Assembly (NCBI GenBank): GCA_963680875.1
Contig: OY804588.1
Span: forward strand, 74,548,829 to 74,612,828
DNA: 64,000 nt
From: Bathymodiolus brooksi
Lineage: Eukaryota; Mollusca; Bivalvia; Mytilida; Modiolidae
Direction: 5' to 3'
In this document: positions 1 through 64,000 of the stretch, in pieces
Position numbering within the stretch: position 1 is the stretch's first letter
Layout of the letters: each line of letters opens with the position of its first letter
The notes under the pieces: generated by a model
Databases searched by the model: none
What the model saw: only the letters and a program-made list of their open reading frames with translations
Told to the model about the DNA's origin: nothing
Program-made: the position numbers and the translations under genes

Positions 1-1128
1 CGACTTCATTGAAACCAAGGTGAAGAGGTCGCCCACTTCACCTGGTTTGGTGAGCCCTGTATATATAAATTATTTTTATATTTTTACAGAAATTCTGATA
101 CTGAAAACAATTCTAGTCTTTTTAAAACTGATGCAGTTGACTTAAGGCGATTGCTATGTGAGCAAGTGGTATGTCTAATCACCGAAAAAAAAAGGAGCAT
201 AATGATGATTTCCCGTTTTCATATATATTTTTATTCATATTAAAAAGAAGAAAAGGAATAAGATGAATAAATAAAATAACTAAAAGAGTGTTGGAAGAAA
301 TATATTTGTTGTATGTACATGTACACTGTAAGTAACACATACCATATGAATTTTGAGTGTGTTTGGGTACATTTTTATTTGTTGGAAGTGGCCATGTTGT
401 ATCGATGTTTATAATAGTTATAAAATTGATCATTTTGATTACTGTTGTGACAAAGTTATGAAATTTGAATTTTTTTATGAAAAATAATTCATATAGAACC
501 TTTAACTAATACAATAAATACGATTTTATGGTGTATTTGGGTAAAAAGTCGCACCCCAAATATTCGTATTTTGGATGTTGTAAGGCTTGTTCATGGGTAC
601 TTTATTTTAATTAATTAGTAATCGACAGATCAAAGAATAAAAATAATTACAATTTTCTATTAATTTCTCTTTATTATTTATTTGCAGTTTAATTAGTAAT
701 AACAAGGATTTATATAGTATATAAATCCTTGGTAATAATTGACCAATAATTATAATATAACATCATGATGATGTTAACTCCGTTGTTTATCAAATATTTT
801 TATTATTTTGATTTTGTTATTATTTTTGTTGTATACAACTAATAAATAAATAATTACCCCAACATTTTCGAAAAAGACTTCATCTATTATTATATAATAG
901 CGATTAAGTGGGGCGAATCGACCCGGTACCGATATCACCGGACGTTGCAACATTTGTCAAAAATCGAGGGGTTTGTTTACACTTCGTTTTCACTGAAATG
1001 TTAAAAATTGTAGCGGAATCCGGATAAAGACCATAAAGATAATACTTCAATGTATTTGAGGATGATTTAAATCAATTCAATAAAATTTTTGTAAGCTGTG
1101 AAATTAACCACTGAACCCTTAGTTTAGG
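1..1128. other. AT-rich intergenic sequence
   Basis: No gene is supported here; open frames are short and of low complexity. The only structure I see is a near-perfect hairpin at 702-733, where an AAGGATTTATATA arm is followed by its reverse complement with a three-base loop. Confidence 0.6.
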
Positions 1129-1862
1129 CACAGGCACTTGTGTAGAGTCAAAAATATGCTCACTATGTACCTAAAATACCACAAAGCCGGACTCACTCCT
1201 ACTACCCCTGTCACTTCAATCGCTATTTCCCCTGTCAAAATGTCGATAGGACGCAAATCGCTTACTAATTTGCGTAGTGAAATGATTTTTCTTCAAGGAA
1301 AACCCGTTTTTTATATCTTCCTACCATCTACATCCCCATAATGACAGATAATCCTCAGATTTTGTTGACAATGGACACCTAAGTGGCAGCAAAGTGAAAG
1401 TAGGTCACGTGCGACATATTTCCGCCTTTCGGTCGTTCTCGGGTTTTATCATTGCCTTACGAAACATACCTGAGAAGTTCAGAAAGAAAAGTTCGGGAAA
1501 CGTAATTATATATCAGTATTGTTACTGTATAATTATAATGTTTTTTAAATACAATTATTTCCTATGCCTTATTTTTAGTATTATTTGCATACCAAGCACT
1601 GAAGTTTTCATTCGTTTTGTCAGTCATATTTTGGCGCCTTGTAATGTTTCTAGTGTTTAGTAATTATATATGATAAAACTCGAGAACGACCTTGAAGAAA
1701 AATCATTTCACTACGCAAATTAGTAAGCGATTTGCGTCCTATCGACATTTTGACAGGGGAAATGGCGATTGAAGTGACAGGGGTAGTAGGAGCGAGTCCG
1801 GCCTTGTGGTATTTTAGGTACATAGCGAGCATATTTTTGACTCTACACAAGCGCCTGTGGTT
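1129..1862. repeat. Foldback (long inverted repeat) element
   Basis: The left arm (1129-1300) is the reverse complement of the right arm (1692-1862) at roughly 95% identity over about 170 bp. A second inner pair, 1429-1449 and 1671-1691, continues the palindrome, so the left side has about 130 bp without a partner. No transposase is present. Small open frames in both arms are mirror images of each other and are not genes. Likely a non-autonomous foldback or MITE-type transposon. Confidence 0.75.
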
Positions 1863-1938
1863 TAGGTGTGCGAACACACCGGACGGCTCTGTAAGTCACT
1901 AAGTCAAGTTACTAAGTCAGTAAGTGTCAATATTTGTT

Positions 1939-2050
1939 AAGGACCCGGGTGGCTCAATGAGTTAGGTAGTTGGATTACCTAACAACTCATACAAGCCTAA
2001 CAGGTATCCAACTAATCCATATTTTACAAAACTTGCCTCCTGAAGGGAAA
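1939..2050 (+). repeat. Truncated tRNA-headed SINE
   Basis: The segment GACCCGGGTGGCTCAATGAG and its continuation match the head of the better-preserved copy at 29272-29530. The tail is missing. Only the 5' tRNA-like part is present. Confidence 0.5.
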
Positions 2051-3465
2051 TATGAAGAAAACACCACGTCATTGTCGGTACACTTTTCAATGTCATGAAT
2101 TATTTCATCAAACGGTGGTGGTTTCGGTCTCTCCGGAAGTGCTTTGTTTTTATGCATTGTTCATTTTGATATCCGTAGACAACAAGCAAAAATATGTAAT
2201 GTACAATTACTGCGTGTTTTTTCAATAGTATCCAGGATGCAGGATAAATTAATTTAACCACTTTTCGTGTTTTCGTAGATTGAAATTTTCTTCCTTCTGG
2301 TACAGGAGAGCTTTGCTTCCGCATAATACCGAAAAGTAGATACAGATACCGACGGTCGTTTATTAAATAAATTTCTTTTTGGTAAGTTAGTAAGTAAGTA
2401 ATTTTTATTTAAAATCGGAAGCATATATATACAAATGCAACATAGAACATGAGCTCTTTAGAGCTTTATAACCAACTTAGGTTGTAAGATTCTAATTTTT
2501 CATCTCGGTATATTGCATTTTTACTATTTTAAACTAAATAATCTTTTGCCTAGCAAGAATAATAACAAACAGAGACAATTTCAACCAGAAAATAAATAAT
2601 GCCTTCTGAAATTGTACACACATCTTTGAGATGTAATATTCACATAACAACAATATCTCCACACATCAACCTTCGAACGGTGCGTCAGTTGTTGATCAGC
2701 AATGATTTCGTGTAGTATAGGGTCACTGTTAGTTGTTCTGCATTCATGCTGGACAGTCAGGCTGACTCAGTACATACTCTCTTGTGTAAAACAAAATATG
2801 AATCAACAGACTGACTGTGACCATATTCGAAACTTTTTTTTCTGAGAATTATCCAGAAATAAAAATACATTTACTAGACCCATGGTTCATTGTTCAGTCC
2901 GAATTTCATTAATAAACATACATAGTTATTCACTTAGCGTACAAGGTATACATGATATTCTTAGCATCTTCTTCAGAGTGAATCTCGTTCTGCAAAACAG
3001 ACGGCGGAGGCCCAAATTTTAGCACAAAATAGAAAGAAGGAAAAAACAACCTGGAAACATCTAAAATTGCAGGTGAACTTCTGAATAGAATAATGAAAAC
3101 TTAAAGTAATTGTTAATTATTGATGTCTGCTATTTCGTTTTCAATTTCTCATCTACATTTGATCTGAGAGATACACGAGCTAGTGAGTTCAACGTCTGTA
3201 CGTGGCGAAGTGGTATACAACTATATTTGACGGTAGGTTTGTCTATGGATACCAAAGTTTCTGCCTACAAAAAAATTGCTACAATGATGAAAACTGTAAT
3301 ATTGTTTGAAGAGGCGTAATACATCAGTATATATAACGCATAATCCATATTTATCTAACAAGTAACAAGAAGAGTTTGAAGATACCAAAAGGGTAATCAG
3401 AATCAGTATATCGAAGAAGAACAGACAACGATCTACAAAACATACACATAAAACTAAAGATCGAG
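2051..3465. other. Non-coding stretch, nothing recognised
   Basis: No ORF with recognisable protein similarity, tandem array or terminal inverted repeat was seen. Base composition is AT-rich like the rest of the intergenic DNA. Confidence 0.5.
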
Positions 3466-3660
3466 AAACACGAACCCCACTAAAAACCAGGGGTGAACTC
3501 GGGTACTCTGGAAGGGTAACCAGTTCTTGCTCCACTAGTGACACCCGTCGTGTTAATCTAGTTACAAACCCGGTATCTGGCGTTCTTTAAGCAACTGCAT
3601 GAAACGTTCTTGTACATGTTATTGTTCGGACCTCTTGTTCTGTGTCCATTATTTTTCGTT
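3466..3660 (-). repeat. Dispersed repeat, copy in minus orientation
   Basis: Read on the minus strand it carries the sequence also seen in plus orientation at 11730-12010 and 12400-12680: an ACACGACGGGTG block, a CACTAGTGGAGCA block, then a gradient into T-rich sequence. I recall this as an abundant repeat in mytilid mussels, but that is from memory and unchecked. Confidence 0.5.
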
Positions 3661-4016
3661 CTTCTGTGATATAGAATCTTTGATAGATGAGAATAGAGAT
3701 TTTGTGGGGGATTTTAAACAAATGCATGCGGCATAGAAGTGTGCGTTAGGATAATAACTTACGACTTGAACTCTTCCGCTGAAATCTAATGGTTACAAAA
3801 GAAATTGTTTTCTTTTTGTGGAAAAAAAATACCATTCCGTTTTCCTATGATTCCGCAGGTAATATTAGCATGCTATGTGATGATAACACAATGGCTCACA
3901 ATACAATTGTATACGACGAGCGAGTGCACCACACAAGGGGAGGAAGGAATATTCATTCATGGGCAGTGGCCCACGATACATGGTCTATCATTTGGTATTC
4001 GAGGAGCGAGTGAACC

Positions 4017-4543
4017 CAGGGCCGTCTTAACAGCATTATAGGCACCCGAGCAAAGAGGTGCACTGTGGCCCCCTTTATACACAACCACTTAGGGACCGAC
4101 CATTTAACTTGCAGGGGGGGGGGGGGGGGGGTATGGTTTTTTGTTTCGTTCAGAATTTTTTTTTCTGACAACACGAGAGTTAGAATTTTTTTCCAGAACC
4201 TAACATTAGGTTATATGACAAATCCTCTGAATCAGATTATTTTTTTTTTCCTCCACCAAATTCAGAATATTTTTTTCAGCAAGATTGGGAATCAGAATAT
4301 TGTTTTAGAAAAAAAACATAACCCCCCCCCCCTTCAAAATAAATGGTCCGTCCCTTACAGGAATAAAACTGTAAACGTTGATCAACTTAAACATATATTT
4401 ATTGCATGTGAACTTCCAACAAAAAAATCAGTGTTTAATCATTAAAAACATGCCATACACATCATCCATAGATTAGCACAGGGCCCTTTGCTCGTGGGCC
4501 CACGGGCAACTGCCCATCGTGCCCATGCGTTAAGACGGTACCG
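4017..4543. mobile_element. Non-autonomous TIR element with a second MITE nested inside
   Basis: The outer ends carry GGGCCGTCTTAAC (from 4019) and its inverse GTTAAGACGG (4529-4538), with neighbouring GCCC/GGGC-rich sequence also mirrored. Inside lies a second pair, TTAGGGACCGACC (4089-4101) against GGTCCGTCCCTTA (4345-4357), each followed inward by a run of G or C. No coding capacity is seen. Confidence 0.6.
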
Positions 4544-5884
4544 AGTGGACCATGCAAGAATGTGAAACTGTATGATTCGTTTATGGACCGTAGCCCCACA
4601 GTGCGTTTACATACGGACTGACGAGCAAATGATTGATTTTTTAAATGTGTAAACATTAAACGCGGTTTAAATATGGAACGAATATGATCGAATAAGGCAA
4701 TCAAATTTGGTATGACCCAACTGATGCATTATTATTTTTTAAGAGAACTGATAGTTTGTTCATTGATTTAAAAATCTCACAACGGTCAAGAGGAATGTTT
4801 GTATAACAGGAAATAATGGTCGTTTTAAAGAGGTAAATTTGAATACAAAAATTGAAAAATGAATAAATCTTTTATAAGGACAAATTAGAATAGACAGAAC
4901 ATAAATACAAGGTAGGTTAATTAATTTTACATTTAATCACAATATACCAATCTGATTAAAATGTGTTGTTTGTTGGTTGACGATACGTATAATTATACAT
5001 ACTGATGTTACAAACAAACGAACAGTGGAAGAGGGTGCAAGTTTAAGGGGGATATACCAGAAAGTGAAAGTGGGAGGGGCACGACCCTTATACACTTGTT
5101 TAACTTGACTATATAAATTTGCTTCCTTGCTAAAATTCAGTCTTTTCTTTAATATTTGGCCAGAAAGTTGGGGGGGGGGGGGGGGGGGGGGGGGAGGGGG
5201 GGGGACTTTGGTGTAGAGAACAACATAATTAGGACTATAGTTTTGACATGGACTCAAAACATTTGAAAATTTGACATTTTGAAAATAGGAACCAGTTTCG
5301 ACAGAGGGGTTGGAGGTTAAAAAAAAAGACATGGCTAGACGAGAATTAATTATAACAACAAATACAAACGTAGATATTAAATTTAGTGTGCATGACGCGT
5401 TTCTGGAATATCTTTCATCAGGTACACTCAAAATCGAAAGATTGGAAAACCAAATAATTTAAAGTTACATATCAGGTGCATTTAGGATTTTTTTTATAAC
5501 ATTATTAGATTGAAGAAATGATTTTCCTAACTAGAACATATAAAACAGGGGTCAACCGTGTTTGTAAAGAACGATTAATCTCCACTGACCTACGGCAAAC
5601 ACACAATCTATTAATTTAAAATAAATATTTGTCTACTTTCATTGTGCCAGCCATGAATTTTGATTTTCAATATTTGATCGATATCATTGGTCAATTTTTA
5701 TTTTAAAGTTCTGATTTTGTATATACATGTAACTATAAATATTTCCAACAGTGAAGGTTTTAACAAGTCAAAATAGAGAGGAGTCCACGATTTTTTTTAA
5801 GGGGTAACGAATCCAGCAAGACATTTTTCGACTACAGGGAGAACAAAATATGCATTTTTATGGTACATGCAATTCAATGAAAAA
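4544..5884. other. Non-coding stretch with long poly-G tracts
   Basis: It holds a G tract near 5170-5204 (interrupted once by A), which in the minus strand gives a spurious poly-proline frame. No gene or repeat family is recognised. Confidence 0.5.
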
Positions 5885-7125
5885 TGTGTGCGTGTTTATG
5901 TGGGGGTGTTATTAAAGGTAGTTTCATGGCCCGTGTTTATGTGGGGGTATTATTAAAGGTAGTTTTATGGCCCGTGTTTATGTGGGGGTGTTATTAAAGG
6001 TAGTTTTATGGCCCCTGTTTATGTGGGGGTGTTATTAAAGGTAGTTTCATGGCCCGTGTTTATGTGGGGGTGTTATTAAAGGTAGTTTTATGGCCCGTGT
6101 CTATGTGGGGGTGTTATTAAAGGTAGTTTTATAGCCCCTGTTTATGTGGGGGTGTTCAGCGGCGGATCCAGGATTTGTGGTTAGGGGGGGCGTGAGTAGG
6201 CGAGGGGTCTGGGGACCGCTTTTAGGTCCCCTACGGGTCGAGGGTAGAGCCCTGGTAGGGGGCCCAGGGGGCGAAGCCCCCCGGAAGCTCTGGGAGTTTG
6301 AGGAATTACAGACATTTATTTGAACGACAATTTTGAACCAACCACACCATTTTTATCAGACCAAAAAAACTTGACTTTGAGTCTTAATTTTGTCGGATAA
6401 TTGTTAACAGTATGTTTTTGTCAGATTATAAGAACCTAAAGTAAAACTTTTTTGAACAACCGTCATGCGAATTGTTCAACTCATGACTGATCAATCACGA
6501 TATGTTAGCCCTTCAAAGAACTATTGGTTTAGTTTTAACGCATTCCTCATTTCATTAATTGGTCTGTACTTTCGGTGTTTGTTCTTTCGGGTGGTTCTAG
6601 TTAATACTGCCTGTCCGGATGGAATTTTTCTTTTCGTCGTTTGATTTATTCATTGAAAACGTACGATTCGACCGTTCTTGCTTAGACAAACAAAAGCGAA
6701 AATTGTCAATACATCAACTTGTTGTTGATTTCTGATTATCTAACGTAACTAAATTAGATGATCAGAATCGTTTCATGCAGCATTAATGTTAACATATTGT
6801 AAATGTGTCCGGGGAATTCCAAAATACATGAAGATGTCTTCTGCGTGTAATTCATCAATTTGTATCTGGTTATGAATGATACTGATGTTGAAAGAACATC
6901 AGTATCAGGATTTAATTTTACTAAATGCTTTGATCTGTAAAGATTTGTTTTTCTTATAGTTGTAAAATTGACTGAAGAAATAATGCTTAATTAGCGTGAG
7001 AAAATAGTTGATGTCTGGTACCTCGGAACCAATCAGAATGGAATAATCTTTGAACTACTGACCATTCATGAAAAAGTTGTTTGTTGAACTGCTTAATTAA
7101 CGTTGCATAACATATGCTTTGCGAA

Positions 7126-7160
<35 letters not shown>

Positions 7161-7375
7161 ACGCCCCCTTTAAATCGCCTCTGGTGTTATTAAAGGTAGT
7201 TTTATAACCCGTGTTTATGTGGGGGTGTTATTAAAGGTAGTTTTATGACCCGTGTTTATGTGGGGGTGTTATTAAAGGTAGTTTTATGACCCGTGTTTAT
7301 GTGGGGGTGTTATTAAAGGTAGTTTTATGACCCGTGTTTATGTGGGGGTGTTATTAAAGGTAGTTTTATGGCCCA
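5885..7375 (+). repeat. 41-bp minisatellite, split by a transposon
   Basis: Unit GTGTTTATGTGGGGGTGTTA plus 21 further bases, about 7 copies from 5885 to 6156 and about 5 copies from 7184 to 7375. Unit boundaries fall exactly 41 bp apart, for example 5892 and 5933. The two halves were one array until the element at 6157-7183 inserted. Confidence 0.9.
6157..7183. mobile_element. hAT-like non-autonomous DNA transposon (1,027 bp)
   Basis: The left end CAGCGGCGGATCCAGG and the right end, inverted CAGAGGCGATTTAAAG, are imperfect TIRs beginning CAGNGGCG, as in many hAT elements. A 5-bp duplication GTGTT flanks it (6152-6156, 7184-7188). The interior has a palindromic GGGGGCGAAGCCCCC near the left end, a long G run near 7131-7157 and no transposase frame. 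The 5-bp duplication is short for classical hAT (8 bp), so the superfamily is tentative. Confidence 0.75.
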
Positions 7376-7689
7376 AACATCTCTTCTCGGTGATATATAT
7401 GTTGCGGTCATGCAAGTGTATTATAATTCAAAAGAAAATAGTACAAATATGTTACAAATAGACGAACGAAAATAACAACGCACACACATTATGTCATTGT
7501 TTGTTTATGTTTAGCTAAATGCAACCCAAAATGTTCAACATACAAGACATATAAAATAAGTTATTCTATTGTTAGGTTTAATAAAACAACAAAAGGGAAA
7601 CCTCATTACACACAAATTATGTCTTTGTTTGTTAAGGTTAAACCAATGGCAAATCAAGAAATCTCTACATATAAAACAATAATGTAGTG
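7376..7689. other. Non-coding spacer
   Basis: AT-rich DNA between the minisatellite and the SINE; no gene or repeat recognised. Confidence 0.4.
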
Positions 7690-7965
7690 AGTGTTTGTTA
7701 TTTAATACCAAGTGAGTAGTTAAACAAGTTACATTTGATGACATGATGACGCGTTGTAGACATGTCGCTCCACTCGGACACATTATCCGGGTGATTCCGA
7801 AACGATCAGCCTTTGCTCTTACTCCTAATGCTGCGCGCATAGCGGAGATACAAACAATTCCAATTTTATAGTATTTGCTTTCACCCGACGGGACTCGAAC
7901 CCATGATCTACCACACTCGAGTCGAGAATGACAACCATATTACACCATCGATGCGGTTCAAATAA
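7690..7965 (-). repeat. tRNA-derived SINE (family 2)
   Basis: On the minus strand the tRNA-like head ends near 7960 and includes a B-box-like GGGTTCGAGTCC core. The body matches copies at 24849-25018 and 40165-40455, sharing GATTCCGA, TTTGCTCTTACTCC and the TTAGCGGAG-type block. No intact tRNA cloverleaf is expected; the element only has tRNA-like promoter boxes. Confidence 0.65.
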
Positions 7966-8138
7966 TGCATAATTATATTTTCAGGTTTAACAGATTTCAT
8001 ACGATTATCTTAACAGACAGAACAACAAGGCCCGTTTTTCCTCCATTTATATTCATAATTTAACACCGTATTATCGTCTATCAAGAATTCAAAAATATTA
8101 GTGAAAATTTCCAGTGAATTTGATTTTGTTTGTATATA

Positions 8139-10133
8139 ATGGGCAAGGAATCATATTCGTTGACATGGTTACACAAATATACGAGTTTCATTAAAAATGG
8201 ACAGAAACCCAATGTTACGTATGTGTTGAACTGGACACGAATCACAGTGTTTCAAAAGAAGTGTTTATTTATTCTCCTGACTTTCGGAATATTTTTAATG
8301 ATTCATTCATCAAATTGGACTTGCTTGTTTGCCTCAATGCGACTGGAAGAAGGAAATCCATGCAAAATTCACAAACTCGACCCTTGGGACAAAAGTTTAA
8401 AAGAGTACCTCCAAGAGCCCCCTCCCATAATCTGTTCAAAACATGTTTCACTCATGTATGTGGATCAAATTGGATACCTGCAACTGAATCATTCCGCTAC
8501 TAGACTTTATAATTTGACAGCTTTGTCCTGTGTTTACCATATAATACACCGGGTGGACGGCGATAAGAAAATAAATATGAACAAGACAGGCTTGCCATTT
8601 GAACCACCAATATTCATTCCTGGGCGTCTATTTCGCATCGTCTGTAAGAATTCTGGAGCACAAATTATATACGACTATGTACATGTTAACATCATGTGGA
8701 ACGAGTCTCAATCGAGAGAAAATCACATTGGAAAGGAGACCGATGAACAATTAAGCATTATATTTTTGGGAATAGATTCTGCTTCGAGATCCCATGCTTT
8801 ACGAAAACTTCCAAAATCTTATAAATATCTGACAGAACAATTAAATGCCTACGATTTCAAAGGATATATGAAAGTGGGATTGAATTCATTTCCAAACATG
8901 TTCCCTCTTCTTACTGGCGAAAACAGCGCAGATCATCCACTTGCGACATATTTGCGTGAGTATCTTGACAATCAGCCATTTTTGTGGTACGAAAAGGCCA
9001 TGGCGCGTTATTCTACTCTATGGTCAGAGGATCGGCCTCATATTTCCACTTTCATTTTTAATAAAGGGGGATTTAAAAAGTCTCCTGTTGACTATTATTA
9101 TCGTCCATATTCGCTAGCATTAGACGAGATTCCACCCGTAATTGTGGATCCATTAGGAAAGTCCACACTTCATTGCTATGGAAACGAAGATCATTACAAT
9201 TTGCAGATCGAATACTTCAAAACTTTCGTTAAAAAATACACAACTCGTTTAAAATTCGGTTTCTTATGGAACAATCAAATGGGACATGAATCGTTCCTTA
9301 GTTTGGGACATGCAGACAAACCATTGTTTGAACTCTTAAGATGGCTGAAGACAAACGATCATCTCAAAAGATCTATATTGATTGTGGGTAGTGACCATGG
9401 ATTCCGAATGGGTGGTCCGAGTACAACCTACATTGGTAGACTGGAAAACAACATGCCATTCTTAACGATACACATACCAGACTTTCTAAAATCAAGGTAT
9501 CCATGGTTACATGAGAATTTGCAGTACAATACAGACAAACTGATATCATCTTATGATTTATACGAAACTATGAAGGATGTTGTTTTCAAAAAATTTCTAC
9601 AGATAAAATCACCAAGTAGAAACGGGGACATTAATAGGAGAAGTTTGTTTGGTAGAATTCCAAAACAAAGGACTTGTAAAGATGCTGGCATTCCAGTTCA
9701 ATTTTGTTCATGTTACGACAATAAAGTGGCCAATACGTCACTTCCGGTCGTAAAGATGCTAGCACTTTATACCGTCAATAATATAAATCAGATTTTATTT
9801 AACCGCACAAATTTGTGTTCAAAATTAACACTGAAAAACATATCTGAGGCTAGAGTGATTTATATAGCTAAGGGAGATAATTCACCAGGACTGTTTGATT
9901 GGTTGTTCGGTTCAAAACGAGACGACAGTGGTCGTTATCAACTCATGCTGTACACTCGTCCAAATAACGGCTTGATTGAAGTGATGATTGATTACAGAAC
10001 TATCTCTAATAATGACAGTAAAATAATGATCATAGGAAACCCTATCAGAGCCAATAAATATGGAAATCAATCACACTGTGTGAGCAATAATACTTTACTG
10101 AAGGAATATTGTTTCTGTTCTGATCAATTATGA
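8139..10133 (+). CDS. DUF229 family type II membrane protein, alkaline-phosphatase/sulfatase-like fold
   Basis: One uninterrupted frame encodes 664 residues. I start at the first ATG (8139); the open frame extends only three codons further upstream. Residues about 40-58 are a single hydrophobic segment with few charges before it, giving a type II signal anchor and a lumenal or extracellular body with several N-x-S/T sites. DUF229 hallmarks are clear: GIDSASRSH near residue 212 and VGSDHGFRMGG near residue 417, the paired metal-site motifs of the alkaline-phosphatase-like superfamily, plus NSFPNMFPLLTG. The C-terminal part is Cys-rich (CSCYD, CFCSDQL). Substrate is unknown for this family. No intron is seen, so it could be a genuine single-exon gene or a retrocopy; the intact frame argues it is functional or recent. 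The final 48 bp of coding sequence starts a three-fold 90-bp repeat. Confidence 0.9.
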   Translation: MGKESYSLTWLHKYTSFIKNGQKPNVTYVLNWTRITVFQKKCLFILLTFGIFLMIHSSNWTCLFASMRLEEGNPCKIHKLDPWDKSLKEYLQEPPPIICSKHVSLMYVDQIGYLQLNHSATRLYNLTALSCVYHIIHRVDGDKKINMNKTGLPFEPPIFIPGRLFRIVCKNSGAQIIYDYVHVNIMWNESQSRENHIGKETDEQLSIIFLGIDSASRSHALRKLPKSYKYLTEQLNAYDFKGYMKVGLNSFPNMFPLLTGENSADHPLATYLREYLDNQPFLWYEKAMARYSTLWSEDRPHISTFIFNKGGFKKSPVDYYYRPYSLALDEIPPVIVDPLGKSTLHCYGNEDHYNLQIEYFKTFVKKYTTRLKFGFLWNNQMGHESFLSLGHADKPLFELLRWLKTNDHLKRSILIVGSDHGFRMGGPSTTYIGRLENNMPFLTIHIPDFLKSRYPWLHENLQYNTDKLISSYDLYETMKDVVFKKFLQIKSPSRNGDINRRSLFGRIPKQRTCKDAGIPVQFCSCYDNKVANTSLPVVKMLALYTVNNINQILFNRTNLCSKLTLKNISEARVIYIAKGDNSPGLFDWLFGSKRDDSGRYQLMLYTRPNNGLIEVMIDYRTISNNDSKIMIIGNPIRANKYGNQSHCVSNNTLLKEYCFCSDQL

Positions 10134-10355
10134 TTTCCTGAATGTAATGTTCGCGGCTGTCTGAAGCCAAAGAAAAATAATACTTTACTAGAGGAACACT
10201 GTTTCTGTTCTGATCAATTGCGATTTTCTGCATATTAAGTTCGCGTCTACCTGAAGCCAAAGAAAAATGATACTTTACAAAAGGAATATTGTTTCTGCTC
10301 TGATCAATTGTGATTTCCTAAATACAAAGTTGATGTTTGTCCAAGGCCAAAGAAA
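10086..10355 (+). repeat. Three 90-bp tandem copies of the DUF229 gene tail
   Basis: Units begin at 10086, 10176 and 10266 with AATAATACTTTAC or a one-base variant. The first includes the end of the coding region and the TGA at 10131-10133; the other two lie downstream. Units keep the reading frame (90 = 3 x 30) and each can encode a CFCSDQL-type ending. The TGA position is CGA in the second unit and TGA again in the third. Confidence 0.85.
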
Positions 10356-11149
10356 GAATGCGAAATTTGTTGCATTCAAGCATTTGTAAAGTTGAACAGT
10401 GATATACATTATACCCGTCATCTCAAGTGATATACAATATACCCGCTATCACGAATACAGATAGGTCGAAGTAATGTCAATGTTTGATGGACAAAGTAGC
10501 CGTTAGCTTAATTCTTCCCGGACTACTCGATTACTCGATTGCTTTGAAGTAAAATAATCCGTATCTTGAGATGAGATTCGACTGAACAAATACAGTCGGT
10601 GTATTAAAGAAGCTATACTGATATATCACTGTAATGGACAGGACTGGTGCTTTAGAGTGAAAACAAATGATACATGTGAAGATGTTGTTGTTATTGGTGT
10701 TTATCACAGACGCATGGGGCATGGATTTCGTTTCCTCCTCCCCCTTTTCTCTACTATCCCCCCCCTTTTTCAAAATTTTCATATAAATCATTCCTTTTCA
10801 AAATTTTCATAATCATTCGTTTTTCTTCATTTGACAATATCAGTAGACGTCATACATCATGAATAATACGTGTATTCTGTGTCCATAGTTTTTCGACTGA
10901 AACAGGAGCTTAAAGTAGAGAAAAAAGGGGAGGAGGAAACGAAATCCATGCCCCATGCGCCTGTGGTGTTTATAGTGAACTATGTGTTGATTATCAGACT
11001 TTATGGAAAAGAAGACCAGGATGGTTTCAATGAGCTGGCAGATGAAACCCCTGATTTTGGGTAGATATATGGACATTTTAACACTTGAGATGAGTATCAG
11101 ATCACGATTACACAAGACTTTTGATCAGAAGTAAACAACATTAACCAAT
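10356..11149. repeat. Non-coding stretch with a 62-bp inverted repeat
   Basis: Arms at about 10692-10755 and 10918-10982 are reverse complements, sharing CGCATGGGGCATGGATTTCG and the adjoining TTCCTCCTCCCC block, with about 165 bp between. Open frames here are mirror images from the two arms. Probably a MITE or foldback remnant. Confidence 0.6.
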
Positions 11150-12700
11150 AGTTTTACTTTGGTTCGTGTTGCTTATTCCATTGTTCGTCTTTTTATCTTT
11201 TGTTCATTTGGCCATTGTATTGTCTGTCCATTTCCTATTTACGGCTTATGACTCGCCCTTCAGTATCTTAGACACAGTTATGAAACGTGCACAAAACAGT
11301 ACAATTTTAAACATACAGAAAACAATATCGACCCTGGTGTTTAGTGTCATGTTGCCCGATGTTTAGCTTTCTGTGTAAATGTTTTGTAGATCGTTGTTTG
11401 TCCGTTTGTTCTTTTTCTTTTAGTCATTATATTAGATATTCGATTTACGGCTTCAGATCATCCCTTTTAGTATCTTCAAAATTTTCTCTATACAGTTTAT
11501 AGGTCTTGGTTGAAAGGAAATGGGTATATAATAGTGGTAATTACAGCATATTTTAGAAAAACAGGGTACAAAATTCAAGTTTACCTGGCATGTTTGAACC
11601 ATGCCACAACAAAGGTAAATCATATTACAATGGTATTGGTATGATGTGATGAAACAAGAAAGCTACTGAAACAAGGATTCGTGTTAGCTTGAAATCATCA
11701 CCTCAGAAGTTTTATCGTCGCTTACATTTAATGTTTTGTTTGTAGTAATATCAATCCGGTTCTTTTCTCATGCATGACTTATCACCAGACTTGTAAGAAC
11801 AGTAACACGACAGGTGCAACTAACAGAGCAGGAACTGCTACCCTCCCGGAGCACTTGAGATCACCATCGGTTTTTAGTGGTTCGTGTTGCTCAATCTTTA
11901 GTTTTCTGCATACAGTGTTTTGTGGACCATTGTTAGTGCTTCTTTTGGCCATTGCATTGTCTGTCCTCCGATTTATGGCTTCTGATTACCTGTTCGCTAT
12001 TTTCAAACTTTGAAGACATATAGAAGAAGTTGTTATAGTTGTTCAACCCTATGCATACCCCAGAGTGTTAAATTTATAAGACACCTATATATCTACCCAG
12101 AGATGATATCAATTTTCCCATTGTGAACTTTCCATTTATATGTAGCAACATTCCAGCAGCACCTGCATATGGAGTATACATCTCTCAGTTGATAGGATAT
12201 TCCAGAGCTTGTTGTTAATATCAGAACTTCCTTAATAGATGGTTGCTGCTAACAAGGAAGCTACCGAACCAAGGGTTCCTCTTGGTTAAGTTGAAGTCAT
12301 CACTTCTAAAGTTTTACGGTCGCCACCATGACTTGGTTGACCGTTATGGAATATCTGACAAATGACCACGGATATATTCCACTTGTCGTAAACACTTCCT
12401 GGTCCTTTCCTCATTCATGACTTATCACCGGGTTTGTAACTAGATTAACACGACGGGTGCCACTAGTGGAGCAGGAACTGCTCACCCTTTCGGAGCACCT
12501 GAGTTCACCCCCTGTTGTCAGGGTACTCGATCTTTAGTTTTATGTGTATGTTTTGTAGATCGTTGTTTGTCTTTTTGTACTTTTTCTTCTGGCCATTGTG
12601 TTGTCTGTTGTTCTTTGATTCTGATTACCCCTTTAGTGTCTTTAAACTTTTCTTGTTAATACAACACTATTTGAAGACACATAGGACAAGCTGTTATAGT
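11150..12700 (+). repeat. Several diverged copies of one dispersed repeat
   Basis: Four degenerate partial copies lie in the same orientation (about 11150-11280, 11340-11500, 11730-12010, 12400-12680). They share a TTCATGACTTATCACC start, an ACACGACGGGTGC block, GGAGCAGGAACTGCT, then T-rich TTTAGTTTT and GGCCATTG blocks. The short hydrophobic frames they generate (for example 12515-12880) are by-products of the T-rich sequence and not credible genes. Same family as 3466-3660. Confidence 0.6.
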
Positions 12701-15029
12701 TGTTCAACCCGATGCATACCTCAAGTGTTAAGTTTCCAAGACACCTACCCAGAGGCATGCTGTTTCACTTGCATCCAGACACTTTGCTACAATTGTTTGG
12801 TGTCCCCTCCTAATAAATCTGTCATGATATATATGGTAGTTAGAAATATATTCAGACCTGTTGTAATGATGTTCCGCTAGTTAAATATGACATGGACAAG
12901 ATGGTCAGTAAAAGTTAAATCAGAATAAAAGTTTTTAGCTTTGTGGACGTAAATCATGGGTTTTACTGTTGCAAATTGAGTTTATCTAGCGATGCCTCGT
13001 TTGATAAATAAAATAACAACTATTACTTTGATCTTTAGTTTATTTGTTTTGACAAATAATAACATTTTAAATGACAATACATAAACAATGAAACATGTCA
13101 CATCTACATTTATAAAGATAAATCTTTACAACTGCTCTAATAACATGCTTAGAGGTCTACATGCATAAAGATCAATCTTTACAACTGCTCTAATCACATG
13201 CTAATATAATTTATTTTTAACCCTGTCTTAATAATAAAGTACATGTATCAACAAATTTGATCCAAAAGTTATATTTCTAACAGCTCTAACAATCTAACAT
13301 CAATTTCTGTTATTTGTTTGTTTTTATAAAATAATTTGATTAACATCTCATGTTACACTACAATCCAGAAGAGACCAACCATATTAGGGGAGGGGATGTT
13401 TTTCTCTCAGCCATAAACTTTTTTTCACACGAAGCAAAACTCAGACTATTTCTTTGAATTAGGACATGCACAAATTTTTACCAAAATTTCTCCTCCAGTC
13501 AGATTATTATTTTTTTGCATCTTTGATGTCAATTAAATATTTTGGTAAAATTTCGTGACATAATTTGCATTCAGAACTCCCCTTCCCCCTCTCCCTCCCA
13601 TAAAAGTTAAATGTTATACCCAGAACATTTGATACAACTCAATCAAACCCTTTGTTTAGATGAACTTTAGTATTCTCTCATTTCCATACATACAAGCAAA
13701 TATTTGCTAGCAACATCTTCATTGATTAACCTAAAGGTCATCCAAAAGAAAGGTTAGACATCAAGATTTTCATTGGTTCTCCTGGACATAAAGGTCAAAT
13801 CAAGTTGTGTCAGATGTCAATGGAGCATAACATTTTTACGCATGGCTGATTATGCTCTGAACATTCCTTCTCCCCTCCCCTAATCCATTGGCAATGGGTC
13901 AATTAATATGAAAATATATGAAAAATATTGTTTCAGGTTTGTTTTGCGACTCATCTCTATTTATGAGTTTCCTTTATAAGATAGCAACACTCATTTTCTT
14001 ATTAACCAGATTGAATAGATTATGAAAGATTCGATTTGATTGGTCAATATGGCATTAAAATTTGGTAATGGAACCAATGAAATAAGGCTGATGAATTATT
14101 CATGATTATGAAGGTTTTCAATTGAATGAACCCATAGATGATTAAGGAAGAATTAAATTAAACATGTGTTACTGTGTTATTTACAGTAATAAGAATCTGA
14201 TCAGGATATCAAATCGTTTCACATCACGATGTATATCTTATGATTAATTAATGCCCATAGTTTCTCATCTAGACAACCCTTTATTTCTTATTTTATCAGA
14301 TATTTTTTTAGTAAACTTAAGATTTGGTGAAAAAAAAGGACAGTGACAGGTAAAGTGATACTTGGAGTAGGCAAGTCAAATTAATATTTCAACTGAACTG
14401 ATAATGTACAAAAAACTGGCCATTTTAAAAAACCCAGTACCGATAGTTACATATTAGACTTGATTTGACGAGTGTAAATTGTAAATAAATTGCAAATTTG
14501 AGTATTTATAAAAAAAAAACATAATTATAAAAAACTATATTTCTGTCTACAAAATGAAAAATAGTCAAACCTTGTGTGTGGTATTGGAAGGGGCTGATGA
14601 TATTACACAAAATATATCGTGTAAGAAAGCCGGAAGGAGCATTGCTTTTATACAAAAGAGAATGAAAGTCGTAGATGGTTAAGATTTTACATGAAATATA
14701 TTGTGTGTGGAAGACAGGTGGTGATGACTTTATATGGTAATATCTGAGTATTCAAGTTATCTGGGATAAATTAGCTTCAAGATACATGTACTACTAAAGG
14801 ATCAAAATTTGATATAAGGAAACGATTGATTTGAACTTGTGACAAAGAGGTTTGACTGTATGTATAAATATAAATATAGAATAACGGAAGTTTTGAAGGT
14901 TGAGAGAGACATTATCACTAGGATTGCAGCAAGTCTGACCTTCAAAACTGAGGTTATTGTTTTTACCGGTAATGACATAATATGTTTGACGTCACTCTAA
15001 CAGATAATTTCCAGTATCAGAGACAGTTG
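12701..15029. other. Non-coding stretch
   Basis: No gene recognised. It lies 3' of the minus-strand RalGDS-like gene. A minus-strand AATAAA (TTTATT on plus near 13037) could be one of many possible poly(A) signals, but AT-richness makes such hexamers common, so I do not call the transcript end. Confidence 0.4.
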
Positions 15030-15199
15030 GTTGATACTGACAATATCACTCTGTGAGATCAAAGGTCAAATGTTGTTGATACTGACAATATCACTCGGTG
15101 AGATGAAAGGTCAAATTTTGTTGATGCTGACAATATTACTCGGTGAGATGAAAGGTCAAATGTTGTTGATACTGACAATATCACTCGGTGAGATCAAAT
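15030..15199 (+). repeat. 45-bp tandem repeat, 4 copies
   Basis: Units begin TTGATACTGACAATATCACT and recur at about 45-bp spacing (15031, 15076 and onward), with few substitutions. Confidence 0.85.
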
Positions 15200-15380
15200 G
15201 AAACATATCCAAGTTACCGATAACAAATAATATCACACGAAGAGCGCCAGATTGTTTGCTGCCATCAAAGTTTAAATTATAAAGACGAACAAGAGAACAT
15301 ACGAAAAATATAATGTTAGGGTCAAAGGTCAGAAATAAACATTTTAGAACACAATTAGCAAGCTGTCAATAATGAATCTT

Positions 15381-15549
15381 TAAGTAAAACCTTTCTATAC
15401 TGAACCTCCTTATGTGTTCAAAATAGACAGGTGTTTGATTTGTACAGGTTAAATTAACAAAGATGTTCTATAATGAGACCTTATTTAAAAGTTTGGTTTA
15501 TACAGGATTCTGGTTTATTTGATTTTCGGTTTAGACAGGTTTCACTGTA
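15381..15549. mobile_element. MITE with TACAGTGAAACCTG-type ends
   Basis: The right end, read inverted, is TACAGTGAAACCTGTCTAA; the left end TAAGTAAAACCTTTCTA is a decayed version. Interior sequence matches the copies at 29787-29981 and 54434-54596. The TA at both ends suggests a Tc1/mariner-like TA target. Confidence 0.65.
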
Positions 15550-17220
15550 AATAAAGAGGTCATGTTATGATCTTCTGTAAATTTATGAAAATTATATATT
15601 GCCAAAAATTTCAAGCTTAGCAACTATTTATTGTAGATTACCGAAGTATAGTAAAGCTGCACTTAAACTACAATAAATGATATGTAACATATAATATACA
15701 GAATTATCATAAAGCCAGTAATCTATTTTTAGCAGAAGAGGAATTCCTTGAAAGATAGCTTGAACCCATTCAGTATATATTTACATGTAAATAATTAATG
15801 GGGGTCTGTTAAAATTCTTTAATGAAATTTTAAATTAAAACTTTGCATTGTGAAAGTGTTGCTGTCTAATCTACAATACACAATTTATTTTGAATAACCT
15901 TGACCATTACAAGAATTATGTTCCTTGTTACATGAACAAAAACAAAACAAATACATAATGACTGTACATAAATAAAGTACATGTAAATTATATATAAAAA
16001 TCTAAATGACTAGAAAATAAGCATTTATGTTTTTATATTGCATCATATCTAAAAATAGTTACAAAAATTATAGGGACATAATTAAAAATATCACAACCAT
16101 ACATATATCTATAATTGGCAAGGTCGGCAGAGGTTTGTTGTCGGCTGAATGAAAATTATATGTGATTGCAACCATGACAACAATATAAAAAATAAAATAA
16201 AAACTAATAAGTAATGAAAGGTGGGTCATGTGATGCTAAATTATCCAATCAGAATATTAATTAATGTTACCAACAGAGTAGTCCCCCTTGCATAAGGCCT
16301 CCGCTTCTTCAATGAAAAATGTGGCCTTAAAGAGAGGTGGCCTCTCTTGAGGGATAATTTAATAAGATTTTACTCTGTATTTCAGTGCATCTGAAACCTG
16401 GCCAGATAAGAAGGGAAGCCTGTAGTACAAGGGGGTCTTATAACAGGTGGTACTATTGGAGAGCATTTTAACAGGTGGTGTTTTCTTTTAAAATGAAGTT
16501 GCTAAGTGATCTCAATTTCCAAGATGAAATCTGGTGATAAAAATATTATAGAATGTTATGTTGCTTGGTCTGTTAGAAAGAACTTCATTTTCCAACAATT
16601 GCACAAGAAATAAGCAATCTCACATACGAAATGTTACAGAATGTAATTACAATTAGTCTGTTAAAATCAATTCACAAGAAATAAGCAGGATAACCTTTTA
16701 GAAAAAAGGATTACATGGAATCTGCCATATTAAAAGGACAATTGTCTGAAATGTATGTGATATATCCACTCGCACGAAACAAATTCTTGCACCAAATACT
16801 ATAAGGCAATACACAAAATGTCGTCGGATCAATGGGATGTTAGAACAATGGGATGTCGGAACAATTGGAAATAGAACAATGATGTCAGGAACAGTGGAGT
16901 GTCGGTAGAATGAGATACCAGAACGATGGCTGTCTGGACAGTGTAGTGTTAGTAGTGTTAGAAGAATAATGTGGGTAGATTGATATGCCAGAACAATGGA
17001 TGGCTGCACAGTCAGATGTAGGTAGAATGGTTTGTTGGAACAGAGGGGAGTCAGATTAGGTGGGAGTTCACAATTTTTTTCCTGATCTATAATTTTAGCA
17101 TTTGGTAGGATTTTAAAAATCTGCTAAAAATCAGACTCTTATGGAAACCCTCACAATTTGTTTTATAGGGACTAATTAGGGTAGACAAACAGCATTTCGT
17201 TAAGATGGCTAAGCTTACAA
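15550..17220. other. Non-coding stretch
   Basis: AT-rich, no gene. A short minus-strand frame at 16698-17009 comes from a degenerate GGAACAATGGGATGTCAG-like local repeat and is not a credible protein. Confidence 0.4.
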
Positions 17221-17360
17221 TACACTAACATATATCACATGATCAATCTAATATATATCACATGATTAATCTAACATATGTCACATGATCAATCTAACAT
17301 TTGTCACATGATCAATCTAACATTTGTCACATGATCAATCTAACATTTGTCACATGATTG
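17221..17360 (+). repeat. 23-bp tandem repeat, about 6 copies
   Basis: Unit is close to AACATTTGTCACATGATC plus AATCT; the first copies have TATAT in place of TTTGT. Confidence 0.85.
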
Positions 17361-17589
17361 CTCTACAAACAATATCTATATATAGCACCACATAAACACT
17401 ATACAATGTAATAAATAGCACTAAATTAACCTAACATAATTCTGTAGTAATACAAATAACATACTTCATCACAAAGTAAAAGTTAATACAAATAACATAC
17501 TTCATTATAAAGTAAAAGTTCTAGATTTATTTTTATGATTAAATCTCGGTGTTGGGGATAGGCAGGTTTAAATACCACAATCTCTTAGG

Positions 17590-17710
17590 CATAGGGTTAG
17601 GGTTATGGTGTTTAATGCCACATTCAATAATATTTCAGCTATATCGAGGTGGTCAGTTTTATTGGTGGAGGAAACATGTAAAACAGTGACTTGTGACATA
17701 CATTTTATCC
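17590..17710 (-). repeat. Fragment of the main SINE family
   Basis: It shows GGTGTTTAATGCCAC, TTTCAGCTATATCG and TTATTGGTGGAGGAAAC, the 3' half (in plus orientation the left half) of the SINE described at 18905-19155. The tRNA-like head is missing. Confidence 0.7.
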
Positions 17711-18299
17711 AATCATTTCTTTATAATTTCACAGCTATTTTTAAATCCTACATTATTTAAATAGACCCATGGGGGGTATCTGCAGAAAATAGCACCTATG
17801 GAAAGCACTAAAATTGCATTTTACATTTATTATTTATTAATAATTTCTCCAGGTATTCATATCTATGTGTATTACAGAATTACTTCAAGAAAGTTATTTA
17901 AAAAATCTTTTTTAGGGCGTTCCCATATGAGAACATTAGGCGCTAAAACCTCTCAGTGTTCCCCCTTCAAGTGGTGCCATACTTTCCATACCCTAGATAC
18001 GCCACTAACTAGACCCTGTTTTAAAACATTTTGTCAATTCTAGAAGTTACTTAACAAATACTTAATGGCAGTAAACAATAAAGACATGTGTTTAACCCAA
18101 TGATGATATGTATACATTAGTTAATGTTCTTAAAGACAAACATTACTTAAATATCTGTTAAGACTCAAATATGACAAATGAGGAAATGAGCCAGCAATAT
18201 TTAAATTCCTAACAGCAGATTATTATAGACAACATCTATTAATAACTACAACATGATACCAGTTCTTAAATAATAATTGTTTACCAATGATTTGTAAAT

Positions 18300-18530
18300 G
18301 TTCTCTGTGATCTATCATATGCCATAATATCTGTTATCAAGTGACAAACATGATACAAACATATCATTGATTTCTAAAATGACATTATATTATTGATGTC
18401 ACTTGATAAACATAGGATTGTTGATATGTTTTGCTCGAAATGGGCTTTTCATCGCAAGCTTAACTTTTGATACCATATTGATCTGAGAAATCCATTCTAG
18501 CAAAAACAAATCAACGATTGTATATATAAA
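18300..18530. repeat. Dispersed repeat related to 33080-33385
   Basis: Shares GATGTCACTTGATAA, a GTTGATATGTTTTGCTC block and, inverted, AACAAATCAACGATTGTATA with the copy near 33300-33380. Inverted arms suggest a MITE. Confidence 0.5.
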
Positions 18531-18904
18531 TCTAATCTGTAATCTAAATATTATAAAGTATAAGTGGATGTGATTTTAATGATACTGAACGACTTGATTA
18601 ATTTTTGGTCACATGACCTGTATCCAGTCACGAAATAGATTTGGTGATTGGTATTATGGCTGTATAATGATGTCTGGTAAAGTCGTGTGAGACCAAGCTA
18701 TTTAATGAGATCCCGTTAAAATGCAATAAGCCTTTATTCTTTGTATTTGTTAAAACCTCTAAAAAGACCACAGTTTTTAAGTAGAAGACCTCTTCTCTTA
18801 AGATAGATTTCATTGTATATGAAGTAATGCATATAAAGGCTCCAAAATCAGTGTGAGAATGTAACAAATAGTGGGCTTTTAGCCTTAAACTTTAATAGAT
18901 TTGT

Positions 18905-19155
18905 TGTTTGATAGTGGTTAATGCCACTTTCAACAATATTTCAGTTATATCGTGGCAGTCAGTTTTATTGGTGGAGGAAACCGGAGGACCCGGAGAAAAC
19001 CACAGACCTGTTGCAAGTCACTGACAAACTTTATCACATAATGTTGTACACCTCGCTCTGATAGAGATTCGAACTCACAACATCAGTGGTTATGGGCACT
19101 GATTGAATAGGTAGTTGTAAATCCAACTACCATATGATCACGACCACAATGGCCG
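18905..19155 (-). repeat. SINE, main family (MetaSINE-like), near full length
   Basis: On the minus strand: a tRNA-like head with a GTGGTTGGATT-type region and a GAGTTCGAATCTC B box, the central TTTTCTCCGGGTCCTCCGG motif, then TTGAAAGTGGCATTAACC at the 3' end. The central motif is the one I associate with MetaSINEs of invertebrates; the family name is an inference. Confidence 0.75.
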
Positions 19156-19395
19156 CGAGAAATTTAATAGACTTAATGTTTGTGGTCAACAGCTTCTGTT
19201 CATAGCTTTTATCAACCAATGAAATGCAACAATTCAGAAGTGCCATTCCATTATGGGAAAACATTTGATACACCACTTGTGATTGGCCAATTCAAATTTG
19301 ACATGACTACAAGCTGAGTAGGTTCAGTGTTATTTATGAGGACGGAAGATAAATTTCGTAATATTATAGATCCAGTGATATAATGCACAAAAGGA

Positions 19396-19578
19396 CTTTG
19401 TCAAACCTGCTTTAGTGACCACCTCTATTAAGCAATAACTTGTATTATGTGACTTTAAATTTAATTTCCCTTCACAGTGCATTTCATATTAAATAAACCT
19501 GTATATAGTGACCACTTGTCTTATGTGACAGCATTTCAATATTCCCTTGGAAGGTCACATAAGGCAGGTTTGACTGTA
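19396..19578. mobile_element. MITE with CAGTCAAACCTG-type ends
   Basis: Left end GTCAAACCTGCTTTAGTGAC and right end, inverted, TACAGTCAAACCTGCCTTA. The interior has CCTCTATTAAGCAATAACTT and TTATGTGAC blocks. Same family as 40787-41733, where the left end has been tandemly amplified. Confidence 0.75.
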
Positions 19579-19689
19579 TTTGCAAACTTCAGACTGAAGT
19601 TCAGTGGGTTCTTGATTGACATATTATTAGAGTATTAAACAATCCTTGTTTACAACATTTTTTTCAATTGACACAAATTTTTCTATTAT

Positions 19690-19895
19690 ATATTCTACAA
19701 CAACTGCTAAGTAACTGTTTGACGGACTTCCAAGTCTCCATGAAGTCTACAGTTGCTAAGTAACTGTTTGAAGCCAGTTATTCTGTATGAAGTCTACAGT
19801 TGTTATGTAACTGTTTGAAGCTAGTTAGTCTGTATGAAGTCTACAGTTGCTACGGAACTGTTTGAAGCCAGTTAGTCTGTATGAAGTCTATGCAG
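19690..19895 (+). repeat. 47-bp tandem repeat, about 4 copies
   Basis: Units share GAAGTCTACAGTTGCTAAGT and ACTGTTTGAAGCCAGTTA; spacing is about 47 bp. Confidence 0.75.
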
Positions 19896-20193
19896 TAGGA
19901 CCTTACAAATGGTTCACTTTTTGCTTTTCCTCCATTGTGTAATGGAGAACAAATCTCTCTGATATTCCACTTCATGACTCACAAACAAAAACATGTATTT
20001 TAACAATATAATACAACAATGATTCTGCTTTGTTATTAAATTGAATTACTTCCTGGTCGAAGAAGATTGTTCAATTAGCGTCCTTTTCTCTACTCATTTT
20101 CAATCCATGACTACTCCTTCTAGCTGTTGTAAGATTCTGTCGAGATTTTGCTAAGATTTTCCTAATAATCTACAGAAGATGCTAACCTCCAGT

Positions 20194-20315
20194 ATTCTCT
20201 GGCCGCTGCACGACCATACTGGTATTTTCTGGCCGCAGCACGACCATACTGGTATTTTCTGGTCGCTGAACGGCCATACTGGTATTTTCTGGCCGTTGCA
20301 TGACTATACTGGTAT
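20194..20315 (+). repeat. 30-bp tandem repeat, 4 copies
   Basis: Unit GGTATTTTCTGGCCGCAGCA plus CGACCATACT. It lies 65-186 bp downstream of the stop codon of the minus-strand RalGDS-like gene, hence probably within its 3' UTR. The plus-strand frame running through it is not a gene. Confidence 0.85.
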
Positions 20316-20379
20316 TCCTGTAGTCTTCATATTTGTTATGAACATAATTTTACACAGATACTGCACACTACAATCTATA

Positions 20380-20525
20380 TCAAGATATTCTGAATTTCCG
20401 TCTTCCTCGTTTCCGATGAAGAGATCTAGTTTGTTGTTCTTCTTTAGTCCGTGCAATAAATTTCAGTTCACTTTCTGTATTGTTCATTGCTTAAAACACA
20501 TTTGCATTTTCCGGAATTAAAAATT
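20380..20525 (-). CDS. RalGDS-like gene, last exon (RA domain end) with an internal TAA
   Basis: Acceptor TATTCCTTTTCAG, phase 1 in. It reads [11 protein letters not shown], then TAA (20491-20493) exactly where the family has Tyr, then [19 protein letters not shown] and a basic tail ending at TGA (20380-20382). The conserved sequence on both sides of TAA, in one frame, shows the original exon ran to the TGA. As printed the protein would end at visible residue 604 and lose the last RA strand and tail. Loss of function, a polymorphism or a base error are all possible. Confidence 0.8.
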
Positions 20526-23500
20526 CTGAAAAGGAATAAAAATGAATTATCATATTTTTGTGACAATCGTATGTGAACATAAATTATGACTAGACATACT
20601 GTCTATACAGACAAAGGGTGGAAAAAAATCTTTGGAGGTTCTTTATCAATTGTATATGTCTGTATTGCTATTAGAGATCCAATAATCAAAAGGGGATAGT
20701 TGGGATCCCAGTCTCCAGTTTAACCCCACCACATTTATTTGCCTGTCCCAATTGCAAGCCAGGACCTGGAATTCAAATGTCACATGTCATGATCTTTTTT
20801 TATGTTCAATGATTTGTGATGTTTGTTTTGTTGATTTTGGTGGAATTATTGATCGTCATTATTTAAAATTTCTTTTCAAAAGTCGTGATAGACATTTGAT
20901 TTGTATCAGCATGCCCACAGGTTTTTTCATCTGGGGGTACATGTACCCTTTTACCTTCATTTTTGGGGGTACAATGTGTAACCCTCTAACTCTTCATTTG
21001 GGGGTACAAAGAAAATTAACTGCATTTTCTCCACGCAAGGTCGTGCACCATGCTGTTTTTTTGTAAATATTACACAGAGTTGGCGAAAACTTTTTTTTTC
21101 TGTCTGACATTGGGTCAGACAGGAAGTGGGGTTCTGTCTGACCCATGGCCTTTGTGTCTGTCCCACCATTTTTTTGTAATATTGTATATAACCTGTCAAA
21201 TTTTGTTTTTTATACAGAACTGAATGCAAGATTACCTATATATAGTCATGTTCATTTAACAACTCAATTAAATGTTTTTCTGTATACATATTTTCATCTA
21301 AAAAGGTAAGGCAGATATGGCCAACAATCCGTATCTAATGGTCCGATCACGTTCTGAATATTATAGATCAATGTCAGTTTCGGGTTTACCTACATTTTTA
21401 ATTTCAGTTAAGAATATGAATCTGTTGTCATTTTCAATATATAAGCATCTCAAAACATATTTAATTAAACACAAACAATCTTTGATACTTGGGGAGTGTG
21501 GAAGTCAACTTATTTCTGTGCTCAGTAATATATTTCAGTTTTAATGTTCCACGTTTTGCAGGTGCTCGTTCCTACTAAAAGGATGTTTACATTTATGTAT
21601 AGGAGTTTCGATTACAAATAGGAACGTGTCGGTCTGACAGAATAAATAAACAAATTTCAAGTCTCTGTCTGACATTTTAATAAAACTGAAAACGGAATTT
21701 AATGCCATTGGCAGTGGAAACTGGGAGTGAATAAATTTCAATCGTCAACTGAACGACCACAAAGTAATATTTTCGTGACGGACATTGGGACAGACACGGT
21801 TCATTAATTAATCGGACCGACAGTTATTCTGCCGGTCCGAAGATTTTTGCCAACTCTGATTACGGGTTTTAACAGTAGCAGTTCTTATGATTGGACAATT
21901 AAAAAATAAGGAGCCAATAGAATTGGGCGATCTATAAATCATATCATCTCAATTAAAATATGCAAGAACGCTCTGATTGGATAATATTACCGAAATTAAC
22001 TAATCAGAACAACTCTATTATACGTACTTTGAAGTGAATTGTAAACAAAAGGTAATTTTTATACAGTGCTTGCAACGGGTTCTCTATGTGCACGCATGTA
22101 GGGTTCTTTCAATTATACGTGCATGATTTTTATTCTACGTGAAACACGTACTACAGTACATGAATGGGCATGCTGTTGTATTGACTATTATTTTGTACAA
22201 AAAAAATTACAATCCAATCATAAAAAATATATTTCAAACTTTCCATATTTAACAAAGTATTATTATAGACAGGAAACAATTGCAAACCAGGAAGTGGAAT
22301 TCAAATGTCATACGTCATGATCTTTTTTTATGTTCAATGATTTGTGATGTTTGTTTTGTTGATTTTGGTGGAATTATTGATCGTCATTATTTAAAATTTC
22401 TTTTCAAAAGTCGTGATAGACATTTGATTTGTATCAGCATGCCCACAGGTTTTTTCATCTGGGGGTACATGTACCCTTTTACCTTCATTTTTGGGGGTAC
22501 ATCCAAATTTTTGGGGGTGCAATGTGTAACCCTCCAACTCTTCATTTGGGGGTACAAAGAAAATTAACTGCATTTTCTCCACACAAGGTCGTGCACCATG
22601 CTGTTTTTTTGTAAATATTACACAGAGTTGGCGAAAACTTTTTTTTTCTGTCTGACATTGGGTCAGACAGGAAGTGGGGTTCTGTCTGACCCATGGCCTT
22701 TGTGTCTGTCCCACCATTTTTTTGTAATATTGTATATAACCTGTCAAATTTTGTTTTTTATACAGAACTGAATGCAAGATTACCTATATATAGTCATGTT
22801 CATTTAACAACTCAATTAAATGTTTTTCTGTATACATATTTTCATCTAAAAAGGTAAGGCAGATATGGCCAACAATCCGTATCTAATGGTCCGATCACGT
22901 TCTGAATATTATAGATCAATGTCAGTTTCGGGTTTACCTACATTTTTAATTTCAGTTAAGAATATGAATCTGTTGTCATTTTCAATATATAAGCATCTCA
23001 AAACATATTTAATTAAACACAAACAATCTTTGATACTTGGGGAGTGTGGAAGTCAACTTATTTCTGTGCTCAGTAATATATTTCAGTTTTAATGTTCCAC
23101 GTTTTGCAGGTGCTCGTTCCTACTAAAAGGATGTTTACATTTATGTATAGGAGTTTCGATTACAAATAGGAACGTGTCGGTCTGACAGAATAAATAAACA
23201 AATTTCAAGTCTCTGTCTGACATTTTAATAAAACTGAAAACGGAATTTAATGCCATTGGCAGTGGAAACTGGGAGTGAATAAATTTCAATCGTCAACTGA
23301 ACGACCACAAAGTAATATTTTCGTGACGGACATTGGGACAGACACGGTTCATTAATTAATCGGACCGACAGTTATTCTGCCGGTCCGAAGATTTTTGCCA
23401 ACTCTGATTACGGGTTTTAACAGTAGCAGTTCTTATGATTGGACAATTAAAAAATAAGGAGCCAATAGAATTGGGCGATCTATAAATCATATCATCTCAA

Positions 23501-26500
23501 TTAAAATATGCAAGAACGCTCTGATTGGATAATATTACCGAAATTAACTAATCAGAACAACTCTATTATACGTACTTTGAAGTGAATTGTAAACAAAAGG
23601 TAATTTTTATACAGTGCTTGCAACGGGTTCTCTATGTGCACGCATGTAGGGTTCTTTCAATTATACGTGCATGATTTTTATTCTACGTGAAACACGTACT
23701 ACAGTACATGAATGGGCATGCTGTTGTATTGACTATTATTTTGTACAAAAAAAATTACAATCCAATCATAAAAAATATATTTCAAACTTTCCATATTTAA
23801 CAAAGTATTATTATAGACAGGAAACAATTGCAAACCAGGAAGTGGAATTCAAATGTCATATGTCATGATCTTTTTTTATGTTCAATGATTTGTGATGTTT
23901 GTTTTGTTGATTTTGGTGGAATTATTGATCGTCATTATTTAAAATTTCTTTCAAAAGTCGTGATACATATTTTGATTCCATTTGTATTGACAATTATTTT
24001 GAACAAAAAAAAATTACAATCCAATCGTAAAATAATATCTATTTCAAACTTTATTATTAGTATTAGTATAGACAGGATACATCACAACATAATTTTAAAT
24101 TTGTTTTCCCCCTGTAAACTTACCACCATCTGACAACTGTTGTAGTAAACAAAAATCGTCATGACTACCATCTATTATGCCATATTTATCTAAGACTTTA
24201 TCTATCACAGTATTAGTATGGTCTGTATTACGTAACTACAATAAAAAAAAACATCAAATATTTATCTAACCCTAATCTGTATTATTGTATACAACAAAAT
24301 GTGAAAAACTACCACATACTTAATAATAATAATATTAATATATTTTGCTCTAATACCTTGGATAGGATCTCTATATGGTTTTTCTGCATGGGGCATTACT
24401 GCTCAAAACCAGACTTTATACAGGGCCAATACTGACAATCAAACCTCTGACTTTTTATCAATTGTGTCAAGGAAAAAAACACAATCACTGTCTGTATTTT
24501 TGTATACTGTGTCCTGTTTGAAAATTAGCTAATTGATCCCTGTTACAACACTTAAAAAATACTGGTAATTCACAATTCGACCAGCAGTAAAGTTATTTTA
24601 TTTGTATGATATACAACTTAAAACCTCTGTATTATGTGAAAAGGGAAATAACTTTAATAAATCTATAAACAAATAGAAGTGTTGACAATTCTTTTCTTTA
24701 AACTTTGAATGTTTATACCTTGGTTAACAAAGTTTTATATGTCATTAATTGTGTGTGTGTACATCATAAGCCTCTAAAGTCTGTCTGTTTTATTTTGTAT
24801 CACAATGTCTACGAGTGTGCTATATATCATATAGTAAGTGGATAGACATGATTCCGAGCCAACCAGTCTTTGCTCTTACTCCTTAATGCTGCATGCTTAG
24901 CGAAGAAGCAACATATAGCGATTTCATAATCTTTGGTTTGACCCGATCTGGGCTCGAACCCATGATCTACCGTACTTGAGGCGAGTACACTAACCATTAC
25001 ACCACTGATGTGATTGTCTCTATATAAGATCTACTTACCATAATACTTTTATAAACATGAGTATTTCTGTAGATACCACATTCTAAACTGACGCATATTA
25101 CACATGAATCAGAAGATTTAAATGGTGACGTGGGGTCACTGTCGTATGACACCAGCGATGACGTAGATGAGGAATGAGACATCTGAAAGAAAAAATAGTT
25201 ATCTCCCTTTGTGAAATAAAGAAACCTGATTAGTTATCTCCCTTAGTGAAACAAAGAAACCTTTCTAGTTATCTCCCTTAGTGAAACATAAAAACCTGTC
25301 TAGCTATCTCCCTTAGAGAAACAAATAAACCTGTTTAGATATTATGACACCATCAATGTTTTTTTGTTTCTCCTGACATGCCAATTTTACAACATCAACA
25401 ATAACAATGGAACAAGTGAACTCTGAAAAAAATCGTCACATCTGGAGATACTGTGCAGACATAATGGGTTGTGTGAATTATGATTCAATACTTAATAGTG
25501 TCGCTCCATAACTGTCTATACATACTTATGACCGACCACTCTTATTATAGGCAGGGAACCAGACTACGCTAAAACTGTGGTCGTCAATTGTATTTACGGA
25601 GGAAACCATAGTACCTGGAGAAAACCATTAACATGTCGTAAGTACTAACAAACTTTATCACCCTGATTTTTTTATGTCATTCATTTTATTTCTTAATAGC
25701 TAGATCAGTTTATGACTTCACGCTGAAGGCCTAGAGAGTGATTGATGTCTAACACCAAGTCAGTAACTTTTCTCTCAATATCAGGGGGAGAACAAACTAC
25801 TTTTTGATGAGATGATGTCTCTTTTGTACTAGACTGACATGTTGAGGCTGTTTATTATGGCTAACTCACTGAAACAATAGACAGCAAAGTACATGAATCG
25901 TTTCACTCAGGCAACATTATAAAAACTCCACTCCAATCAGTACTCATATTTTGTCTCCAGGACAGTAGTTTAATTTACATCTACTAATGTAATCACTGTC
26001 TTATGACTGACTAAATTTATGAATTAAAATCCAAGCACAATGCAAAAAATACTCAAAACATCTTCATGAGAAAAAGTATATCAACATCAGTACTCCGGTT
26101 TCTTGACAACATACTGCCACGATATAACTAAAATATTCTTGAAAGTGGTGTTAAATACAACGGTAATCATGTATTTATTGTTTTCACATTGACTTACATT
26201 TATGTCTAGATGTCGCACAAAAACAATTTCCACACTAATATAGGGTTACGGTTATGGAGTTTAACGCCACTTTCAACAATATTTTTGCTATATCTTGGCG
26301 TTCAGTTTTATTAGTGGAGGAAACTTGAGTACCCGGAGAAATGCACCTACCTGCCGTAAGTCATGGACAAAATTTATCCCATAATGTTGTATAGAGTACA
26401 TCTCGCCACGAGCGGGATTTGAACTCACAACTGTAGTGGCGATATGAATACATTCAATGTCTATCGCGTGCGTCTCAAAACACATATGTTTGTCTTGTCT

Positions 26501-29500
26501 GCTTGATTTTGTGGAAGAGTTGCTGATTGGTCAATTTATGATACATTCATCTTGACTCCTGACATGACCCCTAAAGTAGCGTTTTCAGATAGGGAGCAAG
26601 TATGGAGATCTAATTTTAATTAGATTGGGAGTGGGGGGAGACAGTAAATTATACCTACCCCAGGAGTGGGGGGGGGGGGAGACAGTAAATTATACCTACC
26701 CCAGGAGTGGGGGGGGAGACAGTAAATTATACCTACCCTAGGAGTGGGGGGAGACAGTAAATTATACCTGCCCCAGGAGTGGGGGGAGACAGTAAATAAT
26801 ACCTACCCCAGGAGTGGGGGGAGACAGTAAATTATACCTACCCCAGGAGTGAGGGGGGAGACAGTAAATTATACCTACCCCAGGAGTGGGGGGAGACAGT
26901 AAATTATACCTACCCCAGGAGTGAGGGGAGACAATAAATTATACCTACCCTAGGAGTGGGGGGGAGACAGTAAATTATACCTACCCCAGGAGTGGGGGGA
27001 GACAGTAAATTATACCTACCCCAGGAGTGGGGGGGGGGAGACAGTAAATTATATCTACCCCAGGAGTGGGGGGGAGACAGTAAATTATACCTACCCTGGG
27101 AGTGGTGGGGAGACAGTAAATTATATCTACCCCAGGAGTGGGGGGAGACAGTAAATTATACCTACCCCAGGAGTGGGTGAGACAGGCGAGTCTAATGAAC
27201 TACATATGCTGGACCTATCATCTAGTCCACATGAAAATATTGCTAATTTTGATCCATCTAATTTCATTGGTTTACTGCCAAGGCTAAAATAAAAACAAAG
27301 ACAAATTCATTGTTATGACTGTAAACAACAAGTGTGAATACATGTCTTGTGCAAAATACTTCCCCAGTTTTCTAAAGGATAAAAATAAACTATATTTCAC
27401 TACCATCAACAGAGACACTGAAAATTATTTCTGGTGATTTTTAATATTTCTTGTATCTTGATCTAGTTGAAATTTTAGAAGAATCAGATTAAGGTTGTTT
27501 TTCCCTATCAGCACCTACTTGAAGTAAAGTTGTCTTATATCATAAAATTTGAACCAAAAAAAGTTTGTCAGAGGAGTGGTTTGTATTGTTGCCATTGGTT
27601 AAAGTGCCAACCATTCTTGTTCAACTTCTTTTTAAAGCAAGACTTACTGTCATAAAACTTCTTAGTACTAATTTCGTACTCTAAAATTGTGTAATCAAAC
27701 AACAAATATTGGATACATCATTCTGATTGGATGTTTTTTAACAAGGACAACAATTATACACAAAAATGTTTTATGTTGCAGCCATGATTCACTGACTTTT
27801 TATTGTTGGAGTTTGCCTAATTTATTTTGAATCCTATATTTCTCTGATGTTGTTTTGTACTCTTTCATCCAGTTAGACCATACGTAAGTGGGTAGAAGAC
27901 AGAATCATTAATAGTTTTAGAATTACTTTAAAAGAAAACAAAATGTTTACATCAAGTATAATTAAAATTTGTACCAACCTTGATGATTTCTTTTTTAGTC
28001 GAGTGGTTCCCTCTTTTGGTGGTTCAATAGAACAGGACAAGTCATGACTGAAATTACCATTAAATACAACTAAACAAATAGTTTATTAAATTTTTATTTT
28101 GTTCAAGAAAAGATGAAAAAAATCATTTTTGACAAAATACTGACATTTCCTGAATTAAGCAGATCAATTTATTTCTCTGTCAAAATATAAAATTCAATGA
28201 TTAGGTTTATGGTGTTTAACGCCACTTTCAACAATATTTCAGTTATATCGTGGCGGTCAGTTTTATTGGTGGAGGAAACGGGAGTACGCTGAGAAAACCA
28301 TCTGTCGCAAGTCACTGACAAACTTTATCATATAATGTTGTATCTAGTACACCTCACCATGAGTGGGATTCGAACTTTAGTAGTGGTGATAGGCACTGAT
28401 TGTGTAGGTAGTTGTAAATCTAACTACCATACGATCACAACCACGGCCCCTGGCATGTTTTCAGTACATCATACAAAATTTACTAAAATGGGATAATACT
28501 TTTATTTCAAGTTAGCCAAAGAAATGACTAATCCCAGTTTGAGATTTAAGCAAGACTCATAATAATGTAGACCAATTATTAAAACCTTTAAACTCAATTT
28601 AATAATGATTGTTGTAAAGGTAAAATGGTAAAATATATTTGTATAATAAATCATTTAAAATCATTTCTATTTATATGAAATGACACATCTTTCCTATTCC
28701 TCACTGGTACATTTAAAGTATTCAATGCCATTTGCTATAATATTTCCTTTATACTATGGCTGGATTGTTTTTTGTGGTAGTTAGTTTTGTTGGAGGAGGG
28801 AAAGCAGTACTTATATAACCTGTTGCACACACATTGTAACTGACAAACTTTATCATATAAATTATGTCATAAATCTGTAAGTGCTGCTAAAGTATATGTT
28901 ATAAATTGAAGATTAAATTACATAATTAAATATCTACCTCTCGGTTTCATCATAGACTCTCACAGCATCAAACCATATCCACACTTGTTTATCTTCAGTA
29001 AAATTATAAATCTGAGCCGCAGATTGTAAAAGTTTTATTTGGGCAAGAACTTCAAATTCTTTCCGTCTTTTATCAAAGTTAATTAAACTATCTTCCGTTC
29101 TGTCTGGAATAGCACTATCAATCATAGTTAAGTCTGTTAAAAATGTTCCTAAATATGGCACGGTTCCCTGTACTATTCCCTGTAATGGTAAAAATTATTA
29201 TTACTTTGTATATAGAATAACGGTTTGTTTGTTTGCTTGCTGGTGTTTAATGCCACTTCAACAACATTTCAGGGCCCGGGTGGCTCAATGAGTTAGGTAA
29301 TTGGATTACCTGACAACTCATACAAGCCTATTACCAATACTGCGTGGGTTCGTGCCCGGCTTTGTAAATTACAAAAAAGGGTGCACTCGACTTATACTGC
29401 AAGTGATAAAGTTTACCAGTTGCTTGCCCATGGTCGGTGGTTCTCTCCGGGTACTCCGGCTTCTTCCACCACTAAAACTGGTCGCCATGATATAGCTGAA

Positions 29501-32500
29501 ATATTGCTGAAAGTGGAAAATTAAACACAATAAATCAAATCAAATCAAATTTCTTACCCAAGAAGGGAACCAAATTTACAAACCGTAGTGTTGATAACCA
29601 CTATTACATAGTTAGATTGAAGTCTTATTATCATATTATTGCAGCCACAATAATATTAATGGCCTTCATTACTTCAGCCACAATAATATTAATGGCCCTC
29701 ATTACTTCAGCCACAATAATATTAATGGCCCTCATTACTTCAGCCACAATAATATTAATGGCCCTCATTACTTCAGCTATCTTAAATACAGTGAAACCTG
29801 TCTAAACCGAATCCTGAATAAACCAAAATCTTTTATAAATCAAACTTGAAATAAGATCCCAAATGTAAAAAACTGTTGTTAATTCAACCTGTATAGACCA
29901 AACACCTGTCTATTTTGAACACAAAGGCTGGTCACAAGGAGGTTTGTCTTAGGAAGTTCAATTCAGACAGGTTTAGTTGTACATTACATATAAGACAGCT
30001 ACATATACTTCACACTTCACTAGTATTATAAACCTCTTACATTATCAATCCATGACTGTCTCTTCTGCATATTTCTTCTTCTAGTTGTTTTACTGCTGAC
30101 ATCAACTTCAGCAAACTTAGCAGTTGCTTCCTTAAAATAACAACAACAAAATTTATTTTATTTAGATTTGTGAATATTTTTTTACACCTGACTCAGAATT
30201 TCTATACAAAAATTAACATCATTCTGATCAGTGGGAAATGAGTTGTTTATTGACTTTTTATTTCATTTATCTTGTCGTTTTAATAAGGTCTCTTATATTC
30301 CTTTTGTAGGGTCGTTATGGCCACGATTGCATGGTAGTTGGATTTATAACTACCTATGCAATCAGTGCCTATCACCACTAAAATTGTGAGTTTGAATCCA
30401 GCTCAGGCGAGATGTACTCGGTACAACATTATGTGATAAAATGTGTCACGGACTTGAGGCAGGTCGGTGGTTTTCTCCGGGTGCTCCAGTTTCCTCCACC
30501 AATAAAATTGACAGCCACGATATAACTGAAATATTGTTGAAAGTGGCGTTAAACACCATAAACCACAAATGATAACCATGAAAATTGGTATTCAATGAAT
30601 GAAAATGACTTCATAGAAATTATAGATTAATGCATCCCTTTTTTGATATCAAGACTTATCATCCCGAGAGACCGATATCAGCCAGAGGGCTTTAGCCCGA
30701 GGGTCGATATCAGACGAAGGATGATAACAATCCTGATATGGAAAAAGGCATGCATTAATCTATTTATCACATATTTCAACATTGAATTGAGAGGCTTGAT
30801 ATCGTGTTATCAGAGTTTTGCCTCGATATCTGCCCATGGACTGTAATCGCAGTGGCACTTCCGGTGTTTACGTATGGGCAAAATTGACGTTATTACTTAT
30901 AAATATGTGATAATATATTGTATTGAATGTCTAATAATGCTACAATGACATGACAATAATAATATATATAATAATAATAATACTTTATTTTATGAGGGTA
31001 AACTCAGTTAGCTACACTAATCTTCCCTGGTAAACATACCTTCATTAATACTTCCCTGGAGGCTTTTTGATTATTTTCATTAGAAAATATTTCAGCAAGC
31101 TTTTGGAACAATTCAATGCTTTCTCTGAAAAAAATCATGTACAAATATAACAAAGTGAGTGTGACACAATATATAGGTTAATAAATATAAAATTCTAGTA
31201 CATCTATCTAGATTTTCAAGGTATATAACATACATGTAGTGTTCCCTTCATCCAAATAGTTGATAACCATAAAAAGATGAACAGATTTGATCTTTGTTTG
31301 ACTATATTTTAACTTGAATAATTGACCCCAGGCCAGTAGTAAACCTTCTTTAAAAATCGAAAAGAAATACAAATTCAGTGAGTATGGAATGTATTGACTT
31401 GGAAACAAAGTGTAGAGCTTATATATGATATGAAAATGGAGACATTTTGCCTTGTTTGATAATCATTTCATTCTGCTCTGAGGAAACTTAATACAGAACC
31501 TTCCATAGTCTATAGATGCTTCCCCCCAAATTTCGGTTTGCTTTGGCAAAGCAGTTTCAGAGAAGAAGATTTTTTAGAAAGCGACCAATCTAAAACAAGA
31601 ATTGCCTGTGGCAGCCATGTTTGTTAATGGATCAAAACGAAATGAGCAATCTCTATAGAGAACCTTCCTTAGATGCTTCTTACCAAGTTTCATTTCATTT
31701 GGCCAAGCGGTTTCAGAGGAAAAACTGTTTTAGAAATCAAACAATCAGAAACAAGAATTGTCTATGACGGCCATGTTTGTTAACGGATCAAAATGGAATG
31801 AGCATTTCCCATAGAGGACCTTCCATAGATGCTTCCTTCCAAGTTTCGGTCTATTTGGCCAAGCTGTGTCAGAGAAGAAGATTTTTAGAAATTGACCAAT
31901 CAGAAAAAATAATTGTCTGTGGTGGCCACGTTTGTTAACAGATTGGGACAAAATGAGCAATCTTTATAAGAGGACTTTCCATAGATGCTTCCTACCAAGT
32001 TTCAGATCATTTGGCCATGCGGTTTCAGAGGAGAAGATTTTTAGAAATAGACCAATCAGAAACAAGAATCACCTGTGGTGGCCATGTTTGTTAATGGATA
32101 TGGGCCAGAATGAGCAATCTTTATAGAGAACCTTCCATAGATGCTTCCTACCAAGTTTCGGTTCATTTGGCCATGTGGTTTCAGAGGAGAAGATTTTTAG
32201 AAATAGACCAATCAGAAACAAAATTGCCTGTGGTGGCCATGTTTGTTAATGGATCGGAACGAAATGAGCACTCTTTATAGAGAACCGCCCATAGATGCTT
32301 CCTACCAAGTTTCGGTTCATATGGTTGAGGGGTTTCAGAAGAGAAGAATTTTTAAAATCAGCCAATCAGAAACAAGCGTCGCCTGTGGTTGCCATGTTCG
32401 CTAACGGATCGAGACGAAATGAGCAATCTTTATAGAGGATCATCCATAGATGGTTCCTACCAAATTTCAGTTCATTTGGTTGAGGGGTTTTAGAGGTATA

Positions 32501-35500
32501 TTTATCTGTAATTCAATTCAGAGATAACTGCATTTTGAATAGATACAAAATGTATCTATATTTAACTAGAGTTCTCTCCCTTTTACCAGAAAAAATGATT
32601 TTTTAGATATCACTCAATCAGAAACAAGAATCGCCTGTGGCAGCCATATTTGTTAACAGATCAAGATGAAATTAGCAATCTTTATAGCGGACCTTCCATA
32701 GATGCTTCCTACCAAGTTTCGGTTCATTTGGCTAAGCGGTTTCACAGGAGAAGATTTTTTAAAATAGACCAATCAGAAACAAGAATTGCCTGTGGAGGCC
32801 ATGTTTGTTAATGGATCGGGACAAAATGAGCAATCTTTATAGAGGACCTTCCATATATGCTTCCTACCAAGTTTCAGTTCATATGGTTGAGGGGTTTCAG
32901 AGGAGAAGATTAAAATGTGAAAAGTTAACGGACGACAGACGCCAAGTGATGGCAAAAGCTCACGTTGCCTTTGGCAAGGTGAGCTAAAAAATGAAATAAT
33001 CATCTTTCATTGCCTGTCAGTGTAAGTGCTATATTCTTATGAGATATTTATTTATCGATGATTAGTACATTTTCCCTTTGATCTTTGATAACATCTATTA
33101 TCAAGAAACTAGCGTGATATTAACATAATATAGCTGTTTTCTAATGTGACGTTATAATGACATCACTAATGTCACATTACTTAATAATATAGCTGTTTTC
33201 TAATGTGACGTTATAATGACATCACTAACGTCACATTACTTAATAATATAGCTGTTTTCTAATGTGACGTTATAATGACATCACCAAAGTCACATTACTT
33301 AATCCTCAATAAACATACTATTGTTGATTTGTTTTGCTCAAATTTGGATTTCTCACAGAACAAATCAACAATAGTATATATGCATGTACAACCTTAGGCC
33401 AAAATTAAAAAAATTGTTTGCTTCCCGCACCCGACTGACCGTTAGAAAACGTTGCAACTCGAAATATTTTTTTGCATGATTTGCGACGACTTTTTTTTTT
33501 TATTGGTTACCGGAAATCGTGACCGGAAGTTCCGATATTGTTCCAGAATTTACGTTAGGAACTGGTTTACACTTTTAAATGAACAAAATCCGTTGTTCGA
33601 TTTTGAAGGAAGCAGATTTGTGAATGAACGCAGTCTATTTTCAAAAAAAAAAAAAAACCCTTACCTACCGATCCATAGGTGAAATGGAGGGTCGGGTGCG
33701 GGAAACGAACATATTTTTAAGGGTGGCCTTACTATTCAGAATTTTGTGATTCTCATCTTTTTAGTTTTCTGTGTTGTCCTATCATGTGTCTAAACGTTTT
33801 TAGTTCCGTGTTGTGATGTCAGTTACGATTTCCACATAAAAACAATGTTCGGTTCGTCTTTATCCCAAGTTGTTTGTAGGAAGGCTAATGTCTTATTGTG
33901 TTGTTTGTGTATGTATGTATATAGTGGTGTCCAAAATTGTGTCCTGTCATAAGTTTTTACATATTGACTACAGTATCCCATCTTGAAGTTGAATGGTCTA
34001 TATTCATAAAATTTTAATATTAATTTAATAAGCAAGGCATTTTCTTTATAAAAATGGTGTGTTCTAGCTATAGTATCAGACATGAAATACTTACTTAGGT
34101 AGAGACGACCAGCATCTCCGTAATCTATAAATAGAATGAGCTTGCAGACCTGAGATTATCGCCTTCAATGAGGAAAAATTCTTTAGATTTCTTAATTCCT
34201 GTAAAATAAGACAAGAACTCATATAATGACTGTGTTATGTTATATACTGGTACCAGTGTATCTACAGGTACCAGTCATCAAGCTAAAAAATAACAAAAGT
34301 ATTCAACCAATCATGTGAAATTGGTAAGATCTATATTTACTTGTACAGAGTTGTTTTAGATACTTACTTGAGCAATATCTATCCATTTCTGTATAATTCT
34401 AGATTTGGCTTAAGATACTTACTTGAGCAATACTTATCCATTTCTGTATAATTCTAGTTCGCTGAGATACTTACTTGAGCAATATCTATCCATTTCTGTA
34501 TAATTCTAGCTTACTGAGATACTTACTTGAGCAATATCTATCCATTTCTGTATAATTCTAGTTCGCTGAGATACTTACTTGAGCAATATCTATCCATTTC
34601 TGAATAATTCTAGCTCGCTGAGATACTTACTTGAGCAATATCTATCCATTTCTGTATAATTCTAGATTTGGCTTAGATACTTACTTGAGCAATATCTATC
34701 CATTTCTGAATAATTCTACCTCGCTGAGATACTTACTTGAGCAATATCTATCCATTTCTGTATAATTCTAGATTTGGCTTAGATGCTTACTTGAGCAATA
34801 TCTATCCATTTCTGTATAATTCTAGCTCGCTGAGATATTTACTTGAGCAATATGTATCCATTTCTGAATAATTCTAGCTCGCTGAGATATTTACTTGAGC
34901 AATATCTATCCATTTCTGTATAATTCTAGCTCGCTGAGATACTTACTTGAGCAATATCTATCCATTTCTGAATAATTCTAGCTCGCTGAGATACTTACTT
35001 GAGCAATATCTATCCATTTCTGTATAATTCTAGCTCGCTGAGATACTTACTTGAGCAGTATCTATCCATTTCTGTATAATTCTAGCTCGTTGAGATACTT
35101 ACTTGAGCAATATCTATCCATTTCTGTATAATTCTAGCTCGCTGAGAGGCTCGTAATTCTGGATTTTTCAGAATTGTAGCTGTGACCCGTAACGATACTC
35201 TATTAAATTGTTCTATTGTTGCCAACACACTGGAGGCAACATTACCTCCCCTGCCATGCTTCCTATCTCTACGTGACCACACAGCACCCAGACACTGGTG
35301 AGGTACAACCATTTTGAATAATTGCTACAAAATTAATATGGTTTATATTATTATTACTGGTGTTAACTAAAGTAAATTAATGATAATAAATATTTTTCTG
35401 AAAATTTTCTCTGGAAATTCTAATAGTCATTGATGACCAATTTGTTATACTCTGATCGACTGCCATAATTTAATTTAAACATATTTCATTGTCTAAATAA

Positions 35501-38500
35501 TGACAAAAGACTGCCATATATAATATAAGTAACCAATTGGCATGAAAATAATAGCTAAAAAACATAATTTTACCATTATTAGTCTAGTGAATTACCTTTG
35601 TGAATTACAAAATTTTCCCAGACTATTATTTCAAGAGTAGTTTAATATTTTGAAATTTAAGCATAAATCAAACCCCTAAACTCCGGGTTACAGTTAGAGT
35701 TATCCATGCTTAATGCCACTTTCAACAATATTTCAATAATATCAGTTCAGTCAGTTCTATTTGTGGAGGAAATGGGAGTATCCGAAGAAAACCATAGATC
35801 TGCCTGGGAAGTCACTGACACACCTTATCACAAAATGTTGCATTGTGCACGCCTCGTCATGGTGGGATTCGAACTCACAACTTTAAAGGTGATCGGTACT
35901 AATTACATGTAAATACAACTATCGCACAATGATGATTGACAACACACCCTTTTATTTTTCAAACGCACTTAATAGAATTTTTTAAATATTTTTATACCAT
36001 AACAATTCTTAATTTTTCACCGATTAAAGTACCGGTATTCAGACTATTTTAATTCTTTATTTATTTCATGAGGATTACATACAGCCAGACTATAAGCCCC
36101 CCCCCCATAACTTACTGCATCTTTAATTGTAAGTTGTTCTGCCAATCGTTGATTAGCGATGTCCATAAACTGTAATGGTTTAATATACTCTGTATCCATC
36201 ATATGATCAACCTCGTCACACAGAGAGAAACGGAACTCTATACCACCATTTGTAAAATAATCATAAACTTTAAGGTTAGGGTATTACATCATACGATCAA
36301 CCTCGTCACACAGAGAGAAACGAAACTCTATGCCACCATCTGTAAAATAATCATAAACTTTAAGGTTAGGGTAATACATCATACGATCAACCTCGTCACA
36401 CAGAGAGAAACAGAACTCTATACCACCATCTGTAAAATAATCATAAACGTTAAGGTTAGGGTAATACATCATACGATCCACCTCGTCACACAGAGAGAAA
36501 CAGAACTCTATACCACCATCTGTAAAATAATCATAAACATTAAGGTTAGGGTAATACATCATACGATCAACCTTGTCACACAGAGAGAAACGGAACTCTA
36601 TACCACCATCTGTAAAATAATCATACATGTTAAGGTTAGGGTAATACATCATACGATCAATCTCGTCACACAGAGAGAAACAGAACTCTATACCACCATC
36701 TGTAAAATAATCATAAACGTTAAGGTTAGGGTAATACATCATACGATCAACCTTGTCACACAGAGAGAAACGGAACTCTATACCACCATCTGTAAAATAA
36801 TCATACATGTTAAGGTTAGGGTAATACATCATACGATCAACCTCGTCACACAGAGAGAAACGAAACTCTATACCACCATCTGTAAAATAATCATAAACGT
36901 TAAGGTTAGGGTAATACATCATATGATCAACCTCGTCACACAGAGAGAAACGGAACTCTATACCACCATCTGTAAAATAATCATAAACGTTAAGGTTAGG
37001 GTAATACATCATACGATCAACCTCGTCACACAGAGAGAAACGGAACTCTATACCACCATCTGTAAAATAATCATAAACGTTAAGGTTAGGGTAATACATC
37101 ATACAGTCAACCTCGTCACACAGAGAGAAACGGAACTCTATACCACCATCTGTAAAATAATCATAAACGTTAAGGTTAGGGTAATACATCATACGATCAA
37201 CCTCGTCACACAGAGAGAAACAGAACTCTATACCACCATCTGTAAAATAATCATAAACGTTAAGGTTAGGGTAATACATCATACGATCAACCTCATCACA
37301 CAGAGAGAAATGGAACTCTATACCACCATCTGTAAAATAATCATAAACGTTAAGGTTAGGGTAATACATCATACGATCAATCTCGTCACACAGAGAGAAA
37401 TGGAACTCTATACCACCATCTGTAAAATAATCATAAACGTTAAGGTTAGGGTAATACATCATACGATCAACCTCGTCACACAGAGAGAAACAGAACTCTA
37501 TACCACCATCTGTAAAATAATCATAAACGTTAAGGTTAGGGTAATACATCATACGATCAACCTCGTCACACAGAGAGAAACGGAACTCTATACCACCATC
37601 TGTAAAATAATCATAAACGTTAAGGTTAGGGTAATACATCATACAATCAACCTCGTCACACAGAGAGAAACGGAACTCTATACCACCATCTGTAAAATAA
37701 TCATAAACGTTAAGGTTAGGGTAATACATCATACGATCAACCTCGTCACACAGAGAGAAACAGAACTCTATACCACCATCTGTAAAATAATCATAAACGT
37801 TAAGGTTAGGGTAATACATCATACGATCAACCTCGTCACACAGAGAGAAATGGAACTCTATACCACCATCTGTAAAATAATCATAAACGTTAAGGTTAGG
37901 GTAATACATCATACGATCAACCTCGTCACACAGAGAGAAATGGAACTCTATACCACCATCTGTAAAATAATCATAAACGTTAAGGTTAGGGTAATACATC
38001 ATACGATCAACCTCGTCACACAGAGAGAAACGAAACGCTATGCCACCATCTGTAAAATAATCATAAACGTTAAGGTTAGGGTAATACATCATACGATCAA
38101 TCTCGTCACACAGAGAGAAATGGAACTCTATACCACCATCTGTAAAATAATCATAAACGTTAAGGTTAGGGTAATACATCATACGATCAACCTCGTCACA
38201 CAGAGAGAAACGGAACTCTATACCACCATTTGTAAAATAATCATAAACGTTAAGGTTAGGGTAATACATCATACGATCAACCTCGTCACACAGAGAGAAA
38301 TGGAACTCTATACCACCATCTGTAAAATAATCATAAACGTTAAGGTTAGGGTAATACATCATACGATCAACCTCGTCACACAGAGAGAAATGGAACTCTA
38401 TACCACCATCTGTAAAATAATCATAAACGTTAAGGTTAGGGTAATACATCATACGATCAACCTCGTCACACAGAGAGAAACGAAACGCTATGCCACCATC

Positions 38501-41500
38501 TGTAAAATAATCATAAACGTTAAGGTTAGGGTAATACATCATACGATCAATCTCGTCACACAGAGAGAAATGGAACTCTATACCACCATCTGTAAAATAA
38601 TCATAAACGTTAAGGTTAGGGTAATACATCATACGATCAACCTCGTCACACAGAGAGAAACGGAACTCTATACCACCATTTGTAAAATAATCATAAACGT
38701 TAAGGTTAGGGTAATACATCATACGATCAACCTCGTCACACAGAGAGAAACGGAACTCTATACCACCATCTGTAAAATAATCATAAACGTTAAGGTTAGG
38801 GTAATACATCAAACAATCAACCTCGTCACACAGAGAGAAACGGAACTCTATACCACCATCTGTAAAATAATCATAAACGTTAAGGTTAGGGTAATACATC
38901 ATACAATCAACCTCGTCACACAGAGAGAAACAGAACTCTATACCACCATCTGTAAAATAATCATAAACGTTAAGGTTAGGGTAATACATCATACGATCAA
39001 CCTCGTCACACAGAGAGAAATGGAACTCTATACCACCATCTGTAAAATAATCATAAATAATCATGTATATAATGTACAGTGAGGTCTATGATACCATAAA
39101 ATTTAGTTTCACACACTGCTATGGTGTTTAACGCCACTTGCAACAGCATTTCAGCTATACCGTGGCGGTCAGTTATATTGGTGAAGGAAACCAGAGTACC
39201 CGGAGGAAATCATCGACCTGCCGCAAGTCACTGACAAACTTTGTCACATAATATTGTATCGAGCACACCTCGCCATGAGCAGGATTCAAATTCACAACTT
39301 CAGTGATGATAGGAACTGATTGCATAGGTAGTTGTAAATCAAACCACCATACATACGATCACGACCATGACGACCCCATGATACACGTTAAAACCTGTAT
39401 AGTGAGTGAGTGATTGTTGTTTAATGCCTAGTGAGCAACTTTATAGATCATTCATGGCGAAAACAAGCTGACATGTTGATGAGATGATTTATCATGGCGA
39501 AAACAAGCTGACATGTTGATGAGATGATTTATCATGGTGAGAACAAGCTTACATGTTGATGAGATGATTTATCATGGCGAGAACAAGCTGACATGTTGAT
39601 GAGATGATTTATCATGGCGAAAACAAGCTGACATGTTGATGAGATGATTTATCATGGCGAGAACAAGCTTACATGTTGATGAGACGATTTATAATGGCGA
39701 GAACAAGCTTACATGTTGATGAGATGATTTATCATGGCGAAAACAAGCTGACATGTTGATGAGATGATTTATCATGGCGAAAACAAGCTGACATGTTGAT
39801 GAGATGATTTATCATGGAGAGAACAAGCTTACATGTTGATGAGACGATTTATAATGGCGAGAACAAGCTTACATGTTGATGAGATGATTTATCATGGCGA
39901 GAACAAGCTTACATGTTGATGAGATGATTTATCATGGCGAGAACAAGCTGACATGTTGATGAGATGATTTATCATGGCGAGAACAAGCTTACATGTTGAT
40001 GAGATGATTTATCATGGCGAGAACAGGCTGACATGTTGATGAGATGATTTATCATGGCGAGAACAAGCTTACATGTTGATGAGATGATTTATCATGGCGA
40101 GAACAAGCTTACATGTTGATGAGAAGATTCATGGTGAGAACAAGCTTACATGTTGATGAGATGTTATATAATGGATTCTGCTTTGTACTTGACCAACATG
40201 TCGAGTTGCATTTTTATAGCGCTAGCTCACTGAAACATCATCAGTCCATGGGTTCACATGTTGCTACACTCCGACACATTATTCTGATTCCGAGCAAACC
40301 AGTCTTCCCTCTTTCTCCTTAATGATGCTTGCTTAGCGGAGAGGCAACAAATACCTATTTTATAGTCTTTGGTTTGACCCGACGAGGGTTCGAATCCAAA
40401 TCTACCACACTCAAGGCAAACACGCTAGCCATTACACCACTAATGTGGTGAAAATAGTAGGTCCTGTGCAGAGAATGGAACCCGGGCCATTTGGTTGAAG
40501 ACAGCTTAAATGTATTAAGTATACGTACCAGATCTATTAGACACTTCTTTCTGAAATCTTTCTCGTTTATGCTTGGCTCGTGACGACAGATCACTGTCAG
40601 GTAAATGTCTCTCAGAGAACTTGATTAACGTTTGTAGACAGAGATAATCAGGATCTTCACGGAAATCATCAGGATATGTGTCCATCCATACAGATATCAC
40701 AGATTTTATCGTTCTATGAAAAATAATAATCATCAAATAAAACCAGGTTATTGTAACATCAAGTGAAATTAAATTGATACAAATACAGTCAAACCTGATT
40801 TAGTGATGACCTGTCACCTCTATTAAGTTAAAGTCAAACCTGATTTAGTGATGACCATCTCTATTAAGTTAGTCAAACCTGATTTAGTGATGACCTGTGA
40901 CCTCTATTAAGTTAGTCAAACCTGATTTAGTGATGACCTGTGACCTCTATTAAGTTAGTCAAACCTGATTTAGTGATGACCTGTGACCTCTATTAAGTTA
41001 CAGTCAAACCTGATTTAGTGATGACCTGTGACCTCTATTAAGTTAGTAAAACCTGATTTAGTGATGACCTGTGACCTCTATTAAGTTAGTCAAATCTGAT
41101 TTAGTGATGACCACCTCTATTAAGTTACAGTCAAACCTGATTTAGTGATGACCACCTCTATTAAGTTAGTCAAACCTGACTTAGTGATGACCTGTGACCT
41201 CAATTAAGTTAGTCAAACCTGATTTAGTGATGACCACCTCTATTAAGTTACAGTCAAACTTGATTTAGTGATGACCTCTATTAAGTTACAGTCAAACCTG
41301 ATTTAGTGATGACCTCTATTAAGTTACAGTCAAACCTGATTTAGTGATGACCTGTGACCTCTATTAAGTTACAGTCAAACCTGATTTAGTGATGACCTGT
41401 GACCTCTATTAAGTTACAGTCAAACCTGATTTAGTGATGACCACCTCTATTAAGTTACAGTCAAACCTGACTTAGTGATGACCTGTGACCTCTATTAAGT

Positions 41501-44408
41501 TAAAGTCAAACCTGATTTAGTGATGACCATCTCTATTAAGTTACAGTCAAACCTGATTTAGTGATGACCACCTCTATTAAGCAATAACTTGTATTATGTG
41601 ACCATAATTTGAAATTCCCTTTACAGTGCATTTCATATTAATTAAACCTGTATTTAGCAACCACCTGTCTTATGTGATCCTATTTCAATGTTCCATTGAA
41701 AGGTCACATTAGACAGGTTTGACTGTATAATTACATATTATTCAGTCTATTTTTATCATAATTTCTACATTTTGATTGGCAAATTAAACTGTGATTTATA
41801 TATGTGTATATATGTGTTAGGGGTATTGATTTTGCCTGTTTTTATTAGTTTTCGATGAGATTTTAGAACTTTTCCAACAGTGTGTTTTTTGTTTTTCATT
41901 TGATTCACTAACACATGGAAACATTAAATACCATACATGTTTTACTTTGATATATTTTATGTGATGCTTATGCTTATTTTTCTAAAATAGTAATTGCTAT
42001 TCAAGAATGTAGATAAAAATATTATGGTTTGGTTTGGTTTATGGTGTTTAATGCCACTTTCAACAATATTTCAGCTATATTGTGGATGTCACTTTTATTG
42101 GTGGATGGAGGAAACCAGAATACCCAGAGAAAATCACTGACCTGCCATTAAGTAACTGACAAACTTTATTACATAATGTTGTATCGCCTGAGTGGGATTC
42201 GAACTCACATTAGTGGTGATAGGTACTGATTGCATAGGTAGTAATATAACTACTATACGATCATGACAACGACGCCCCCTAAAAATATTATAAACATGTA
42301 CATAGCTTTGTACTGTTATACAGGTTGTTCAGTGAGAAAGTTTACTATATAATATACTGATAGTGTTAATATTCTTTTTGAATAACAGTTTACAATTCAC
42401 AAATAAACCTTGTTGACACCATATTGATGAAAAATTACACAAACATCCCTCCAGAATGACCTTTTTCACAACTCTAGAAAAATTATTGAAAAAAATCTGC
42501 CTTTTCACAGCCTGTAATGTTAATTAATAGAGGAGTTTCTAAATGTCAACTAGGGTGAAATACAAAAACATGAACAAGAGTTAAGGTTCATGTTTATAAC
42601 ATCTAAGTACATTTAACAATACAAGATAACAAGTCATAGCAGTTTACCAGTTACATATTATCACCTTTATTACCTATACAATATAGTTCACAAAAATACA
42701 GGTGAGGATGTGCAATATGTGTTTTTATCTACATTACACCTGGTGATCTAAGGAATGGGTTGAACTAAACTCAATTATATTAAAATATCAAATAAGTTAC
42801 TGGTAATTAACATTTCAACTAGAAAGTTTTTAATAAAATTCAAATTCAAATAATTGAATTTGAATTTGAAAAAAGGAAAAAACAAAAAATCACACCTTCA
42901 GAACAGTTTGAAAATCTAATGCAAAAATTATAGAAACTGAGACAAAATGGATACTCCAAACAAACAGAGACAAAATGGATACTCCAAACAAACATCTAAT
43001 GTAGGCTCACTTGCTAGGCTTGGTACAGACGCTTCAGTAAAAAGTGGCAGTGCTAAACTAGTTTTATGGACCCAAACCTCACCTCTTGGTGAAATACAAA
43101 CCTCCCCTCTTGGTGAAATACAAACCTCCCCTCTTGGTGAACTATAACCTCCCCTCTTGGTGAAATATTAAACCTCCCCTCTTAGTGAAATATTCACACT
43201 TGAATTTAATTAAGATTTGTAAAACACAGTCCTGTAAATGTTTTTTTGGCAGAAATGGGTCCAGTGTGATCAAATGAGACTGTTTAATTAAATTAGGCCC
43301 TCTACTACAATGAACTTCCTTTAAATGGAAATATCTATGAACTGATCTGAACCCATAAACTGGTGAACACAAAGTAATATTTATTTCCGAACAAAGTCTA
43401 TTGGAGGACGCCCTAATATTATCACCTATTTACACCTGTATAGATATCACATCATTCTGATGACAACATCATGTCGATAACTACAAAATTTCATCTTAAT
43501 TTTCCTCATATTCATAACACAGATTTTATTGGTTAAAAAATTCAGTTATATTCTGGCAGTCAGATTTATTGGTGGAGGATTGATTATAACCAAATACAAA
43601 CTTGACCTAAGTATTGTGTCCAGTATATCATTTAATAAATTTCTAATTATTTGCTTAAGGAGAACTTCAGGTAATCTCTCTTGTTAATCTATCCATCTGG
43701 TTCCCTAATTTGTTAATACTGTTCCCATTTATTATGATTTATGAAAGATAGTAATAATGATAGTAAGTATTAAAGTAAATTTTATTTAAAGTCATTAAAG
43801 AAATAACATGAGCTACATGCAGCTCTTACAACCACTAATGATAAGACAATGAATGCTCCCTACTACTGGTTCCCCATTGCTGTTAATCATGATAGATAGA
43901 TAAATGAGTAAGGTATTGAATCATGTGATTTATTTATAAATCAGCCATTAATAACAGACATCTGCAGAACAGAAGTAAATACTTCCTGTTTATGTCATTA
44001 ATGTTGATTGCCTGCATCTGTTGTTTTTAATTTTTATCAATGAGGCTCCACATGGGGGAATTCAATGGAGGTTACTAGGTGAATTTAAAAAAGAAATATT
44101 TTTTTAATTTTTACCTATGAGGCTAGCTCACATGGGGGAATTCAATGGAAGTTACTAGGTGAATATAAAAAAGAAACACAAATATTTACATCCAAGGGAG
44201 GTTACCAGGTGAATTTAAAAAAGAAACAAAAAATATTTACATGTTTTAAAAATAAGGAAATAAAGGGCTATACAGAGCAAAGCATGATACAACTGCAGCA
44301 TGTCAACAAGGGAAAGTTGAACAAGTGTATAAGGCTCAAAATGGGAAATTCAATGGAGGTTATTATGAGAATTTATAAAAGAAACAAAAGTATATCCTGA
44401 TGCCATGT

Positions 44409-44441
<33 letters not shown>

Positions 44442-47400
44442 AAGAGAAATATGTGTCCATAGGACATGGATGCCCCCAATTCTAGATAAAGTAAACATGG
44501 GAATAAGGGGAATAACTCCAGAATGGAAAAAGTGGTGAGGTCCATAATCAAACTTTGCCTTCATATTATTGTCCCTGAATTTCAAATGATTTACTTAAGG
44601 GAAACTTAGAGGTAACCAAATGTGGGACGGACGGACAGACATGGGTACAACTAAATGCCCCGATGCCTAGCGGCGAGGGCATAAATAGATCATTAAAAAT
44701 TTTATGCAAATCATGAAATATCATTATAACATGCAGGATTATTTGTCAGCCTCTGAGGTCATAGATTAAAGTTCAAAGATCAAGGTCATTTTCTGTTTTT
44801 TTTTATTTTATATTCTACCTTTGTTGAACATCGTGCAACTCTTTCTTCTCTTTACTTTCAGTGCCAGTTTTCTTCAACCATTTGAATCTGAAATATTAAA
44901 GTGAATATTAACATACAGTCGTGAATCAAAGTGAATATTAACATACAGCCGTGAATCAATTATATTTTACAGCATGTACAACAATGTAGAGCTCACGGAT
45001 AATAAATGTCATGTTTTCCAGTAACTTGACCAACCATCCATCCAACACTGTCCTTTTGCCAAATTTTGTTGTAAGGAAATTACAAAGAACATTATTTTGT
45101 ATAAAATAAAGCCAGTATTATGACTTTTTTATGTTTTTCCGCAAGTATTTAACAGTTCATCATGACACAGTGGATCATGTAGAAGAAAAACATTATTGCA
45201 GGAAGAAAAATATTTACACAGTAAAATTAAAATTAGATGTTTGTTGTATCTTTCTATCATTGTCATTATTTTTTGTGATACACTAACATCTACTGGGATT
45301 CAGCATAGGTTACCATAACTAAGGGTTATTATTTTTTGTGTTACACTAACATCTACTGAGATTCAGCATAGGTTACCATAACTAAGGGTTATTATTTTAA
45401 AACCACCAATCAGCAATGAGCCTACCAAATCTTGAGGTATTAAAACCAAGCACATGCTGAGAGCTGTTGTCAGATTGGGTTAGGGTTATGGTGTTTAATG
45501 CCACTTTCAACAATATTCCACCTTTTCATTGCAAAAGGGGTGGCTTTATAAGAGGCAAACTTAACTCAGTATCACTTTCCTATACTACAAGATCAGTAAC
45601 CTCCATAATTTAGATAACAAAATCTCTTTACAGTACAATAGTAATATACAATAAAATTCAGGGGCCGTCGTTGCCGTGATTGTATGGTAGTTGGAGTTAC
45701 AACTACCTATGCAATCAGTGCCTATCACCACTGATGTTGTGAGTTCGAATCTCGATCAGGGCGAGGTGTACAACCTTATGTCATAAAGTTTTGTAATATC
45801 CGTAAATATTTCATATCTGCATCGTCCATGTTTATAGTTTCTGATATTATGTTTGAACCTAATTATAATAAGATAACTGAGTCAGCAAGAAAATCTTTGT
45901 TGTTTTTTCCACCAGAAACATCCAAATATTACATTGGCGACGATATGATGGGATACAAATAACAATCTAAAACATCATAAATGGTACAGAGGATCGCTTA
46001 AAACCCCATTCTCCTGTGACCAAACGAAATTAAAAGGAAAACATTGCAAAACACAATACCGCAGTTTCCCCCATTCAATGTACACGCAGAAGGGTCTACA
46101 TCCACATGTTGGAAGAAATGGAAAGATAGATTAGACAATTTGCTCGTAGCAATGAACATTACAAATGCAAATAGAAAGAAAGCTTTATTACTTCACTACG
46201 CAGGTGAAGAAGTACATGATATGTTCAGTACGTTAACCCTAGCTCCACATGTAGGGGAAGGTGATCTTGACCTATACAAACAAGCATCAGATGCATTAAA
46301 TGACTACTTCATTCCAAAACGAAACAAAGAGTATGATATATATAAATTCAGACAATCAAAACAAGAGCCAGGGGAAAGTATTGACACGTACCACACAAAA
46401 CTACGAAAACTAGCAGAAAACTGTGAATTTGCCAATGTCGATGACGAAATTAAGTCCCAAATAATCCAGTCTTGTAGTTCGACCCGACTGAGACGCCGTG
46501 CACTTAGAGAAAATGAAATAAATCTTGAACAATTACTGAAACTTGCACGATCATTTGAAATAAGTGAACAACAGGCCAGTGGCATAGAAAAAACTGAATC
46601 AGCACATGCAATACATACCAAGACTCGTTCTAACCCACCATCAACTCATGGAAATTATAGAGGTGGCAGAAAACCAAGTAATGCACCTGAACACAAACAA
46701 GGTGGCAGAAAACCAAGTTATACACCTGAACACAAACAACAAAAATGTTACAACTGTGGAGGCTCTTTCCCACACAAAGGTGTTTGTCCAGCAAAAGGAA
46801 AAACTTGCAATAAATGTAAGAAATCAAATCATTTCGCAAAAGTCTGCCGATCAGGAAAAAAGGTATATTCTCTGACAACAACACAACACACTTGCTCTAG
46901 TTCTGAAGATGAATATTTATTTGGTTTAAATGAACATAACAACACTAAACAACCAAAAGCTACAGTCTGTCTGAAAGAAACACAACTTGAAATGGTTGTA
47001 GACACAGGAGCTACTGTAAATATTATGGATGAAAATACTTTGTCAAAACTCAAATCGCAACCAAAGCTCAACAACACAAAAACTAAAATTTATCCATATG
47101 GATCTGGCAAATCAATTGACATTATAGGAACATTTGACTGTGAAATAAAATCCGACATTCATAAAACAGCTGCCAACACAAGTATTTATGTTGTAAAAGG
47201 AAGCTATGGATCTTTACTAAGCTATGCAACAGCAGTAGATCTGAACATTATTCCAACAATCCGAGTAGTTCACAGCTCTGTAACAGATGATATAATAAAC
47301 AATTTTGCAGACCGCTTTGAAGGTATTGGCAAAATGAAAGGACTACATGCAGAGATACACATTGACAAAAACATAGTTCCAGTAACACAGCCACACAGGA

Positions 47401-50400
47401 GGATTCCATTTCATTTGAGAAAGAAAGTCGAGGATGAATTAAAGAGACTTGAAGAACTCGATATAATAGAAAAGGTAGATGGACCTACTCCTTGGGTATC
47501 ACCAATCGTAGTCGCACCAAAACCGAAAAACCCTGATGAAATCAGAATCTGCGTAGACATGCGTTTACCTAACAAGGCTGTTAAAAGAGAGAGTCATATA
47601 ACTATAACAATAGATGATATTATAGTTGAATTAACAGGAGCAAAAGTGTTCTCAAAATTGGACCTCAACTCTGGATATCATCAGGTAGAACTCAGCCCGG
47701 AGTCTAGATACATTACCACATTTACCACTCATGTTGGTCTTAGACGCTATAAGCGACTTATTTTTGGCATATCTTCAGCTGCTGAAAAGTTTCAAGCAAT
47801 CATTCGAGATTCACTGGATGAATTACAGGGTGTCAAGAATATTAGTGATGATATAATCATATATGGGAAAGACCAGGCAGAACATGACTTGCGACTAAGA
47901 AAAGTGTTTGAGCGACTGCGTAAGAAAAACATTACACTCAATAAAGGAAAGTGTGAATTCAATCGAGACAAAGTTGAATTCTTTGGCTACGTCTTCTCAA
48001 AAGATGGAATTTCGGTGGACCCAATGAAAATCAACGCCATAAAGAATGCTGAACCCCCGAAAAATGCTGCAGAAATTAGAAGTTTATTAGGATTGGCAAA
48101 CTATGTGTCCAGGTTCATTCCTGACTTTGCAACAATCACTGATCCACTAAGAATACTAACACATAAGAACACTCAGTGGAAATGGGAGACAACTGAAATA
48201 AAAGCATTCAACACTTTAAAAGACAAGTTAACAACCAGCGCAATGACATATTTTAATCCATCACTTCACACACAAGTTATTGTTGATGCAAGTCCGGTTG
48301 GTCTAGGAGCAATATTAGTGCAGGAAGGCAAAATTATCTCGTATGCAAGCCGTGCATTGTCTGGCGTAGAGAAGAGATACTCACAAACTGAAAAAGAGGC
48401 ACTAGCCATAGTATGGGGATGTGAACATTTTCATCTATATCTGTTTGGATCAGATTTTACTTTAATCACTGACCACAAACCTCTTGAGATTATTTTCAAC
48501 AATGGCAAATCAAGACCCCCAGCTCGTATCGAACGATGGAGACTCAGATTGCAACCATATGATTTCACCGTCACGTATCGACCAGGATCAAACAACCCAG
48601 CTGACTACATGTCTCGTCATCCATACACAGAAAAGAATGAAAAACATTTTCGACATGATAAAATGGCAGAAGAATATCTCAATTTTATCACCACTAATGC
48701 GATTCCGAAAGCAATGACACCAACTGAAATAGCGAATGCGACTACCCATGATGACATTTTGCAAGATGTAATATCAAGAATATTCACAGGGAGATGGAAA
48801 GGACTTCAACAGAGATATGACATTCAGCCTTTTATCCGTGTGAAAGATGAACTTACAATTGTACCAACTTCAGAAGGAAGCATATTACTGTGTAACAATC
48901 GTATTGTCATACCAACAACACTTCAACAAAGAGTAGTAAACATTGCACATGAAGGACACATGGGAATAGTCAAGACAAAACAACTTCTAAGAGAAAAAGT
49001 GTGGTTCCCTGCAATGAACAATTTAGTAGAAAGTACATTAGCACAGTGCTTACCATGTTTGGCAAGTACACCATGTAACAACACTGAACCATTAAGAATG
49101 ACAAACTTCTGGAAAAACCTTGGTCTCATGTTTCAGCTGATTTTTATGGACCATTACCAACTGGTGAATATTTGTTAGTCTTGATGGATGATTATTCAAG
49201 ATTTCCGATTGTCGAAATAACAACTTCAATTTCAGCAAAGGCAATTATACCGAAATTGGACAAAATATTCTCAATGTTTGGGATTCCGGATGAGTTTAAA
49301 ACTGACAATGGACCACCATTTCAAAGTTTTGAATTTGAGCAGTTTGCCAACTATCTTGGATTTCACCATAGGAGAATAACACCTCTTTGGCCAAAAGCTA
49401 ATGGAGAAGCTGAGAGATTTATGAGAACTATTGGGAAGGTTATTAAAGCTGCGCAAATTGACAAGAATTGGAAACAGGAATTGTACAAATTTCTAAGAAA
49501 CTACCGTGCAACACCACATTCTACCACAGGTGTTCCGCCGGCTCAAGCATTATTTGGAAAGAACATTCGAACAAAACTGCCTGAATACTCTACAAAAGTG
49601 AAGAAGGAAGTTGACATTCACAAACGTGACGAGGAAAACAAGTGTAAAATGAAAGAATATTCGGACAATAAGAACAATGCTAAATATTCTGGATTTAATG
49701 AAGGCGATTGTGTGCTAGTTAAAATGCCAAAAACAAATAAATTCTCAACTCCATTCAAACCTGTTCCGTATAAAATTATATCGAAAGCTGGATCACAAAT
49801 TACAGCCAGCACAGGAGATCACACCATCACGAGAAACTCGTCACACTTTAAGAAAATTAAGAAGGAACTTATGGAGGACATTTTGAATAAAGACAATGAT
49901 CTTGATGAAGAACAGTTAGAATTAGACAATGAAGAATTTCAGAACAATACATCTGACAATACCGACCAACATATCAGTGGTGATAATGTTAATCTGAGAA
50001 CAACACGTGTTCGTAAATCACCATCATACCTGAAAGACTATGTGTGTAAATAATTTGTAGGGAATTGGGTAAATATGTGACAAGGGCAGAATAATCCCTT
50101 TATATTTACCTCTAGGCAGGCAGTCTACCTAAGCCTAGTTTCTTGATTATTTAGTTAGTACTATTTTAGTAGTTTAGCAATTAAAGTTAAGCTGATTTCA
50201 AAAACCGTCATTAAAGGAACTATTTCTGAACTTTATATGCCAATCTAGTCAGGACAATAATACTCAGACTGTGATAAAGTAAACTTTACTTTTTCCTTTT
50301 ATATCAGTTTATATTATTTTATTTTGTATTTTCATTTCTAAAGGAAAGGAGAAATGTAATATCCGTAAATATTTCATATCCGTACCGTCCATGTTTATAG

Positions 50401-51676
50401 TTTCTGATATTATGTTTGAACCTAATTATAATAAGATAACTGAGTCAGCAAGAAAGTCTTTGTTGTTTTTTCCACCAGAAACATCCAAATATTACAAGTT
50501 TGTCAGTGACTTGCGACAGATCAGTGGTTTTCTCCGGAGCCTCCGGTTTCCTCCACCAATAAAAAACTGACTACCACATTGTAACTGAAATATGGTTGAA
50601 AGTGGCACTAAACACCATTAAACAAACAAACAATACAATAAAATTCCTTCTTTTCAGTCTGTTCAATGCTAATCATTAGACAATCAGGGGCTTGTCTCTA
50701 AAGATAAGTGATACATTTTAATTGCTATCTTCTCACTGTTTACACAATACTAAACATGTTTATATTCTACAGTTAACACAGTAATTTGTCATTATATAAA
50801 CATCTACTCTTCTGCCAATCTTACTATTAGAAAAAGGGATTTGCTGTCCTAATGTTTTTGCCAAATTACATGGAAACACAACTGTTTTTAATGTTGTCCT
50901 TAGATGTTGTATGTTACTTAGCAACACAAATTATGCAACAAAATAAACAAGTTACATGGTTACCAGGATGGGTATGTGATTTTTTTTGGGGCTTGTTTCA
51001 GTATTTGTTGACATTGTCATGGTAACAACATAAGTTTGAAACTAGGAGTGTGACCAAAAAAAATCTACAAATTTCTATAATTCTTCATAAATACCACATA
51101 CATGTACTGGAAAACATACAATAGATTTATGATTTCCAAATTAAAATTATACAAGGGGAGATAATTCACTTAAAAACAGCTCTTAATACTAATGATAATA
51201 TTTAGATCTTCTATTGTCTAGTATACATATTGTTTCGAAATAAATAGCTTAATCCAACTTGAAGCACTTTGATAGTGCCATTGTTACAAACTGGTAGCAT
51301 ATGATCACCTCATGGTCAGAAAACTGTGGGTTAGATCACATGACACAGGTCTGGTCAAACCAAAAACCATTTATTAGTATCTTCTACGACCCCAAGATAT
51401 AGCTGAAATACTGCTAAAGTTGGTGATAAACAATCAATCAATCAATCGATATTCTACAAGAACAACTTACCTGTCTATTAATAGATCTAAGACTTGTTTG
51501 GGTGAGGCGAATGTTCTGAAGGTAGCTAAGAATACATTAACATAGGTAGAGTCCAGCTCCCCTTTTAATGTTACTAAACTTTCCACTAGTTTTTCTAGAG
51601 TGCCAGCTGTTATAACTCTTATTTTCTGTGTCTCCCACATAAGGTGAGAAAACTCCTTGGCATTGTCATCCTCCAA
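20380..51676 (-). CDS. Ral guanine nucleotide exchange factor, RalGDS/RGL family (14 exons; 5' end outside window)
   Basis: RalGDS-type proteins activate Ral GTPases downstream of Ras; the RA domain binds Ras-GTP. I traced 14 exons: 51471-51676, 44819-44887, 40529-40713, 36116-36249, 35103-35324, 34095-34198, 31040-31124, 30041-30130, 28938-29179, 27979-28047, 27166-27283, 25039-25182, 24124-24235 and 20380-20525. All have matching phases and, except one acceptor, GT-AG ends; they sum to 642 codons with the stop. Visible residues about 20-150 are RasGEF_N ([19 protein letters not shown]), 185-450 the CDC25 catalytic domain ([61 protein letters not shown]), then a Ser-rich linker and an RA domain from about 535. 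RGL1-3 and RalGDS cannot be told apart here. Two lesions (acceptor at 36250-36251, TAA at 20491-20493) may be real or assembly errors. Confidence 0.9.
20749..23966 (+). repeat. 1.53-1.55 kb tandem segmental duplication, two full copies and a partial third
   Basis: Copy 1 20749-22276, copy 2 22277-23824, partial copy 3 23825-23966. Copies 1 and 2 differ by one 20-bp insertion near 22500 and a handful of substitutions, so the duplication is recent. Small open frames inside (for example 21317-21544 and 22865-23092) are identical in each copy and show no known similarity. A more diverged fragment of the unit's end lies at 23975-24090. The array sits in the last intron of the RalGDS-like gene. Confidence 0.95.
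24124..24235 (-). CDS. RalGDS-like gene, visible exon 13 (RA domain, middle)
   Basis: 112 bp, phase 0 in, 1 out. Encodes [20 protein letters not shown] then [12 protein letters not shown], the helix and following strand of the RA fold. Acceptor TTTTTTATTGTAG, donor GTAAGTTTAC. Confidence 0.88.
24236..24848. other. Intron sequence, nothing recognised
   Basis: Between visible exons 12 and 13 of the RalGDS-like gene. AT-rich, no repeat family recognised. Confidence 0.5.
24849..25018 (-). repeat. tRNA-derived SINE (family 2), partial
   Basis: Matches 7690-7965: GATTCCGAGC, TTTGCTCTTACTCC, TTAGCGAAG and a minus-strand GGGTTCGAGCCC B box. Lies in the intron just downstream of exon 25039-25182. 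Confidence 0.65.
25039..25182 (-). CDS. RalGDS-like gene, visible exon 12 (linker and start of RA domain)
   Basis: 144 bp, phase 0 in and out. Encodes a Ser-rich start, [20 protein letters not shown], then [20 protein letters not shown] and KSIM, the first strands of the Ras-association domain. Acceptor TTTCTTTCAG, donor GTAAGTAG. Confidence 0.88.
25190..25345 (+). repeat. 43-bp tandem repeat beside an acceptor, 4 copies
   Basis: Units share AGTTATCTCCCTTAGTGAAA and AAACCTG. The array begins about 8 bp upstream (in transcript sense) of the acceptor of exon 25039-25182 but does not include it. Confidence 0.8.
25555..25930 (-). repeat. Decayed SINE fragments
   Basis: 25555-25670 retains GGAGGAAACCATAG, CTGGAGAAAACCA and ACAAACTTTATCA of the main SINE family. 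25720-25930 has weak resemblance to the body of SINE family 2 (GATGAGATGATG, TAGACTGACATGTTGA, GGCTAACTCACTGAAAC). Confidence 0.5.
26238..26485 (-). repeat. SINE, main family
   Basis: Plus strand begins GGTTATGGAGTTTAACGCCA, then TTAGTGGAGGAAACTTGAGT, CCCGGAGAAA and a B box on the minus strand (GAGTTCAAATCCC). In an intron of the RalGDS-like gene. Confidence 0.75.
26617..27185 (-). repeat. Minisatellite made of the donor site of exon 27166-27283, about 15 copies
   Basis: Read on the minus strand each unit of about 37 bp is CCACTCCTGGGGTAGGTATA followed by ATTTACTGTCTCCCCC. The first unit is the real exon end, CCCACTCCTGGG|GTAGGTATAA; the others repeat it in the intron. C-run length varies between units. 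Most copies keep GTAGGTAT; a few have GTAGATAT. Confidence 0.9.
27166..27283 (-). CDS. RalGDS-like gene, visible exon 11 (Ser-rich linker)
   Basis: 118 bp, phase 2 in, 0 out. Encodes a poorly conserved linker ([20 protein letters not shown] then [16 protein letters not shown]). Acceptor TTTTATTTTAG; donor GTAGGTATAA after CCTGGG. The donor with about 18 bases of exon is tandemly amplified in the following intron (26617-27165). Confidence 0.75.
27979..28047 (-). CDS. RalGDS-like gene, visible exon 10 (end of catalytic domain, linker)
   Basis: 69 bp, phase 2 in and out. Encodes [20 protein letters not shown], matching the SCxxEPP end of the catalytic domain in RalGDS. Acceptor GGTAATTTCAG, donor GTTGGTAC. 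Confidence 0.85.
28195..28450 (-). repeat. SINE, main family, near full length
   Basis: Plus strand shows GGTGTTTAACGCCACTTTCA, TTTCAGTTATATCGTGGCGG, GGAGGAAACGGGAGTACGC and the inverted head ending at ACCACGGCCCC. Confidence 0.8.
28700..28870 (-). repeat. Strongly decayed SINE copy
   Basis: Only AATGCCATTTGCTATAATAT, GTTGGAGGAGGGAAA and GACAAACTTTATCATAT are recognisable. Confidence 0.45.
28938..29179 (-). CDS. RalGDS-like gene, visible exon 9 (catalytic, C-terminal blocks)
   Basis: 242 bp, phase 0 in, 2 out. Encodes [40 protein letters not shown] and [15 protein letters not shown], the best conserved part of the family. Acceptor CCATTACAG, donor GTAGATAT. Confidence 0.95.
29235..29540 (+). 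repeat. Second SINE subfamily, inserted into a fragment of the main SINE
   Basis: 29235-29271 is a minus-oriented main-family tail (GGTGTTTAATGCCACTT). It is cut by 29272-29540, a plus-oriented element with head GGGCCCGGGTGGCTCAATGA, B box GGGTTCGTGCCC, the shared centre TCTCCGGGTACTCCGG and the tail TTGCTGAAAGTGG followed by an AATCA microsatellite. So two heads are joined to one common centre in this genome. Confidence 0.75.
29640..29778 (+). repeat. 33-bp tandem repeat, 4 copies
   Basis: Unit CAGCCACAATAATATTAATG plus GCCCTCATTACTT. Its frame (29617-29805) is open only because 33 is divisible by three. Confidence 0.9.
29787..29981. mobile_element. MITE with TACAGTGAAACCTG-type ends
   Basis: Left TACAGTGAAACCTGTCTAA, right inverted TACAACTAAACCTGTCTGAA. 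TA at both ends fits a Tc1/mariner-like target. Relatives at 15381-15549 and 54434-54596. Confidence 0.75.
30041..30130 (-). CDS. RalGDS-like gene, visible exon 8
   Basis: 90 bp, phase 0 in and out. Encodes [20 protein letters not shown] and [10 protein letters not shown], the basic loop before the conserved GTVPYLG block. Acceptor ATTTTAAG, donor GTAAGAGG. Confidence 0.88.
30308..30566 (+). repeat. SINE, main family, full length, plus orientation
   Basis: Head GGGTCGTTATGGCCACGATT, B box GAGTTTGAATCC, centre GTTTTCTCCGGGTGCTCC, tail TTGTTGAAAGTGGCGTTAAA. It lies antisense in an intron of the RalGDS-like gene. The best copy for reading the whole element in one direction. Confidence 0.85.
30625..30763. 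mobile_element. Short palindromic MITE
   Basis: Ends AGATTAATGCATCCCTTTTT and its inverse AAAAAGGCATGCATTAATCT. The centre is itself near-palindromic (GATATCAG ... CTTTAGCCC ... CGATATCAG). Confidence 0.65.
31040..31124 (-). CDS. RalGDS-like gene, visible exon 7 (catalytic)
   Basis: 85 bp, phase 2 in, 0 out. Encodes [19 protein letters not shown] then KASREVLMK. Acceptor TTTTTTTTCAG, donor GTATGTTTACC. Confidence 0.92.
31440..32990 (+). repeat. About 165-bp tandem repeat, roughly 8 units, part of a dispersed mollusc-type repeat
   Basis: Units share GGCCATGTTTGTTAATGGAT, AACCTTCCATAGATGCTTCC, TTTCAGAGGAGAAGATTTTT and CCAATCAGAAACAAGAAT. The block ends TTAACGGACGACAGACGCCA, then TTGGCAAGGTGAGCTAAAAA. 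The same ending occurs at 60660-60745 and 61870-61935. The many small frames in it are fragments of the repeat. It sits in the intron between visible exons 6 and 7. Confidence 0.8.
33080..33385. repeat. Dispersed repeat with a 59-bp internal triplication
   Basis: AATATAGCTGTTTTCTAATG recurs at 59-bp spacing three times from 33126 to 33300; each unit has an inverted pair AATGTGACGTT / AACGTCACATT. Then an inverted pair ACTATTGTTGATTTGTT (from 33314) and AACAAATCAACAATAGT (to 33377). Related to 18300-18530. Confidence 0.65.
33391..33731. mobile_element. MITE with about 42-bp TIRs
   Basis: Left TTAGGCCAAAATTAAAAAA then TTCCCGCACCCGAC; right, inverted, TAAGGCCACCCTTAAAAA then TTTCCCGCACCCGAC. 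The interior frame (33452-33682) shows no recognisable protein. Confidence 0.65.
34095..34198 (-). CDS. RalGDS-like gene, visible exon 6 (catalytic)
   Basis: 104 bp, phase 0 in, 2 out. Encodes [20 protein letters not shown] then [13 protein letters not shown], the conserved NFSSL block and catalytic helix region of RasGEFs. Acceptor TTATTTTACAG, donor GTAAGTATTTC. Confidence 0.95.
34362..35145 (-). repeat. Minisatellite made of the donor site of exon 35103-35324, about 15 copies
   Basis: On the minus strand each 52-bp unit (57 bp in variants) reads GAGCTAGAATTATACAGAAA, TGGATAGATATTGCTCAA and GTAAGTATCTCAGC. The first unit is the true exon end and donor; about 14 copies follow in the intron. 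Three units carry AAGCCAAATCTAG instead of CAGCGAGCTAG; two or three have GTAAATAT in place of GTAAGTAT. Reading past the true donor meets TAG after eight codons. Confidence 0.95.
35103..35324 (-). CDS. RalGDS-like gene, visible exon 5 (RasGEF catalytic, start)
   Basis: 222 bp, phase 0 on both sides. Encodes [38 protein letters not shown] and [15 protein letters not shown], the first conserved blocks of the CDC25 homology domain. Acceptor TTTTGTAG, donor CAA|GTAAGTAT. The last 45 or so bases plus the donor are repeated about 14 more times in the downstream intron. Confidence 0.95.
35325..35689. other. Intron sequence, nothing recognised
   Basis: AT-rich spacer between exon 35103-35324 and a SINE. 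Confidence 0.4.
35690..35945 (-). repeat. SINE, main family
   Basis: TTAATGCCACTTTCAACAAT, GTGGAGGAAATGGGAGTATC and a minus-strand GAGTTCGAATCCC B box; head ends near 35945. Intron between visible exons 4 and 5. Confidence 0.75.
36116..36249 (-). CDS. RalGDS-like gene, visible exon 4, acceptor changed from AG to AA
   Basis: Encodes [18 protein letters not shown], then [20 protein letters not shown], the approach to the catalytic domain. Donor GTAAGTTAT follows GATGCA, phase 0 out. The first base is inferred from 29 of 32 upstream tandem copies that read TTTTACAG before ATGGTGG; here the sequence is TTTTACAA (36250-36251 mutated). A TATAG 12 nt downstream (exon then 36116-36237) would keep the frame and drop four residues. 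Using the next upstream copy's AG would run into TAA near 36282. Confidence 0.7.
36184..39064 (-). repeat. 90-bp minisatellite made of the acceptor site of exon 36116-36249, 32 copies
   Basis: On the minus strand each unit reads TATTACCCTAACCTTAACGT (branch-point-like CTAAC), TTATGATTATTTTACAG (acceptor) and then the first 53 or so exon bases ATGGTGGTATAGAGTTCCGT to GATCGTATGATG. Periodicity is exactly 90 bp throughout with one or two substitutions per unit. Because 90 is divisible by three, open frames of more than 900 codons arise on both strands; the minus one is in the frame of the gene. AG is replaced by AA in the unit next to the exon and in the units near 38230 and 38690. Confidence 0.97.
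39113..39382 (-). repeat. SINE, main family, full length
   Basis: GGTGTTTAACGCCACTTGCA, TACCGTGGCGGTCAG, ACCCGGAGGAAATCATCGAC and the inverted head ending ACGACCCC. Confidence 0.8.
39404..40455 (-). repeat. SINE family 2 with an internal 40-bp array of about 18 copies
   Basis: 39404-39450 and 40165-40455 are the two ends of a family 2 SINE (GTGAGTGAGTGATTGTTGTT; ATTCTGATTCCGAGCAAACC; minus-strand B box GGATTCGAACCC). Between them AGAACAAGCTTACATGTTGA and TGAGATGATTTATCATGGCG repeat every 40 bp from about 39450 to 40165. The expansion arose from the element's own interior. Confidence 0.85.
40529..40713 (-). CDS. RalGDS-like gene, visible exon 3 (RasGEF_N, last part)
   Basis: 185 bp, phase 2 in, 1 out. 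Encodes [19 protein letters not shown] then [16 protein letters not shown], matching the end of the RasGEF_N module. Donor GTACGTAT after AGATCTG; acceptor TTTTTCATAG. Confidence 0.9.
40787..41733 (+). mobile_element. CAGTCAAACCTG MITE whose left end has been amplified about 18 times
   Basis: TACAGTCAAACCTGATTTAG at the left and, inverted, TACAGTCAAACCTGTCTAAT at the right mark a MITE of the 19396-19578 family. The left 45-52 bp (GTCAAACCTGATTTAGTGAT, GACCTGTGACCTCTATTAAG) is repeated from 40787 to 41580; a single normal MITE body follows (41560-41733). Confidence 0.9.
42019..42292 (-). repeat. SINE, main family
   Basis: GGTTTATGGTGTTTAATGCC, TTTCAGCTATATTGTGGATG, GGAGGAAACCAGAATACCC and inverted head ending ACGACGCCCC. 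Confidence 0.8.
42293..43049. other. Intron sequence, nothing recognised
   Basis: AT-rich intron of the RalGDS-like gene with a local duplication of ACAGAGACAAAATGGATACT near 42935-42990. Confidence 0.4.
43050..43195 (+). repeat. About 25-bp tandem repeat, 5-6 copies
   Basis: Unit CCTCCCCTCTTGGTGAAATA plus CAAA or a variant. Confidence 0.85.
43500..44818. repeat. Intron with local duplications and SINE debris
   Basis: 43510-43600 keeps a SINE fragment (TTATTGGTGGAGGA). 44036-44365 has about four imperfect copies of CACATGGGGGAATTCAATGG and GGTGAATTTAAAAAAGAAAC. 44410-44450 is an A-rich tract. 44620-44690 has GGACGGACGGACAGACATGG and a GCCTAGCGGCGAGGGC hairpin, resembling the end of a dispersed repeat. 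Confidence 0.55.
44819..44887 (-). CDS. RalGDS-like gene, visible exon 2
   Basis: 69 bp, phase 2 in and 2 out. Encodes [19 protein letters not shown], a charged segment linking helices of RasGEF_N. Acceptor TTTAATATTTCAG, donor GTAGAATA. The intron upstream (44888-51470) contains the Ty3/gypsy element. Confidence 0.8.
44888..45478. other. Intron sequence with a 77-bp duplication
   Basis: A block including TTTTTGTGATACACTAACAT, CAGCATAGGTTACCATAACT and AAGGGTTATTA near 45269-45330 is repeated directly at about 45332-45395. Confidence 0.6.
45792..45933 (+). repeat. 5' LTR
   Basis: Begins TGTAATATCCGTAAATATTT, ends CCAAATATTACA. Unusually short at 142 bp. No obvious TATA box beyond generic AT-rich sequence. 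Confidence 0.95.
45934..45951 (+). promoter_or_regulatory. Putative primer-binding site
   Basis: TTGGCGACGATATGATGG follows the LTR with no gap. TGGCGAC starts are common in gypsy primer sites; I do not assign the tRNA. Confidence 0.6.
46044..50053 (+). pseudogene. gag-pol polyprotein, frameshifted and without an ATG at the expected start
   Basis: Frame 1 (46044-49178) contains gag; two zinc knuckles near residues 234-270 (second one [14 protein letters not shown]); protease DTGA at residue 320; reverse transcriptase with ISDDIIIYG at 600-608; RNase H starting [10 protein letters not shown] at 747; and the integrase zinc module with HEGH at 969 and CLPC at 1002. The frame then breaks at an A run (49113-49117), apparently one base short. 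The rest of integrase continues in another frame to 50053: Asp at 49139, TDNG Asp at 49304 and Glu at 49412, with 35 residues between the last two (DD35E). The reading frame starts at a TTG (46044); an in-frame TGA lies at 46017 and no ATG is near, so the copy probably cannot initiate gag normally. A one-base assembly error at the A run is possible. Confidence 0.9.
50340..50354 (+). promoter_or_regulatory. Polypurine tract
   Basis: AAAGGAAAGGAGAAA directly abuts the 3' LTR, as needed for plus-strand priming. Confidence 0.85.
50355..50496 (+). repeat. 3' LTR
   Basis: 142 bp, matches the 5' LTR with three transitions clustered near base 27-33 and one near base 103. Confidence 0.95.
50631..51284. 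other. Intron sequence, nothing recognised
   Basis: AT-rich; no gene or repeat family seen. Confidence 0.4.
51285..51450 (+). repeat. Decayed SINE tail with ATCA microsatellite
   Basis: ATATAGCTGAAATACTGCTA and AAGTTGGTGATAAACA resemble the 3' end of the SINE family; followed by CAATCAATCAATCAATCGAT. It ends 20 bp from the donor of exon 51471-51676. Confidence 0.55.
51471..51676 (-). CDS. RalGDS-like gene, visible exon 1 (RasGEF_N, first part)
   Basis: Acceptor TTTTTATTTCAG precedes TTGGAGGATGAC; donor follows GATCTATTAATAGACAG. Phase 0 in, phase 2 out, 206 bp. It reads [18 protein letters not shown], then [11 protein letters not shown] and [13 protein letters not shown], the start of the RasGEF N-terminal module. 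Codon 1 is TTG and it is an internal exon, so there must be upstream exons; none is recognised in 51677-64000. Confidence 0.9.
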
Positions 51677-51970
51677 CTGAAATAAAAATAGATATTATCT
51701 ATTTATAACTCGTATCTTCTGTGTCCCCCACATAAGGTGAGAAAACTCCTTGGCATTGTCGTCCTCCAACTGAAATAAAAATAGATATTATCTATTTATA
51801 ACTCTTATTTTCTGTGTTTCCCACATAAGGTGAGAAAACTCCTTGGCATTGTCGTCCTCCAACTGAAATAAAAATAGATATTATCTACAATGTATTTATA
51901 ACTCGTATTTTCTGTGTCTCCCACATAAGGTGAGAAAACTCCTCGTTATTGTCGTCCTCCAACTGAAATA
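51677..51970 (-). repeat. Tandem copies of the acceptor and start of exon 51471-51676 (3 extra copies)
   Basis: On the minus strand each unit of 92-100 bp is ATTATCTATTTTTATTTCAG followed by about 70 exon bases (TTGGAGGACGACAATGCCAA, GGAGTTTTCTCACCTTATGT, GGGAGACACAGAA). Acceptor AG positions: 51677-51678 (true), 51769-51770, 51863-51864, 51963-51964. In the copies the frame stops soon after the duplicated part (ATAAATAGATAA). Confidence 0.93.
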
Positions 51971-52269
51971 AAAATATATATTATTCATCAATTAATGCTT
52001 CTTAACTAACGTATGTCTACTAGTAATTTTTGACAGACAGTTTTATTGGTAGAAGAAAATGAAGTACCAAGAGAAATCCACCAGCCTGTCATTGTAACTA
52101 GTTAATAGGAAAGCTCTTCAATTACACCCTTCCACCTCCCCATGATTATACCAAGAACATGAGAAGATTTATTGATTTAGACATGGATAAATTGAAATAA
52201 AATTTATGCTAAAAATTTGTTATAAAGAAAATATATCACTGCTCCCCTCCCCATCATTAATATGCCAAG

Positions 52270-52302
<33 letters not shown>

Positions 52303-52850
52303 ATGGTATTTTGATATCTCCCATTCATTTCTGATTATCAGAATGATGTGTTATAAAACACAGACAAATGTTACAACAATCACCTAGACAAGATCAGTAC
52401 TTAACACACTCTAGCAAACTATAAGCCTTTACTCACTTCTGTGGTTTTCAGTAAATTTTAGGTAATGTAAATCCCCTCCTTGCCCATTACAATTCTGTTA
52501 TAAAAAATAATTTAATTCAAATTCGAATAGTTTATTGATAGTAAACCATACATTGGCGTGCATCAAGACAATACAATATAATTATAATACATTACATACA
52601 TATGGATAAGTAAAAGATATGCATATAATAATGATATGAAGTATATTAAATTATTCACAGGAACCCGACGTCTAGGGTCAATGGGAAGCACCACTACCAA
52701 CAGAAAGAACCACGTTCTTCCCATCGATAGTGGTACCCCCAGCGAACCCAAATGCCGAATGCCTGTGAACTATGCATTACGTATTCTGTTTGCTTCTTTT
52801 AAAAATTTGTTTTGTTTTGAATAGATCCTTAGGATGAAGAATCTCTCTGA
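51971..52850. other. Non-coding stretch with a poly-C tract
   Basis: 52020-52120 holds a decayed SINE fragment (TTTTATTGGTAGAAGAAAAT). A C run of about 29 lies at 52272-52300. No exon of the RalGDS-like gene was recognised here. Confidence 0.45.
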
Positions 52851-52852
52851 TA

Positions 52853-53366
52853 CAATCCGTCAAAATTCAGTATGGACAATGCATGGACGAGTAAACCGAC
52901 CTGCGCATACATGTATGACCATGGAAATTCCCACTTCGAACAAACATCGTATGTCACGATGAAAAAACCAATCGGGCGATAGCAATTGACCACGTCACAC
53001 TGAACATGTACTAACATCCAATCAAATCATGTTTAACACGCACACCTCCCGAGTTCAATGAGTGGACTAAGAAATAGTAAACAATAATACGTGTACGAAA
53101 TTAACAAACAAAAATCGATATTAAATGCTTTATCTAATATCCAGATGTAATTGTGAACAAAAATAAAATAAAACATAATTTCATGCAGGGACAGTAAATA
53201 AATCATCACTATTAAAAAGCGTCCTTCGCTTAATAAAATAAATCATCACTATTAAAAAGCATCTGACGTACGATGTTTGTTTGAAGTGGGAATTTCCAAG
53301 GTCATGCTTGCGCAGGTCGGTTTACTCGTCCATGCATTGTCCATACTGAATTTTGACGGATTGTAA
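52853..53366. repeat. Inverted repeat with about 100-bp arms
   Basis: ATCCGTCAAAATTCAGTATG and GACAATGCATGGACGAGTAA at 52856-52900 recur inverted at 53310-53364; the arms continue inward through AAATTCCCACTTCGAACAAA (left) and its mirror near 53270-53300. Spacer about 310 bp. The right arm overlaps the LINE fragment. Confidence 0.8.
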
Positions 53367-53990
53367 GATCATCGTCAGCAAAGTTCTAATACTTGGGAAC
53401 AATGCATTGTAACTATTTCTGATATTTTGGTATTTAGGGCAATGTAATATAAAATATTTTTCATCTTCAACCGATGAGGGACAAAATTTACAAAGACGTT
53501 GCTCGCGAGGAGTGCTATTGTAATGACCTGTTTCTATATTAAGACTATGTGCACTTATTCTTATTTTTGTACGGAAAGATCTGTGTTCTTTTGAAAGAGG
53601 AAATTCCAAATAGTTTTGTAATTTAAAAATGCGGAGAATGTAACTTGCCCATTATATTCTTTCGAATGTTCTCAAACTGTTTTAAAGCATTTTTCTCTCA
53701 AAAAAATTAAATAGATGATATTTGAAATCTCTGTCCGAGATGTCCAAAGATGATAATTCAAATTTTTGTTTAATAGAGCTTAACGTTTTATTTAAAGATT
53801 TGTTGAGTTTCTTGTCTTCAATAAAGGCTGATCTTAACAGAGAGTTCCTCGACTCATTGTCGAATTCAATTGTTTTAAGTCTATTGTAATATTTAAACAT
53901 CAATATAAATGATTTAAAACAGGCTGGAATTAGAGACTTCCATGAGCCTACCGGTATATATCTCTCACTTGGTAAAGAGGAAATGAAGAT
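53320..53990 (-). pseudogene. Degenerate fragment of a non-LTR retrotransposon ORF (C-terminal part)
   Basis: Two minus-strand frames (53903-53682 and 53609-53322) read as one interrupted protein: YYNRLKTIEFDNESRNSLLR, then RISAHSLNIETGHYNSTPRE and a Cys/His cluster CKFCPSSVEDEKYFILHC. This kind of CxxC...HC tail is seen at the end of many mollusc retroelement proteins. A stop and a frame change separate the two halves; no reverse transcriptase domain is present. Confidence 0.6.
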
Positions 53991-54433
53991 TTTATCAAAC
54001 CATTCCTTATATCATAGCCACTGTTAGATATTTGGACCATCATGACTCGGATCCCTATATATGCTGGCCTCACAGTCATATCAACGCTAGTTCTTAAGAA
54101 GATGATTAGATTTTCTCATTGGACCATTTGTTAAACTTAGAAACCCAAGAAATCCCCATATACCACAGCCCTTCAACTGCATAGATTTGATTAAAGATAT
54201 TACAATGTTACTCATTCTATCAAATATCAAATTCTATTACTGCTACAAGAGAACAATTTGAAAGATTTACTTAAATTCTCACTTTAATTAATAATTTTCA
54301 TGCCAACTATTGGCCCATCTCTGTCAAAGTCTTTTGGATAAGTGGTTTGACATGACTGAAAGTAATGGCTTACAACCAACAGATAGTCACTGGTCATAAC
54401 TTGACCTATTCCATTCTAACATCTGGATACATG
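53991..54433. other. Non-coding stretch
   Basis: No gene or repeat recognised. Confidence 0.4.
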
Positions 54434-54596
54434 TACAGTGAAACCTGTCTAACCTGAATCCTGTATAAACTGAACTTTAGATCAAGTCCCAAGGAAGGAA
54501 ATCTTTGTAATTTTAATTTGCATAAACAAAACACCTCTCTATTTCGAACACAAAAGATGGTCCCAAGGAGGTTCAGTTTAGACAGGTTTCACTGTA
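54434..54596. mobile_element. MITE with TACAGTGAAACCTG ends
   Basis: Left TACAGTGAAACCTGTCTAAC, right inverted TACAGTGAAACCTGTCTAAA; 163 bp; TA at both ends. Best-preserved copy of this family in the window. Confidence 0.85.
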
Positions 54597-54654
54597 AATG
54601 AAGAGGAGTGGATTTACCAGAAGTTTGTCTAATAACAGATTGTGCCACTGATAT

Positions 54655-57600
54655 GATCTAGCTGGTTAATTAATTACATTTCCACTCACTGACCCCACTA
54701 TTATACTCTCTAATGTTTACAAGCATTCACTGACCCTGCTATTGTACTCTCTAATGTTTACAAGCACTCAATGACCCTGCTATTGTACTCTCTAATCTTT
54801 ACAAGCACTCACTGACCCTACTATTGTACTTTCGAATGTTTACAAGCACTCACTGAACCTGTTGTTGTACTCTCTAATGTTTACAAGCACTCAATGACCC
54901 TGCTATTGTACTCTCTCATGTTTACAAGCACTCACTGACCCTGCTTTTGTACTCTCTAATGTTTACAAGCACTCTAATGACCCTGCTATTGTACTCTCTA
55001 ATGTTTACAAGCACTCACTGACCCTACTATTGTACTCTCTAATGTTTACAAGCACTCACTGACCCTACTATTGTACTCTCTAATGTTTACAAGCACTCAA
55101 TGACCCTGCTATTGTACTCTATAATGTTTACAAGCACTCAATGACCATGCTATTGTACTCTCTGATGTTTACAAGCACTCACTGACCCTACTATTGTACT
55201 CTCTAATCTTTACAAGCACTCAATGACCCTGCTATTGTACTCTATAATGTTTACAAGCACTCACTGCCCTGCTATTGTACTCTATAATGTTTACAAGAAC
55301 TCACTGACCCTACTATTGTACTCTCTAATGCTTACAAGCACTCACTGTCCCTGCTATTGTACTCTCTAATGTTTACAAGCACTCACTGACTCTACTATTG
55401 TACTCTCTAATGTTTACAAGTACTCACTGACTCTACTATTGTACTCTCTAATGTTTACAAGCACTCACTGACCCTGCTATTGTACTCTCTAATGTTTACA
55501 AGCACTCACTGACCCTACTATTGTACTCTCTAATGTTTACAAGCACTCAATGACCCTGCTATTGTCCTCTCTAATGGTTACAAGCACTCACTGACCCTGT
55601 TATTGTACTCTCCAATGTTTACAAGCACCCAATGACCCTGATATTGTACTCTGATGTTTACAAGCACTCAATGACCCTACTATTGTACTCTCTAATGTTT
55701 ACAAGCACTCACTGACCCTACTAAGTGTACTTTCTAATGCTTACAAGCACTCACTGACCCTGCTATTGTACTCTCTAATGTTTACAAGCACTCACTGACC
55801 CTACTATTGTACTCTCTAATGTTTACAAGCACTCACTGACTCTACTATTGTACTCTCTAATGTTTACAAGCACTCAATGACCCTGCTATTGTACTCTCTA
55901 ATGTTTACAAGCACTCAATGACCATGCTATTGTACTCTTTGATGTTTACAAGCACTCACTGACCCTACTATTGTACTCTCTAATCTTTACAAGCACTCAA
56001 TGACCCTGCTATTGTACTCTCTAATGTTTACAAGCACTCACTGACCCTGCTATTGTACTCTCTAATGTTTACAAGAACTCACTGACCCTACTATTGTACT
56101 CTCTAATGCTTACACGCACTCACTGTCCCTGCTATTGTACTCTCTAATGTTTACAAGCACTCACTGACTCTACTATTGTACTCTCTAATGTTTACAAGTA
56201 CTCACTGACCCTACTATTGTACTCTCTAATGCTTACAAGCACTCACTGTCCCTGCTATTGTACTCTCTAATGTTTACAAGCACTCACTGACTCTACTATT
56301 GTACTCTCTAATGTTTACAAGTACTCACTGACTCTACTATTGTACTCTCTAATGTTTACAAGCACTCACTGACCCTACTATTGTACTCTCTAATGTTTAC
56401 AAGCACTCACTGACTCTACTATTGTACTATCTAATGTTTACAAGCACTCAATGACCCTGCTATTGTACTCTCTAATGTTTACAAGCACTCACTGACCCTA
56501 CTATTGTACTCTCTAATGTTTACAAGCACTCAATGACCCTGCTATTGTCCTCTCTAATGGTTACAAGCACTCACTGACCCTGCTATTGTACTCTCCAATG
56601 TTTACAAGCACCCACTGACCCTGATATTGTACTCTGATGTTTACAAGCACTCAATGACCCTACTATTGTACTCTCTAATGTTTACAAGCACTCACTGACC
56701 CTACTAAGTGTACTTTCTAATGCTTACAAGCACTCACTGACCCTGCTATTGTACTCTCTAATGTTTACAAGCACTCACTGACCCTGCTATTGTACTCTCT
56801 AATGTTTACAAGCACTCACTGACTCTACTATTGTACTCTCTAATGTTTACAAGCACTCACTGACCCTACTATTGTACTCTCTAATGTTTACAAGCACTCA
56901 CTGACTCTACTATTGTACTCTCTAATGTTTACAAGCACTCAATGACCCTGCTATTGTACTCTCTAATGTTTACAAGCATCCACTGACCCTACTATTGTAC
57001 TCTCTAATGTTTACAAGCACTCACTGACCCTACTGTTGTACTCTCTGATGTTTACAAGCACTCACTGCTATACTCTCTAATGTTTACAAGCACTCACTGA
57101 CCCTACTATTGTACTCTCTAATGTTTAAAGTACTCACTGACCCTACTATTGTACTCTCTAATGTTTACAAGCACTCACTGACCCTACTATTGTACTCTCT
57201 AATGTTTACAAGCACTCACTGACTCTACTATTGTACTCTCTAATGTTTACAAGCACTCAATGACCCTACTATTGTACTTTTTAATGTTTACAAGCACTCA
57301 CTGACCCTGCTATTGTACTCTCTAATGTATACAAGTACTCACTGACCCTACTGTTGTACTCTCTGATGTTTACAAGCACTCACTGCTATACTCTCTAATG
57401 TTTACAAGCACTCACTGACCCTACTATTGTACTCTCTAATGTTTAAAGTACTCACTGACCCTACTATTGTACTCTCTAATGTTTACAAGCACTCACTGAC
57501 CCTACTATTGTACTCTCTAATGTTTACAAGCACTCAATGACTCTACTATTGTACTCTCTAATGTTTACAAGCACTCAATGACCCTACTATTGTACTCTCT

Positions 57601-58162
57601 AATGTTTACAAGCACTCACTGACTCTACTATTGTACTCTCTAATGTTTACAAGCACTCAATGACCCTGCTATTGTACTCTCTAATGTTTACAAGCACTCA
57701 CTGACCCTACTATTGTACTCTCTAATGTTTACAAGCACTCACTGGTCCTACTATTGTACTCTCTAATGTTTACAAGAACTCACTGACCCTGCTATTGTAC
57801 CCTCTAATGTTTACAAGAACTCACTGACCATGCTATTGTACTCTCTAATGTTTACAAGCACTCACTGACCCTGCTATTGTACTCTCCAATGTTTACAAGC
57901 ACTCAATGACCCTGCTATTGTACTATAATGTATACAAGCACTCACTGACCCTCCTATTGTACTCTCTAATGTTTACAAGCACTCACTGACTCTACTATTG
58001 TACTCTCTAATGTTTACAAGCACTCACTGACCTACTATTGTACTCTCTAATGTTTACAAGCACTCACTGACTCTATTATTGTACTCTCTAATGTTTACAA
58101 GCACTCACTGACCCTACTATTGTACTCTCTAATGTTTACAAGCACTCACTGACCCTACTATT
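54655..58162 (+). repeat. 41-bp satellite, about 85 copies
   Basis: Consensus GACCCTACTATTGTACTCTC plus TAATGTTTACAAGCACTCACT. Variants (CTGCTATT for CTACTATT, CAATG for CACTG) are interspersed. Marked variants recur about 1 kb apart, for example ATTGTCCTCTCTAATGG at 55561 and 56543, showing block duplication inside the array. No frame is coding. Confidence 0.97.
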
Positions 58163-59234
58163 CCCGATTTGCGATAACTAGAGTTATCGTTCTTGAATCG
58201 AGTTATCTTTTCCTGACAGAGGGTATGTACACTTCCGGTTACATAACTGTAAACATCACAAAACGTTTAAAAAAATTGAAACTATGTATTCTTATTCAAA
58301 TAAAATCTGATTTATTGGAATTATTTTATTTAGCTTTTTATATCGCCCGATATCGGTGGATTCTAATATGAGATCTGTATTTTTATTTCATATCCTGAAT
58401 GACCATAATAATTAATAAATTCAGTGTTTTATATTCAAAGATGTAGAATTTTCTCGAAAATCGGCTTTGCTGTTAAATTTACGGACGTTAATAGCGATAT
58501 ATGCAAAATTCATTCCGATTTTCGCAGTGGAATCATTTGTTTTATTTTCTTTTATAGGGGATTATCTTAATCTTGAAATGTTCAAGATATTTTATCTGCT
58601 CGGAGTCTATTAAAAAGATGTCTATTTTTGCATGATATTTAGTTTTGTTTTCTTTTTTTCAAGAGATCAATGCAGATTCCCATAAAAACTCCGACAGGCT
58701 CCATTCAGGGTAAAGAAATTGAATATTTTACCTTTAGTTATATACATGATTCATGACTATTCATTCTTTGGTTCCACTGCGGATTTTGTAATAAAAAAGG
58801 AACATTTAGGGATTTTACCGGATTTGGCCATCTCCAAACGTCAGAGACGTCAGGTAGAAATATGACCGTAGAGTTAGACAGCCGGCATCCGCTCCTTCCA
58901 AAAGCTGGTTGGGGAAAATGAAGATTTGACTCTGATCTTAAGAGAAAAAAATGGAAACTTTTGCAGATACAAGTGCTTCCAATGCTGGTGTAAAGGAAAA
59001 AAACACGAAAACAAACAAAATTACAATTGTTAAAAATCCAAAACTTGCAACACAAAACTTCCTTTTTAACATGCATCTTCCCTTTGATAACATATAAAGA
59101 CTTTTCCTTTTATGGAAAATGTGCTTAAATCTGATTTTATGAAATATAGGCATCATTTGCTTTATTATAGAGTTGCACCAATTTACATCAGGTACACCTT
59201 ATATACCACAAAAAAGAAAACAAAACTTACAAAT

Positions 59235-59330
59235 TTGATCACTGTACCATAGCCGTGATCGTATAGTCTCTGCTTCGTGACCCCTGCAGATTTACACTGA
59301 GAGTGCGAATCCTATCGGAGCAGTTTTGGC
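59235..59330 (+). repeat. tRNA-like SINE head
   Basis: CATAGCCGTGATCGTATAGT and a B-box-like AGTGCGAATCC. No cloverleaf can be closed, so not a tRNA gene. Confidence 0.45.
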
Positions 59331-59865
59331 TTGTTTTGGGGGTTTTTTGGGAGGGGTTTTTTGTTTTTTATTTTTTTTTGCAACATAATGTGTTTCGTTA
59401 TTAATTTCGGTTAAAGTGATAAAAATGGAGGCTATATTTATATTAAGTTTTTTTTTTCTTTACATATTATAAGAATTGTGAGTGTATATAGTAGATTTGT
59501 ATTGATTTTTCGAAAGCCGCACAACGAATATTTCCTTACATATGAAATCACAACATGAATAGACATGCAAGCTGTTAATTTCATATTTTTCTTTATCAAT
59601 ATTAACTATTCTGTCGGTTTTTTTTTTGTTTTTTTTTCGAACATCACGTAAGCTGTCATAATCACTAATAATAAAGCAATTTAGCACATGTCGTTTTAAT
59701 CGGAAGCAAACCATCAGAGCCTTTTTTATATTTTGCTTTCTGCTTGGTAGTTATTTTTCTTAAATCTGCAGTTTAGAAATAAAATCATCTGCTATGTATA
59801 CTAATTCCCATTTCACCCCATCACTACTCTAAGTAATAAATTTACTTGACTAAATGCGGGAGCAC

Positions 59866-59945
59866 AGTAGTCATGATCGTATTGGCGCTGCCTTGTGATG
59901 GAATGGATAGTTCTAGAAGGGGGTTCGAATCCCATCAGTCTTTTT
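59866..59945 (+). repeat. tRNA-like SINE head
   Basis: GTAGTCATGATCGTATTGGC followed by GGGTTCGAATCCCATCAG, a canonical B box. The acceptor and anticodon stems do not pair properly. Similar to the head at 59235. Confidence 0.5.
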
Positions 59946-60295
59946 GTTTGTTTGTCTACATTGTTAAGCTTAGCTTCAGAACGGCATTTTTGGCTGTAAG
60001 ATTACGAGACTGTAAATGCATTTATTGTAAAATAACCTATTTGTCGTCAGTACTTAGACGGTATCCGAAATCATGGGTATCGGTCGAGAAGTGCATATGT
60101 CTAAAAATACATCTTTAATATGACAGATAAGTTTCAATGGACAAGAGGTGCGATCTCCAAATACACCATTGTTTTTTAAATGATAGACCGATTGCTTGTT
60201 CTTGATATATTAAAAACTGAAAAAATCCGCGTTCGTGATCGTTTTATTTCCTATTTAAAATATTCCAGACGAGGGACATTATTCATTTAGAAACT

Positions 60296-61935
60296 AGAGG
60301 CTCAGCCCACTGAGCCTGTATCGCTCACCTGACAATAGAATGATACTGAAGCAAATTTCAAAGGGAGATAATCATTACCTTAAAAAACAGCAGCCATCTT
60401 GAATGGAGGGTGGGGCTGTCGGACACAATTTTGAAAGGGACACACCCAGGGACCATCTATGCCAAGTTTGGCTCCATTTGGCCAAGCTGTTTCAGAGGAG
60501 AAGATTTTTTTAACATTAGCCAATCAGAAAAAAGAATTAATCTTGGCGGCCATGTTTGTAGGCCAAATGGAACGAAATGGAGAAACTTTATAGAGGACCT
60601 TACATAGATGCTTACTGCCAAGTTTGGTTCCATTTGGCCAAGTTGTTTCAGAGGAGAAGATTAAAATATGAAAAAGTTAACGGACGGACGACGGACGCCA
60701 AGTGATGGCAATACCTCACATGGCCCTTTGGGTCAGGTGAGCTAAAAAATGATGAAAAAAGGGCAATAACTCCTAGACGTGTAATCAGATTTACTTCAAA
60801 ATTGCAGGGCATGTAGATCTTGACAAGCTGAACATGTTTTCAGTTTACACTCAACATCTATCTCTTATAGTTTTTAAAATAAAGGATGAAAAGTATTAAC
60901 ATTTTTAAAATTTGATGAAAAAAGGGCAATAACTTCAAGATGGGTAATCAGATTTACTTTAAAATTGCAGGCTAGGTTGATCTTGACATGCTGAACATGT
61001 TTGCTGTTTAAACTTAACATCTATCTCTTATAGTTTTGGAAATAAAGGACAAAAGGTATTAACATTTTGAAAATTTGATGAAAAAAAGGGCAATAACTCC
61101 AAATTGGGTACTCAGATTAACTTCAAAATTACAGGGTATGTAGATCTTAATATGCTGCACATGTTTGCAATTTAAACTTAACCTTTATCTCTAATAGTTT
61201 TTGAAATATCAGACAAAAATGTTTAAATTAAAAAATAAAAAAATAAAAAAGGGCAATAACTCCTAGACGGGTAATCAGATTTACTTCAAAATTGCAGGGC
61301 ATGTAGATCTTGACATGCTGCACATGTTTGCTGTTTAAAGTTAATGTCTATCTCTTATAGTTTTTGAAATAAAAAACGAAAAGTATTAAAATTTTGAAAA
61401 TTTGATGAAAAAAGGGCAATAACTCCAAGATAGGTTATCAGATTTTCTTCAAAATTTCAGGGTAGTTAGATCTTCCTGTGCTGATCATTTTTACCCATGT
61501 CAGATTTCTGATATTATTAACGGTTTTTGAGTTGTTACCAAAAACGTGCAATTTTACCATATGTTCTATTTTTAGTAACAGCGGCCATGTTTGTTGGCTG
61601 AATGGAACTAAATGAAGAAGTTTTATAGAGGATCTTACATAGATGCTTCCTGCCAAGTTTGGCTCCATTTGGCCGAGCAGTTTCAGAGGAGAAGATTTTT
61701 TTAACATTAGCCAATCAGAAACAAGAATTGCCCTTGGCGGCCATATTTGTTGGCGGAATGGGACGAAATGAAGAAATTTTATAGAGGACCTTATATAGAT
61801 GCTTTCTGCCAAGTTTGGTTCCATTTGGTCCAGTTGTTTCAGAGGAGTAGATTAAAATATGAAAAGTTGACGGACGGACGACAAGTGATGGCAATACCTC
61901 ACATGACCCTTTGGGTCAGGTGAGCTAAAAAAAGT
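60296..61935 (+). repeat. Dispersed repeat ending in GGTGAGCTAAAAA, two copies around a 160-bp array
   Basis: 60296-60745 and 61560-61935 share CCATGTTTGT, TAGATGCTTCCTGCCAAGTT, TTTCAGAGGAGAAGAT, TGATGGCAATACCTCACAT and GGTCAGGTGAGCTAAAAA, the family of 31440-32990. Between them (60750-61450) AAAAAAGGGCAATAACTCC recurs five times at about 160-bp spacing with ATTGCAGGGCATGTAGATCT. Confidence 0.75.
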
Positions 61936-62877
61936 GGGATCTGCTCTGACGGAAACCGAAAATTGGGATTTGCGTGTTGACTGTACAAGTCGAGATGATC
62001 GGCAAATGTTAGATGCAGTTGTTCACCTATCTGATAAGCGCACATTGCTAATGAAGACGCACATACCGTTTCAAACACAGTACAAAATATTCTACCGAAT
62101 CCGCTTCTGCTTTTACAAATGGTGAAGAAACAACAGATTCTATTATTTCTAAAATGCTTTCAAATTTATCTTGCCTTGTCTTCGACTGCTCGAGTGCAAT
62201 GAAAAAAATCAAATACGCTTTTTAATGAAAGGAGAGAAAACCTTTTTTAAAGAAAATATTCCCGCTTTCAGTGTACAAAGAAAATCGTGCAGTATTTCCG
62301 TTTTGCAGAAAAATCTGGTGACAATCATCAAAAACGTTTCAGAAAGTTAATTATGTAACATGTTCATTGGTATTATGAAAATACAGATTTGGAGTTATTT
62401 GTACAAAAATGTTACAAATCCAGAGAAAAATATGTTAAATAAGTAAATAACTTTTTTTTAAAGAAGTTTATAAAAAAGGGGAATGTCGTGTATATAATTT
62501 TCTTTATAAAAGTTAAAGCCTCTATTGAACTGTCTATAGCAGCTCATTTTTTCATTGTCATCTGACCGGCTTTTTAAAAGATACGTCCCTACATCTTTGT
62601 CGGAGCGCAAGCTCATTCTTGTTACCAGTGATTTTTTCATTACATTTCCGTAAAAACTGTACAAGTTCAGTCTTTTTTTTAAAGTTAGGAAGTCATCAAG
62701 TGTTGCCTTGGAATCTACGTCAATTAATTTCATATTTTTTCGCACTTATTATTTATTCAATCAATTTATTAAAAACAGCCAGGAAAACTTTTGCAACCGG
62801 AAATGCTATATACCCACTGCCAAGGACGATAATTCAAATTACGAACGATAACTCCATTTTCCGCAAAGAAGGAAGGA

Positions 62878-64000
62878 ATTGTACTCTCTAATGTTTACAA
62901 GCACTCACTGACCATGCTATTGTACTCTCTAATGTTTATAAGCACTCATTGACCTTGCTATTGTACTCTCTAATGTTTACAACACTCACTGACCCTGCTA
63001 TTGTACTCTCTAATGTTTACAACACTCACTGACCCTGCTATTGTACTCTCTAATATTTACAAGCACTCACTGACCCTACTATTGTACTCTCTAATGATTA
63101 AAAGCACTCACTGACCCTACTATTGTACTCTCTAATGTTTACACACACTCAATGACCCTGTTATTGTACTCTCTAATGTTTACAAGCACTCAATGACCCT
63201 GCCATTGTACTCTCTAATGTTTACAAGCACTCACTGACCCTACTATTGTATTCTCTAATGTTTACAAGCACTCACTGACCCTACTATTGTACTCTCTAAT
63301 GTTTACAAGCACTCACTGACCCTACTATTGTACTCTCTAATGTTTACAAGCACTCACTGACTCTACTATTGTACTCTCTAATGTTTACAAGCACTCACTG
63401 ACTACTATTGCACTCTCTAATGTTTACAAGCACTCACTGACCCTACTATTGTACTCTCTAATGTTTACAAGCACTCACTGACTCTGCTATTGTACTCTCT
63501 AATGTTTACAAGCACTCACTGACCCTACTATTGCACTCTCTAATGTTTACAACACTCACTGACCCTGCTATTGTACTCTCTAATGTTTACAACACTCACT
63601 GACCCTGCTATTGTACTCTCTAATATTTACAAGCACTCACTGACCCTGCTATTGTACTCTCTAATGATTACAAGCACTCACTGACCCTACTATTGTACTC
63701 TCTAATGTTTACACACACTCAATGACCCTGTTATTGTACTCTCTAATGTTTACAAGCACTCAATGACCCTGCTATTGTACTCTCTAATGTTTACAAGCAC
63801 TCACTGACCCTACTATTGTATTCTCTAATGTTTACAAGCACTCACTGACCCTACTATTGTACTCTCTAATGTTTACAAGCACTCACTGACCCTACTATTG
63901 TACTCTCTAATGTTTACAAGTACTCACTGACTCTACTATTGTACTCTCTAATGTTTACAAGCACTCACTGACTACTATTGCACTCTCTAATGTTTACAAG
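62878..64000 (+). repeat. 41-bp satellite, continued to the window edge
   Basis: About 27 further copies of the unit at 54655-58162. A block of about 570 bp is duplicated: the AACACTCACTGACCC variant at 62981 and 63551, and GACTACTATTGCACTC near 63400 and 63971. The array runs off the window. Confidence 0.97.

Follow-up and report, generated by a model that had tools for sequence, protein, structure and literature searches.

The window, the whole 64,000-nucleotide stretch of Bathymodiolus brooksi DNA that was analysed, carries an RGL/RalGDS-like gene at positions 20383..51676 on the minus strand. The closest named relative of the gene comes from Mytilus trossulus. Fourteen exons were located by Pfam searches of the open reading frames (ORFs) and by tblastn with P0001 and P0002. 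RasGEF_N was found in the ORF of E1, and RasGEF in the ORFs of E4 and E5; a Pfam search with the E3 ORF gave no family. The exons are as follows.

51676-51471, minus strand, exon E1 of the RGL/RalGDS-like gene
44887-44819, minus strand, exon E1b of the same gene
40713-40529, minus strand, exon E2 of the same gene
36249-36116, minus strand, exon E3 of the same gene
35324-35103, minus strand, exon E4 of the same gene
34198-34095, minus strand, exon E5 of the same gene
31124-31040, minus strand, exon E6 of the same gene
30130-30041, minus strand, exon E7 of the same gene
29179-28938, minus strand, exon E8 of the same gene
28047-27979, minus strand, exon E9 of the same gene
27283-27166, minus strand, exon E10 of the same gene
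25182-25039, minus strand, exon E11 of the same gene
24235-24124, minus strand, exon E12 of the same gene
20525-20383, minus strand, exon E13, the last exon of the same gene

The joined coding sequence is 1923 bp long and in frame, with a single interruption and no frameshift. No 5′ coding exon upstream of E1 was located within the window.

It was found that four tandem arrays cross exon-intron junctions of this gene, namely the acceptors of E1 and E3 and the donors of E4 and E10. They comprise 4, 32, 15 and 15 copies, respectively, and their units hold both exonic and intronic parts. Thus, both boundary types are affected (two acceptors and two donors), at 4 of the 27 junctions of the gene.

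51610..51984, minus strand, E1 acceptor array, 4 copies (3 decoys and the exon-contiguous copy) with a spacing of 93-100 bp and AG in 4/4
36197..39057, minus strand, E3 acceptor array, 32 copies with a spacing of exactly 90 bp
34358..35147, minus strand, E4 donor array, 15 copies with a spacing of 52-55 bp and GT in all
26628..27185, minus strand, E10 donor array, 15 donor-bearing copies and a partial tail with a spacing of 35-41 bp

The earlier note on this DNA had described these arrays in the RalGDS-like gene with 3, 31, about 14 and about 14 extra copies; all four are present close to where it had placed them, and its counts agree with the totals given here. It had also called the units unrelated, and the consensus units indeed differ across the four arrays in both length and sequence. 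Introner-like mobile elements place the same element at many intron positions, and they were rejected as an explanation on the basis of this difference among the units. It had further said that the arrays fill the introns with decoy splice sites; 59 of the 62 decoys keep a canonical AG or GT. The remaining three are one GC among the 14 decoys of E10 (GT in 13/14) and two AAs among the 31 decoys of E3 (AG in 29/31). The E10 donor itself is GGG|GTAGGT in phase 0; a reading as GTAG|GTATAA was ruled out by the reading-frame phase with E11.

In the E3 array, a block of five copies (450 bp) at unit starts 38698 to 38338 is found again at unit starts 38248 to 37888. Together with the uniform 90-bp spacing, this repeated block is a mark of concerted turnover. 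The exonic part of the 30 inner copies has 39 differences, distributed 18/11/10 over the three codon positions, and the difference rate of the exonic part (0.0245) exceeds that of the intronic part (0.0090). A purifying pattern is absent from the exonic part of these copies. Are the extra copies present in relatives? At all four boundaries P0001, a relative whose contig is too short for introns, lacks extra copies, and no insertion at these boundaries was found in a protein alignment with relatives. A P0001 pattern scan gave 16 matches in genome contigs, none of which is from a relative, and no match in viral contigs.

The junction-spanning arrays are a minority of the arrays of this gene. In the span 20383-51990, there are 13 further arrays without a junction, or 14 when one inside a retroelement is counted. 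The array list consists of Tandem Repeats Finder (TRF) rows with a score of at least 50, with overlapping or adjacent rows merged by hand. Homopolymers, rows below a score of 50 and arrays outside 20383-51990 were left out of the chance tests. According to TRF, the junction arrays have 4.0-31.8 copies at 90-96% identity, and two non-junction arrays with units of 40 bp and 43 bp have 18.1 copies at 94% and 18.6 copies at 90%. Thus, the two kinds of array are alike in copy number and identity.

I performed simulations of uniform placement, in which E1b was one base short (immaterial at that scale). The four spanning arrays compare with 0.85-1.04 expected, with P values of 0.008 for 18 arrays, 0.007 for 15 arrays and 0.016 for 17 arrays with the retroelement removed; for the subset of 10 arrays that have four or more copies, P was 0.0013. 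Arrays lying across a junction or within 20 bp of one number 6/17 (1.73 expected, P 0.0044), and those within 75 bp 8/17 (3.03 expected, P 0.0053). In a point-wise control, 4/27 junctions compare with 36/600 random intronic centres (P 0.076 and 0.086). All of these tests are post hoc, the gene having been picked for showing the pattern, and a junction excess of arrays is unproven. Purely random placement leaves the mild excess at or near junctions (P between 0.001 and 0.08, depending on the test) without an explanation.

The use of 60 decoy sites was simulated (3 at E1, the 29 AG-bearing ones at E3, 14 at E4 and 14 at E10), and a premature stop resulted in 3/3, 29/29, 14/14 and 14/14 cases, respectively. 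The E3 decoys are all stopped by a TAA in the penultimate copy. Among the simulated sites, the exon-contiguous one alone keeps the frame at E1, E4 and E10. Every simulated decoy leads to a premature stop, which should leave the exon-contiguous site as the useful one, and I infer from the sequence that it is the site in use. At E3, either a rule that the last copy is used would fail, or splicing may shift to a cryptic AG lying 12 bases deeper.

This exception arises from damage at the E3 boundary.

36250..36251, minus strand, lost acceptor dinucleotide directly before E3, AA instead of AG (ACAA|ATGG)

The earlier note had held that the arrays extend into the intron only and that the true exon stays single. 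That description is a geometric necessity and has no value as evidence, and an intact boundary is not what E3 has. P0001 and P0002 both have the aspartate whose codon straddles the AG|AT junction of E3. Two AGs deeper in E3 have the right phase and give exon starts at 36237 and 36189. The last copy of the E3 array shares its AA with two decoys, and it has one further change that those decoys lack. Array homogenisation could have helped to break the E3 site, although this extra change makes an independent mutation as likely as gene conversion from the decoys. In E13 (20383..20525, minus strand), an in-frame TAA lies 36 codons before the normal end. Missense changes number 7 derived in the window and 4 derived in P0001, and 2 of the 7 window-derived positions are invariant among relatives; this excess is not large enough to demonstrate relaxed selection and adds little. 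The lost E3 acceptor and the E13 stop make it probable that this copy of the gene is impaired; it could be an allele or a paralogue in decay. The impairment is unproven, given the weak missense excess, the lack of a frameshift and a stop just 36 codons from the end.

A fifth array of the window crosses the stop codon of a neighbouring DUF229 gene.

10086..10331, plus strand, 90-bp array with 2.7 copies across the stop codon of the DUF229 gene

The ORF of the DUF229 gene lies within 8124-10133, its real stop is in the first array copy, and it is identical at 657/663 positions to a protein from another source. This array across a stop codon favours a general filter by which edges tolerate copies.

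The earlier note knew of no named phenomenon of this kind, whereas the 'mirages' of amphioxus match it. As described in parts of two reports, a mirage is an exon-intron boundary that has been duplicated in tandem in the manner of a minisatellite; the lancelet genes concerned are Adh3, the globins BflGb6 and BflGb9, and troponin C, with similar repeats in PGBD5 (PMC3087553, PMC3902484). According to the same parts, mirages affect both boundary types, carry AG/GT decoys, show concerted turnover and are spliced regularly (PMC3087553, PMC3902484). Length polymorphism and somatic instability are further traits by which mirages are recognised. The mussel arrays resemble them, as far as those parts go, in having tandem units over a donor or an acceptor, many AG/GT decoys and concerted turnover of copies. 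They differ in that the host is a bivalve rather than a cephalochordate, that four arrays lie in one gene, that one exon-contiguous splice site is lost, and that they are known from one assembled sequence. They also have up to 32 copies, in contrast to the 6 and 3 units given in the portion describing two BflGb6 haplotypes. Literature searches naming mussel or bivalve found no report of a molluscan mirage. An abalone gene paper describes an intronic 27-bp minisatellite in a part that leaves splice sites unmentioned, and the relevant part of an amphioxus huntingtin paper mentions tandem repeats and not boundary duplication. Since mirages are already known in lancelets, the present case is a striking new example and not a new phenomenon.

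The arrays are probably mirages in a bivalve, made by ordinary minisatellite-forming duplications that gave about 17 arrays, four of which happen to include a junction. Ordinary duplications would have struck a repeat-rich gene. Exon definition would pair the far splice site of an exon with its nearest partner, so that the copy touching the exon body (the last acceptor or the first donor) would be used and the remaining copies would fall into the intron and drift freely. The arrays would grow and shrink by unequal exchange or slippage, and duplications within exons would mostly be purged by selection, leaving the surviving coding-touching arrays at the edges. The earlier note had proposed a mutational process or a tolerated state. 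The tolerated state is supported by a usable exon-contiguous copy and stops from 60/60 decoys, with the broken E3 site as the exception. A junction-tied mutational process, coupled for example to how the locus is transcribed or spliced, which would seed duplications preferentially there, is unlikely: the uniform-placement and proximity tests speak for it, but the point-wise control (P about 0.08) is not significant, the gene was chosen for its pattern, 13/17 arrays have no junction inside, and the DUF229 stop-codon array involves no splice site.

An assembly artefact, in which the arrays would be inflated or misassembled and both the stop and the missing AG would be base errors, is improbable. 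Assembly is difficult for arrays that reach 2.9 kb, and one amphioxus mirage seems to be aberrantly assembled in the draft genome, according to part of one report (PMC3087553). Against this, the copies have distinct, structured variants, no frameshift occurs across 1923 coding bases, and the neighbouring DUF229 ORF is nearly identical to an independently obtained protein. That the decoys are poison splice sites regulating the gene is very unlikely. Their well-kept dinucleotides and uniform triggering of stops would suit such a role, but recent homogenisation alone could explain the retention, the exonic parts lack a purifying pattern, and it is the exon-contiguous site that is lost at E3. A coding role for the E3 array, with its stop-free 90-bp unit translated as a repeated protein segment, is extremely unlikely. 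The unit length is divisible by three, and an open frame of 933 aa crosses the array; however, the TAA in the penultimate copy truncates the products of all 29 AG-bearing upstream acceptors, and the repeats are absent from every one of the 10 aligned relatives, out of 11, that cover the boundary. A translated repeat was rejected on these two grounds. The codon positions are also without constraint, and the opposite strand is equally open (968 aa), as follows from near-identical copies of a stop-free unit.

By the name 'mirage', and in the literature found, such arrays are described from lancelets, and the bivalve arrays have an extreme form, with four boundaries of one gene and up to 32 copies. 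They offer a natural test of how the spliceosome settles on a single site when dozens of near-identical ones lie close by. With the E3 boundary broken, the question arises whether arrays of this kind are carried along neutrally or gradually damage their host genes. It is unlikely that junctions in this lineage are minisatellite hot spots and that decoy homogenisation breaks the real site, a slow and self-made gene loss; if this were true, the E3 acceptor beside 29 intact decoys would be such a loss caught in mid-course. Junction arrays are also likely to be a trap for gene annotation.

Two other known systems resemble the mussel mirages in part. In the Rogers model of intron gain by tandem duplication, with a potato RdRp case, the duplication likewise lies across an intron-exon boundary, as far as part of the report describes (PMC4974935). 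Here, in contrast, the copies can sit within existing introns, and a new intron is not needed. Internal tandem repeats in human segmental duplications arise by minisatellite expansion with units averaging about 30 bp, and about half of the variable ones are in coding sequence, according to part of another report; some lie at exon-intron boundaries and were proposed to make new introns (PMC2812944). The mussel arrays share with these the minisatellite expansion in genes, partly at exon-intron boundaries, while their coding exons, compared with what that part describes, are not lengthened.

The RGL/RalGDS-like gene lies on the minus strand of the window, and 14 exons (E1, E1b, and E2 to E13) were placed in it. 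As shown by a protein search, the best match of the joined exons is P0001, a related protein of 681 residues (94% identity) encoded on a contig of 2,268 bases, which is therefore presumably a transcript. The second match is RGL1 of Mytilus trossulus (88%), followed by other molluscs, and the top of the list consists mostly of bivalves, which places the window in a bivalve close to the mussels. In a Pfam scan of four exon ORFs, E1 matched RasGEF_N and E4 and E5 matched RasGEF, while the E3 ORF matched no family. When joined, the exons give 1,923 coding bases, free of frameshifts but interrupted by one in-frame stop. No coding sequence 5′ of E1 was found within the window.

It was confirmed by TRF and direct reading that four splice-junction arrays are present in this gene. 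The copy table lists 4 copies at the E1 acceptor, 32 at the E3 acceptor (with a spacing of exactly 90 bp throughout), 15 at the E4 donor, and 15 at the E10 donor. Apart from the copies joined to the exon bodies, there are 62 decoys (3, 31, 14, and 14, respectively), 59 of which still carry the canonical dinucleotide (AG or GT); the other three are one GC and two AA. The founder duplications may have joined short shared stretches, TCT for E4 and CTGTCTC for E10, as judged by eye and without a control; no clear shared stretch was seen by eye in the flanks at E3.

The earlier note knew of no named phenomenon of this kind. However, the "mirages" of lancelets, tandem duplications of exon-intron boundaries, match it (PMC3087553, PMC3902484). 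Boundary repeats of this kind were reported in Adh3 as mirages, along with somatic instability (PMC3087553); lancelet PGBD5 also has splice-site repeats, and TnC is cited (PMC3902484). A paper on potato RdRp shows that one boundary-crossing duplication can create a new intron (PMC4974935). Searches of open-licence papers for mussels or bivalves gave no molluscan example, and searches for mirages gave these two lancelet papers and one that, by its title, concerns chiffchaffs. Thus, I file the bivalve arrays with the already described mirages, as a new instance of a known phenomenon. Unusual here are how many arrays a single gene carries, their copy number, their occurrence in this phylum, and the loss of one exon-contiguous acceptor.

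The arrays extend into the introns only and leave each exon single, as the earlier note stated; this follows from the geometry of a boundary-crossing duplication. A tandem duplication crossing an acceptor yields the intron end plus the exon start twice; since the downstream copy is itself the exon and continues as such, the rest is intronic. The donor case is the mirror image. Exon definition predicts the choice of the exon-contiguous splice site. When the use of 60 of the 62 decoys was simulated (the two AA decoys being left out), every one led to a premature stop (E1, 3/3; E3, 29/29; E4, 14/14; E10, 14/14). The arrays can be tolerated only when splicing picks the exon-contiguous site.

In the 30 inner copies of the E3 array, the exonic part has 0.0245 differences per site and copy versus 0.0090 in the intronic part, where the splice signal sits; a 5-copy block that is present twice raises these counts. 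The exonic differences fall at codon positions 1, 2, and 3 in 18, 11, and 10 cases, giving no hint that the exonic part of these copies is under purifying selection. Variable columns number 13 of 53 in the exonic part and 5 of 37 in the intronic part. The lower rate in the intronic part might point to constraint there, although so few columns do not allow a decision.

Two lesions of the gene were overlooked in the earlier note. The exon-contiguous copy of E3 reads ACAA|ATGG and has lost the acceptor AG, while both P0001 and M. trossulus have the aspartate of an intact AG|AT junction. Two in-phase AGs inside E3 would give exon starts at 36237 and 36189. The last exon, E13, has an in-frame TAA 36 codons before the end. 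The lost AG and this stop suggest a damaged allele or a decaying paralogue, although the lack of any frameshift and the position of the stop, just 36 codons before the end, count against a damaged copy. Using a 570-residue model without E1b and E13, and M. trossulus as the judge, the 13 differences from P0001 were assigned as 7 window-derived, 4 P0001-derived, and 2 ambiguous; the window-derived excess (7/11) is not significant alone (sign test by hand, about 0.27). Two window-derived changes (K to T at 23 and L to V at 309) hit positions invariant among the relatives with a letter there, two (58 and 319) hit positions with one exception among relatives, and three (L to R at 119, I to K at 304, and R to C at 515) lie where relatives hold similar residues. 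Gene presence-absence variation is described as widespread in Mytilus galloprovincialis (PMC7653742), and thus a dispensable gene copy would be unsurprising.

The intron between E1 and E1b contains a retroelement:

45792-50496, plus strand, Ty3-like retroelement, antisense

It has RT, RNase H, and integrase domains, with gag and protease matches below the cut-off, and 142-bp direct repeats (97% identical) close to its ends. At 46661-46739, its long ORF includes a two-copy repeat of 39 bp, a length divisible by three.

Is the overlap with junctions more than chance? Each array was collapsed to one unit and placed uniformly with exon interiors excluded. Four of 18 arrays span a junction versus 0.85 expected (P 0.008), but this and all the following P values overstate the evidence because the gene was picked for showing the pattern. 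The P value was 0.016 for 17 arrays with the retroelement removed (expected 1.04), 0.007 for the 15 arrays whose unit measures 24 bp or more (the retroelement array left out), and 0.0013 for the 10 arrays with at least 4 copies (expected 0.55). Among the 17, six span a junction or come within 20 bp of one (1.73 expected, P 0.0044), and at a distance of up to 75 bp the number is eight (3.03 expected, P 0.0053). In a point-wise test, which sought for 60-base windows a nearby copy spanning the centre with a score of at least 40, 4 of 27 junctions were positive versus 36 of 600 centres chosen at random in introns (binomial P 0.076, Fisher P 0.086); two more junctions gave weak matches only (scores 19 and 21). 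The excess over uniform placement within this gene speaks for the proposed junction-tied process, and the point-wise values and the preselected gene speak against it; arrays may truly be mildly over-represented at junctions.

A further array was found in the DUF229 neighbour:

10086-10331, plus strand, 90-bp array of 2.7 copies, spanning the stop codon of the DUF229 ORF (within 8124-10133)

The real stop lies in the first copy and the other copies are in the 3′ flank. This is the anatomy of the junction arrays with no splice site involved and therefore favours, as a single case, a general rule that a duplication over a coding edge is harmless while the body-joined copy works. The ORF has a sulfatase match below the cut-off. 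Its protein differs from its best match, P0121, at 6 of 663 residues, and the next-best relatives show only about 57% identity; P0001 and P0121 may differ in source species.

Other repeats were also seen. Two arrays end shortly upstream of acceptors without including them, 25196-25342 (about 13 bases from E11) and 44898-44959 (about 10 bases from E1b). Most of intron 12 is occupied by a tandem 1.55-kb unit at 20749-23977 (about 2 copies, 98% identity), a period exceeding the TRF limit of 500. Upstream of E1, one 41-bp minisatellite occurs at 54683-58162 (about 85 copies) and at 62878-64000 (at least 27 copies, the array being cut by the window end). A different 41-bp unit forms the arrays 5891-6156 and 7183-7374, about 1 kb apart.
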